64,000 nucleotides of DNA from Bolinopsis microptera (Eukaryota > Ctenophora > Tentaculata > Lobata > Bolinopsidae), in NCBI RefSeq assembly GCF_026151205.1, contig NC_087072.1, positions 18,956,103-19,020,102 on the forward strand, written 5' to 3'. The notes beneath the pieces were generated by a model. The model was not told where the DNA came from. It saw only the letters and a program-made list of their open reading frames with translations, and made no database searches. Shown here piece by piece: positions 1 to 64,000 of this stretch (positions are counted from its first letter, which is position 1; every line of letters begins with the position of its first letter). The position numbers and the translations under genes are program-made.

Positions 1-1320
1 CATTGAGATCTTCTGCTGTAGAAACTGATTAGAACCAGTAAGGGTGTCAGTCAAACTCTCCTGCTACTAGATGATTGTAGAGCGTCCAGTCACACTTCAA
101 TGAAGAGTGTGGCAAAGCTAACACGGTCCCCTAATCCTAGGTTAAATGTGATGGCCTCAAGATGAGCCCTCAGCTGTCTTGCTGAGAAGACTTGAAAAGT
201 GGTCACTGGAGGAAGAAGTGCCAGGAATTCTCGCTATCAGTGTGTCCTCGTAGTCAGAGTGAGAGAGTTGAAATCCCTAACTCTGTCTTATCACGAGCCT
301 GTGTCTAGCGTGTGTCAGCCCTTAAATGCATTAGCTGTCTTAACTGAAAAGACCTGAAAAGTGGTTACTGGAGGGAGAAGTGCCAAGACTACTCATTATC
401 AGTGTTTCCTAGTAGCCAAAATGAGCGAATAGGAATCCCTAGCTCTGTGGTGGGTGACTTCGATGGGACCTGAAAGCTGAAAGAGAATTTCCTGGTGATT
501 TAATAGCTCTTAGAGCTACGTATCTGTGTCTAACGTGTCGTCATTTGTGTGTGTACTATCTTGTAACCTGATATCTGAAAGAGAAATTTCCTGGTGCTTG
601 GTAGCTGTTAGTGTTGACTTCCTGGTTCCTATGGGAACTTTGAGCTGGCAAGTCCCAACATTTGTACTCAACAAGAGAGCACGCCACCCGTTAGTGCCAA
701 CCAGGCCACACCACGTGGAGGTTCGGAGAGGATTTCGTGACCCAATGTTTCCTTCTATTATCATATTTTCCGTTTATCAAAGCTTTCTTTGGTAATCTAA
801 CTTTCATTACCTCAATCATGTCTTGTGCTTTCCTCAGTGATCCTGTAAGATGGTCATTCAAGAAAAATAAAGTCAAAACAGTAAAATTTGGGTCCCGGAG
901 AGCTGAAATTCAAATATGCCCTACCGGTAGGACATATTCAAAATATTCATTGCATCAAAGTTTTCTCCGGAAATACTGCTTCCAGTACCTTGATGGCGAC
1001 TTGTGTCACTAGTCTCACAGACCTCACTGATTAGTCACTCGTAAAAATGTCAGTTGAAACTGTGAAATTTCGGTCAATTAGGGGACGGCAGAAATGCTTT
1101 TTTTTCAAAAATCTTCCAAAATGTTTTCTTCTATTTTCACGATTTTCCGTGGCTTTTTTTGGTAGTCTAACTTTCATTACCTCAATCGTGTCTTGTGCTA
1201 TACTCAGTGGTTATTCAAAAAATTCAGCCAAAACATCATAAAATTTGGGTCCCGGAAAACTGAAATCTTAAAATGTCCTACTGGTAGGACATTTTCTTGA
1301 TTGAGAATGTCAGTCTGTCG
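1..1320. repeat. Local segmental duplications with palindromes
   Basis: No gene is seen here. About 108 bp at 181-288 recurs at 342-449, and about 190 bp at 744-937 recurs at 1117-1296, both as diverged direct copies. A shorter stretch near 476-535 partly recurs at 568-612. Each copy of the 190-bp unit ends in a palindrome built on CCTAC..GTAGG: 1270-1295 is perfect (12-bp arms, 2-nt spacer) and 911-937 is nearly so. The openings up to 91 codons have no recognisable protein character. Confidence 0.75.
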
Positions 1321-1549
1321 CAGCTCGGTCTGGCCCGGTTAGGTGGTGCACATCGCACCGATCTGTGAGAAAAATTATTTGATGCGCGGCGCGACCCAGT
1401 TAAGTTGTAAGTAGTCGGTTTATTTCATTAACGTTTTCTCCAAACATTCATAATTCAGCTTCCAAAACTTCCATGGTGATTTGTATTATTTACACTAAAG
1501 AAGCAAGCAATTCAAATGTTGCAAGCAGCAAATCACATTACGTAAGTAA

Positions 1550-1638
1550 TTGTAGCGCGATGCACAACTGGGTCGCGCGCGCGCATCCAATAATGCTTCT
1601 CGCAACCACAGATCGGCGAGATGCGAAGGATTGACATC
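1550..1638. repeat. GC-rich dispersed repeat, copy 1
   Basis: An 88-bp stretch (TTGTAGCGCGATGCA to GGATTGACATC) is nearly identical to 52185-52270. It contains GCGCGCGCGC and a possible hairpin TCTCGC..GCGAGA enclosed by CGCA..TGCG. Flanking sequence differs, so the 88 bp is the mobile or conserved unit. Family unknown. Confidence 0.7.
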
Positions 1639-1788
1639 GTCAATTAAGAAAAATTTGATTTCGACTCCAGAATCATTTGGCAGTTAAGTTGCTGTATTAT
1701 ACTACTTTTCACGCGCGAAGGCCTTTCTTTTCTTAAAAAAGATAAAAGGTATAATATATCGTGTAGCAACGATTACTTGAGGTTATAC

Positions 1789-2005
1789 TTCACATAGCCA
1801 TGTGTATACGCGTACTGCGTGACGCCTTCGGCGGTCGCGCGCTTCGGCGGTCGCGCGCTACAGCAAGCGAGAGGGCTCTGGTTAGAGCAAGGTTATACAA
1901 CAACTTCACATAGCCATGTGCCTACGCGTACTGCGTGACGCGCGCTACTCCGGCGGTCGCGCGCTACTGCAAGCGAGAGGGCTCTGGTTAGAGCAATACA
2001 ACAAC
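1789..2005. repeat. Two tandem copies of a ~105-bp structured repeat
   Basis: Two copies (1789-1904 and 1905-2005) begin TTCACATAGCCATGTG and end with the hairpin GCTCT-GGTT-AGAGC. A third diverged copy lies at 54467-54566, and the 3' part alone at about 51239-51280. No coding potential. Could be a SINE-like or MITE-like family. Confidence 0.7.
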
Positions 2006-2009
2006 AAAC

Positions 2010-2395
2010 AAATTACTTTAATATAATATTATAACAAATTAATATAATGGGCGCAATTGTGCAGATAAGAAGTGTGCATTTCAATGTTAATACATTGATT
2101 ATATTATGAATTCATAATCCTCCGGTTAAAATTGCAAAATTATATTTTTGATTAAATTAACAATTAACTGTGGACATCAAAAAATTTAAATTTGCATAAA
2201 GCTAATTTAAAATTTAAAAACAAAAACTTCATAAAATAATATTTGCAAAAACATTGAACATGGCAACTAATGTTAATATTTTTAGAATTTAATTTTTTAT
2301 GCATATGATTCTTTTATGCATTTTGTGAACAAATTTGTGGCTCCTACTATGTCCTACTAAATCGCACGCCCAAATTTTAAGAAAATTCTTGTGAA
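2010..2395. other. AT-rich non-coding stretch
   Basis: Poly-A/T-rich sequence without a convincing reading frame or repeat partner in this window. Confidence 0.5.
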
Positions 2396-2585
2396 AAGGC
2401 CCTTTGGGTATGAAATTGATCTAAATTGGTGTATTTTGGACGCTGATTCCGAATTACCCCCATGACGTTGAGTAAAAATGCTTCCTTAGAGAGTTATGGG
2501 CAAAAACCGTTTTGGTCACGTGACAGGCTAGTAAAACATGGATTCGATTGTTTAGGGCTCGGGTTAGGGTTAAGGTTGTGGAACT
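2396..2585 (+). repeat. Dispersed repeat with GGGTTAGGGTT tail, copy 1
   Basis: About 190 bp aligns with the reverse complement of 51620-51810. Shared landmarks are AAGGCCCTTT, GGACGC.GATTCCGAAT, CAAAAACCGTTTTGGTCAC and the tail TTTAGGGCTCGGGTTAGGG. A further fragment lies at 50735-50775. Non-coding. Confidence 0.7.
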
Positions 2586-2707
2586 TTTTTATAATAAAAT
2601 GATTCCAAAGTTAACCCAAAATCTAAGGCTCGCCGCGCATATTGTTTGTAGAATTACACCGTAGTATAAAAATCGAGCGCTAAAGATTATTCTATGTACG
2701 TATTGTC

Positions 2708-4355
2708 TAATTGTGATGGAATACTGTTGGGAAATGTGTATGTCCGACCACTTTTGTATCACATTTGACATTGATATTAAGACCAAGTATATTAAGCAGC
2801 CTAAAAGAAAGATCTTTAATTATAGTAAAGGTAATTTTAGGGGCCTGAATTCTGAGTTTTTGATACTCTTGACCATGGCATTCTCCTGAGGAAACTGGAA
2901 AATTATGGGGTTAGAGGTCTAGCTCTAGGACTTCTAAAAAGCTATTTATCCGATAGATCACAGTATGTTTCATTTCTCAACACTACATCAGAGACTATGA
3001 ATGTAAAATATGGAGTTCCCCAAGGTTCCATACTAGGCCCTCTACTTTTCTTATTATATATGAACGACATAATAAACTGTTACAAAGGCGATGAATGCAA
3101 ATTTGTGCTCTATGCTGATGACACAAATATATTTATCACTGGACCGTCCAAAGAAGCAACATACTTGAAGGCCAATAAAGTTCTTGATTTCGTATGCAAA
3201 TTCATGAGAAGTAATCTCTTACATATAAATATGTCTAAATGCTGCTACATACATTTTCTACCTGCATACGAATCTGATGAAACCTGCGCCAGGGTTAGGC
3301 CGTATGCCAATGAACATGACAAATCACAAGGAATATTTATAAATGGACACAAAATTGTCAAGGTTAGCAACACCAAATTTCTTGGTGTAGTAATTGATGA
3401 AAAACTTAGCTGGGGCCCACATATAGAATATCTAAGAAAAAAAATTAGATCCACTACAGGAGCACTTAACAGGATTAAACATTCAGTTCCAGGGGAACAC
3501 TACCAAAAAATATACTCTGCATTATTGGAATCACATCTTGCTTACGGAATAAGTGTTTGGGGCTCAGCTCTCAAAGACCAACCAAACGATAAGCTGTTCA
3601 TAACTCAGAAACGTTGTATAAGAATCCTTTTTGGAGACCTAAATGCATACCTCGACAAACATGCCACTTGTGCACGAGCCAGACCTTATACAAAACAGAG
3701 GTTAGGAGCTGCTTTTTTCGAAAAAGAGCACACCAAGCCCATTTTTAATCGACTAAAATTGCTTACTGTTCAAAACTTGTACAAATACCACTGTATATCT
3801 GAGATATTTCGAATTATGAAATTTCGCACTCCATACTCGTTGTATTGTACTATAGACTCATCAAAACGTGATACAAGCAATGTCATAATCCTCCCAAGAA
3901 AAACCAACACGTTTCTTTATATAGCCTCCAAATTGTGGAATAGCATACATAAACGGATTCTAAATGAGAATGGGGAAATCCTCACTACTTCTGTAGCTTT
4001 GGTTAAATTACGCTGTAAAAGTATCATCCTGGGATCTCAATCCATCAACAATAATAACACCTGGACTTACCACAACTTTCACATCGCCCCTCACTCAATC
4101 ACAGACCAAACCATTTCATCACTCACTCACCAAATTGCCGACCCAATATCTATTGAAGTGGCGAAAATTTTCTAGACAAATGATATTTCGATATTATTGC
4201 TGCAGCAGATACAAATACCAACATTATTATATTCCCAAACGTTTGAACCTTTAAATTAACTAGGAAAGTCAATCCTCAACTTGACTTTTACTGTTTTAAA
4301 CAGATATAATGATATTAACTTAATTTATTATTATTATTATTATTTTTTTTTTTTA
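2708..4355 (+). mobile_element. APE-type non-LTR retrotransposon (LINE), internally deleted
   Basis: An open frame runs from about 2862 to 4175 and encodes the C-terminal half of a reverse transcriptase. It has the motif-A-like FDTLDHGILL, then GVPQGSILGPLLF, the catalytic box LYADDT (intact), and the thumb motif TKFLGVVIDEKLSW. About 2720-2857 encodes the end of an APE endonuclease (SDHFCITFD) followed by linker, joined almost directly to RT motif A, so roughly 1 kb of RT N-terminus is deleted at about 2858. The 3' end is a TTA microsatellite plus a T run at about 4322-4355. Known family behaviour: LINEs transpose by target-primed reverse transcription. Clade is uncertain (CR1/Jockey group by motif style). 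Confidence 0.85.
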
Positions 4356-4730
4356 CATACTCCTTCTTAGTGTGGTGACTTGGGGTCCATAAATATAACA
4401 ATACAAGCTGATAAACCAAAAAGAACAACTGGGGTAGGTAGGTAGCCCTGGTGGGTGCGTAAACTTTACGGTCTGCTCCCTCCAAGATCAGCCTGCTTCT
4501 CCATTTTACCGTGAAGCCTAATTTCTAGTTTTTATAAAATATACAATGCAAGTGCAGGTTTACTAATCTTAATCTACTTAACAACTCAATAGCCCAAGTC
4601 ACCATACCCGTAGTATATTCCATGGTAATAGAAGAGCTTTAAAGTTTTTCAAATTGTTGCTATAATTGATTTGAATAAAAATTTGTTGTTTTCTTGAAAA
4701 AAATTTGTTGTTTTCTTGTTATTTAGCATC
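4356..4730. other. Spacer between the two LINEs
   Basis: No coding signal. An ~18-bp direct repeat (AAATTTGTTGTTTTCTTG) occurs twice at about 4678-4720, just before LINE 2, and may be an insertion-site duplication. Confidence 0.4.
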
Positions 4731-4734
4731 TAAT

Positions 4735-7205
4735 GGGATAGTATATTTGAGTGTAATGATCCTTATCTTGCCTGGAGTCGATTCAGAGGAGTTCTCGGTG
4801 CAGCCTGTGACCGATGGATCCCTAAAAAGACCATTAAGTCTCAGTTCCAGCCCCCATGGTATGACTCTGAATGTGATCGTCTCCTACGAAATAAGGAGAA
4901 ATGGAGAATAAGGCATAAGGGGAGCAACTCTGAGTCTCATAAACAAAAGTTTCGGGCATTTCGCACAAAATTTAAAAATTTGATGGACGAAAGAATGAGA
5001 CTCAGTGTTGAGGATGACTCCGATGATGCTCTTATCTCCAAGAAATTCTGGACCTACGTTAAATCTAAATCAAAGTCAACCAGGATCCCTGAAACTGTCA
5101 AATATCATAATCGCTTTCGAAACAATCCATCTGATCAAGCTGCCCTTTTTAACGAATATTTTTATGAGCAGTTTTCTCAAGAGAGCGATTATGGCATTGA
5201 CATAGATTTTCGTGATGATTGTTTTTCAAGTCTTGTGTTTAGTAGAGAAGATGTTCTGTTGATTCTTAAAAAGTTAAATCCTAACAAGGCCCCTGGCCCT
5301 GATGGGATTCATGGGAGAGTCCTCAAAAACTGTGCCCAAAGCCTTGCATACCCACTTAGTGTTTTATTTAACCTGTCTTTCTCGAGCGGATGCATACCCC
5401 TGATTGGAAGCTGGCACTTGTAGTACCAGTGCACAAAAAGGGCGATAAGTCTTCGGTTGAGAACTACAGGCCTATTTCGTTAACATCTCTTGTAATGAAA
5501 GTCTTTGAAAGGTGCATAAAGACTGCATTATACGCTGCATGTTCTGATCTGTTGGATGACCGACAACACGGTTTTGTTAATGAACGTTCATGCACAACCC
5601 AAATGATACCTTTCACAGACAATCTTGCACTTGCATTGAATAACAGGTCCAGGACTGATATAATATATTTTGATTTTGCGAAAGCTTTTGATAGCGTTTC
5701 GCATGACCTCATTTTAAGTAAATTAAAGAATATTTTTAATGTCGATGGACTAATGCTTAAATTTATTAAGTCCTATCTTGAGGGGCGACAACAACAAGTA
5801 GTGATAGGAGGCCAAACGTCTTCTTCTCTACCAGTTCGGTCTGGTGTCCCTCAAGGTTCTATACTTGGCCCTCTATTGTTTGTAATATTTATAAATGACA
5901 TGTTCTCCTGTGTCTCTGAAGGCACCAATATCGCCCTTTATGCAGATTACACTAAAATTTGGAGGGAGATCCTTGGTTACCCTGACCATCACATAATCCA
6001 AAATGACATCAACAGACTTTATGATTGGTCAGCGAGAAATCGAATGAAGTTCCACCCACAAAAGTGCAAAGCCCTCTCTGTGTCCCTGCAAAGAAACGTG
6101 CTGGATAACTTGCCATTCAATACCTTCTTTTATAAACTTTCTGGAAGTGATATTGACTTTGTGCCCTCTCAGTCAGATTTAGGAGTCGCAATAAACTCCA
6201 GGTTTAATTGGGGTGCACAATGTAAAGCGCTTGTTTCCAAAGCTACCTCTAGAGTTGGACTACTTAAGAGAACATGTCATTTCACTACTGATAAAAGGCA
6301 GAAAAGATCGTTCTATTTAGCGTTAATTAGGTCTATATTTGAACATTGTTCTGTCATATGGTCCCCTCAATCTGCAACTCATCTTCTACATTTTGTTGCT
6401 ATCCAAAAGAGGGCTATTAAATGGATCAATGGTGAACCTTACTCCAGTTATAATGACGATAAACTTGCTATAGAGCAAAAGAAACTAAATATTCTCCCTG
6501 TTAAACAGAAGTTTATTTATAACGATCTTATGACCTTCTATAAAATAGTGAATAGCATAATTCCAGTTTCGCTCCCTACATATATAGTCCTATGCCGTCC
6601 AGAGGGCACCCGATACACTAGGCACAATGCTCAAATAATTGATATGTCGGATACTTCAACTTACATGAGTACCACTGTGCCCTGCTCGGATGCCTTCCGA
6701 AATAGCTTTTTTCATAGATCTATGCTGAAATGGAATAATCTACCAGTATGTATCCGGCAGTCAGAGCGGATTTTTACTTTTAAGGCCAAACTGATCAAGT
6801 ACCTCTGGGCTGCCGATACAGTCTGGCCAGATTAGCTCATCAGTCTTATGAGTCTCAGAAATTTGTTTTTTCTTTATCAGTTGTGACGGAATTGTAATGA
6901 ACAAAATCCTTATAATTATTTATGATATGTTTGATTTCTTGTTAATGTTTGTCATTCAAATTTGGTAGACGGCCCCAACGTTAATGTGGCTCTTGCTATG
7001 TGTTGGTTCAGCCGAATTAATTATTATATAATCAAGTTTATTTTTCTCGTTAGTTGTCATCCGGCCAAACATTAAGCAACTTATATTGCAGTACCATTTA
7101 TCATTTAGTATATCAAAATATGTCATTGTAATTTTGCATGGCTGAAATGTAACGCTTGATTTATATATATAATGATTAATTGAATTTTCAAATAATAAAA
7201 AAAAA
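4735..7205 (+). mobile_element. APE-type LINE, 5'-truncated, frameshifted, RT active site mutated
   Basis: Reading frames from about 4745 to 6835 encode ORF2 without its endonuclease. The order is PPWYDSEC, then NPNKAPGPDGIHG, then VVPVHKKGDKSSVENYRPIS, then FDFAKAFDSVSH, then GVPQGSILGPLLF, then the catalytic box. A one-base loss in the C run at 5397-5400 shifts the frame between the GPDG and HKKGD motifs. The catalytic box at 5939-5950 reads YADY instead of YADD, removing a metal-binding aspartate. A second frame shift lies near 4850. The 3' untranslated part ends in an A-rich tail at about 7193-7205. It is a dead copy, and its sequence differs from the LINE at 2.7-4.4 kb. Confidence 0.9.
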
Positions 7206-7410
7206 GAATACTGTCATAATTTCAAAAGAATATCTTACGAATTGTTCCGTCTCTATGTTTCATGTCTGTAAACCTACTACTACATACTACTTTTATGTAA
7301 GTTTTTCTATTGCCTAATTTGAATCCTCACTGATGAGGGAATGGGGATCAACTAATCTATACTAATTCTTGTGTGTTTTGATCTGACTTCATCGATTTCA
7401 TTGTGCGAAG

Positions 7411-7865
7411 CAGGTCACCCAATTTACTTATTTTGGTGCCAAAATTACATCAGATGGCAAGATTGATTATGTAATAAGTGTCAGGATTGACAAGCCAACT
7501 GAAGCTTTCAACTTACTCAATAACATTTGGAAGAACAAGAACATAAGCATTAACAACAAAGTACGAATCTACATCGTGGGGGGGGGGGGGGGGGTGGGGC
7601 GCGCCATTTGAGGGGGATGCCAAATTGTCGTTTGAATGTGGGACTATTTTGGCGCCAACAGGCAACTTTATGCCACTGTCTGTTATCCAACTATATACTA
7701 GGCCTAGGAAGAGCTTAAATCATTTATTGAGGATGCTGAGCAGAGATTGGATCTTAATGGACGGTTGATTGTATGAGACGATTAGCTGAAGATCAAAAGG
7801 GATGGTGAAATGTTACCCACTGAAGCTGAACAATACAAAAGAGATGACGCAGTGGACGCAGACTA
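7411..7865 (+). mobile_element. RTE-like LINE remnant, interrupted by a MITE
   Basis: 7411-7578 translates to a typical distal RT segment (VTQFTYFGAKITSDGK, then NNIWKNKNISINNKVRI). About 7770-7830 resembles the C-terminal RRLAEDQKGW region of the same ORF class. The two are separated by an unrelated TIR-element fragment with a G run (7576-7676). Stops and frame breaks make it a fossil. Confidence 0.65.
7576..7676. mobile_element. hAT-like MITE, 3' fragment
   Basis: Begins in a G homopolymer. It contains GCGCCA..TTGTCGTTTGAA and ends GGCGCCAACAGGCAAC..TGCCACTG, matching the right part of the complete element at 49452-49756. The left terminus is missing. Confidence 0.6.
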
Positions 7866-7869
7866 ATCC

Positions 7870-8810
7870 TTTTGGATAGATATCTCGTACTAGTGTAACC
7901 CGTGCTTACGGCCGGGACTTCACTGTCACATTTGAAATCCAAGTATGAACCCGCCTATTATATTCGAAAACACGCATTACATTTTCATAGTTAAAACGGT
8001 GCAAAAGCATAAGCCGCTCGGCCCAAATATACCGCAATTTAATTCTTAGCCCCTCACGTATCCAAGGCCGATTTTAAAAACCTTAATCATTTGGCTTCGT
8101 CAGAGTGTTGTCAAAACTATACCGAAAAAAACAGTCCCATAACTCTTACAGTTTTCTTGAATTAGTCGTTCGGAAATTTCCCACACACAGTATTGGTATA
8201 ATAAATTAACCAATATTTAGCTTAGCACTTATAGTTAATATGTGTTCGATCTTTTACCGTTCTCAACAAATAAACTAAAATTTATCTATGAAAGTAGGCA
8301 GTTACTTCTGGGCCATTGAAATTGATTTTTCTAACACACACAACGTAGACTATATTTCAACTTTTCGCGCAGCTGTGGGAAAAGTTGATAATAATCCAGA
8401 GTGTGTAGCACAAGGGATTGTCAAGAAAATATCGCTGATGTACATGATAGCACTAGGGGTTATTTTAACATAACCTTAAGTGCTGAAAGTAGTTCCTTAA
8501 TCCGAACATTGAATGAAGAAGGGCATTGAGTTAAGGCAGACAAGAGAAAAAGATGGAAGTCAATGTCATCTCCTGTACTAAAATCCATCAAAGTAGACGA
8601 ATATACATTATACATGGCATGGCTTATATCAAACTGGGCAGTTGCTACGACAAAATTTACTGGACAAGTTTCCGGACAGTTTCTTGTTTCTTCAAAACAA
8701 GAAATGTAATAGTTTCTTGCGTGATCTGCAGAGCCCTTAGTTACGCCACTGATTCTAATAGAGAAAATACTTGATCTTTTTGCTGGCCCCTTCTCATTTA
8801 ACACTCAATC
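7870..8810. other. No recognised gene
   Basis: Contains only incidental openings, including 114 codons on the minus strand at 8460-8804 with no recognisable domain or splice context. No repeat partner was seen in this window. Confidence 0.4.
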
Positions 8811-8814
8811 ATAG

Positions 8815-8975
8815 GTTCCTGATCATGTGGCTGAGTCAACCAAGGGCATTTTACACAGATGTGTAATGTTGCATAGATCCAACGGAATCCTTAACTCAAT
8901 CCCTAGACTAGATGACACTGGACCTTCTGCTTGAGAGGCGATCATTCTAACCACTAGGCAACCTAGCCTTTCTTC
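8815..8975 (-). mobile_element. tRNA-derived SINE-like element
   Basis: On the minus strand the start reads GGCTAGGTTGCCTAGTGG followed by TTAGAATGATCGCC, which fits an A box and D arm. The B-box region is degenerate (GGTCCAGTG). It lacks a foldable acceptor stem, so it is a SINE head rather than a tRNA gene. No second copy was seen here. Confidence 0.35.
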
Positions 8976-9148
8976 ACAATAACTGTGTATTAATTACTTG
9001 ACAGAGATGTTTTAATTAAGCAGTTCAGAACTTAACTAAATTCATTACCTATCAGGAGAAGGGAAACACTAAAATGGTTTTTAAGTATTTGCACTATATT
9101 TAAATGATCAATTTTAAACTATTTTGTATTCTTGTAATTTGTACAATC

Positions 9149-9169
9149 TTAATATCTTTATTATCCAAG
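9149..9169 (+). promoter_or_regulatory. 3' splice acceptor 5 nt before MZT1 start
   Basis: A T-rich tract ends in CCAAG at 9169, then CTGTC and the ATG at 9175. Fits a trans-splice acceptor or the end of a 5'-UTR intron. Confidence 0.5.
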
Positions 9170-9174
9170 CTGTC

Positions 9175-9589
9175 ATGAACACGTCAGAGAAAAGTCAAAA
9201 GCAGAGAGACATCTTGCTTCTTGTTAGTAAGATATCCAACTTATTGGATACTGGTTTGGACAACAGATCTCTTTACATATGTATCCGACTGATTGAAGCT
9301 GGTAAGTGGAACGTACACATATAAATAAATGAATGAATTCTAACATTTATTACAAGCTTCTTAACGCTTCGTAAAATGTTCGAAAATAAATGAATAGTGA
9401 TAAACTTTCACCCCTGCAATCAACTTGTTCAGATTACTAGGATGGAACAATATTCTAACTTTATTCCCCACTGCTGCAGGTGTACACCCGGAGTGTTTGG
9501 CAGATATCATAAAGGATCTGAGGAATGAGAGTTCTAGCATGGGCTCCAAGACTGCAGCCAGCCGCCCCTTGTCTGTCAGATCTAAGTGA
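9175..9589 (+). CDS. MZT1: Mitotic-spindle organizing protein 1 (MOZART1), 2 exons
   Basis: Exon 1 is 9175-9301 and exon 2 is 9480-9589, with a 178-nt intron (GTAAGT..CTGCAG, phase 1). The product is 78 residues, close to the usual ~82 of MOZART1. The recognisable core is RDILLLVSKISNLLDTGLD, then SLYICIRLIEAGVHPECLA, matching the family pattern of paired short helices with LNTGLD and the ICVRLCEQG-like segment. In other eukaryotes MOZART1 binds the N-terminal region of GCP proteins and is part of the gamma-tubulin ring complex, which nucleates microtubules at centrosomes and spindles. The start is the first in-frame ATG, 5 nt after a splice acceptor. The C-terminal serine-rich tail ends in RPLSVRSK. 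Its next neighbour, EIF3K, is on the same strand 1.28 kb downstream. Confidence 0.93.
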
Positions 9590-10850
9590 TGGGTTATATG
9601 GTTACAATGTTCCTTACTTCAACAACCATGTGCTCGCCTGGTCATTGGTTTGGGACTGGTTCGGTATATAATACAGATTAATATTCGATCATGAAAGAGC
9701 TGAGAAATCTGCAATAAGATCATATTGTTCATCTAACATCAGCTGTCAGCAATTAAATTCCAGAACGTTTCAACTTTATTTGGTCATTGACATTAGAAGC
9801 TTTGATGAATTTCGAGAGGAATTGAATTATTTGACTTAATTAATATCTCTACTATAATTCAGAGAATTCCCTTTGTATCTTTGTACGACCGCAAATAGAA
9901 GAGAAATAGGTAGTTACATAATAACCATGGTAACGAGGGTTATTACACGCACGTGCACGTGCAATGATTGTTTTAACGTCATTTTGATCGGTTTTGTTGA
10001 TATTACGCTGTGTTTAGTACGAGCAACATTTTAATTGGCTGTATCTTTGGTGGGGATGAATACTTTTTGACACGATTAAAACTGACTTCCAAAGAATACT
10101 ATTACTATTAGGTTCCTCCCTTACCTGTGACCACGGGTTTTCTAGTTATTTATAAAATCACTTTTTTAACAATTTTGTATCTTAAGTTTGAACTTCTCAT
10201 TTTGCAGTTAGAAGAAATAGGAAACTGAGAATTTGTTTGCATCACCAATACGATACATTATTTCAAGGGTGTAGTTACACACTTGCCAAATTGAGTTTTG
10301 AGTCACGTTTAATATAACTTGAGACCTATATTTTAGTATATCGGTAAGCAGGTGACCAGCTGCACTCAGTGGACCTGCACTCACTCACTCCTGCTGCAGG
10401 TCCGATATACCATAATATAATAAAGATAGATTAATTTATGTTCATTGCTCGGCCGACGAGATGAAATTGTATTGTGTACAGTTTATTTACGTGTAATAAA
10501 TACTGAACTGTAATAATGACTATGATCCTGCAGTAGTATCTGTAATGGACCTCTGCTCCAGTATTAGCTGACATTTTAAAGATTGTCCTGCAGTCTTCAT
10601 TCATTACAACAATTTGAACAATAGTTTGGAATTACCAGATTATATAGTTCCCTCCTCACAAAATTCCACCAAAATTAAATGCTGCAGTCTGTTCACTGTG
10701 TCTCCAAATTAAAGGCGGGACACTTTTACGTCTCAGTATTATGCTTCAAATTGAAAATTGAGAATTGTAAATAGAAAATTGAGAATATAACCTTTTGTTG
10801 TAACACATATTTTACGTAATTAATTGTGTGTAAGTTTTAACATTTTGATT
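9590..10850. other. Intergenic, MZT1 to EIF3K
   Basis: No coding frame. It contains ACGTGCACGTGCA near 9950, a CTGCAG-rich stretch at 10370-10400, and T-rich sequence before the EIF3K acceptor. A promoter or 5' exon could lie here, but nothing decisive is visible. Confidence 0.4.
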
Positions 10851-10857
10851 ATACCAG
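10836..10857 (+). promoter_or_regulatory. 3' splice acceptor 11 nt before EIF3K start
   Basis: TTTTAACATTTTGATTATACCAG ends at 10857. The ATG follows after 11 nt. Either a trans-splice site or the end of an intron in the 5' UTR. Confidence 0.55.
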
Positions 10858-10868
10858 GTTACCCTGTT

Positions 10869-11543
10869 ATGGTCATGGATCCACAAACTCAATTCGAGCA
10901 AATGAAGGAGGAGGCCTTCTACTCCATGGAGGGGCTGGGACGACTGAACCCCGAAAAACTTGACTTCTATGTTGACTATCTGAAGTTTCAAGTTGAGCAT
11001 GGTTATTATGATGGCGATGCTAATTTGAACATTCTCAAGTTGTATCAGTTCTCACCAGATCTGATAACTAGATCCAGCATTGATAACGTCCACTATGTGC
11101 TAGTGAAGGCTCTGATGCAACTCCCAAGGAGCGACTACGTGTTCTGTCGCGCTCAACTCTCCCAGGAAATGATAGACGATAACCTGACGAAGAAGATAGA
11201 TGATGTGGCCACACTCTTGGAGACCTGCCAGTTCCCAGAGTTCTGGAATGTGATACAAGAAGAGAAGATATTTACAGAGATGACAGGGTTCACGGAGTGT
11301 GCCAGGAAGTTCATATGTCACGTGGTTCAGCTCACATATAAAAACATTGAGGAGGATTTCCTAATGCAGTTGCTGGGGCCTAGCGTCGACAAGGATTTAT
11401 TTTTGGAAATTGTAGCAGAGGAGAAATGGGACCATAATGGGGACAGTGTGTTTGTAGGCCACAAAGAGGAGATGGTCGAACAGAAAGAGATCATAGAGAA
11501 GATGCCCATTGAGGTTGTGACACCCATCCTGGCTATCAGATAG
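10869..11543 (+). CDS. EIF3K: Translation initiation factor eIF3 subunit K
   Basis: One uninterrupted coding exon gives 224 residues (human eIF3k has 218). Diagnostic segments are NLNILKLYQFSP at residues ~53-64, LLETCQFPEFW at ~116-126, and GFTECARKFICHVV at ~140-153, matching the conserved HAM/PCI-type region of eIF3k. The N-terminus carries the expected LGRLNPEKL turn. eIF3k is a non-catalytic subunit of the eIF3 complex that helps scaffold the 40S initiation complex. The ATG at 10869 was chosen because it follows a splice acceptor and restores the normal length. A second ATG lies two codons later. The lack of coding introns is unusual next to the intron-rich neighbours but does not look retroposed, since no frame damage or A tail is seen. 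Confidence 0.95.
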   Translation: MVMDPQTQFEQMKEEAFYSMEGLGRLNPEKLDFYVDYLKFQVEHGYYDGDANLNILKLYQFSPDLITRSSIDNVHYVLVKALMQLPRSDYVFCRAQLSQEMIDDNLTKKIDDVATLLETCQFPEFWNVIQEEKIFTEMTGFTECARKFICHVVQLTYKNIEEDFLMQLLGPSVDKDLFLEIVAEEKWDHNGDSVFVGHKEEMVEQKEIIEKMPIEVVTPILAIR

Positions 11544-12070
11544 ATTTTGTTTTTGGGTTGCTAAATTATTTGTTATTGAAATCTGACAATTTTATCCTAT
11601 TTCATGCCTCCATGAAATTCGTGTTTCATTGCTTATTGAATTGTATTATGATCATTGTCCGTATTACTGCAATATTATTTGGTTAAATTCCCATCTAATG
11701 ACTTTAAATATGATAATTTTCTTTATGTAACAGTTTGTTTAATTAGTAACCAGGACATTGCCTATATGATTATTCGAAACACCCAACAATTTAAGCTGTA
11801 TAATGTTCATGTGCACGATTTACATGTTCTTCGCAGCTTGTCTGTAGTTGTTCATAGTTTCGTTATACAACTTTCTCAGCTCTTTTGTTATTATCTAATG
11901 AGAGCTACAAGACAGTTCCATTGTCTACAGTACAAAGCTGCCACACTATTTCATCTAACGTTCTTAGTAAACTAGGAACTAATGGCTGTATCGGTAATTC
12001 ACATGAAGAACTGAATAACAGATCATGCATTATTTATAACTATTGTTTCGCAGTAATTTGTGTTTATACA
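11544..12070. other. Downstream of EIF3K, no gene
   Basis: AT-rich 3'-flanking sequence. Openings at 11655-11975 lack codon character. No clear AATAAA was found close to the stop. Confidence 0.4.
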
Positions 12071-12440
12071 AGGAAGTCACAATGTAGTCTACAGTGTAGT
12101 CACAAGAGGTAGTCACAATGTAGTCGCAGTGTAGCACAATGTAGCCACAGTGTAGTTTGCAGTGGAGTCACAATGTGTCACAATGTAGTCCACAATGTGT
12201 AGTCACAACTGTATCACAGTGTAGTCCACAATGTAGTCACAGTGTAGTCGCAGTGTAGTCTCAAGGTTTAACTGTGTGGTCACATGTAGTCTACATGGAG
12301 GTCACAAGGTAGTCACAATGTGAGTCACAAGGTATGGTTGGAGTGTAGTCCACAAGTAGTCACAATTTAGTCACAATGCAAGTAGAGTGTATATCACATT
12401 GTATACACAATGTAGTTTGCAAGTGTAGTAGTCAGTGAAC
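12071..12440. repeat. Degenerate ~12-bp minisatellite (TAGTCACAATG type)
   Basis: About 30 imperfect copies of TAGTCACAATG/GTAGTCACAGTG with many point changes and length shifts. Non-coding. Confidence 0.85.
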
Positions 12441-12738
12441 CAAAATATAACGATGACAAATAGGATTGATTCTGTGAACTGTTTGGCTAGGAGACCACAA
12501 CAAGGAAATGAACGCTTATGATATACATATAAATAAGGCTCAAAACATTTGTAAAATCGTTTCAAACAAATCCACTCGCCACTAAACAATGATCGCGTGA
12601 TAACATCCTATATAAGGCACAGATTGGTATGAAAGAGTTGCCAATTAATTGCAATTTGTGTGTTGTCTAATCTGGTTCAAGGTAGGAGGTAATAGTCTTT
12701 ATGGAATGTGTGTCAGTGTTGTTAACTGCCACAATATA

Positions 12739-13524
12739 CAGGGTGGGCCAAAAGTCAGTACCCATACGTTGCCTTTATAGCGCATCATTGAGTGCCCAAT
12801 TTATATACTGCTTTCTGATGACTTAGTACCACCCTGGTTTCGAGAATTTGTCAACATCGAAAAAGTCCGTGTGCATTTTTTTCAAGTAGAGGGTTCATTT
12901 TCACATTTATTTTGATAGTGTTTGACAGTCGGATCGAGCTATAATTGTTATTTGAAGTGTGTTTGGTCATTCGAATTACTTTGTCCAGAAAGAATTAGAA
13001 CTGTAGCTTCTCAATGACCGGGATATGAACAAAACGTGTTGAATAATTAACGTGGTGATCAGGTGATTGGTTTACCTAATCACGTGATAGAGGTGAACCC
13101 GTTAACTACCCCGTTAAACATTAGGGGAACTGGGTTTAAGGGTGCCCAATGAAAGGTGTCGTGTCACGGGTCACATAATCACCCAGTCATGTTGTTAACG
13201 AGATACAGAAAGTCGCTTTGTTAACTTCGGCATTTCTAATCCGTTTGTGGCCTCATGTTTTTCAGATCATAGGCAACATTTGATTAAGTCCTAACAACCG
13301 TCTCTGAAAAATTTAGTCGTCAGCATGTGCAAGAAAACAATAAAGTGTTTGTAATATTGAATGGGCGTGGTCTTAATTATTCGAATTTTCAAAATTTTGA
13401 CGACCGAATCCTCGAACCATAAGTACAGAATGCCCATCCTGCAAAGCAACCACCTCGCAAATATAAAACACGCGGCGAGAGCTTATAAGGCCAACTTATG
13501 GTACTGACTTTTGGCCCAGCCCTG
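12739..13524. mobile_element. Mariner-like non-autonomous TIR transposon
   Basis: The termini are inverted: the left end starts CAGGGTGGGCCAAAAGTCAG and the right end read in reverse starts CAGGGCTGGGCCAAAAGTCA, with similarity continuing about 40 bp. The left end abuts TA, and the right flank is TC, a possibly mutated TA duplication. The 786-bp interior has no intact transposase. Part of the interior is shared with 26240-26630 on the minus strand. Confidence 0.75.
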
Positions 13525-13843
13525 TCCTTCCTAGTCATGTTCTCTATTTGGCCTCTATTTTTTACAGAAGATATCACAATGTTTTGGCCACATCCGGTCT
13601 CACAATCTGTCTAATCAAAATAGAAATATTTTAACTATTATTCTGTTTTTAAATGTATGTAACACACTGCGGTGCTAAACTATCCAACCATTTACCGGCA
13701 GGTATCCCATCAGTGTACCACTAGAATATCATGTTCCACCACTCCTCACTACCCCACATACGAGTAACAGAACCACTGTTTAATTCGCCCAATGCCCATA
13801 GACTTATTACTTATACATCTTATGTCGCAAATTCTCCTCTCAG

Positions 13844-14236
13844 GTATCCCATCATTTCTCCTGAAACGGGTAACGAGCAGATCCTATCTTGCCATGGAAT
13901 CCAAGGAATTCTGGGCGCATACCACCAGTGAAATATACAGTGGTTCAGGTGGACGGTCCTACAAACGCCACCCTATAATTGAATGTACCACCATGGCTTC
14001 GGAGGGTGAGTTATTTATATGAAACCTTGACAGTTTTTAAAGAGGTTTAATAAAAAATCTTCTCAAAATTAAACTTTTAATTCAAAAAATGTGCTTAATA
14101 CGGCATGACTAAACATAGTAATACGGTATCATTCCTCTCAGGCACCTGCATCAACACAAGCGAAAGACTATTTATCTTCTACTATTAACGGACGGTATCC
14201 TACCTATAGGGCAACAAACCATTCACATGATCATTG
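13844..14236 (+). other. Two candidate exons of an unidentified gene
   Basis: 13844-14005 is bounded by TTCTCCTCTCAG and GGTGAGT and has a single open frame (SYLAMESKEFWAHTT, then GGRSYKRHPIIE). 14142-14236 is bounded by CATTCCTCTCAG and GGTGAGT and is open in two frames. The open frames do not join in phase if the exons are consecutive, so at least one is wrong or an exon is missing. No family recognised. Confidence 0.22.
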
Positions 14237-14239
14237 GTG

Positions 14240-16360
14240 AGTCCCTTTAACCAACAAGGGGCTTTTCATACCGGCATAGTAATATTTGTTTGACATAATA
14301 TTCACAATTCAGTTTGTCCCGCTAAAACAGCATTGTTGGGACTAACGTATTCCATATCAGTATGGAAACTAATATCCAGAAATACGAAACCTTTAAAAAA
14401 AGGAATTCTCAGTTTCACCTATTATCGGGACAGTAGTTAGTGGTCTGTGAACACATTACCCCTCCAGAACTCAGGTAGCACTAGATGTAGCGTTCTTCTT
14501 CTTCATAAGTCACTACACAATGTTCATTATTTGATATGCTGTTTTGCGTATTTACCAAAAATATATCGATCAAACGTTGTCTTCTTCTGACGTTGTCAAA
14601 AGTCCCTGTAACGGTTTTCAGAGGCAAGTTGAACTACCCTTGAGTATCATTATGTGGGCGTTTGGAGACGCTGATTTCTGATAGGGGAGCGACTGGAGGC
14701 TGACACGATAAATTGGTGAGTTAATATTAGTTTCCTCAGAATTTATTTCTGGGTTTACCACTATGAATGTCCGATTCTTTTGCTGCAATAGATCGTACTG
14801 GTTAGGGTTTACGACTAAGTTGGGGTTTATCAGGTTATCCCTCCAAATCGCAAAGCAAAGAGAGACATTGTTTCCAATTTGTGCCCTGCAGAGAGTTCAA
14901 GAAAATGGAGTTAAATAACACTTATTCTAGATTTCCAACTTTCTTCTTTCCTCTTTGTCCGCTACATTAACATGTAGTTGAAGAGGGAGAACGTAGTGTG
15001 GCATTATGTATGTTTGGTAATGCTCCAAAACCTTAACAACACCGTAACAACACATAACAAAACCATTAAAGGATGAGGGAAACTAGAATTTACTTCAAAT
15101 ATCGCGTGTTTAAGTCCTGTGAAAGGTGTAGAAATCAAAAAATTCGCCGACTGTGAAATCGATAATTCGGCAATAATCACCCGCGCTCCTATTGGCTGTT
15201 AGCAATGTTGGCTGTGACTCACTGAAGTGTTAAGCCAACGTGCGCGCGCACCTTGGGCTCTTTGTCAACATTTTGTTCGGTTACTGTTTAATTACTTACG
15301 TCGTGTTCTTTGGCGTGTGCGAGAGGGTATCTTTGGTTGCACTGAAATTAGTCTAATTATCGAATAATTCCTCTTTAATAATAATAGTTAATGTAATCAG
15401 AAAGGCTTCTTCGGTAGTTGTAGTAGGTATTTCGATTTATAAATAGCAAAGAAAGTAGCTTCCCTAACAAACCACAAACTGCCTGATTGTGTTTTGACGT
15501 GTTTGAAACCCGAGATGGACACTATTAAAAAGAATGTATGATTAGTAGAAGACATGTTACGACTGTCCCTTGGCGCCTCTAGTCCTATCTGAGTACGCAC
15601 AGTGCCGGTTTGACACTGCGCGGACCGGCCTTTAGTTGTACACTCATTTAGAATTGTAAACCGGTTAGGTTGCTGGGATCTTTGAGTGTATAGCGGAACG
15701 AATGTTGGATGTGTGTCGTCGACATGCGTGGTAGAATATGCGTGGTGTTAGTTTGCAAATCTTGGCGTGTGACGTATAAGGTGAGTGTCAAATATGAGTT
15801 AGAACGTAAAAGCTTGTGCTTGTGCTTGTCCAACTGGAATGAAGACAGGCATTTCATACCGAACCCATTCCATTGTTATTAGGACCGGGTTGTGTGATAT
15901 ACTTGTGTGATATTATCAACGGGGGTACAAACAGGGAGTTGCTAGGTTTTCGTCGCGTATAGGAGCTTATAAAGATTACATAATTTGCATGCCTTCTGTG
16001 TGGACTCCCTTTTTTCAATCTTATTCCAGTGTATCTCGGCTCATGGTAATCGTAGGGTGAAATTCATTTTTAAACCGGGCATATACAGTCCCTCTCCATT
16101 GGGTTATAGGCTTCGGTAGTAATCGTAAAGTGTTAATTTATATCCTAGTAGTAATTGAGTAGGCCCCACGCTCATTTTAACCGGTATTCTATAATGCGCG
16201 GATCAGAGCAACTCACATAATGACGTCACAGGTGGCAAATTGTTTTGGCTGGATATCTCGGCGGCGCGAATGAAATACAACTTTGCGGATTTCACATAAG
16301 TGGTTTTATACGTTGAATAAGAATAATGATTTTGCACGAGAAAAAAACTTTGTTCTAAGA
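14240..16360. other. No recognised gene
   Basis: Mixed AT-rich DNA with only chance openings. No inverted or tandem repeat of note. Confidence 0.4.
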
Positions 16361-16364
16361 CCCG

Positions 16365-16530
16365 TCATCTTTAACAACAACCTTAGCAACATTTTACAAC
16401 ACCTTAACCCAACCGAACAACACCTAAACATACTTAACAACACCTTAACAACACTTTAACAACATCTTAACAACACCTTTAACCACACAACAACCATTAA
16501 CAACACCTTTGCAACAACTTAGCCACACCT
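16365..16530. repeat. Degenerate minisatellite (TTAACAACACC type)
   Basis: About a dozen diverged units of TTAACAACACC, a purine/pyrimidine-biased A/C-rich strand. Confidence 0.75.
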
Positions 16531-16634
16531 TAACAAACTGTCACCGGAGCACTGAGTAGAACTGTAACTATCCACTTTTAAACGACCGACTCCAATAAAG
16601 ACGATAATATAATACGACCAATTGTGTGACTTAC

Positions 16635-16725
16635 CTTTTGCTAGATCACCTGCTAACCCTTGCTTCACATGTACCTGAAAGAGCTCCCTAACAAGTGGTG
16701 TGAAATGTACAATATCATTCTCCAT
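16635..16725 (-). other. Candidate first exon, unidentified
   Basis: On the minus strand an ATG at 16725 opens 30 codons (begins MENDIVHFTPLV) and ends at a strong donor AAAG|GTAAGT, phase 1. No continuation was found downstream, where the minisatellite lies. The product is not recognised. Confidence 0.22.
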
Positions 16726-16829
16726 GTTTTCCGGCCCCCCCTTGTACCAGCCCCGAACTAGGGGCCTCCTCCAACTCTTAAACTGAATTCTACGGAACTG
16801 ATTAAGGAATTGGATAAGACGCAACCGTT

Positions 16830-19800
16830 TGGTTTTAAATGAAAATTGTTTTCTGAAAGAGCACCGATGATATATAACTTATCATGCGGCATTTCTTCAT
16901 ATTAGTTAAGCGTCCCTCGAGAGAAGGGTCGACGAAATATGAGTAAAAATTAGATTGCGTTTCCCTGGTTCCGATTTTCTATCTCTTGCTTTCTGGTATT
17001 GGTTTAGTTTATACCGCTATCATTAACTGTCTATTTTACCAACTTTATTAATGCTGGATCAAGACCTTCTACTTAGTAGTGAAAGAGCAGAGTATATAAG
17101 AATTTTCCGAACAAAATGGTTTGCTGACCAGGACTATATATAATAGCTGGGTGAGACTGAAAGTTTTAGTAACTCTGGATAGAGCTGAACAGATTGTATA
17201 TAAATTTTCAGGGTGGAGCTGGCAGGACAAGGCTGCTCATGCCTGAAAAGGGTTCCGAGTCAACTTATGGACATTTATAAGATATGCTGAAGGTTGCCAC
17301 CCAGGTACCAACCATGTTACGGACCCCCCACTTGAAAAGGCTCTGCTCTTTTTACTCCAGATACACAATAGTTATGTAGTACTTGTTTAGTTCATTTTTA
17401 AATATTGATTGTATTGTTATCCAACCGTATCTAATAATTGTATTATTCGATATGTTGAATTATTGACCATTCCTTAAGAAAAGGGAAACGAAAACAGGGA
17501 TATTATGGTTTTACGTTTCTAGGTGTTATTTGCTGTTCCATAATGATTTCTCAATAGACTCGAAAGTAGTTTAACTTCAACAACATAGTTCAATTGAACT
17601 TGCATAGATGGAAGAAGTGGCACTATAATTAGCATTGTTCTGGTACCAAGGTCAGCGTTAACTACTCTCAGTAAAACGTTTGGACGGGTTATGATCATCT
17701 GTTATCGTAAAATAGTAATTCAAATAAGGAATTATTTCATATATAAATAAGCATAATGATCTTTGATCGCTGAATCAGACAGATAGGAATAGTTGATTAG
17801 TGAATTTGTAGTGATCCTTGGGCTAGATTCAATTTACAACACAGCTAAGAACTTTTAGACGTAGGTACTTAGTGGCAATATACAAGTGAATACTAATATA
17901 CAATTTAATTGATTATGTGCGATTAGAAATATTATTAGTAAGTTTTCTTCTATGAATGTTATTGGATTCCTCTACTTTGTCCCCGCTATGGTCAATTTTG
18001 ACTGGTGGAATATCAAAACACTTCAAATACTGCTCTTTGATAAGTGAAATTGTCTCAAAAATAAAAAATTTCAAATGCTGACATCTTTTTTATTTTTCTA
18101 AACAGATATTTAATATCAAACGGACAATCATTAAGAAGATGAATTAGAAGAAAAACGTATTTCCCTTGGATTGCTCAGTGGGAGTGAACACATGTAAGAG
18201 ATGGTACCAAGACAATGGCTGTTCAAGTAAAAACCACTAAATGAATCGTATTAGCTTACTGTGTGAAAGTGACATTCTTTTCATAAAAGAGTAGTTAGAA
18301 AAAGAAAACAATGCAATTTTAAATACCTTTTTAATTTCTGATTCACAGGATTTAAAATTTTATCCGATTAATTTAATAACCCACGAATCGATTTATATGG
18401 ATCAATCTTTAACGCAACATTTTTTCCAGATGGTAACAAGATGCCAGATACCCTCCGTGAAAACGACTGTGTTGACGTCACGAGTATTTTTATAGATTAA
18501 CCAGTAACTTCCGACTAGCAATTTAAAAGCGTACAAGTGAAAGAATACACTTACTGCATACTATTCCACTTTACAAGGCTCCGAGATCTTTGGTTTTTTC
18601 GAGCCCCCTCCTCGAGCCATCTCCGTATTTTCGTAAAAGAGAGAAGAAATAACATTACCATGCAGGGCTTAGATATCAATGGTCATTGGTCATTGTGCAA
18701 CGTACGTACTACATTACTGTTGAAATGTACCAGAGGCATTGTGCTTCAACCCGTTAAATATTTGTAATACCATGTATTGCTCGATATAAAGAAGATACAT
18801 TGTAATTCAGGGTGAAAGGAGAAGGATTTGTCGTTTAACAACGTTGAAACGCCCCTTTACAATTGAAGGTTAGTAATCGTCCTTTTTAGGAATTAAAACG
18901 AAGAAATTTTGAAAGAGACGGCAGGTCGTCGTCGAACCAGCAAATCAAAAATCTTGGAGCCTTCCTTAAGTCACAAGGGACTTCCCCAAGGTTAGATATA
19001 ATGGGCAGTGGCACCCCCCTATAAACGTGCATTTAAGTCTGATCAAGGAATACTTACGTTGCCGAACCAATTTTAAACTGATTTACAAGGGAAATTCTCG
19101 TGAAATTAAAGAAATAATTCGGAAAAAAGCACACAGCCTTACGCTAGGTGATACATTATATTGTATGATTATGTAATTTTCACTCGATAAAGGCTTACCG
19201 ATATTATAATATTTCCTAGGATATATTCTACTCAGATTGTATGGAGAGAGTCTGACCAAAAGAAGACGGATACAGTGGGCCTCAGATAAACGATATCTCT
19301 GTCAAGGGGGATTGAGGGAAGGAAGCCTAGGCAAGGTAAAGCTTAGCTGCTAGGGATGTGTAATTGGTGGATTAGAATTTATTTTTACTGACAATTTAAT
19401 CAATTATTATGTCAGTAAATTAAATAAGCCACCTCATAAAAATTTCGTACATTTGTACAGTGCTGCGATTCACAGTATAAGATAAATACAAGAAAAAAAC
19501 CTTTTCCGTAGACTCTTAAATATGCACAACTGATGTTAGTTTTATTATCCAAGTTATCAAGATTAGCGCAATGCCCTCCATCTGCTATATTTACTCCTAA
19601 GGGGTTTCTCTTTTTCAGTTAATGGTTAGAAAGCTATTGTCCAAATACCACTCCGAATCCTATCCTCAACAAGATACAACCAACATGAAAAGGTTTACAT
19701 GTTACACATTACTAAGTTTCTGGAGGTGGAATTTTGAAAAACTTTTCAGTTTTTAGTTCATACGAGAAACTTTTTTGGGTGTATTTTTTCACTTCTAATA

Positions 19801-20450
19801 GCCGACTCACGTCAACTGATTTCCTCATCAGAGCAGACCTTCAGAAGAGCTCCTGTGTATGACCTCACTAACTCCTACCTCACCGGCAATCAGTCCCGGC
19901 GTGCTCAGTTTAACTCGTAGAAAAAAAAAACGAACTCCAGGGCTATGGGGATGTTAAGTTATTTACTTTCCGTGTGACGGCCTACCACGTGACAGACGCG
20001 TAGTGAATATCATATCACGGTGACATGCCGCGTAGTGTGACGTCCATAACAACGTGGTACATGTCATGTCACGTGGTATGACGAGCCACATCTCAGGGCT
20101 TGGTGAGTGTATTACTTTCTGTCTGTTTGTAGAGGAGAAAACCCCGCATCCTCTTAGCTGGCAGTTTCGTAATACTCAGTATATGCCTTGGGGGTAACCG
20201 GCCCTGGGGTCTAATTAATTTAGCTAGAGGCCCCTGTTCACTGAGATGGTAACTTGCCATGCCAATAGCACACCCGATACGTCAGGCGCCAATAGAAATA
20301 ATAGGTAGGACTATAATGTACCTATTACATTACATCTGACTCGGACTAACTTGATGCGACTGACAATTGTCTAAATTTCTGGGCTAATGACCACCAATCT
20401 CCTAAAAACATTAAACAGATACTAAGTATTACAATTAAACGAGTAGTTGA
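16830..20450. other. Long gene-poor stretch with an E-box inverted repeat
   Basis: No supported exon. At 19983-19994 and 20067-20078 the 12-mer TACCACGTGACA and its exact reverse complement form an inverted pair 72 nt apart, each holding a CACGTG box. Several other CGTG-type motifs lie between. This may be a regulatory cluster or a decayed TIR element. Confidence 0.4.
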
Positions 20451-20465
20451 AAGTTTTGTTTGCAG

Positions 20466-20732
20466 ATTGCACAGAGGATGAGAGGTGGGAAGACTGAAGA
20501 ACTTTTCAGAACATCGGTTGAGATGATCTCCACTATCATTGCTCGTTCTCCAAACCCAGCTGTCGGAACTGGATTTCGTTTCTGTCCAGCCCCTTTTCTC
20601 ACCGACTCCTTCTATAGCTCATCTTCAAGAAGGCCTAAGGATGTCGAAACTGTTATCTGGACAATTGGTTATAAAACGGAGAACTGTGTCGTTGTGTTGG
20701 AGACTATTTGTCAAAAAATGTTTTGCAACTAA
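20466..20732 (+). other. Candidate terminal exon, unidentified protein
   Basis: An acceptor TTTTGTTTGCAG precedes an 88-codon frame in phase 0 ending at TAA. It begins IAQRMRGGKTEELFRT and ends ICQKMFCN. Composition is protein-like but no family is recognised and no upstream exon was identified with confidence. Confidence 0.28.
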
Positions 20733-22024
20733 AGGAGCTCTGAGCGTTAACCAAATTAGTTTTTTATGATTTATGTTCTTGGTCAGTATTTTGAAGTTAA
20801 TGACAGTAATAATTTGTTCTTGTATTTGTTAATTTCGTTATAAATGACGTTACTATCTTAGTTGTGAATTTGTGCGTTCGGAGAAGATCTTCGAGAACCT
20901 AAACGAAAGTACAAAGTTGATCTGGAAAAATTTAAAACTTTTCCAAAGACCTATGAAACTAAACGTCTCGGGCTCTTCAGTTCAGAAGTTATTTTAAAAG
21001 TCAACGTGGAAGGGCGTTGCGGGTTTTTGACATATCAGGTTTTTGAAAAAGTTACTTTTTAGGAAGATTTAAAAAGTATTGATGACAAAAGTTGTAATAT
21101 TGCCATTTTTCATCCCTCATCTTAACGATTAAATGCTGCTAAATGATGTTGACTAGATCAAGTATTCCTGTTCAAATATGAACAGATTAAAGATACCACT
21201 TACATATATAATATATTGTACTATATATGTGGCAGGTTGATCCTGTTGTGTGAATGAACTGGTTACCTTACTGGGAGCTGCAAGAGATTGTCATCGGAAC
21301 CGGCTGATACTAGTTTGATTCCAGATGTTATTTGTACAAACCCGTGTACAGGAGGATTGAGTTCAATTCTACTGTCATCACTAATCTTCAGGTATGTTGT
21401 AGTTATATTCCTATTTTGTGGCATATATCATACCCACGATACCCAATTTAAGAGACGTCGAAACGACGTCGTTTATGCTAATTTCTTATTAGCGTAACGT
21501 GTTAAGTCAATATCGGAAGCCTGTACTGCTGTGGCAATGGTTTTGGCAACTGACGTGCTATTCTTTCCGATAGAACAGAATAAATTGTGCGCAAATTGTC
21601 AATCAATAAATTGGAGATTACGTCTTAATTCACAGCTTGTTATTTTTTGCTTGATAAAATTTTATAACACGAACACAAAAGAGATCTCATGGAAGTATTG
21701 CAGAAATGGCTACCAACAAAAAAAAACACCGGACACGATTCCTCAGTAGCTTTGTTATGGAAACAATAATTTGTACGAGACTGTGTGGGTCCAACCTATT
21801 AACATAATAACATTTTTCCTGAAACTAAACCCCATCGAAGGCCTATACTAGTTGCATACTTTTCTCTTAACCATCACTTCCCCTCCAACCCCCAAATTTA
21901 CTGAGTAACCATATTGTACTTTTAGATCACTTCAGAATAACTTCTACTATTGTATTTCTCTTTCCATAAAGCATGGTTAGCATTGACAAAACAAGCTTGC
22001 CGATCTAACGATTCTAAATCCCAG

Positions 22025-22231
22025 GATCTGAATATCTCCAGAACGGTCGTGCAGCAAGCAAATACGATACTTAAGTTGCTATCGGACTACAACAGTAGGC
22101 TTTGCAAGCCTGTTGAAAAGCATCATCAGCGCGGAGCCAATCCCAGTTTATCGGCAGAACCATCGTAATCTAACGTAAACAGGGAGGAGCATGTCGCACA
22201 TCGAGCCTTTGAGGGACATGTCATTTCAGGG
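22025..22231 (+). other. Candidate last exon followed 22 nt later by a candidate first exon
   Basis: 22025-22168 (acceptor AAATCCCAG) is open for 47 codons (DLNISRTVVQQANTILKLL) to TAA. At 22181-22182 an AG acceptor precedes an ATG at 22191. That frame runs MSHIEPLRDMSFQ to a donor GGG|GTAAGA at 22232. If both are real, two genes abut as in a trans-spliced operon. Neither product is recognised. Confidence 0.22.
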
Positions 22232-22619
22232 GTAAGAACTATTTGCTTCTGTGGCTGTGTTGAGCGCCATACATAATATGCAGGCTATGCCCTAGCATTA
22301 TTTTCGATAAGGAACTAATTTTATAGCATAAAGGTGGTCGAAATTCAGTTGACCCACATTCTTTGGATTCAAAATGTTGCAAATTGGAGCGTAATTTTGG
22401 AGCTGAGTAATATGTACATTACATCTTATGTTTACTACCTCTGTAAACAGTTTAAATGAGATTGGTAAGAATTGCTTTTGCACTGGCACACAATTTACCG
22501 GCGTCAGTTTTCACGTAGTTAACTATAATCTGTGTGTACCCCATTAGGTAGTGGGCTATGAAGATTTTAGTCTTTACAAGCACGACCTGCCATATCCTCC
22601 TGCTCTACCTGATTGCAAG

Positions 22620-25600
22620 TGGGTTCTGGTGATCTGGACCATGCCCATCTCTCTGGTGTCTGTGCCCTAATCTCCCGCGCTCTCACGTCCTCAACGCTTG
22701 TATTATTATTGAGGTACATTTCACAGATTCACAAATTTGACAACGGTTTTAACCTAAGCCGAGATCGTTCCGATTACCGTGGTCACATGTCATTAAACGG
22801 TACAAGAATGTGAAGTAGTTTCGGTTTCATGTTATTAATAATGATATAAAAAACGGTGAGTTAAAAAGTGTTAAATGCCCCTGATTCCAACAGTGCACCG
22901 CCACTCCTGGCGGCCCCTACCTAGAACCGCACTGCGGGTGCCCCTGAACAAAACAGGGAACGGTAATCTAACCACCACGTGTTAAGGACCCACGCTGATT
23001 TACCAGAAGTAGGATCATGTTCCCAATCTGAGTAAGCTGCTCAGCTTTATATAAACTTCTACCTAGCATTAACTAATAAGCTACTCGTATATCATAACAA
23101 ATTTATTTTGAACATTTTGTCGATGTTCAGCCGCCCCTCATCGATTGATCATTGGCGGGCGCAGGGGGAGGCGACGCAGGCAAACCTTTTACGTCCATCG
23201 GAAGGTGTTTTAAAGTTAGTATAAAGAACATAGTGGGTGTAGTTTGTTGGTAAAAATTTTTGAATTATAGATCATACGTAAGATTAACGTTTAAATCGAC
23301 TATTTAAGTACGTAATTTACTATTTAGGGTATGTAAAAACCGTCACAAAACAGTTAAAGCGAATATTACGGTTGCATTAAAATTGTAATTTAATAAAATA
23401 AGTAAAGATCTGATATAAATGGATTTGAGAAGTCCTCCTATAGCCGTTAGATGTGCAACTCTTTTACATATTGAAAAGCATTAATACTAGCGGCTGCGAT
23501 CAATGGGGGACTTGTCCACCCCACGGCCTGGCAACATTAAAAATATATCGACCTGTTTACCATCGCTATCGCTTCCTCAAATTATTTGTTCTAGCTAGTA
23601 TGTTGTATGAAACGGTCATGGGAATTATTCTGAACTTCAGGACTGCCATTACACTGAATATTCTCTTAATGGGGTACAATACAAAGGGAACAATCAATTC
23701 CTCCGTGTCTTAAATCGTAAATAATAAATCATTGCATAGTATACATAATGTGGGCGGGTGCCATTACCGATGAATTTTAGCCTGGGTGGTTGGACCTTTG
23801 CCAGATTATATATCAAGAGACATAGTTCCTTGGTGTGGTGCCGTGAAAATAAATTATCGCAGTCATAATGAGACAAATTTCGAACTTTTCAAGGGCAGAC
23901 AAGGGAACTTCGAGCAAGGTCAAAGCCTGGAGAATGTTCTCTCTACCTGAGATGGGCCTGGGTTGAGTTCCTAGTGTAGATTTTAATTGAAAGTGTTCCT
24001 GGTAAAGAATCCTAGGATTTACCAAAAAAGGTTTTCCCTTAATCCCTGTCTTGTCGACTGTTCCAAAAATTTGTAAGATATGGTTGAGTTTACTGTTTTA
24101 AGATCCTCGTAGGGGTTTTACCAAATATCCGCATTCTGAGCGCCATGAGCTGGAGCACTTGCAAGGAGTGCTGGGATGTGTCTGCTTCTCCTGAAAGTGT
24201 TCACTAATCTTGCGTCTCGAAGTTGAACGTTTGTTCGCCACGTTCTGAAAGTAACTAGTGGCTGTGACATAAAGCATCTATATGACAGCGGCCATGTTTA
24301 ACCATCGGATTGTGAGTTTCCTGAAAAATTAAAGTTCCGGATTTATATTTGTTTAGGACACTCAAAGGGTTTTTCTTTGTCACTGAGTGTGGCCGAATTG
24401 GGAGGAAGGATACTGGTCCGATGGGTTTTGTTGGATTCGACCCATGCAAGTTTCTCCGCAGTTTGTTACCGTATACTCCGTCAATGGCCTGGAACAGTTA
24501 AGTTCTACACCGATGTGAATACCTAGAGAGTTTTTGAGGTTGGTCTGGAGATGTTCAGAGCGAACCTGAAAGTTAAAACTGGTGCTGTCAAGCGCTTAAA
24601 AATGCAGCCTGGGAATCCTAGAGGAATTAATCATTGTTTGGAATCCTAAGTTATCATTAGTCCAGACCACTTGGGGCGGTTCGGGAGAGGATTTTGTGGC
24701 TTAAAATAATCTTACTCAGAGCTTCAGAGTTAATATTACCAAATCTGTAATTATTACAATCGTTTTACCCGCAGAAACAAAATAACGTGTCGACAAAAGA
24801 GATAGTCGAGGAAAAAGCGGAAACTAAGTCCCCATTTCTCTCTACAAAACCTTTCTATTTTAGTCAGGTCTAATGATGGTTTACTGATCTTCCCCGTTAT
24901 AATCTATAAAATTTTTCAATCCTTATATTTCTGTAGATAGATTAGAGGCCCTGTTATTTGGTGAAAAAAAAAAGGCGGGTCCTCTTGTTACCTCCTCAAT
25001 ATAAGTAAATACACTCCCTCTCCCCTCTCAAATTCGGACTGTAGCCGGGAACCACTCTTTTATACGGAGACTAATGGTGTGTTAATCCAGGTTAGAACTG
25101 CGTTACAGCTCAGTTAATTTAGCTGAGCTGTTGGAGAGCAGGTTGCCATTGTCCCTGGAGGAACTGGTAATTGAAGGGGACTCCCTTGACGATCACAGCC
25201 TCCAGTACATTGTAAACTCTCAAGTCTCCACTGACATCTCACCTTAGTAAGTAGTGTTTTACCTACAAGTGTTGTATCAACAACTTACAATCCGTCCGAG
25301 ATCTTGATATATAACTTAAAAAACTTAAAAAAATCCTATATAGTCGATGGTGCTGTAGATGTGTCGAGGTAACGTCATCAAATGATTTTTATGTTAGATA
25401 CAAAGAATAACTAAGATGAAACAGGAATTCTTATTACAGTCACTAAGTTGGCATACGATATAATAATATGACGTACATGAAACGCAGCGTTAACACGAAC
25501 AAACCGCGCAAAATATGAAATATCTACAACCAAACCACATACAGATGGACCACACTCAGATGTGTGCTGAATTTTTGTTTCCCGATCCTATGAGCTCAAA

Positions 25601-27404
25601 GTGCCGAAGGCACAAAAAGTCAAGGACGTACGTGGCCCTCGCGCACTGTTATCGCCCACGTGACTACCCTGCGCAAAGTTATTTTTGCGCAATAAGCTGA
25701 ATTAAATAATTGTTGGCGGCGCGCGCTGAACTGACCAAGTACATTATTTAAAATTTCCACCATGTACATATCCCCAGCTAGGCACTAATTGATAGCATAA
25801 CTATCATTAGTTTGAGTTACTATTAAACTAGTTTGCACAGAATCCTGTCGGGTGTCAGGTTGCCATAAACAATAAGCATATGCATAACCATAGAAATGGT
25901 TACAGAGAAATAGAACAGCGATTGCAAATTCAATATGGAATTAATTAACTTGGTGGCGCCTCGGCCTGTCCACTCGCTATATCGGCATGCTTAATAAACA
26001 TAAAAAAACTGGGTGCCCAGGTTGTATTGGATGTATGATAAAATAAAAATACGCCATCACGATGGGGAAAGTGAGCGGCCATCCACAAAAAAACGGCCGC
26101 ATTTCTTGTTCAAGTTCTGCACGCTTACAATAATGTAAACAATTATCACGTGCGCCAAACACCACTCCAGGGAGACAATAAAGTCGAACAAATATATTTG
26201 AAGGCAGTAGGGAAATTTGATCGTGCGTGGTGTTACCGCGGCGAAATTCTTGTTTCAGATTACTTTAGATAATTAATTGCTACATCTGATCTGAAGAATG
26301 AGGCAAAACGGATTTGAAATGACGATGTTATCAAGCATTTTGTGTATCTCGTTAATAAAATTGATCGGGTGATAAATGATAATGTGACAGGGCAACCTTT
26401 ACAATTAACCGGGTTATCTAATCCACCTGATCTGTAAGCAATCACCTGATCACACGTATAGTAATGAATAGGCTGCCGGACAGTTCTCGGTCATCGAGAA
26501 GCTACAACTACGCATTATTCAGAACTAACGTAAAATTCGAATGGCCAAACACAATCAATAACATTTGGCTCGATCCATTACTAACTATCAAATAAATGCG
26601 ATAATTGAACCTTCATCGAAAAAAAATGAACACAAACAGTCTTTGATTTAAACATATCCTCGAATGACTGCCAAAAGAAGTCATACCACAAAAAGAAGTT
26701 CCTCTAATCGCCCATCGGGCGAATCTGTGTCTACTAGAAAGGGCAACTTATGTACGTAATTTGTTGGTCACTGTTCCCGGGTAGGTGTCAAATGTTTCGG
26801 CGGTAAAATAAGTAGTATAATTCCTGACCCAAACCATCAGAAAAACCGAGTTTCGACCTCTTGACCCACAGGGGCAACACCAATCCCAAAATAGCTGAAA
26901 ATCCACTTTAAATCAAGACTCAAAATGTTTACCCCGGGTAGGTGGCATATGTTTGGGTGGTATCCAGGTTTTGCTTTTGGGGAATTATCATAATATGATG
27001 AAAAGGTCTTCGAAAATGACTATATTTGTTGAGCTGGTAGCGCGGTCACGACATGTCCATCACACCAAGATGTAGAAATTAGAATACCATGCTGACGAAT
27101 ACCAAAGCTAGAAGTTGGATAATCGCCAGCTTTTTCGACCCCTATCATTTTTAATTGCCAATAAATTTTTTTGTAACCCTATATACTACTTACTCCCGTT
27201 TGTTCAGTATGACACACGTTTTCAACAAACTGAGCAGATTACATATATGTAACTGCAACCAACTCACTGATTTCGGGTTCAACAGCTGCAACTTCTCCGC
27301 TATGCCCTCGTTGAAAAACTTGACCATCGAGAGGTAAGAAATCAGAGGTTTACTGTGTTTATAATTTTTTCAGCCTCGCCATAATTGTGAGATATTCGAC
27401 TTGA
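22620..27404 (+). CDS. Leucine-rich-repeat protein, partial exon set
   Basis: Exons on + with compatible phases are 22620-22713 (DLDHAHLSGVCALISRAL), 25109-25246 (LPLSLEELVIEGDSLDDHSL, donor A|GTAAGT) and 27208-27333 (LSRLHICNCNQLTDFGFN, acceptor TTTGTTCAG, donor GAG|GTAAGA). A possible last exon is 27374-27404, after a 40-nt intron. The LxxLxIxxCxxLTDxGF pattern is that of cysteine-containing LRRs found in F-box (FBXL) and AMN1-like proteins. No F-box was seen, so substrate and role are unknown. The 5' end is not settled: the candidate ATG exon at 22191 does not join 22620 in phase, so an exon may be missing. The large introns carry a fragment of a TIR element (26240-26630). Confidence 0.5.
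23000..25100. other. Intron or intergenic sequence of the LRR gene
   Basis: No exon supported. The minus-strand opening at 24255-24449 and its neighbours look like a heavily decayed coding copy of unknown origin, but no family could be named. Confidence 0.3.
26240..26630 (-). mobile_element. Fragment related to the 12.74-13.52 kb TIR element
   Basis: The reverse complement aligns with about 12890-13280, sharing GTAGCTTCTC.ATGACCG, GTGATCAGGTGATTG and TTAACGAGATACA. Termini are not visible, so it is a truncated copy. Confidence 0.55.
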
Positions 27405-27837
27405 CTTGTGTGAGTTGTGTATAAAACAAACAACATAAACGTTTTGATTTGATAAGAATACAAATTTAATTATCTACAATTTATAAGTAAAAATATGAAA
27501 AACATTTATTGCAGTTAATCATATCTATCAGTATCATGTTTGTTATTGAGAACTTAAAGGATAAATGAAGCCCAAATAATTAGGTGTTTGAGGTGCCAAA
27601 CGCTCTTTTTCACATATATGTTAAAAATCATCATTCATGTAAACTACGCATAAAATGGTAGCATTATATAATATTGGAACATGGTAGTAATGGTAGCATA
27701 TAATATTGAACATGTGCCCAAGTGCTACGTTCATTGATTTTGTCCAGAGTTTACACATCGACGAGCTTTGGCTGGTGATCACGTTTGTCTTTTCTCTAGA
27801 TTATTTCGAGTAATTGCGGAAAATAACTGAGATAGTC

Positions 27838-27955
27838 ATGAACTAAAGGTCCCAGACCTCTCAGAAGAGTGTAGTGGTGGTCATGAACTGAAGGTCCCAG
27901 ACCTCTCAGAAGGAGTGTAGATGGTGGTCATGACCTCTCAGAAGAGTGTAGGTGG
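27838..27955. repeat. Three tandem ~45-bp units downstream of the synaptotagmin-like gene
   Basis: Units carry GACCTCTCAGAAG.AGTGTAG and TGGTCATGAACT. The third is shortened. Lies within 20-135 bp of the 3' end of the minus-strand gene. Confidence 0.8.
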
Positions 27956-27970
27956 GGGGCCGCGCCGTCG

Positions 27971-29193
27971 CTAAAATTTGGGAGGGCGTCTCTTATTTGG
28001 CGGAGCCCGATGAGTCATCTCCACTCCGTAACCCCCTGATATACCTTGTATCATCTGGGTCCAATGTTCTCCCAATCTGCCTGTCGCATTCGAACTAAAC
28101 TCCAGGACCGAGAGGGTGTCTGTGTGAACGGTCCTTGCTTTGATCTGCACGAACATGGTCGTCTCCTCTAGTTCTCGCAACTGAACGTTGTGGTTGAAGG
28201 TCGTGTGGAATTGCGGATTTGTTCCCTTCACGTGTTTTGTTTTGTACTCCTGATTTAGTCCGGTCTGGGTATTGGTAAACAAGATTTTAAACGGTCGGTT
28301 CCGGCTTGATGGATAGAGGAGCGTGGTGTAATCTCTGATTTCCTGAAAAAAAAAAAACACTCACAATTAATTTACCTGTTTTGCAGTGGTATTTAAGCCT
28401 CAGTCTTATCGAGGGGTCTTTATCCTGAGGTTTTGTATCGTATATCAGAAAATCAAACTTATCCGTGTAACCAGAGTAGAGATCTCGAGTCGTCACAACA
28501 TCCTTGAAGTCAAGAGCGAACTCTCCAAATTCTCGTTGTCTGGAATGCTTGTCGACAGACCACAGGTAGAAGCGGAAGACCATCGTCTGCAGCTGATCCA
28601 TTGTGATATTGAATCTGAAGTTATGGGACCCCAATAAGGCTTGAAAGTTATTGCTGTAGCGTAGCATGGGGATGCTTATCTTTCTCTCTCTAGGATTCTT
28701 TACCCTAACGTACGCTTCCTTCTTGCTGATGCTGTCGTGGATCTTGTCTATCTTCCTAATCGTAATTTCTAGGACGCTGTTCCGATAAATTATATCCATT
28801 TCCAGTTCTGCTACTTTCCCTTCTGCAAAACGCCTTGCGATCTCCAGATCGTTTTAAAGAGTTGCGAATAACAAATGGGTTAGTGGGTCCACTTTTTGGA
28901 CATGGTTTGTCGTCTTTTCCAGGTGGTTTAGGATCTTCAGGTATCGTTGAAAGTTTATTTGATGGATTTCGATGAGTAATTAGCGGTTCATCCTCCTTGG
29001 CAACTGGCTGAATCTGTCCGATTTTAATTAGCTCTGGATAAGTGTTCATCGGAATGTAGGTGAACTCTGTGGGGCCGACTGACTGCCATGAGGGATTCTT
29101 CTTGCAATACAGTTTGTAACAAAGCAAAACTAAACCAGCAGACATACTCATCCCGGATGATAAAGCTACAGCTACGAGTAAAAGCAGTTCCAT
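27971..29193 (-). CDS. Synaptotagmin-like membrane protein with tandem C2 domains
   Basis: The predicted exons are 29193-28893, 28822-28365 and 28342-27971. Introns are 70 nt (GTGGAC..TTTTGCAG) and 22 nt (GTGAGT..T12CAG), and the total is 376 residues, near the usual ~400. Residues ~2-27 form a hydrophobic N-terminal anchor (LLLLVAVAL then LVLLCY), followed by a Pro/Lys-rich linker. C2A runs from ~102 (GKVAELEMDIIYRN, then FGEFALDF). C2B runs from ~240 (GKLI then EIRDYTTLL, then the synaptotagmin signature SSNATGRLGEHWTQM). Synaptotagmins bind membranes and SNAREs. Here the loop-3 acidic residues are largely replaced (VDKHSRQRE in C2A, KARTVHTDT in C2B) and the C-terminal WHxL motif is missing, so calcium-independent action is inferred. 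The ATG sits 12 nt after an AG acceptor. The first intron could instead be a frameshift. Confidence 0.82.
28343..28364 (-). other. Putative 22-nt intron in the synaptotagmin-like gene
   Basis: On the coding strand the sequence is GTGAGTG, then 12 T, then CAG, between ATT and GAA. Removing it joins GKLI to EIRDYTTLL in frame at the start of C2B. Keeping it forces a change of frame, because the upstream frame ends 28287 and the downstream frame is +1. The alternative donor 11 nt upstream (G|GTAAAT) gives the wrong phase. Confidence 0.55.
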
Positions 29194-29196
29194 TTT

Positions 29197-29230
29197 CCAG
29201 TTTTCCTGCACCAAAACGTTGATAAAATAA
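29197..29230 (-). promoter_or_regulatory. 3' splice acceptor 12 nt before the synaptotagmin-like start
   Basis: The coding strand reads TTTTTTATTTTATCAACG, then TTTTGGTGCAG ending at 29206, then 12 nt to the ATG. Confidence 0.5.
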
Positions 29231-29234
29231 AAAA

Positions 29235-31050
29235 TGAAAGCTGGATTGGTTTCAAAGAGTCAAATAAGTCGTCAAAAGCCAAAAGTAACCCTTGAACGGG
29301 GATTACGGTTATTTTATCACTTGTATGGCGCCATCATTCTAAAGATCGGATAGGGTTACCTGGGAACAATTTGAAGGTATGTTGAGCATCTTCTCCGGCT
29401 AAATCAATTCATTCCCGTCCAAGCCTTTTAATCATCCAGTGAATGTGACAATGGACGCAGTTATTCTATAAATTATCCTCTGTAAATTCTGTTCTTTGAA
29501 ATGGAGTTCAGACTATTGGGCACAGGGTCAGTTTTAATACTTATATCTTGAGACTGGCATGAGAAAGTGGTAGTGACGTCCAAAGTAACAACAGATCAAT
29601 CTACAAAACCAAAGAAACTTGTGAAAATTAACACACAGATTACACCACCACATATGTGAACGGTGGTTCAGTTAATATTGCCATCTACCTTGTCAAGAAA
29701 ATTCATTAATCTCTGTACTAAGTCATGTACTTTTTTCAGGTGCTCAGGTGTTAGGGCGGGTACTCTAAACAGGTTGCAGAGTAGACTCAAGTTAACATCT
29801 GTATTCCTGACATGTTTCGTTGATGACGAACGCCCTAAAGTCCACACCCCTGCTCGGCATGTTGAAGTGGTTATGGGATAAGAACTATTAATCTAGTCGA
29901 AAATGATGAACTTCAATAGTTTCGATGTCGATCTAATCAGCTGATGTTGCGGTTTGAAAACATTAAATATTTATAAAACTTTGATTGTCTTGCTTAAATT
30001 TGATTTTCTTGCTATTATTAGCAAGACTGGTTCACAGTTCACACTAAAGTTGAACTGATTGATCGTTATTTAATTTTCACTAATCATTATTATCAGTTAT
30101 GGTTAAACTGAATGTTTTAGTGACATGCGCTTTTTGTCTCTTTAAGTGTATAATTGAATTTTTTGTAGATAGAAGAAAAGAAAGTTTAATGGTAATCGGT
30201 GTATGTTGTACTTGTGCTATTTAAGTTGTTACTATTTTACCGATAACGTTAGTTCGTACGCACATGGTTTTGTAGATAAGAAATACATTTATTATGTATT
30301 ATCTTATGACAGTAGGTTTATACCCTCAGTCCTCGTTACATAACTGCTGGTTTCAATTTTATAGGGCGAAGGGGGTTTTTCTCCAGCCTTAGTTAGCTTT
30401 AGTTTTAGTAAATTTGTTATGTTTGTTTCTACATTTTGGTAATGGTAGATGTTCGAATAAGTCAGATATCGTGTTGTTTAGTGATAAAATATTAAATTCT
30501 ATGGATTACTCGGATAAGCTATATATATGTTTGCGTGTATGTTTTGCGGTGTCGATTAATCTGTACTTTTAGATTTAATATTAATATATGATTTTTACGG
30601 GTTTCCGCACCCGACAAACGAAACAAATTACGGCAATTCCAGCATTGGCCGAAGTTGGTTTACGTGTTGGTTACTGTATGTTGTGTATAATATCATCACA
30701 TATGCTTCACCTCATCCGAGATGAGTCGTAGACCTGTTGTGCATTTAACACGTTTAGTGTTTAAAAGTAAGCACGCTTTGAATTTAAAGAGAAATGTTTG
30801 TGTTTTATAAATATTGTGCAACTGTATCGGGATGCAAATTTAAATGATATAAACGGTATGTTAAGCTATTCTGCAGTCCTTATTTATGAATCGAAAAAGG
30901 ATTATATGCGTTTCTGAGACCTCTAGTTTCATTCGACTGCTTAGATCATTGAATTATGATGTTTTTAGCCAAAGAGTAGGGGGATTTCAAAATCTTACGG
31001 CTGGCAATTACGGACAATTAAATCGAATTTAATTATGGGCTGTCAAAGAA
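29235..31050. other. Intergenic, no gene seen
   Basis: AT-rich, with scattered short openings only. It presumably includes the 5' flank of the synaptotagmin-like gene. No repeat partner noticed. Confidence 0.4.
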
Positions 31051-31057
31051 AGCCAAT

Positions 31058-34000
31058 AATTGGGTAACTGGCAAAAGTCCCGCACACATTGGGACGTCCG
31101 CGGAGTTTCTCGATGTAATCCGACTTATATGACCCTAAATAACACTAATTACTCGGGTACACTTTTTCACCAGTGGGCATTTCCTCGGAATCAAGCCCTT
31201 GTTGACCGCACCCATTATTGCGACCCCGCCCCACGATAATTTTATTCTCGGCTTCTGATTGAGATACAGAACTCATTATGAACCAATGTGCCTAAGAATG
31301 CATGTTTATGTTAGTGCTATGAAGATACTTAGGCCTAAAGACTTAGTTTTTTGAGAATTCGCCCAAAAACCAACCCGATTTTACTATATAGCAGCTCGTG
31401 AGTAAAATTATTACATTTAGTTCAATGATATCTCAGCTTCTGTTGGTGCTCGAAGCGCTCATCTTGGGCATGAAAATGTCAGAATCAGCATATTGAGTGG
31501 GATAGAGCAATGGTTTGTAAAGTCTTCAGACGGTCAGGTTGGTGAGTTCTTAGGTCAATCTCAGATTTTACGCTCTCGCGAGTAGCGATTGAATGCACTA
31601 TTTCAAGATCTCTCAGCTTCTGATTGGAGCTAAGCGCCTAAGCTGTGGGCATTAAAACGGTCAGAATCTCACATTGAGTGGGGGTAGAGCGGGTTTTAAG
31701 CCTTCAACTTCAGGTGTGAGTTATTAGGGCAGATCGCATTTTTTAACGCTCTCGCGAGTATCGATTGATGCTCGTACTTCAAGATATATCAGCTTCTGAT
31801 TGAGCTAAAGCGCTCATCTTGGGCATTAAAAACGTCAGCAATCATCTCATTGAGTGGGTAGATAGGTTTTAAAAGTCTTCAGACTTCAGGGTGTTTGAGT
31901 ATAGGTCAGATTCTCATTTTAACGCTCCTCGCGAGTAGCGATTGATGGCACTTAGTTCAAGAGATATCCAGCTTCTGATTGGAGCTATTAAGCGCTCATC
32001 TGGGAGTGCGGGCATTAAAAACGGTCAGAATCATCTCATTGATGGGGTAGAGCATGGTTTTTAAAGTCTTCAGACTTCGGGTGATGAGTTATTAGGTCAG
32101 ACTCATTTTTTAAGTTTAACGCTCTCGCGATTGTCGATTTGCACTTATTTCAAAGATACTCAGCTTCTGATTGGAGCGAAGCGCTCCTCTTGGGGCATTA
32201 AAACGGTCAGAATCATCGTCATTGAGTGGGGGTAGCGCATGGTTTAAAGTCTTCGAACTTCAGTTGTAGAGTTATTAGGGCGATCTCATTTTTTAACGCT
32301 CTCGCGAGTACGAATTGATGGCACCTGTATTCAAGATATATCTGCTTCTGATTGGAGCTAAGCGCTCATCTGGCATTAAAACGGGCCCAGAATCATCCTC
32401 AAGAGTGGGGTAGAGCATGTATAAAGTCTTCAACTTCAGTCTTGGTTGGAGTTAGTAGGCCAGATCCCATTTTTACGCTCCCGAGTAGCGAGTAGCGCTC
32501 TCGCGAAACGGCTTAGTGGCTCAGTTTGGTAAATCGGCCCCTGGCATGTTTCTCGAGTAACCCAGGTCGATTCCCGACTCGTGTCACATAGCCGGTGGGG
32601 AGATCGTCGTCGACCGCTCAGCTAGGACCATGAGTGGTCTATCCAACCCCCAGTCCACTCAGCCGAATACTCCCGAGTAAGCCGGGTGTGAGGGTGTAAA
32701 TGGAGGGCTTCCCCATTGCAGCAAAGTCTCGAGGGCGACGAAAGTATGGTACACACTCCTTACCCGTCACTGGCCTAAAGTATAATTGAATCCTTCGGCT
32801 TCCGTAAGGACTGGTTACAACACGTGGGGGAACAATGTGGTTGTTGGAAAGTCCGAAGTAAAAAAAAGGTTGAATTTTATCACTTCTTGTTTTAGCACTT
32901 ATTCATGATATCTCAGGCTTCGGAGTGGAGATTATTTATAAGCGTTCTCATGGGCATTAAAAATAGTAGAATGATAAGATTAAGTTAGCATAGAGCACGG
33001 TTTTAAAATCTTCAGACTTTAGGGTTAGAAAAGGATAGGTCAAACCCCTATTTTAATGCTCCGCAAGATGGTCACTACGGGGCAATGGTGAAATAGTTAT
33101 ACGATGAACTTTATCAATCGCCAGGAAAAAGTTGTTTGCCAAGAATATCAGGGAAATTTTCCTAAAACCGCTAGCCCCGAGGAAACATGCCTTTAACCCT
33201 ACTGAATTTGAATCATTCTGACCATCTTAAAGCCCATGATAAGCGCGTACTTAGCTTCTATCAGAACTGAGATATCTTTTAATAAGTGGATCAATCGCTA
33301 CTTCGCGAGAGCTGGAAAAATGGGATCTGACCATAATAAACTCCAACAACCTGACGTCTGAAGGACTTTAATACCATGAGGCTACCCCCCACTCAATGTG
33401 ATGAAACGGACCGTTTTTGATTTTAAGGCCCATGATGAGCGCTAAGCGCCAAATCAGAGACAGAACTGAGATATCTTGAAAAAGTGCGTTCAAACGCTAC
33501 TCGCGAGAGCGTTAAAAGGAATCTGGAACCTAATAACTCAACATCCGGAAGGCTGAAGACTTTTAAAACATGCGTCTAACCCCACCAATGAATGAAGCTG
33601 ACCGTTTAATGCCCAAGATGAGCGCTTTAGACTCCAATCAGAAGCTGATATAGCTTGAAATCAGTACATCAATGCGACTCCGCAAGAAGCATATAAATGA
33701 GATCTGATCTAATCACTCAACAACAACCTAAGTCGGACGACTTTAAACCATGCTCTACCCCACTCAATGTGATGATTCTGACCGGTTTAATGCCCAAGAT
33801 GAGCGCTTAGCGCCATCAGAAGCAGATATACTTGAAATAAGTGCATCAGTCGCTACTCGCGAGAGCGGAAAAATGAGATCTGCCCTAGATACTCAACAAC
33901 AAACTGAAGTCCGAAACTTTAAAACCATGCGTCTTCCCCACTCAATATGATGATTCTGACCATTTTCATGCCCAAGATGGCGCTTATCTTCCAATCCAGA

Positions 34001-34378
34001 AGCTGAGATATCTTGAAATAAGTTGTAATAATTGTTACTCGCGAGACTGCTAATTATAGTTAAATCGGGTGTTGGCGATTTCCTCCAACCTAAGTCTCTT
34101 AGGCCTTAAGTACTTCATAGCACTACTATAAACATGCATCTTAGGCTCATTGTGGTGCATACTTGAGGTCTGTATCGCAACAAAAGCCGAGATAATTTAT
34201 AGTGGGGGTCGCAATATGGTGCGGGTCAAAAAGGTGCGTGATTGCCGAGAAATGCCCCACTGGTGAAAAAGTGTACCCGAGTAATTAGTGTTATTTAGGG
34301 GACTGCTAAGTGCGGATTACAGCGAGAAACGCCGCGGACGGGCCCCAATGTTGCGGGACTTTTGCCAGTACCCGATTA
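31058..34378. mobile_element. Giant foldback element, arms of tandem ~185-bp repeats
   Basis: The left end (TAATTGGGTAACTGGCAAAA) and the right end read in reverse (TAATCGGGTACTGGCAAAAG) match, and similarity continues inward for over a kilobase. The outer ~330 bp of each arm is unique (shared AATAACACTAATTACTCGGG). Inside, the left arm (~31400-32500) and right arm (~33060-34060, opposite orientation) consist of ~185-bp units marked by CAGCTTCTGATTGGAGC, GTCAGAATCATCTCATTGAG and ACGCTCTCGCGAGTAGCG. The centre holds a SINE (32512-32790) and one isolated unit (~32880-33060). The design resembles Drosophila Foldback/Galileo elements. No transposase frame is visible. Units differ by many indels. 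Confidence 0.8.
32512..32790 (+). mobile_element. tRNA-derived SINE, copy 1
   Basis: The head GGCTTAGTGGCTCAG fits an A box and GGTCGATTCCC a B box. The body (AGTGGTCTATCCAACCCCC, CGGGTGTGAGGGTGTAAATG, AAAGTATGGTACACACT) is shared with the minus-strand copy at 50048-50304. Inserted near the centre of the foldback element. Confidence 0.75.
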
Positions 34379-34379
34379 C

Positions 34380-35490
34380 AATTAGGTATGTAATTTCTAC
34401 AATTTTGTAGCACAATTTTGGAGGGCTGTGGACATTTTATGGTTGTAGATTTCAAGCACAACGTAAAAAACTTGTTGGTGACCAAGAACAAAGAACCGGC
34501 TTGTTCCAATCGCGTTCTGCGGGGTTATTCTGTGCGGTATTATAAAAACACGTATCAGAGCTAAGAAAGAGGTAAGAAAAAGTGATGTTAAGGTTTTGGG
34601 ATATTAAGTTTCGGTTTTTGGAACCTATGCTAGTGAGGTATGCTCGTCAATGACCATGGGTTCATATTGAATGAAGTAGAATTTACCAAAGTTCACTTTC
34701 ATAGGCATATATTTCCCTGGTTGCCCTACAAGGTTGTATATTCGGATCTTAGTAGTTGTAAATGTAAGTTAAACATTATTTACTGTTGAATTGTTCATCA
34801 TATTTCATTAAACAGGACACTCACATACACTTCAACGACACAATCACCATAATGAAAAAGAAATTCATTAAAAATAAATACCCTGAAAGAAAACCATTAT
34901 TCAAACATCAAACTCGGATTTATCAATAATGAAATGTGTGTTAAATAAATATAATTTATTTTTATCAATATTTCGAAGTAACACAAACTGAATTTTACTT
35001 CTTAATTAAACTTAGTTAACTTTAAGTTGAGCAAAGCGCAAATTCTTTCTATAATTGTAATCTACTGGATCACTTTGAAGTGTTATATATTACGTCTAGT
35101 ACTATTCGAACAAGTATTCTTAATTAAAGTATAATTAACGATTAAAACAGAATCTTGAACTAAATTGAATTAGTTTCCATAGTCTGCTGCTAGTCTCGAG
35201 TGCACTGAATATTACGAAAGAATTTCTCTTATCTTTAGGCTTAGTTCTTCATTCTTCTCGTTATCAAACAAAATCAGCAACTGTTTTCAATCTTTCGGTG
35301 ACCTGAGAGTTGGTGACGGTAAACTTAATAAAACAACAACAAATTTAATAATACAATGTATTTATTATGATGATTCTGAAGTGCACTGTGCGCTGTAGTG
35401 CTGACCTGGCCTGGTACTATCATTTTTCTGATGTCTGACTTGAATATAGGAAAATATAAGTGAAACTGAATTTCAATTATAGCTGTAAAG
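34380..35490. other. 3' flank of SIL1, no other gene
   Basis: No supported exon. On the minus strand an AATAAA lies at about 35360-35370, roughly 125 nt beyond the SIL1 stop, and may be its polyadenylation signal. Confidence 0.4.
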
Positions 35491-35491
35491 T

Positions 35492-38400
35492 TTAACTAAC
35501 CGGTGATGTAATTTCCTCCGAGCACAACTGTTGCGTCCGGGAGTAGAAGTAAATGGTCTCCTCTACGACATCCAGACTGCTATTACTGTCGGACAATATC
35601 TCTGATACTTTTTTACCAATACCTTCCCCCGGGGCTTCAGTTGAGTAATAACCGCATCTGACTTCAACTGAAATGAGGTAAATTGTCATCAACTTTCTCG
35701 CCATTTCGCCATGTTAAAAATTCCGTAATTTTGCGATAAATGAACAGTGACCCACCTTAAATGTTAAGTCCTCACATGTCTAAATCTACAATAACCCAAT
35801 AATATTATTAAGATAATTTGTTGCCAAAACCCAAAATTTGGTAGAGTCTCGGGTCGCCAGTGTCTCCTTTTCCGAACAAAAATAAAAACGATACCAATTT
35901 AATTACCATACCCTCAAAGGAGGTATAAAGACTGACGGTTGTGCTTGCCAGCACTGTGATAGCGTTACAAAGATCACTTTTATGAACCTCCAGTTAAGTT
36001 TACCTGCACGTCCTGCTCCAGAATATCGTTGTAGAAGGTCAGGATGGCTCTCTGGAGTGGACCCAGCGTGGATACCGCCAGCTTGGTGGACAGTGTATTG
36101 TAACCGTGTAAACTTTTAAAAGCGTCCAGTGCAGCTGGCATGTTCCTAACCATGGAGCTGATTGCGAAGATGGTGGATTTAGCGAGCTTCTCAGATTGAG
36201 AGAGGAGCCTGGATATTAGGGTCCCCAGGTAACCTGGGTTGGAGCTGAATTTAATTATATTCTCAGAGACATGCACATTTTTACAGTAAATAGTTTATCA
36301 AGCACGTGCAAGATCTACTTCAAGCAGAACAAACGTTGAGAAAACTATTAAAGTATTAAAAAAGATAATAATCCCCAATTACCAGCTTGAATGCAGTGAA
36401 CTTGAACGGGCGGGTTACTCTGAGTAGCGGATGAGATGACTCTGAGAACAGCTTTATAAACTTCCTCACTAGGGTGGAACAGCAGTTCCCCTACTCGCTT
36501 CATCCATCCTTGTGTCACTAACAGCTGGCCGTTATCATACTGATGGTACAAGTAGACATTTACTGTTTTATTAGTTGTCTAAAATTTAAATAAATAATGA
36601 TGGCCATTTATGGATAAACGTCAGCGATAAAAATTATAGTCACGACAAGAAAAGTCTGTTCCAACCTTGTGAGCCAAATCTTCTAGTTCCTCCAACACAA
36701 TAATAAGAGAGGGAATGTCCGTGTCACTTGTTGAACTCAACACTGACATCTTATCTTTTAATACCTCTCCTTCCGTCTGCATCTTCAAGTTAGGCATCTC
36801 TCTGGAAAAATGTATTTTAAGAGAGATGTATCTAAGTTTATTTGAAATAGTGACGTTTTGGATTGAGTTAAATGAATTGGTGGACTATTTCTAAATTCAT
36901 GGATATGAAACATCGGGATATCCCGAGAAATCCTGTTTGCTACAGACCAAACAACACAGTATCATTTCTGTTATTTTCGTATGCCGAAAACATATTTGAA
37001 CTCAATAAATTTGGTTTTAGTACTATTAGCTTTGTTGTCCCATTTATTTGAGAAACTCAACCAATACTTCATGGACCAGGAGTGTTAACTTCTTGAATCT
37101 TGACCTTACATTGTTTATTAGCACTTGAAATCCGCGAAAAACAGTAAAATACTAAATTATGTAGATATCGTTCTTTTGGAACTTCATATTTTAACCTCTG
37201 TTTGGATGCACTATTATTAGAGCAGCATATTAGTTTAAAACTAACCTCCAGTGTTTAGCAAGTTAGGCAACCTTCTTACTTGGTTTAACTTAGTTCTATA
37301 AGTGATCTTGCCTACTTCAATGAACCCTTGTAATGTTATAATCAGTAATCTAGTAAAAGGCTCATGATGTCCCCGAAACGTGCGGATTATTTTCCGGTTA
37401 GAGGCCCTTTCACAGTCATTTGCTGCCTTGTTTCACTTTGGGTCTGTCGAGAGCCGTGATGCCCTACTGAACACGTAACAACAAGGCACAAAAATACGAA
37501 AGCAAGATAACAATTAACAATGATCTATTTTAATTTATTAAAGTATGCCAATTACCTTCCCAAATACCTTCCTGGTTGTAGCTAATTATTGCAGCAAACA
37601 TTTTCATTGGCTCCTAAAGTGAGTCCGCTTCCCAATTGGTTATTGGGACTGGCACGAACAACCAGCGTAGAACCAGACCAATTGTTACTAAACATATTAC
37701 ATATTATAATTTGTCTCACGTTGTGCATTTCCTAATAGTGGTAAATTGGCTACAATCACTCACAGCGTGGGACAAATTATATTGGCTATTAAAATCCTCA
37801 CAAAATTAAATGTTGTAAAACGAATATGTCAAACAATGTCAACTATCAATTGCAAATGATTAAGCGTTCAAAATTCTACCAGATTGTAGGAAGTCATGAA
37901 TATTGTTAAGGAAATTATTCGAGCTCATCCATTCGTTTGGGTTACCTTCAGCCCGGTACCTAATTAACAGCGAGTTTATTGCTGGCCCCTGAATCTTGAT
38001 TTGTGAAAGGGATGGCAGGCGATACTTCTTGGACTAATTCGCGCGTACAGTAAGAGACCATTGCGCACTTTGAATGTTTGTAGAACAGCGAGATCCTGAA
38101 GTATTTGCCCTATTGATCATGCCCATAAAAAGCTAACTGAACCCGATATTTTACAGTGAAATTTTCAATCTGCAAAGGGAAGATTGCCACGTTTTTAGCC
38201 ATCTGTACCCTAAAATTGTCAGGGTTCTTAAACCGCAACGAAGTGCAGCAAATCGACCAACTTGACTCAAACTCTCGCATAACCTTCTCAAAATCACACA
38301 AGTCAACTTACCTTAACTCGATTATTACGACGGTTTTATTAACGACCGGTTAAAATATGGTTCGGGAAAAATATGGCAAATTGCTCAAAACCCTCCACAT

Positions 38401-40947
38401 TTTCCGGACGCCATTTACCGGTCCAACCGTTCAATTTTAGATTCAAAAATTTTGTCTCAGATGTAAATTTCCTGTTGAGAGATAAGCAAGTTACGAAATT
38501 TTCGCATTGCTAAAAACTTGTGAAACAAGTCGAATTATCAATTAATTGTTGAAAGTAGAACATAATAATGACTCGTGGTTAATCAAACTAGATGGAAAAT
38601 AATGTTTAACATTTGAAGCGTAACAACCTCATCGATATTAAGAATAAGGGAGAGCGGGTTAGTCTTCAAATTAGTGTAATCATCTTCCGTTATCCTTCAT
38701 CTGATCATCCCTTTCATCAGTTTTAATTAATTCTATTTTAATTTAAAACTGTTACTTTACTTTGAGTCCTATTGTCATTATGTAGAGATAGTCAGATCCT
38801 AAGAAATTAAAAATTGGCCTATTTAAATCAAAGATTTGACAATAAGGATTATGACAAAAATTGGGCCAAAGAAGTGGAATTTTTGCAATTGTAGCCAAGA
38901 AGTCGAAAACCTAACAACAAGTGTCCCAATAGGCTTCTTTAGTGAAATATAAGACAATGAATTAAAATATGAGCACCCCAAAATACCCCGTGGAACCCTA
39001 AAAGCTGAGTATAGGCGGGTTTAATTAACGACCGTGAAAAATGTGGTTCGGGAAAAATATGGCGAAATTACCCTAAACCCACCACTTTATCCCGGTCATA
39101 ATAATCCCGAGTAAGGTTATCAGAATATCGTGGAAACACCAGGATGCTGATGATCCTAAGAAAGGCGGTGATGGCGACAAAAACTTTAAAATTGTGCCAT
39201 TCACTATTGGAGCTTTGGAGGAATCTCACGATACATGCTAACCATGATTTGCTACGACACCATAATTGGGCTTTCTGGACGATTCTCATGACGTCAGCAC
39301 TGAGGGTCGAGGGGGGTTGAAATGCTGACGGGGGGAGGGGGGACTGGAGTCTTGCTGACGTCAGCAGAAATACCTGAATTTTTGTGCAAACATTTGTGTT
39401 TCAAATCAAAGTTATTAACAATAACTTCACTAATTTCCTTAATATTAGTACTTCGGTGAACTGAACTCTGTTGACCACCTATTCAAACAATCAAGTTTCC
39501 CTGTCTACACCCTTGCCCCCTTACCCAACAACACCCCCTCTCCCCGTCTGCATTTCAAAACATCCTCCTTGACCGGGAGGATAAGTAGCAAGTATAGGGG
39601 TTTGAGGGGGGGAAAACGGGGGAGGGGTCGCTCAAAGCGACAGGGGGAGGGGAGGGGTAAAATTTGCCAAAATCTTGCTGACGTCATATGTGAACGATCC
39701 CATAGTGCGGATCTATGTTATATAATTAAGTTACTGTCAACCCAATCACCTGATCATATGTAATCAATCAACTTCTTTATGCTTGATATGTATCTCGGTC
39801 ATCTGAGTAACTAGAGCTCCCATTTTTTTCAGGGTAAGTGTATTTTTAAGAAGCCAAACACAATGCATTACAATTTGACTCGATCAAATCGTCCAAAATA
39901 TCTCTAAACCGCGAAAAATTGACGATTATTCGGGAAAAAATGTGAATGAGTGATAATAGCAGGTCATTCCAGAAGGAATTATTTCAATTGGGCACTCAGT
40001 GACTGAGAAATAGGCCCCAACGTATATTTCCGTATATTGCCAAATAAAGGGGGATTCTGCTCCAGAGTAGAAACGAAGGGGACGGAAATTTTAACTGCAG
40101 GTGCATCGGAATCAACAAGAAGAACAAACTGTTAAGGAGATTGCCTTATATACATTATACTTACCAAGTACCAACATTTTTCGAACCATTTAATATGTTC
40201 TGACGCTGGTTTTAAGAATACTTACTTCTTGAGCTCCTCAATTGTTCTGAATCTTCCAGATAAGGTTTCGGACGAATCATCCGAGTTTGCAGCCCGTTTC
40301 AAACCTTCTTCTAATTTTTCGACATCTAAACTATCGTCAACTATCCCAAGATCTACTATGCTGGCATCTTTAATTGCCAGTCTGTTTTCTCCGACCCCTG
40401 TAGAGAAACTTTTCAAATTCTAATAAACACGAAATACAAACATACAGTTAAACAACATTGGTCAATGGTGCGAAGGAGTTAAGATAAAGAGAACTGGGTC
40501 AAATGTACAAATATACATTATACATACAAGTGTTGGAATTTGGAAAAGAGCATATCTTTTCGAAATTTCCACATAAATTCTAACCTGATGATTCAGAATC
40601 CTCCTTCGATAACTTTTTGGCTTCTTTTCTACCAGTTTCCAAGTTCATTCTCACGTGTAGCCCTTTGCCAATTGACTGACCTACGTATTTTGATTTTAGA
40701 CGGTAAGCAACGCAGCATGAAATTTCAATTACAATGATAGAGTGAACTGGCTCTTAGAGAAAGAAAAACAATTAAAATTGAGCCCAATTATAGGTCGGTT
40801 CTAAACTGCGAACTAACCTTCTTTGATATCTGCCCATTCACTCGTTGCAACAAATTTCTCGATAACATCGTCTGATTCATCAAGAAGAGGTGTCACTGAT
40901 ACCCATGTCCAGAGGAATAAAATCGTAGTCAACAGTTTTAAATTCAT
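35492..40947 (-). CDS. SIL1: SIL1, nucleotide exchange factor for ER Hsp70 (BiP)
   Basis: The exons are 40947-40818, 40397-40226, 36801-36666, 36539-36383 (or starting 36578), 36233-36004 and 35667-35492. Intron 2 is 3.4 kb. The first exon begins MNLKLLTTILFLWTWV, a clear ER signal peptide. The exon 2/3 junction gives FRTIEELKKEMPNL, matching the conserved RPIEELKK site of SIL1. Armadillo-like repeats follow (YDNGQLLVTQGWM, SSATQSNPPVQVHCIQAG, STIFAISSMVRNMPAAL). In animals SIL1 releases ADP from BiP in the ER lumen. The product is about 330 residues, shorter than human (461), and no C-terminal KELR-like retention signal is seen. The last exon reads in frame only if one base changes in the C5G4 run at 35626-35634, so an indel or an alternative splice is likely. 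The ATG lies 2 nt after an AG. CEP162 ends 640 nt upstream on the same strand. Confidence 0.87.
37705..37781. repeat. 77-nt hairpin inside SIL1 intron 2
   Basis: Arms 37705-37725 and 37761-37781 pair along all 21 positions if transcribed from +, with two G.U pairs, and enclose a 35-nt loop. Pre-miRNA-like in size, but could be a MITE relic. Confidence 0.45.
38325..39090. repeat. Dispersed ~65-bp direct repeat pair in SIL1 intron 2
   Basis: TTAACGACCG..AAAAT.TGGTTCGGG followed by AAAAATATGGC occurs at about 38338-38385 and again at about 39023-39065. Short family, origin unknown. Confidence 0.55.
39300..39665 (+). repeat. G-rich tracts able to form G-quadruplexes
   Basis: 39308-39345 and 39597-39660 carry several G4-G8 runs on + (for example GGGGGGAAAACGGGGGAGGGG). 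Each is followed within ~60 bp by CTTGCTGACGTCA, suggesting two related insertions. A C-rich stretch (39510-39545) could pair with the second. Confidence 0.6.
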
Positions 40948-40948
40948 A

Positions 40949-40972
40949 GCTTTAAAAAGTAGACGGTTAATT
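40949..40972 (-). promoter_or_regulatory. 3' splice acceptor 2 nt before SIL1 start
   Basis: The coding strand reads CCGTCTACTTTTTAAAG ending at 40950, then CT and the ATG. Confidence 0.5.
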
Positions 40973-41586
40973 TGGGGCTTTTATTCGAAAGATTTTCCCA
41001 CCACGTATTCCACGTATAAATAGTCCCCTAAAGATCACAGAACGCGCGGTGTTGCGCACAGGTCCTTAGACACGTAGAGAAATATACGTTCGGCCGCTGC
41101 GCGTTCCCGTCCGTTCCCATTAAATAAACCGCCATTTGACTAAAACTGAACATTGGACATAAGCCGGTGTCAGTTCAAAACGTCACAATTACGATTTCAT
41201 TTCAAAGCATCAAGACATCAATTTTAACATAATCTAGCAGAAATTGAAAAATTCGAGCTTCTTAAAGATCAGTTATTGGCGGCAGTTTCGACAATCGTAA
41301 AGGCCGGCTACAAATAGATTTAGAACGGAGTAAAAATGAAGGATATTAAAACTATTAGATGAGAAATTATGATAATATACATACATAAATACAAAATATT
41401 ATACTGGTAAAAACAAAACAACAAGGTTAAAAGACGGTCGTGAGAAGTGACCAACTAACGCAACATTTTGTGCGGAATTTACTTATTAGATTATCAAACA
41501 GAATTGCCCCTCAAATAGGCAAAGCTCATTGAATAATGACAACATGTTCACCAGGACCCACGTCACTGGTGGGGGTGCCCTGATGA

Positions 41587-44500
41587 TCACAGGTGGAATT
41601 GTCCAAGATTGTGCCGTTTAGGTAAAACTATACCATGTGATTGCAGCTCCATACAAAGGCTTATTATAGAGTCTATCTCGTTCTGAAATCGTTCAATTTG
41701 AAGGTTCTTTTCTATCAGCTGCTCTTATATTTCTTGATGATGTGTTCGCTGCTATAACAACCTTAACCTGAACAATAGGAATTTTTTGCTCTTAACTAAT
41801 AATCAAATATTCACTTTTTGAAATCCATCCCTAACACCCAGAAGTCAGGTTTAACATTAAGTTTAACCCTCTATGAGGAATATAATGACAGCGATGAGTT
41901 CCTGAGATAATTGTGTTACCTTCGCTTTTTGGAGTATATCGATAGTATCCTGAAGTTGACCGGTCTGATTCTTATGAGCACGTTCCATGTTTTCAACTCT
42001 CTGCTGTATTGTTTTATACTGGTGTAACGAAGGGGGCTGCTGAGCTGCCGTCTGAAACATATTATAGTCACAGCCATATTATCTTCTACAACGTGTAATC
42101 AGTTGGGAGAACAACAATTCCCCACATCTTATACTAACTGATAAAACACATCTTTGGCGATTAATGCTCAGTAAGTATAATATTTTCAAAGAATTGGCCT
42201 CAAAAAAACTACAAGAAATGGTACAAACCTCCTCAAGTTCTCTGCCTAGTTTCGTTATCTGTTCCACAAGTGTTTTCTCCTTATTCCTCAAGTTCTGAGT
42301 CTCAGTTTGCAGTTTGGGCAGATGGCCTGCTTGTTCACTGTAATGTGACACTTGAAGCTCCAGAGTCTCCACTTTATTTGTTAACCGTGCAACCTCAGAT
42401 TCTGCAAAGCGTGCCGCGTGCTGTGTAACAAGCTTCTGTCGCTCTCCTTCGTGGTGTTGGATGAGCTTGTCCATTTTAGTTGACTGCTCCTCAGAGAGCC
42501 GCATTACTTCTGTCTCATGGGTGACTTTCATTCCCAGTAATGTGGACTTCTGCTGGTCGTTTTCTATCTTCAGAAGATCGCATTTAGTTTTCAGAATTGA
42601 GTTTTCTTTTCGCACCTCTGAAATATGTTTTCCCTCAAAGTGTTCAGGATCATATTGTTTTTTAATTGTCAGAGGTGCAGCAAGCAGCAGTTGAGATTTT
42701 AACTGTACCATCTGCTGATCCTGAACTCTCAGCTTCTCATTCAACAGCCCCATCTTCCGTTTAATCTCCCCAGTTGGTATTTGACCATCTCTGAGATCAC
42801 GACTCTCTTGTTCTAATTTAACAGCACGAGACTGCGCTTCGGCCAGGGATTCCTCAAGTCTGATAACTTTCTCTCTTAAAACTCTGTTCATTTGCTGCAC
42901 CTTGCTTAGTTCAACTTCAGAACTTTTTTCAGTTTTCAGTTTTGCGATATAGCCCTCATATTCTCTTGACCAGAATAAAGTCTCCTGCATTTCTAGGATC
43001 TTAGCTGAGTTATCAACAGGTGTAGTGGCTGCAATGAGTGCTGTAATTGAATCAGGATGACGCTTGTGTAGGGCTGACTCTAATTCAGCAATCTGTCGTT
43101 TTAAATCGCTAATGGTCCTGACATTTTCAGCTGAGGCCGTTGCAACCAACTTCTGTTCATGTTCAGTACTCTGCAAAAGTTTCACTGCATGCTGAAGTTC
43201 AGCAATGCGATCCTCACGCCGTCGCAGCAGATCTTTGTCAGTCCTGAGGTCGGCGTTTTCGCGGAGCAAGTTCTCCAATTTCTCGTAAAGCTGGTCCCTT
43301 TCTTGGGTTTGCTCTTTTACCAGAGTGGTTATCTGCAGTTGAATTCATTGATAAACAAAGGTATAGTAGGATATTTGGTAATTCATAATTTAAATGGTAG
43401 AGTAAACTATACATTATATTATATTTCAAATTAACAGACCTGTTGGTCCACCTGTACAAGAGAAGAGTTAACAGCAGCATCACTAAACTCCCTGGGTCCC
43501 CCTCCGACACGGCCCTCTAAAACAGTTACACGCTGTTGGTACATTATCTCCCTGTGTTTGTAGTCGTCTAGATCAGCTTGTAAAGCTGCTAGTTTGGGCA
43601 GGTTTGACACTTTGTCTGCTAGAAGTTGGGTTTGTTGGTTCTGCTGCAACTGTCGTACTGACGCCTGAGGTGTGCAGTGTGTAAGTATGAGAAACTATTT
43701 AATGTTCCAATATATTGTACTACGTGTTATAAATGAGATCTCAACCATACAAAGTCAATTCTACAGTTCAACATCTTCAAATCAATGTCATTACAAGTAA
43801 AATGTTAAATTATGATATTTAATGATCTATTTAAAGTGAATAATATTTATTATAAATCAAGAGGCTTGCATATAATGAACATATTGACACGGGTGCAGAG
43901 TTGAGTCTGTACGGAACCTAGCAGTTTCAGATCCTTGTTTAACTTGCCGTACAGCAAGGTCATCCACTACTTTAGCCCGGCGAGGCACATAACTCCCAGT
44001 TATATCAGTTATACCAGTTATATCAGTTGGTAAAAAAGAATATTACGTATGTTTTACCTCTTTCTGTTCGAGTAATTGCTTCAGAGCAACGTTGTTGGAC
44101 GCCAGATCTTTATTTTCTAGAAAGAGTCGCGTTATTTCGTCCTTCTGATGCTCTTTTAGACCTCTCATCTCCTCATAGACCTTAACATTCTCCGACTGGT
44201 ACCCTGTAGTGGCATCACGTGAGATTGATGCACAATCACGTCATTCAAATACTAAACAATAATAAAACCAAACCAAAGTACGTTTAAAAACTAGATAACT
44301 GACCACTAAGAAGGTTCTCCAGTTCAGCAACTTGTTTGTTAAGATGCTCCACTCTGGAGTCCGCATCTCCTCCACCTCCTCCAGCACCCGCATTCCCGGC
44401 ATTTTTCACCCGCGACTGCAGCACATACACGTCCTGCTTGTACTTGTGGAGCTCCTGCGAGTGTGCTGTCTTGAGGGTGCTGACACGCTCCTTGTGCGCA

Positions 44501-47500
44501 CGCTGTGTCTCCTGCAGCTGCTCCTGAACCTGGCGCAACTCCTCCTGGGTGCGCCTATACAACTCCTTCCACGCTTCCACATCTCTGAGGTGGGAACATC
44601 AGATACACAACAGTTTGGAAAATTCCAGTTCCATAAATTACTCTGATAATACGATAATTAAAGTTAGGGATTTAGACGTTTAGAAAAAAATACTGATTTT
44701 AGACTAGTAATATATAGTAAATTTGGTTATAATACAAGATACAACTAAGATACAACTAAGATACAACTAAGATACAACTTAGATACAACTAAGATACAAC
44801 TAAGATACAACTAAGATACAACTAAGATACAACTAAGATAAAACTAAGATACAACTAAGATACAACTAAGATACAACTAAGATACAACTAAGATAAAACT
44901 AAGATACAACTAAGATACAACTAAGATACAACTAAGATACAACTAAGATACAACTTAGATACAACTAAGATACAACTAATAGCAATTATTAGAATTACCC
45001 GTCTGCTTGAATGACCTCCACAAGACTCTTGTCAGTTAACGCACATGTCCATGTGTTACCAAGGTTCTGTTTGGACAAGTTAACATTATTTTTCCCATCT
45101 GAAAAAAAAACAGTTAAATTAAAGAAACTGGATAACAATGAATGGTGTCTCCCATTAATCTGATTATTCAATGCGTTATTTTCTACTAAACACTGAACTT
45201 TTCTAAGTTTTCATCAATTTAGTTTAGAGTCGTTTACAATAAAAGATGTTTTAATTTTTTCTTTGCCTGATGAGTTACACTTTTGTTCACTTTTACACAT
45301 TTGCTCACATCACTCACAGTCAGCCGCTCTTGCATGGTTAACCACCTTCCTTGTGTTGCTGGCTAATCATAAATACCTAATTTCATTTCATTTTTTCATA
45401 CTTACCATTTTGATGAGAAGGTTTAGGTTTACCCCTAATGTAAGCTGCAACGGGGGACTGTGCCACTATTTTAGATTTAGCCGAGGAAGTCCTAACAGGA
45501 ACTTTACTTTTTGAGGGTCCTGGCGAAAAGCTATGTTTAAAAATAGAAATTGTCTGTCAAAAATAAAGAGTTTTAAAAACGTTATAAAATTTAAAATAAT
45601 TAAAAGCGAAAATTTAAAATGCGAAAACCTGAATCCTTCGTTGTGATAGTTGGTTTCTTGATGCTGCTCGTAAACTTTTTAGTGTCCTGTCCTTTCTTCT
45701 TAGGGGCAGGAGTTTTTGGTTTGACAAACTCAGAATCAGGAGTTTTATCTGACCTGGAATCTGATGCTCTACTGCTCTCTATACTGGACCTACAAAAACT
45801 GGTGATACTTCCTTGCTAAGACAAAAGTAAACTACACCGTGCCATTTAATAGGGTTACTAATATTGTACCAATATACTCAACTCGACATGGAGGTTCATA
45901 TCCAGAAGGCAAATGGCGCCTTTCATCAGCTCTGGATCATTTGGAATAGCAGAACTATAAAGACTCCAACCAAGATCAGGATCTATAAGGCTGCTGCCCT
46001 CACCATCTTGTTGTATGGAGCTGAAGTCTGGAACACCACCAACGCGATGTGTGTGATGCAGGCCACTCCAACGACTAGGAAGAGACCTTACCATGTATCA
46101 TGTATGTAACATACTCAACTTCAAATGAACATGTCCATAAATAAACTACTGTAATCTTCGAGTGCTCAGAATATTTGGCTAAAGCAGATTTAGGACGTAC
46201 TACCATAACTTAGTCCTACTAAACAAATTAATAGCGGAGAAGTATTTTTAAAGCACCATGAAGCAATTCTTATCCTTCATTGCTTTTTGGCAGTCCCACT
46301 AGAGGCTTTATCTGCATCTGATTGTCAACCACAAGTCCATTCTCAAGATGTGATTGAGGTGCCTGATTTCAAAGTCAGACTATGCAAAATAACTTTGTTG
46401 AAGGTGTCAGTTAATTATCACGGATTGGGGACGATATTTCATATTACTCCTCCCTGCGTTAATATAGCTATTTAACATAAATGTAGTTGGACAGAGTACT
46501 GGCAATTGTGAGAGTATAACGAGAGGATGGGAGCTGCTTCTTCTAGCGTTGGGCGCCGGAGCTGCGGGTGTGGGAAAACTTTCGGTGATCTCCTTCATGA
46601 ACAGAATGAGATACAGACTAGTGTTCACAGTGATAGCAGAGACTTTAGTCCTTAGTTACGCAGCCATACTTTACTGGCCAGTAAATTCGATAATCATAGT
46701 TACAATGAGCGTTGTTGTTAAGTTTACGTATGGTATAATTATGCAAATGGCCACAACGTATGTAATGTATGACCTGAGATACTTCGGCTCAAGAATGTTA
46801 GCCCTTTGGACTGGAATTGCATCTGGAATCTCAATAATCGTTGGCGCATCAGGCACTGCAATAGGGTCTTTTGCACCACCATGGATAGCAGTGCTTAGTG
46901 CTTTGGTGGTGAGTGTTTTGGAGATATTTGTTGTCATGTCCATGTATGAGATGGATGATTTGCAAAACAACTGCTACTTAAGTACTGGGCTTGATCAGAC
47001 AACTCGGACACTGGCGAACATTATCATAGTGGACTTGAACAGATATAATAGCAATATTAGCGAAATTTAATACTGATAATTAATATATATTTATAACTAG
47101 GTTATTAGTGAAATATATTTTTCTAACCTTATCTCTTGACTCTTTTGGGCAGCTTTCGCTTTTATTTTTGCCAGATAATAAGCCATATCTTTCTCCTGGG
47201 AATAATCAGGATTTGTAGTTGAAATAGTTTCATGTGACTGGGAAGGTTTCCCTTTTGTCTCCCCTTGTGTGTCCACTTCATTGTTATCCTTGAGGTGAGG
47301 ATCTCTTTTGCTTAGTACTGGACTTAAGTCAAAACCAGTAGTGCGGTCCTGGAACCTGTCCTGAAATTACCATGATTTGTTATTAATAATAATATAGCAT
47401 TTATTTGTCATAATTACGGCATAAGGCTTTGACTCAAATTGAACTGATTAATAAAATAAAGCATGAAAGATTAATTTTAACCATATCAATGGGCGTCGAT

Positions 47501-49289
47501 TCGAACGGGTTTAAAGTTGTTTTCATAGGAGAATAAGCAGTTTTCGAAGGGGATTCTGCAGGTGCAAGTCGCATTTCATCCGGACGATTAAACTTGTCGT
47601 TGTCTGAAACATCCTCATAACTTTCAAACTGGTCACTCGAGTAGTCACGTTCTGAAAAAATGTTACTAGCTCAATTGTATCCAGAAAATAGTGTTGTAAA
47701 TGTTGCAAAGTTATGTTACACCATAGTGCCGTGTCTGAAGCACTCTAAACAACCAGACTACAGCTGAATGGAGTGAGAAAAATGTATGTAAAACATTTGT
47801 AAAATCTATTTTGTCTGAACCAAAACACGGCGGTTAAACCATTATGACATTGGTGCCGACAAACCTGGAGCCAACTCTAAAAACTCACCGGAGGATTTAA
47901 CATCCTGAAGAATCTTATCGACTTCTTCTTCCACCTCGGACACCTTAACTTCACTAGGAGTCTCCTCGCTAGGGGTCTCCTCTTCTCTTATCACTGGAGA
48001 CTCGTTCTTCTCAAAATCTTCCTCCAGGGGCAGGTCTGCTATTGATGCTCCGGTGGCCATCAAGGTGTTGTCTTTAGGAAGACTACTCTCCATGAATGAC
48101 ACTGAGAAATATGTATTGATAGTTTGAGTTTAAGTTTGGGCAAATACCCTTCAAGGCAACTTTACAATTTGGCTAAAATCTGGCCAAGGCTCAAAAAATA
48201 GTTAATTTTACGTCAAAAACAACAAGCTACTTTTAACTCTGCTTCCCAACCATTAGTTAAAGAATTAAAAAAGGAGGTTTTTAGGTACCGGGCCATCCTG
48301 GTAACCTTGCTATGGGCTGTTCCCTGGCTTATGCAGGTCTAGTTTACCCATATTATATATAAAAAAGGAGCACATAAACGACATTTTTCTTGCTTGATAA
48401 AATATTTGTCCATTTTTATATTTCTCTTGTCAAATTCTAAAGCTTAATGTAGTAATATCACTGAGCACTCACCTTTATCCAGAAGGTTGGACTCTTTCAT
48501 GACAGAACTCGGGATAGCAAGAGATTCACTGAAATATTCATTGCAATTCATGAAATGAATTAACTATTTGCAGTATTGTAATATTTGACAAGAACAGTTT
48601 CTAGAAAGTAAAAATAATCACTGTTGTAGGTACTAGCAATTAAATGCATGAATTAAATAGCTTGACAATTTTTATAGCGTAATATTCTAAAACAATTACC
48701 ACAGAAATATTCAAACTCACTTTGGTGGTAGTTCAGCAGAGAGGCCTCTTTGAAAATTGACAATTTGATCCTCAACTTGCTTTTCAATGATATTCTTATC
48801 TCCAGAAACGTTGATGTCTGTACTTATATGCAATGATTTCATTCCTGCCATTAATTTTAAGGCCTCTGTATTCAGAGAGTCAGATTCTTGATGAACAGTC
48901 AGTTCATCTGAACTCTCTGAATCAGGATTGGAAGAGACCGGGTAATCTTCTGGATTCGGTAGAGGTGTGTCAACATGTGGTAAAGGAGTGTCTGAGTGTA
49001 TCTGCTCCTCGTGGGACATGGACTCTTCAGTTTCTGACATTACTTCTGCAATCGGATTGCGAGGTTGAAACTTTCCATCAAAAGACTTGTTCAAAAATGG
49101 CATAGGGGAGGCAGGACTTAGCATGCTTGTACTGCTACCAAGATCGGTTGTGATCTCGATATCAGTTGTTTTATTTCCGGCATCTTCGTCAACAGATTCA
49201 CTAGCCTCAAGGAATTGATCAACATCATCGAATGAACTGAGAAAGCTTTTCCGGTTATCTTTACTGCCATGGTTAACATCATCAGCCAT
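41587..49289 (-). CDS. CEP162: Centrosomal protein CEP162, 14 exons
   Basis: The exons are 49289-48721, 48528-48473, 48101-47889, 47651-47482, 47360-47128, 45789-45629, 45519-45406, 45098-44999, 44584-44304, 44203-44058, 43664-43440, 43332-42229, 42051-41920 and 41718-41587. All junctions have GT..AG and agree in phase, giving 1211 residues (human 1403). The N-terminal ~540 residues are acidic, serine-rich and disordered (FLSSFDDVDQFLEAS, YSSDQFESYEDVSD). From ~540 onward the protein is coiled coil. Family landmarks are GYQSENVKVYEEM, RHPDSITALIAA at ~847, and the C-terminal FQNEIDSIISLCMEL, then HGIVLP. CEP162 binds microtubules at centriole distal ends and helps build the ciliary transition zone, so this animal should make cilia. 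The ATG follows an AG acceptor by 7 nt. Intron 5 holds opposite-strand relics, and intron 8 a minisatellite. Confidence 0.9.
44735..44980. repeat. 12-bp minisatellite in CEP162 intron 8
   Basis: About 20 copies of GATACAACTAAG with rare variants (AACTTAG, AAAACTAAG). More homogeneous than the other arrays in the window. Confidence 0.95.
45862..46100 (+). mobile_element. RTE-like RT fragment in CEP162 intron 5
   Basis: The frame reads MEVHIQKANGAFHQLWIIW, then KTPTKIRIYKAAALTILLYG, then AEVWNTT, typical of the region distal to the RT fingers/palm in RTE-type LINEs. Truncated at both ends and opposite to CEP162. Confidence 0.75.
46287..47070 (+). pseudogene. MFS transporter copy (SLC22-like), intronless and frameshifted
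   Basis: Two frames on + join at about 46470. The first (46287-46475) has VPDFKVRLCKITLLK and NYHGLGTIFH, resembling the CPxLR..TL..YYG loop and helix of SLC22 transporters. The second, open to 47070, contains about five hydrophobic helices (WELLLLALGAGAAGV, VFTVIAETLVLSYAAIL, MLALWTGIASGISIIV, APPWIAVLSALVV) and the MATTYVMYDLRYFGSRM segment at the place of the GELYPTxxR motif. It lacks the N-terminal half and sits in CEP162 intron 5, antisense. A decayed retrocopy is most likely. A nested last exon using the CAG at 46492-46494 is the alternative. Confidence 0.45.
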
Positions 49290-49296
49290 CCTATTT

Positions 49297-49318
49297 CTGA
49301 AAATTATGAAATTTAGTG
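49297..49318 (-). promoter_or_regulatory. 3' splice acceptor 7 nt before CEP162 start
   Basis: The coding strand reads AATTTCATAATTTTCAG ending at 49297, then AAATAGG and the ATG at 49289. Confidence 0.55.
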
Positions 49319-49451
49319 ATTTATAAAAATTATGTTATTTTTTACATCAAATTCGAACCATGGCCATGGTTTGAGGTAAAACATGAAAACTTAATAGCAA
49401 ATGTTACCAACAGTAATTTAAGCCTAGTACAAGCAAAAAATCCCTGGCAGT

Positions 49452-49756
49452 CAGTGGCGTAACGAAGGGCCCCGCTGACCCTGCTGTGCGGGGGGCGCCA
49501 TCTTAGGGGGCGCAAAATCGTCGTTTGAAGGTGTGACAATTTTGAAAAACTTAACGAGGTACTAGCAAATCTGCGCGTTTTGCTCTAAAAACACACTTTT
49601 TTAGAGATTTTACCGGCGTATCCTCTAAAATCACCCAATTTGTTCAATTTTAGGGAGGGGTGCCAAAAGGGGAAGAGGCGCCAACAGGGGGCGCATTTTT
49701 GGGCGGGGGGGGGGGGGGGGGGGGGGGGGGCGCCAACAGGCAACATTACGCCACTG
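49452..49756. mobile_element. hAT-like MITE, complete, with 8-bp target duplication
   Basis: The termini are inverted (CAGTGGCGTAAC at the left, ..ATTACGCCACTG at the right). Flanks CTGGCAGT (49444-49451) and CTGGCAGC (49757-49764) match at 7 of 8 positions, the duplication length of hAT elements. The 305-bp body is non-coding, rich in GGGGCGC, and has a long G run at about 49706-49729. Confidence 0.8.
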
Positions 49757-49928
49757 CTGGCAGCAGGTTATAAAACAGAGGACTGATTATTTAGTTAATG
49801 ATAAGTTAACCTAAATAACCATTACTAATTACTGGTACCAAATGATAAAACCACTTCTAATAACAAATTATTAAAGGAATCTGTTGATCATACTCACTGT
49901 ACAATAGTGAACGATATAAAAGTTCGCA

Positions 49929-50361
49929 TGATTCAAATTCAGGCATTTTTTTTTATCTAGACACTTATTTTACTTCGGTGTATTCCAACAGCCACAATGT
50001 TACACAAGTGCAACCAGCCAATTACAGGAAGCCAAAGGATCTTTTTGGCCAGTGACGGTTAAGGTAGTGTGTACCATACTTTCTTCGTCCGAGACTTTGC
50101 TGCAATGTGCAGCTCCTCATTTAACCCTCACACCCGATTTCTCGAGTATTTGGCTGAGTAGACCGGGGGGCTGCATAGACCACTCATGATCCTTAGCTGA
50201 ACGTCGACGACGCTCACCCCACGACCAGGCAGTCAGTGGGTTTCGAACTCGCTACCTAACGATTGTAAGACAGGCGTTCTAACCAACTGCGCTACCTGGC
50301 CGTTAAATGATTCAAATTCAGGCATTTTTTTAAAAATCTAGACACTTATTTTACTTCGGTA
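49929..50361. repeat. ~52-bp direct repeats flanking a SINE
   Basis: ATGATTCAAATTCAGGCATT and the following 30 bp to TTACTTCGGT occur at 49929-49980 and again at 50308-50361, on either side of SINE copy 2. Too long for a normal target-site duplication. Confidence 0.75.
50048..50304 (-). mobile_element. tRNA-derived SINE, copy 2
   Basis: On the minus strand the head GGCCAGGTAGCGCAGTTGG has an A box, a Val-like anticodon loop CTTACAA, and the B box GAGTTCGAAACCC. A 7-bp acceptor stem can still be drawn, but the T stem is broken and spacing is wrong for a tRNA. The body matches copy 1 at 32512-32790. Confidence 0.8.
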
Positions 50362-50776
50362 GGGATACATAGAAGTAGAGATAATGCATAATCTTACTCC
50401 ATCTATTATGCACCGTGAAGTCACTGTATGTATGTATATATTTGTTTGCATTCAACCTTAAAGGGGAAGCTACATTGAGGGTTCATAAACTTCATACAAC
50501 TTTATGGAGGTTGGGCGGTTTGACAGATTTTGAATATTTCTATCATAATAGTAAGGTATGGTGCAAACTATTTTGTCTCCTGAACTTATCAACAAGTAAG
50601 ATTGCTTTTGTGGCTTCGTCTTCAAAGTGCTTCCGGGCTGCATGAATTACTGTTTCCACACCTCTTTGAAGGCCACCACACAGTTGTACAGGGTGCTGTG
50701 CTCTTGATAATGTCCTGATTCAACATGGTCATTGGAAAGTTATGGGCAAAAAACTGTTTTGGTCATGTGGCAGGCT

Positions 50777-51173
50777 AGCTCCACAGGAGGACCAAAGTGC
50801 AAAGAAACTGCTGCTAACTGCTGCTAACTGCTGCTAACTGCTGCTAACTGCTACTAACTGCTGCTAACTGCTGCTAACTGCTGCTGTCGCGCGCGCGCCA
50901 TTTGCAGCAGTTAGCAGTAGTTAGCAGCAGTCAGCAGCAGTCAGCAGCAGTTAGTAGCAGTTAGCAACAGTTAGCAGCAGTCAGCAGCAGTTAGCAGCAG
51001 TCAGCAGCAGTTAGCAGCAGTCAGCAGCTTAACGGGTGATACTCGTAAAATATCTGTTCCATATATCGGAGGACCGTCGACGAGTCCAACTCGGCGCGCG
51101 TCCTGGTAGGTTGTAAACCTACAATCAGCAGCAGTTAGCAGCAGTTTCTTTGCACTTTGGTTCTCCTGTGGCT
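50777..51173. mobile_element. Foldback element with 10-bp repeat arms
   Basis: The outer inverted ends share CCACAGGAG.ACCAAAGTGC then AAAGAAACTGCTGCTAACTG. The left arm is eight units of ACTGCTGCTA. The inner arm is the complementary AGCAGCAGTT/AGCAGCAGTC series. The core is GTCGCGCGCGCGCCA, followed further in by the structured element at 51029-51125. No coding sequence. Confidence 0.8.
51029..51125 (+). other. Structured ~97-nt dispersed element, copy A (inside foldback)
   Basis: Nearly identical to 54361-54458 except for one AT-rich hairpin. Potential hairpins are ACGGGT-GAT-ACTCGT (one G.T), an AT-rich stem, CGACGAGT-CCA-ACTCGGCG nested in AGGAC..GTCCT, and GTAGGTT-GTA-AACCTAC. Function unknown. 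Confidence 0.6.
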
Positions 51174-51289
51174 TTAGTTAAACACAAATTCTTCACCTAA
51201 ACATGTGCTTTCGCGCCACTGCGGGCGGGCGGATGCAATACTATATTATACTGCAAGCGCAAGGGCTCTGGATAGAGCAACTGCAACAC

Positions 51290-51655
51290 AAATTCGATTG
51301 TTTAGGGCTCGGGTTAGGGTTGTGGTTAGGGTTATATAGCATAGATAGCTTCAGGGTTATGGTTATATATATATATATAAAACCGTTTTATTCAGCTGTA
51401 AAACCAAAAAAACCAAAGTCATTTGATAATTTTTGGGAGAGCAAACTATTACAAGCCCTTTTCACCGGCTTTTACTAAATCGCTCGCCCAAAGATTTCAC
51501 GTGACATTGGATTTTTTGGTTTTGCAGCCGTACAAAACGGTTTTACATAAACCCTAATCCCAACCCTAACCCTAACAACCATAACCCTGAAGCTATCCAT
51601 AATCTTAACCACAACCCTAACCCTAACCCGAGCCCTAAATAATCGAATTCACGTT
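51290..51655. repeat. Inverted repeat with telomere-like GGGTTAGGGTT arms
   Basis: The left arm 51290-51415 and right arm 51519-51655 are inverted copies. Shared landmarks are ATTCGATT.TTTAGGGCTC, GGGTTAGGGTT, ATAGCTTCAGGGTTATGG and AAAACCGTTTT. The centre has an (AT)n run and AT-rich spacer. Confidence 0.75.
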
Positions 51656-51810
51656 TTACTACCCTGTCACGTGACCAAAACGGTTTTTGCCAATAACTCT
51701 CCAGGGAAGCATTTTAACCCTACGTCATGGGGGTTGATTCGGAATCTGCGTCCAAAAATGCACCGATCCAGATCACTTTCATGCTTAAAGGGCCTTGTTG
51801 TTGAACTCCG
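51620..51810 (-). repeat. Dispersed repeat with GGGTTAGGGTT tail, copy 2
   Basis: Reverse complement of the 2396-2585 repeat, overlapping the right arm of the inverted repeat. The two therefore form one composite family. Confidence 0.7.
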
Positions 51811-52184
51811 CGCGCGCTGATCATTAGTTCATTGTATTTCATTCGCAATTAATAATTTGCACGCTTCAAACATTCCAAAAATGCAATTGCACCACGTAAT
51901 ACAATTTAGCCAATCAGAAAACAAGAGTCCGCAAAGTTAAAGCTGCACACTTTTATATTATAAGGTCCAAAATGAGACCTTTCGCGATAATTCAAAAATC
52001 TACGTTGTCTTGAATTTTCCTCCTGGGGAGGAAACGCTATTTTTACAAAGCGAACATTTTGTTGAAAACCAGACGTTTCTATCTCTTTTATTTTCGAAGT
52101 TAGGCACCTACCAGTAAGGACGTAACGTTTCCTGGGGATTATAAGGGAGTCATACAAAGTGCAATGTGCATGTAGCAACTTGGA

Positions 52185-52270
52185 TTGTAGCGCGATGCAC
52201 TACTGGGTCGCGCGCGCGCATCCAATAATGCTTCTCGCAGATCATCGGCGAGATGCGAAGGATTGACATC
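52185..52270. repeat. GC-rich dispersed repeat, copy 2
   Basis: Near-identical to 1550-1638. Followed by a run of short structured sequence and the hairpin at 52335. Confidence 0.7.
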
Positions 52271-52334
52271 ATGAATCAACAACTTGGAGGACTTCGCCGC
52301 TTCGACGCGAACTAGTATTCTTGCTTCGCATCGA

Positions 52335-52367
52335 AGATCGTTGCTCTGCTTTGCAGAGCAACGATCT
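52335..52367. repeat. Perfect 15-bp hairpin, 3-nt loop
   Basis: AGATCGTTGCTCTGC, TTT, GCAGAGCAACGATCT. No T run follows, so it is not terminator-like. It could be a stem of a folded RNA or a microsatellite-derived palindrome. Confidence 0.8.
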
Positions 52368-52389
52368 CTATGGGTTGACATCTGTTAAG

Positions 52390-54350
52390 TGGCGTACTCG
52401 GATTTCAGCACGACAACTTACTTAACAGCCTATTTACTGCTCCAATTTTCCAGGACTTCTAGAGATTATTTATTTATTATATTTCATTAAATTGTGATGG
52501 TATTAATTTAACTACGTATAATGGGCTCCTTTTAACTAGAGTATGGATATTCAGGTTCCGATATTATGGAATACCTCCCGGTTTGAGACTAACTCAGGGC
52601 ACAGTTCAAACCCAAACTCTCAGTGTACAATGGCAGATTTATGACAGGAATTTATGTTATGATTATGGACTTCGATCTTTTAGGTTAATTTATATCTAGA
52701 GTTTTAACTTCTAACTTTTAGATGAATTTATATCTGGAAGATAACCAATTGAAACAAGTAAATGAAAATCATGAAAAAGGTATATAAAAATACAATCACT
52801 AATGAGTCGAACAAACAGCACTTAGTAAAGTCTGTACCCTAAATCCGCTCAGTAACTGTGACGATGATCGATGGTGCGTAGTATTAGTATAACGGGATGG
52901 CTGGCTCTCTCTCTCTCTCTAGTACAGTGGACGGGTAGCTGCTATATCATGGCTACGTTCCTTCAATGCTGCAACGAGGGCAGAATCCGTGGGAGGGGGA
53001 ATGTCCTAAAAGGGACAAATTATTAGCAAGTGACGAATTGATTAATGACAATAATACGTTAATTAAACAAGATAAAGTTAAATAGAGTAAACTGTAGAAT
53101 ATGAAATATGTAAGAACGTATCAATTAATCCTCAATGACTTACGAGATAATAAGGTAGGTGCTGCTAAGGTTGGGACAAGCAGGTAGGTTAGGATAGGGC
53201 TCACCCACAATATTACCTAGGAATGACGAACCTATTAGAATTCAATTACTAACCTATCGGGAATGACTTTAGTATTACGAACAATGTGAATCAATAATTG
53301 GGAATAACATTGCAATGAACAACATCTAACTAATGGTTTAATAATTATAAAACTATACCTCGAGGAACAAACTTCCTAGCCTATCAGGAATTGAACAGAA
53401 GCGACGGGAACCAATTGCAATGATCTGGCATGACGTTAGGAAAATCTGGTGAACAACAACGGATAAGTATTTACCCGCATATTATACACAGAACTTGAAC
53501 TCATGGATTTAATCTTAACCTAATTATGCATGATATTGATACAGTCTTAGGAACAAAATACTAAGGTCAATGATTTAAAATAAAGAACTACAAACCTATT
53601 TATGAATCTAGTGACGTGGGAGAAAGCGCAGCATTCTAACATCCCGGGCCGTGTAGGGAAAACCAATCATAGGAGAGGCGGTCGGGAAAAGGCTAAAGGC
53701 AGACGGCAGTGAGAATCTTATGTGTTCCTCTTTATATAATATAGTCCTTCTTGTTCGTTGGAAGAGGAGTTCCAGTGGAAGAGGTGGTAGCGCGTTATCC
53801 AGGTCACAAACAAACAGGTTATTGCAAACAGGTTATTGCAAACAAACAGATTATTATACAAACACCGGTTTTTAAAAACTGGTTACATATCAATTCCAAT
53901 AAATGAATATCTTGTTAAGTGATAAAGTTTATAAACAATAAAGTGTCCTTTTTATGCCAATTTCTCTTATCAAACCTTTTTTTGTAACTTTCAAATGCTT
54001 ATCGCAAATCTAATTCACATGTAATAACAAATCGAATTTACACTAACGGCATTACCTGGAATCAACTTAACTTCCGACATACTTCATGCCTACATAACAA
54101 CATCGTCAATCAAGTAGCAACAGTCACCTAACCATGACCATAAGCTTTCGCGCTTGTTTCACAAGCGCCACAGCATAGCAATGACATGGCTTTGGTTACT
54201 GGTTAGCATATATATGATATATAGAGCAAACGTGAATTTTTCCTCTACTTCAAAAAGAATAATATGGAAGCAAATAATCTTAAATTGAACGATTTCCCAA
54301 TTCCCATAAAATTTTTGCGTCGTCGAGACACGTCGAATGAGTGTCGTTCG
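52390..54350. other. No recognised gene
   Basis: AT-rich. Contains a short (CT)n run at about 52908-52921, three units of CAGGTTATTGCAAA at about 53814-53850, and the 8-bp hairpin GCGCTTGT-TTC-ACAAGCGC at about 54150-54170. That hairpin recurs in weaker form at 54490-54510. Confidence 0.45.
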
Positions 54351-54360
54351 CTTGTATTAT

Positions 54361-54458
54361 TTTAACGGGTGATACTCGTAAAATATTTGTTCTGCAAATA
54401 TTAGGACCGTCGACGAGTCCAACTCGGCGCGCGTCCTAGTAGGTTATAAACCTACAAG
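54361..54458 (+). other. Structured ~97-nt dispersed element, copy B
   Basis: Same element as 51029-51125. The second hairpin here is AATATTTG-TTCTG-CAAATATT, whereas copy A has ATATCTG-TTC-CATATAT, so pairing is largely kept despite base changes. Confidence 0.6.
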
Positions 54459-54466
54459 TATTATTA

Positions 54467-54566
54467 TTCACATAGCCATGATCGAGACTACGCTTGTTTC
54501 ACAAGTATGATAGACCTCCTTCGACGGTCGCGCTACTGCAAGCGAGAGGGCTCTGGTTAGAACAAT
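54467..54566. repeat. Third copy of the 1.79-2.0 kb structured repeat
   Basis: Starts TTCACATAGCCATG and ends GAGGGCTCTGGTTAGAACAA, with a different middle containing CGCTTGTTTCACAAG. Lies 8 bp after structured element copy B. Confidence 0.7.
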
Positions 54567-54569
54567 ATT

Positions 54570-55620
54570 GTTACGTAATATGTATAAGCAATTATTTGGG
54601 GATTTTTACAGACGTATGGAAAATAATAACGCGCGCGCGTGTTATAATCATGCATTAGCTAGGCCGGCCGGTTATGAGATGGTGCGTGCGCGGCGCCAAG
54701 TCTAGATTTGCATATTATAAAATTGATTGGAGTTCGCGCTCAGTACATAAATAGATCATTGGCTGACATATAGGAAAACGGACCACAGGACTTCATAGTT
54801 CATCAATTGGGATGTTGTAAATACATTCATCCAAGCTTTGGATACCCAGGGGCTCTTTTAGCTCATTTTGCCAAGCATAGCTATTGCACATGCTGAATGC
54901 TGATCAAACAGAATATACTGGCATACAGTATTACGGTCTCAACTTCATCTGAAATATCATGTAATTTTGACGGATTTCAAAACTTTAAGACGACTTGGGG
55001 AACTCGCCAACAGGAGCTGCTCTTAGATTCCATGATAAAATTTATTTTAGTTTTCAACAAAAATCCACGCAATCTGTTCAACAGGAATCAAGCATACATT
55101 TGTATTTGTCAGTTTTCGCTCTTTTCAGTGGGTCGTCCATGATTTATCTACAGTGGACGAAATCAGTCTCCACTCAGTTAAAAACTAGAGTCGAGACTCT
55201 CATTTTGTCATCCGTTGATATAAAAAGAAATCATAAGTCAAGTATATGGGCTCTCGAAAAGCTGAAGCATTAAAATATGATGGATCTTACAAAAACGGTT
55301 CGTTCATTTGGCAAACTTACAGGAGAATATCCAAGAAAGACACGAGAATTATAGCAACTTTGATTTTGAACTATGATTAAATTTAAAAGACATACTTAAT
55401 CAAATAATCAACCAAAATTAATGAAATCAAATCCTATAAATTCGTTTCGTGATAGTTTTACAAGAAGATGCAATGGGTCGAGTGGAAAATACAAAAAAAT
55501 CGTGAAAAAATTTGACTGTTTAGCATTAAATAAAGCTAGATGTAGAATACTAAATAAATAACATAAGCGTAGTAAAATAAGAGTTTTATCCAAACAGAAA
55601 CAATCTAAAGGAACTAAAAC
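54570..55620. other. No recognised gene
   Basis: CG-rich (CGCGCGCG, GGCCGGCCGG) near 54630-54700, then AT-rich 3' flank of the minus-strand gene that ends at 55626. Confidence 0.4.
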
Positions 55621-55625
55621 TAGTC

Positions 55626-55877
55626 CTAAACTTTGGTAACAGCTCCATGACCATCGTCTCCATCATTGTCAGATGATATCAGGGCCTCGCTCTCGCCAGG
55701 GAAGTCGTGATCTGATTCCGCATCCGATTCTTTGTCGGACTCCACAATACGCTTTATGGACCTATCTGACCGTCTTCTCGGTGACGACCTGCCAGAGCTC
55801 TCTGACACTCTATTCAGGGGCCGGAACATTGGAGGTGTCGGTTTGTCTCTCTGTTCTTCGTTGGTTATTGCAGTTGC
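55626..55877 (-). CDS. Last exon of an unidentified gene, PDZ-ligand-like C-terminus
   Basis: An acceptor CATCACCTCAG is followed in phase 0 by 83 codons and TAG. The segment is hydrophilic and disordered: a basic/serine part (SSGRSSPRRRSDRSIKRI), then an acidic part (ESDKESDAESDHDFPGESEA), ending HGAVTKV. The final T-K-V fits a class I PDZ ligand (S/T-x-hydrophobic), which is common at the cytoplasmic tails of membrane proteins. Codon use and the splice site support a real exon. The rest of the gene should lie upstream on the minus strand, beyond or between the arrays at 56.7-64 kb, but no further exon was recognised. The protein family is unknown. Confidence 0.6.
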   Translation of the reverse strand, partial: ATAITNEEQRDKPTPPMFRPLNRVSESSGRSSPRRRSDRSIKRIVESDKESDAESDHDFPGESEALISSDNDGDDGHGAVTKV

Positions 55878-55879
55878 CT

Positions 55880-56685
55880 GAGGTGATGAGGATATTAGTT
55901 ATTTTTATCTTTTATATCAAACAAAGCTATGACAGAGAGTCCAGATGAACAATGTTATTGAATAATTTTATTTGCTTCAAAAGGAAGGGAAAAAAAACCA
56001 TAACTTCGTAAAATTTATGCTAATTGGTGGTGAAATAACAAACCACCGCTTGTAACAAGTGAGAGTCCCAGATGCTGAGCGAGATATTATATGATAATAA
56101 GTTATACTTTGAATGACAGATAAGATCAGAACATTGAAAATCAAATTTCACGTTATTAGACAAAATCAAGACAGTGTTAAGGGTGTTATTAATTTTATGA
56201 TCGTATCCTTTGAGTCCCTCAAGATTTAATGCAAAAGTCGATCAAAAGTCGGTTTTGCATGCACTCAATTGGTCTACAGAGTACAGACCACAATATGATC
56301 TGTAAACCATCACATGCCTCTAACATTTAAAAAGAAAACACACATAAATCAACGAATCAATGAATAAAATTGTTACACCTGCTTAACTGTGTGTTAGGCT
56401 CAGGGAGATAGTTGAAAGAAGGAGATTTTATGTTAAAGATTGAGTTTTATGAAGTGCTTTTTGTTAAAAACAGCTGCTTTTTTAACGAGGAATGCTCAAA
56501 GAAAGATGATTTTTATGGAACATCGAGAAAATTTTGTAAGAAATGCTTTAAAGCCTTTTTAAAGAGGTTAAGGTTAAGACTATGTTCAATGGATAAAGAA
56601 TTGTGCAGCAAATGTTTTGTGCATTGTACCAGGAAGATCAAAATAAAATGGGCTCACTTCAGCCCTACTTCACGTTATCCGCCGC
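55880..56685. other. Probable intron of the minus-strand gene
   Basis: AT-rich. The plus-strand opening at 56412-56705 (cysteine- and lysine-rich) has no splice or homology support. Confidence 0.35.
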
Positions 56686-56689
56686 GTTC

Positions 56690-58125
56690 TACAACATTTC
56701 ATTAAATGCCTCATACGTCGTTCTAAAACAAATTACTCTTCATAAAAATTTTCTTGGGGGCTGCGCCCACCCAACCCCCCTAGTCCCCCAACTTTTATTA
56801 TTGTGATGTCTGATTATTACTGCGCCCCCCCACCAGCCCACCAATTTGTATTATTGTCATGTCGATTATGCGCGTCTCACATTTGTCGTTTGGAACACCC
56901 CATTTCTCAAAAATTTTCCGGGAGGCTGCACCCACAACTTTGTATTATCGCGTCCTACAACATTTCTTTAATGATAATGTCGTTCTACATCAATAATTTC
57001 TAAAAATTTTCTTGGGGCTGCGCCCCCCCCCCCCCCAGTCCACAACTTTATCTTTTTGTGGATGTCTGATTATTACTGCGCCCACCCCCCAGCCCACAAC
57101 CTTGTATTTTTGTAATGTATGAACTATTGCAGTCCCACAAATGTCGTCTGGATCATCCTATTTCTCAAAAAGTTTCCGAAGGCCAGGGCTGCGCCTTGCC
57201 TAGCCCTCCACTTATTATTGTGATGTCAGATTATACATACTTGTCTACAAATTTTCTTTAATGTCAAATGTCGTCCGAACACATAATTTCTCAAAAATTT
57301 TCTGAATTGGCTGCGCCCCCCCACCCCCCCCCCCCCCCCCTCCCTATGCCAACCAACTTTATATTATTGTGATGTCTCAGGATTATTACTGCCCTACTAA
57401 ATTTCTTTAACGCTTATATGTCGTCTGAATACCCTATTTCTCAAAATTTTCGGGGGGTGCGCCCCCCTAGCTCACCTACTTTGTATTATTAGATTATTGT
57501 AGATGTTTGATTTTTTACTGTCCTACAAATTTATTTAATGCAAATGTCTGTTAAAAAAACATTATTTCTCCAAAAATTTCTGGGGGGCTTGCGCCCCCCC
57601 CCCCCCCCCGGTCCCCCCAAACTTTATATTATTGTGATTGGTCTGATTTTTACTAGCCCCAAATTTCTTTAATGCCAAATGCCGTTTTAATCACCTATTT
57701 CTCAAAATTTTCCTGGGGGGTTCGCTCCCCTAGCCTCCAACTTTATATTATTCTGAAGTATTGATTATTGCTCTCCTACAAATTTTTTTATGCCCAATGT
57801 TCGTCCTGACATCACCCTATTCTCAAATATTTTCGGGGGTTGCGCCCCCCCCCCCCCCCCCCCAGTCCCAGCCAACATTGTATTATTGTAATGTTCTGAT
57901 ACTTGCGTCTCTAATGTAGTCTGGAACACCTATTTCTCAAAATTTTGTCCAGAAGGCCAGCGGCTGCGCCCCCCCCCCTAAGACCCCAAATGTGTATTAT
58001 TGTGATGTCTGATTATTACTGTCCTAAAATTTCTTTAAAGCCAAATGTCGTCTCTAAAACACATAATTTCTCAAAAATGTTCTGGGGGGCTGCGCCTTCC
58101 CCCTCCCTTAGCCAACCAAAGAAGT
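56690..58125. repeat. ~125-bp tandem array with G-run/C-run hairpins
   Basis: About 11 units spaced 120-150 bp. Each contains TATTATTGTGATGTCTGATT, ATTTCTTTAATGCCAAATGTC, ATTTCTCAAAAATTTTC and a GGGGGGCTGCGCCCCCC-like block whose C run varies from 4 to about 18. The block can fold on itself. Confidence 0.9.
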
Positions 58126-58354
58126 TCGCCCGGCTACGTGTCCACGTGTCGGGCTACGTGCCGAGGAATCGAAAAACTTACTCTTTAAATGAAATATCGG
58201 ACCACCTTAATTATGAAGTTACGAGATGATAATATACATTGGGAGGCAAGTGGGGTATTCGGGTTGGGGTCAAATGCGCTAAAATTTGGCGCTGTCGAGT
58301 GGGTCTGCCTAAAATTCACGATCTAGCTTTGGGTCTGAGACATTTGTAAAAAAA
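58126..58354. other. Spacer between two tandem arrays
   Basis: Contains GGCTACGTG three times within 45 bp (58130-58165). No gene. Confidence 0.5.
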
Positions 58355-61300
58355 CCTTCTGTATCACAGTGAGAGTAGAGCTATGTCGTCTGAGTATGGT
58401 ACAAGCTAACAATATCTGTTTACCAGTTTAGGAGTAGACATGCGCTGTCGTCTGAGTAGTGTACAGCTAACAATATAAGTTTCACACGGTTTGAGTAGAG
58501 CGCTGTCGTTGCTGAGTAAGGTACAGCTAACAATAATCTGTATCCCAGTTTAGAGTAGTGTGCTGTCGTCTGTGTTGGTACAAGATAACAATATCTGTAT
58601 CTCCAGTTGACAGTAGTGCGCTGTCGTCTGAGTATGGTAACTAGCTAACAATATCTGTATACCAGTTTAGAGTAGTATGGGAGCGCTGTGTCGGCAGTAT
58701 GGCACAAGTAACAATATCTGTATACAGTTAGAGTTAGAGCGCTGTCTTCTGTGTATGGTACATGCGAACTTTATCTGTACTCCATGTTTAGAGTAGAGCG
58801 CTGTCGTTCTGAGTCATGGTACAAGCTATCAAATTTCAGTATCCAGTTTAGAGTAGAGCACTGATCGTCTGAGCTTATGGTACTGCTAACAATATCTGTA
58901 TCCAGTCTAGAGTAGAGCGCTCTTGTTCGTTGAGTATGGTACAAGCTGACAATATCTGTATCCAGTTTAGAGTAGAACACTGTCGTCTGAGTATGGTCAA
59001 GCTAACAATATCTGTATCCCAGTTTAGAGTAGAGCACTGTCTGTCTGAGTATGGTACAAGCTACAATATCTGTATCCCTGTTTAGAGTAGAGCAACTGTC
59101 CGTCATGTGTATGGTACAAGCTACCAAAATATGTATCCCTGTTTAGAGGTAGAGCACTGTCGTACTGAGTATGGTACAAGCTAACAATATCTGTAATCCA
59201 GTTTTAGAGTAGAGCGCTGTCGTCTGAGTATGGTACAAGCTTAACCATATCCGTATCCCAGTTTAGAGTAGAGACACTGTCGTCTGAGTATGGTCAAGCT
59301 AACAATATCTGGATCCCAGTCGAGAGTGTGCGCTTTCGTCTGAGTATGGTACATAGCCTTAACAATATCTGTATCCCAGTTTACAGTAGGAGCGGCTGTA
59401 GTCTGAGTTATGGTACAAGCTAACAATATCTGGATCCCAGTTTGAGTAGAGCGCTGTCGTCTGAGTATGGTACAAGCTAACAATATCTGTTCCTAGTTTA
59501 GAGTGAGCGCTGTCGTTCCGTCTGGTAGGAGGTACAAGCTAACAATATCTGTATCCCAGGTTACAGTACGAGCGCGTGTACGTCTGTGTATGGTACAAGC
59601 GAACAATATCTGTATACAGTTTAGAGTAGGTAGATACACTGTCAGTCTGAGTATGGTAAAGCTAACATATCGGTATTCCCCAGGGGGTTTTTAACGAGTA
59701 GAGCGCTGTCGTTCTGAGTGTGGTATACTAGCTAACATATCTGTATCCCTGTTTAGAGTTAGAGCACGGTGTTGAGTATGGTACAAGGCTAACCTATCTG
59801 TATCCAGATTTGAGTAGAGCGTGATAGTCGACTATGGTACAAAGCCTAACTATCTTCTGCTATCCCTGTTTAGAGTAGAGCGCTGTCGGTCTGAGTTGGT
59901 ACAGCTTACAATATATCTGTACTCCCAGTTTAGAGAACGAGCACTGTCGTTCCTGAGTATGGTACAGCTTACAATATACTGTATCCAGTTTAGATGTCGA
60001 GCAGGCTGACGTCTGAGTATGGTACAAGCTAACATATCTGTATCCTCAGTTTAGAGTAGGTCACTGTCGTCTGAGTATGTTACAAGCTAACAATTCTGTA
60101 TCCCAGTTAGAGTAGACCGCTGTCGTTGGGAGTAGGTACATTGGTACAAGCTAACAATATCTGTAGCATCCAGTTCTAGAGTAGTGCAATGTCGTCTGAG
60201 TATGGTACAAGCTAACCATATCTGTATCCAGTTTAGTAGTAGAGCGCTCTGTGTCTGACGTATGGTACAGGCTAACAATATCTGTATACCAGTTTAGCGT
60301 AGAGCGCTGTCGTCTGAGTTTGGTACAAGCAAACAATATCTGATTTCCAGTTTGAGATAGTGCGCTGTGCCTCTGAGTATGGTACAGCTAACAATATCTT
60401 GTATCTAGTTTAGAGTAGAGACTGTCGTATGAGTATGGTACAAGTAACAATATCTGTATCCCAGTTTGAGTAGGAGCTGTCGTCTGAGTATGGTAATGTA
60501 ACCAATATCTGTATACCAGTTTAGAGTAGAGCGCTGTCGTATGAGTTGGTACAAGCTAATTCAATTTCGGTATCCCGTTTAGAGTAGAGCGCTGTCCGTT
60601 GAGTTTGGTTCAAGATAACTTTATCTGTATCCCAGTTTTGAGTAGAGCTCTGTCGTCTGAGTATGGGACATGCTAAACAATATCTGATCCCAGCTTTAGA
60701 GTAGAGCGCTGTCGTCTGACGCGTATGGTACATTCGCTAACAATTTCTGTATCCCTGTTTAGAGTGAACATGTCGTCCTGTGTATGGTTACAAGCTAACA
60801 AATCTGTATCCCAGTTTAGAGTAGGCGCTGTGTCTTCCTGAGGTATGGTACTAGCTAACAATATCTGGTTATCATGTAGAGTAGAGCGCTGTCGTCTGAG
60901 TATGGTACATGCTAACAATTTCTGTCTCTAGTTTTAGAGTAGAGCGCTGTGTTGGAGTATGGTGCAATGTAACAATTTCTGTATCCCCAGTTTAGTGTAG
61001 AGGCGCTTCGTACTGAAGTATGGTACAAGCTAACAATATATAGTATCCCAGTTTTGTGTTAGTCCGCTGTCGTATCTGAGTATGGAACAGCTAAACAATT
61101 TCTGTATCCCAGTCTTAGAGGTGAGCGATGTCGTCTGAGTATGTACAAGCTAACAATATCTGTATCCAGTTTAGAGTCGGAGCGCTTGTTCGTTGTGTAT
61201 GGCCTAAAGCTATCATATCTGTATCCCTGTTTTTGAGTAGAGCGATGTCGTCAGAGTATGGTACAAGCTATTCAAATATCTGTACTCCATGCTTTACAGT

Positions 61301-64000
61301 AGGCGCTGTCGTCTGTGTATGGTACTAGCTAACAATATATGTATCCAGTTTACAGTTTAGAGCGCTTGTCGTTGTGTTTGGTACAAGCTAACAATATCTG
61401 TATCCAGTTTGAGTAGAGCGCTGTCGTTGAGTATGGTACAGTAACATTATCTGTATCTTGTTTAGTTGAGTAGTAGACTGCGCTGTCGTTGAGTATGGAT
61501 TACAAAGATAACAATATCTGTATCCCAGTTTACAGTAGATCGCTGTCGTCTGAGTATGGTACAAGCTAACAATATCTTGTTATTCACAGTTTAGACGTAG
61601 AGCGCTGTCGTTGAGTTTGGTACAAGCTAACAATATCTGCTATCCACAGCTTTACCAGTGAGCGCTGTCGTCTAGTTGGTACAAGCTAACATTTTCTGTA
61701 TCCTGTTTAGAGAAGGAGCACTGATCGTTGTGTAGGCACAACGCTAACAATATCTGTATCCCTGTTTAGAGTTTGAGCGCGTCGTTCTGAGTATGTTACA
61801 ATCTACATTATCTGTATCCCAGTTTAGAGTAGGAGCGCTGTGTCTGAGTATGGTACAAGCTAACAATATCTGTATCCCAGTTTAGGAGTAGAGCGCTGGC
61901 GTCGGAGTATTGGTAAAGCTAACAATATACTGTATCCCAGTTTAGATAGAGCACTGTCGTTTGTGTATGGTAAAAAGTAACAATATGTGTATCCCAGTTA
62001 GAGTAGGAGACGTCGTCGTCGGAGTTATGGTACATGCTAACAATATCGTATCAGTTTACAGTAGAGCGCTCGCGTATGAGATATGGTTCAGCTAACAAAT
62101 TCGTACCAGTTTGAGTAGAGCGATGTCGTCTGAGTTATGGTATAGCTAACAATATCTGTATCAGTTTAGAGTAGAGCGCTGTCCGTCTGTGTATGGTACA
62201 CAGCTAACAATATCTGTATACCAGTTTAGAGTGAGCGCTGTTCGTCTGAGTGTGGTACAAGCTAACATTATCTGTATCCCAGTTAGAGTAGAGCGCTGTG
62301 TCTGGAGTTATGGTACAAGCTAACAATATCTGATATACAGTTTAGAGTAGAGCGCTGTCGTCTGAGTATGGTACATGTAACAATATCTGTATACTAGTTT
62401 AGAGTAGGTACTGTCGGGTTCTGGTATGGTACAAGCTAAATCATTATCTGTTTCCAGTTTAGAGTAGAGCGCTGTCGTTCTGAGTTTGGTTACACAGCTT
62501 ACAATATCTGTATCACCAGTGTTTAGAGTAGAGCGCTGTCGTCTGGTATGGTCAAGCTAACAATTCTGTATCCAGTTTGAGATAGCGCTGTCGTCTGAGG
62601 TATGGATACAAGCTAACAATATCCTGTATCCAGTTTAGTGTAGAACACGTCGGGGTCTGAGTTTGGTACAAGCGACACTAAGATCATGTATCCAGTTTAG
62701 AGTTAGTAGAGCAGCTGTCGTCTGGTATGGTTACAAGCTAAAATTTCTGTAGCCTCAGTTTAGAGTAGAGCGCTGTCGGTCTGGATATGGTACAGCTAAA
62801 TTTTCTGTATCCCAAGTTTAGAGTAGAGCGCTGTAGTTGTGTCATGGTACAAGCTAACAACTATCTGTATACCCAGTTTAAGGAGTTGAGCGCTGTCGTC
62901 TGAGTATGGGTACATGCTAACAATTTATCGTATCCCAGTTTAGAGTAGACCGCTGTCGTCTGAGTACTGCCATGTTCAATAGCTGTATCCAGTTAGAGTT
63001 AGTGCGCTGGTCGTCTGAGTATTGGTACAAGTAACAAAAATATGTATCCCTTTTAGAGTAGAGCAATCAATGTCGTCTGAGTATGGTTCAAGCTAACCAT
63101 ATCTGTATACCGACTTTAGAGTAGTGCGATGTCGTATGAGTAGGTACAAAGCTAACAATACCTGTATCCCAGTTTTGACGTTGAGCCACTGTGTTGGTAT
63201 GGTACAGCTACACTATATCTGTTATCCCAGTCTGATTAGCGCGCTGTGATCTGTGTATGGTTACATAGCTCAACAATATCTGTATCCCTGTTACAGTTAG
63301 AGCACGCTGTCGTCTGAGCTATGGTACAAGTAACATTATCTGTTTCCAGTTTAGAGTTGAGCGCTGTCGTTTCTGAGTATGGTACAAGCTTACAATATCT
63401 GTTTCTAGTTTAGAGTAGAGCGCTGTCGTCTGAGGTATGTTACACAGCAAACAATATTCGGTATCCCCGTTTACAGTAGGCGCTGTCGTCTGAGTATTGG
63501 TAAGCTAACAATATCTGTTATCCCTGTTTAGAGTTGATCACTGTCGTTATGAGTATGGTACAAGCTAAACAATATGTGTATACCAGTTTTGAGTTAGTGA
63601 GCGGCTGTCGTTCTGTGTATCGGTACAAGTAAACAATATCTGTATCCCAGTTTTGAGTAGTGCACTGTCGTCTGAGTATGGTTACAAGTAACAATATGTG
63701 TAATCCTAGTTGAGTAGTGCGCTGTGTCTGAGTATGGTACAAGCTAACAATTGGCTGTATCCCAGTTTAGAGTATTAGAGCGCTTGTCGGCTGAGTATGG
63801 TACAATCTAACAATTTGTGTTCTCCCAGTTTAGAGTAGAGCGCTGTCGTCTGAGTTGTACAGACTAACACATTCTGTATCCAGTTTACAGTAGGAGCGCT
63901 GTCGTCTGAGTATGGTTACAAGCTAACAATATCTGTATCCCAGTTTAGAGATGTGCACTCGTCGCTGAGTATGGCCACAAGCTAACAATTCTGTTCCCCG
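58355..64000. repeat. 58-bp satellite array, runs off the window
   Basis: About 97 head-to-tail copies of a unit containing AGAGTAGAGCGCTGTCGTCT, GAGTATGGTACAAGC, TAACAATATCTGTATCCCAG and TTT. Nearly every unit has one or more single-base insertions, deletions or substitutions, with no higher-order period seen by eye. Openings on the minus strand such as repeats of a TILRRQRSTL-like peptide are by-products. Confidence 0.95.

Follow-up and report, generated by a model that had tools for sequence, protein, structure and literature searches.

Acceptor-like sites just before five gene starts in an animal-like 64-kb window fit spliced-leader trans-splicing

Introduction

Why should all five recognizable genes in a stretch of animal-like DNA begin within a dozen nucleotides of an AG? 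A sequence-only reading of this DNA had described a T-rich tract and a splice acceptor immediately before each of the five ATGs and attributed the pattern to spliced-leader (SL) trans-splicing. Among metazoans, SL trans-splicing is known from nematodes, flatworms, tunicates, hydrozoans, ctenophores, rotifers, chaetognaths, and copepods. The whole 64-kb stretch analyzed, here called the window, has a G+C content of ~39% and carries reverse-transcriptase open reading frames and satellites in addition to the five genes (Table 1).

Results

The identities of MZT1 and EIF3K are firm, as judged from Pfam and from the sequences of solved structures; EIF3K encodes a divergent protein that scores 132 bits against the best solved chain. 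The other three names are looser. In the synaptotagmin-like gene, in which no intron was recognized, two C2 matches, at E = 0.16 and E = 0.0015, fall short of the Pfam cut-off, and comparison of one piece with PDB sequences returned no synaptotagmin, only three weak ETV6 matches. The SIL1-like protein, which yielded nothing above cut-off in a Pfam search, resembles armadillo-repeat proteins (the best match, at E = 7.1e-10, is a designed protein); we tentatively take it to be SIL1 from this match and a signal-peptide-like N-terminus read by eye. The CEP162-like protein is presumably CEP162, a name suggested by its C-terminus; its first 810 residues gave no Pfam match above cut-off.

The ATGs of MZT1, EIF3K, and SIL1 look right: against solved chains, the top alignments of MZT1 and EIF3K start at query residues 9 and 8, respectively, and SIL1 has its signal-peptide-like start. 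Less confidence attaches to the ATGs of the synaptotagmin-like gene and CEP162. Apparent frame changes in the synaptotagmin-like gene (two, at about 28850 and 28345) and in the last exons of SIL1 and CEP162 suggest small uncorrected assembly indels. The CEP162 stop at 41587 requires such a change, and the GT-AG model stops at 41693; the start positions are untouched by these frame changes. GT-AG models of MZT1, SIL1, and CEP162 were built from the DNA, with boundaries set by eye and phase kept, and comprise 20 coding introns, of which CEP162 has 13, SIL1 has six, and MZT1 has one.

Table 1. Positions of genes, candidate acceptor sites, and other features, numbered from the first nucleotide of the window
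Feature	Position	Strand	Description
MZT1	9175-9589	+	ATG at 9175; two coding exons (9175-9301, 9480-9589); Pfam MOZART1, E = 1.8e-18
EIF3K	10869-11543	+	ATG at 10869; single coding exon; Pfam CSN8_PSD8_EIF3K, E = 1.6e-19; solved eIF3k chain, E = 2.5e-37
Synaptotagmin-like gene	27974-29193	-	ATG at 29193; N-terminal hydrophobic stretch (by eye); weak C2 similarity
SIL1-like gene	35501-40947	-	ATG at 40947; seven coding exons; frame and end of last exon uncertain
CEP162-like gene	41587-49289	-	ATG at 49289; 14 coding exons, 13 GT-AG introns
MZT1 site	9120-9169	+	T-rich tract, AG at 9168-9169; AAG type; preceding 58 nt without another AG
EIF3K site	10830-10857	+	Tract, CAG at 10856-10857
Synaptotagmin-like site	29206-29240	-	Tract, CAG at 29206-29207
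SIL1 site	40950-40979	-	Tract, AG at 40950-40951; AAG type, weak
CEP162 site	49297-49356	-	Tract, CAG at 49297-49298; strongest of the five
Reverse-transcriptase-like regions	2856-4175, 4734-6835	+	First by eye only
Leucine-rich-repeat (LRR)-like exons	25092-25244, 27210-27336	+	Exon-like stretches, in phase as LRRs (by eye)
Inverted repeat	31067-34370		Each arm with tandem units of about 176-178 bp; many small indels
SINE-like element	32714-32757, 50066-50107		Shared 18-mers; tRNA-derived (by eye)
Tandem array	44736-44979		In CEP162 intron 8; 11-bp unit, 22 copies, 96% match
Retroelement-like fragment	45831-46106		In CEP162 intron 5; DUF6451, E = 4.8e-7
Open frame	46468-47070	+	200 codons, membrane-protein-like (by eye); within CEP162 intron 5, on the opposite strand
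Facing arrays	50806-51028		AACTGCTGCT and its complement; could form a long hairpin
G+C-rich segment	51029-51110, 54362-54440		Two copies; TTAACGGGTGATACTCGT and AGGACCGTCGACGAGTCC common to both
Satellite array	58358-63998		58-bp unit, up to the window end; ~13% indels between copies

Our sample of starts is these five. The LRR-like exons and the membrane-protein-like open frame were left out, their starts not being pinned, and another ATG, near 13.9 kb, which by eye may have an acceptor before it, went unused, as no gene is recognizable there. Of the LRR-like stretches, the one at 27210 has weak LRR matches below cut-off and the one at 25092 has none; their start and upstream exons were not found. 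The membrane-protein-like frame has no Pfam or PDB match, and among ten further open reading frames the single Pfam match above cut-off was the DUF6451 hit on the retroelement-like fragment. The region 5372-6832 matches RVT_1 at 6e-29. Pattern and protein scans of viral and prokaryote contig collections yielded no confirmed relative of the window's repeats or genes: a peptide pattern was met in 3 and 4 stretches in two of the viral scans, none of them confirmed, and the pattern of the SINE-like element did not occur in the viral or prokaryote collections scanned.

The distances from AG to ATG given in the sequence-only reading are exact: 5 nt for MZT1, 11 for EIF3K, 12 for the synaptotagmin-like gene, 2 for SIL1, and 7 for CEP162. 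The sites differ in type, with CAG in EIF3K, the synaptotagmin-like gene, and CEP162 and AAG in MZT1 and SIL1. At position -3 the 20 internal acceptors have C in 17 cases, T in 3, and A in none, and the occurrence of A at two of five starts versus none of the 20 coding-intron acceptors gives a Fisher p of 0.033. No stop codon interrupts the frame between acceptor and ATG in any of the five genes; going upstream, the first in-frame stop is met 36-69 nt before the ATG. Ahead of EIF3K, a GTAAGT seen by eye starts 28 nt short of the acceptor's end, a distance too small for a normal intron.

For a comparison with chance, an acceptor model was trained on the window's own 20 coding introns, and the best AG 0-12 nt before each ATG was scored, the background being 1393 ATGs outside masked genes and repeats (1390 after a slightly wider mask). 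Some AG lies 0-12 nt upstream of 727 of the 1390 background ATGs (52%). The five starts scored 6.7 (CEP162), 1.6 (synaptotagmin-like), 1.0 (EIF3K), -1.1 (MZT1), and -3.0 (SIL1), and the leave-one-out mean of the 20 introns was 2.3. The fractions of background ATGs (n = 1393) reaching the gene's score were, in the same order, 0.0007, 0.054, 0.068, 0.15, and 0.24. Taken jointly, the summed score of the five has a permutation p of 1.25e-4 (rank-sum p = 5.6e-4), and models bootstrapped over 60 resamples with 1390 ATGs give a median p of 3e-4 (5-95% range, 5e-5 to 3e-3, the lower value being the smallest p that the test can return). None of 388 windows placed at joint upstream offsets of the same genes reaches the summed score. 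A crude rule (YAG with at least half pyrimidines) holds for 18 of the 20 introns, 266 of the 1390 background ATGs, and three of the five starts (P = 0.05). All these p-values are optimistic, because the 2-12 nt range was chosen from the data.

There is thus an excess of acceptor-like sites at the level of the group, to which three genes contribute, CEP162 most of all. The individual sites are strong in CEP162, moderate in EIF3K and the synaptotagmin-like gene, uninformative in MZT1, and below par in SIL1, with likelihood ratios for an acceptor versus none of 29, 4.9, 6.1, 1.5, and 0.36, respectively. The claim of a convincing T-rich tract and acceptor at every start was overstated: the group p runs from 1.25e-4 to 0.05 depending on the test, only the CEP162 site is strong by itself, and MZT1 and SIL1 lie at background. 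Likelihood also favors start-proximal acceptors at 50% of genes over 5% (median 23:1; bootstrap 5-95% range, 3-77) and at 40% over 10% (median 8:1; 5-95% range, 2-18). The 5% and 50% fractions are assumptions, a literature search having given no figure for acceptors within 12 nt.

Searches of the 64-kb window for a leader or an SL RNA gene gave no positive result. Rfam returned no match at gathering scores. Ten published leaders (sequences taken from PMC8527503, PMC7986045, PMC8629364, and PMC4664967) matched the window no better than resampled sequence, the closest, one copepod variant, being equaled by 1 of 20 resamples; the leader of the ctenophore Hormiphora californensis likewise had no match in the window above shuffles. 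A donor-plus-Sm pattern occurs 11 times in the window, against 8.4 ± 2.7. The leader-end-plus-donor string TTTGAGGTA occurs once, at 49370 (+), and AATTTGAG occurs three times on the minus strand, never followed by GT; we took both as chance. The absence of a leader from 64 kb says little, since the 718 genomic leader copies reported in 110 Mb for H. californensis (PMC8527503) correspond to a density of ~0.4 copies per 64 kb. A relaxed Rfam search of 50500-55000 hit miRNA models exclusively, 15 times and always below gathering score, and these matches were set aside. Of them, 14 fall on a CTGCTAACTG-type hairpin near 50.8-51.0 kb and the other lies at 51396-51523; neither copy of the G+C-rich segment was matched.

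As to operons, the same-strand gap from the CEP162 stop (41587) to the SIL1 ATG is about 640 nt (about 746 nt if the modeled stop is taken instead), and that from the MZT1 stop to the EIF3K ATG, also on one strand, is about 1.28 kb. Both exceed the 250-300 bp limits used for operon calling in chaetognaths (PMC12460157) and parasitic flatworms (PMC12582326), and the CEP162-SIL1 gap lies within the repeat-adjusted 1-kb limit used for M. lignano (PMC8629364). In a working Hydra operon, the distance from stop codon to acceptor is 417 nt (PMC3273482).

Discussion

With a discount made for the weak sites and for a pattern picked out post hoc, we regard SL trans-splicing as the best single explanation and put its chances slightly above even. 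The spliceosome would cut out the outron, the stretch upstream of the AG, and in its place attach a short leader donated by a separate SL RNA; the resulting 5' UTR would be the leader plus a few nucleotides. CEP162, EIF3K, and the synaptotagmin-like gene probably begin just behind a real 3' splice site, and in MZT1 and SIL1 either the AAG sites may be used or the AGs may be there by chance. From the acceptor-like sequence that we observe, we infer use of the sites, a leader, and an SL RNA, and this account fits the pattern while stopping short of proof.

What favors trans-splicing is that the five sites as a group outscore both random ATGs and shifted windows of these genes, together with the likelihood preference for the higher acceptor fraction in both comparisons. 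Several fast-evolving animal lineages use spliced leaders, and the divergence of EIF3K, which resembles that of such lineages, is counted on the same side. Some of these lineages are named in PMC12460157. The 2-12 nt distances are in range for an SL-using lineage, given that post-leader 5' UTRs average 24 ± 36 and 17 ± 26 nt in two copepods (PMC4664967). Counted against it are the likelihood ratios of MZT1 and SIL1, two sites of five that carry almost no weight; the failure to find a leader or SL RNA gene in the window, although not every 64 kb should contain one; the simple YAG rule and the post hoc character of the pattern; and the M. lignano trans-acceptor motif, [T/C]TNCAG (PMC8629364), which among the five only CEP162 matches (by eye). 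SL-using lineages may, moreover, trans-splice a minority of their mRNAs: less than 31% in parasitic flatworms (PMC12582326), and in the glass sponge A. vastus trans-splicing was reported on 4% of long reads (PMC10282587). The earlier attribution is supported in part and stands as a favored reading rather than a demonstrated one.

Ordinary cis-splicing would produce the same picture if, gene by gene, a noncoding first exon lay upstream and a 5' UTR intron ended near the ATG. Cis- and trans-splicing are served by the same kind of acceptor, and 5' UTR introns are common, being reported for about 35% of human RefSeq mRNAs (PMC2864569) and, in Arabidopsis, lying preferentially 1-40 nt before the ATG (PMC1482700), so that both site and position have precedent. 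Unlike the known cases, however, the arrangement would have to hold for most genes of a small sample: three to five of five genes would need a configuration that we assumed, without a measured source, to occur at about 5% in a cis-only animal, and both the 5% and the 10% fractions are disfavored by likelihood. We consider this account possible but distinctly the less probable. Finding cis-spliced 5' exons at these acceptors would not cleanly refute trans-splicing, as in parasitic flatworms cis-splicing is also seen at 66% of the SL acceptors on average (PMC12582326).

Alternatively, CEP162, and perhaps one more gene, may have a real acceptor, with the remaining AGs incidental in A+T-rich intergenic DNA. 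The abundance of background ATGs with an AG within 12 nt, the single-gene values of 0.05-0.24 for the other four genes, the AAG at two starts, and the result of the simple rule all speak for chance, but the joint permutation test, its bootstrap median, and the shifted windows speak against it, and we think it improbable. Together with cis-spliced 5' UTR introns it shares most of the remaining probability. It is hardly credible, finally, that the ATGs of the synaptotagmin-like gene and CEP162 are internal methionines of a second coding exon, with the acceptor ending a coding intron. The open frame from acceptor to ATG in all five genes means that an upstream coding exon could be spliced on, yet such a reading is unlikely for MZT1 and EIF3K, where the alignments start close to the N-terminus, and for SIL1, with its signal-peptide-like start.

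To return to SL trans-splicing, the sites resemble metazoan SL systems in that an acceptor, preceded by a T-rich tract, stands a few nucleotides before the ATG and would leave a short 5' UTR, as in copepods. They differ in that the window yielded no leader or SL RNA and in that two of five are AAG. The weak sites may be excusable, since outron acceptors in S. mansoni depart further from the canonical sequence than cis acceptors do (PMC5832876). In H. californensis, leaders were found on at least 56% of Iso-Seq reads, and nested intronic genes are common (PMC8527503); we treat this system as a lead only. That the organism belongs to a lineage not yet known for spliced leaders, in which nearly every gene, from the single-exon EIF3K to the multi-exon CEP162, is trans-spliced within a dozen nucleotides of the ATG and AAG is tolerated at trans but not at cis sites, strikes us as a long shot.

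Should these sites act as acceptors for trans-splicing, the organism would belong to one of the scattered SL-using animal lineages. The earlier suggestion that the pattern narrows the host lineage applies only once a leader has been found. The mechanism is already well described and would be ordinary for several animal lineages, so the gain would be better annotation and a fuller map of the occurrence of trans-splicing rather than a new system: the gene models could be corrected by setting their 5' ends at these AGs.
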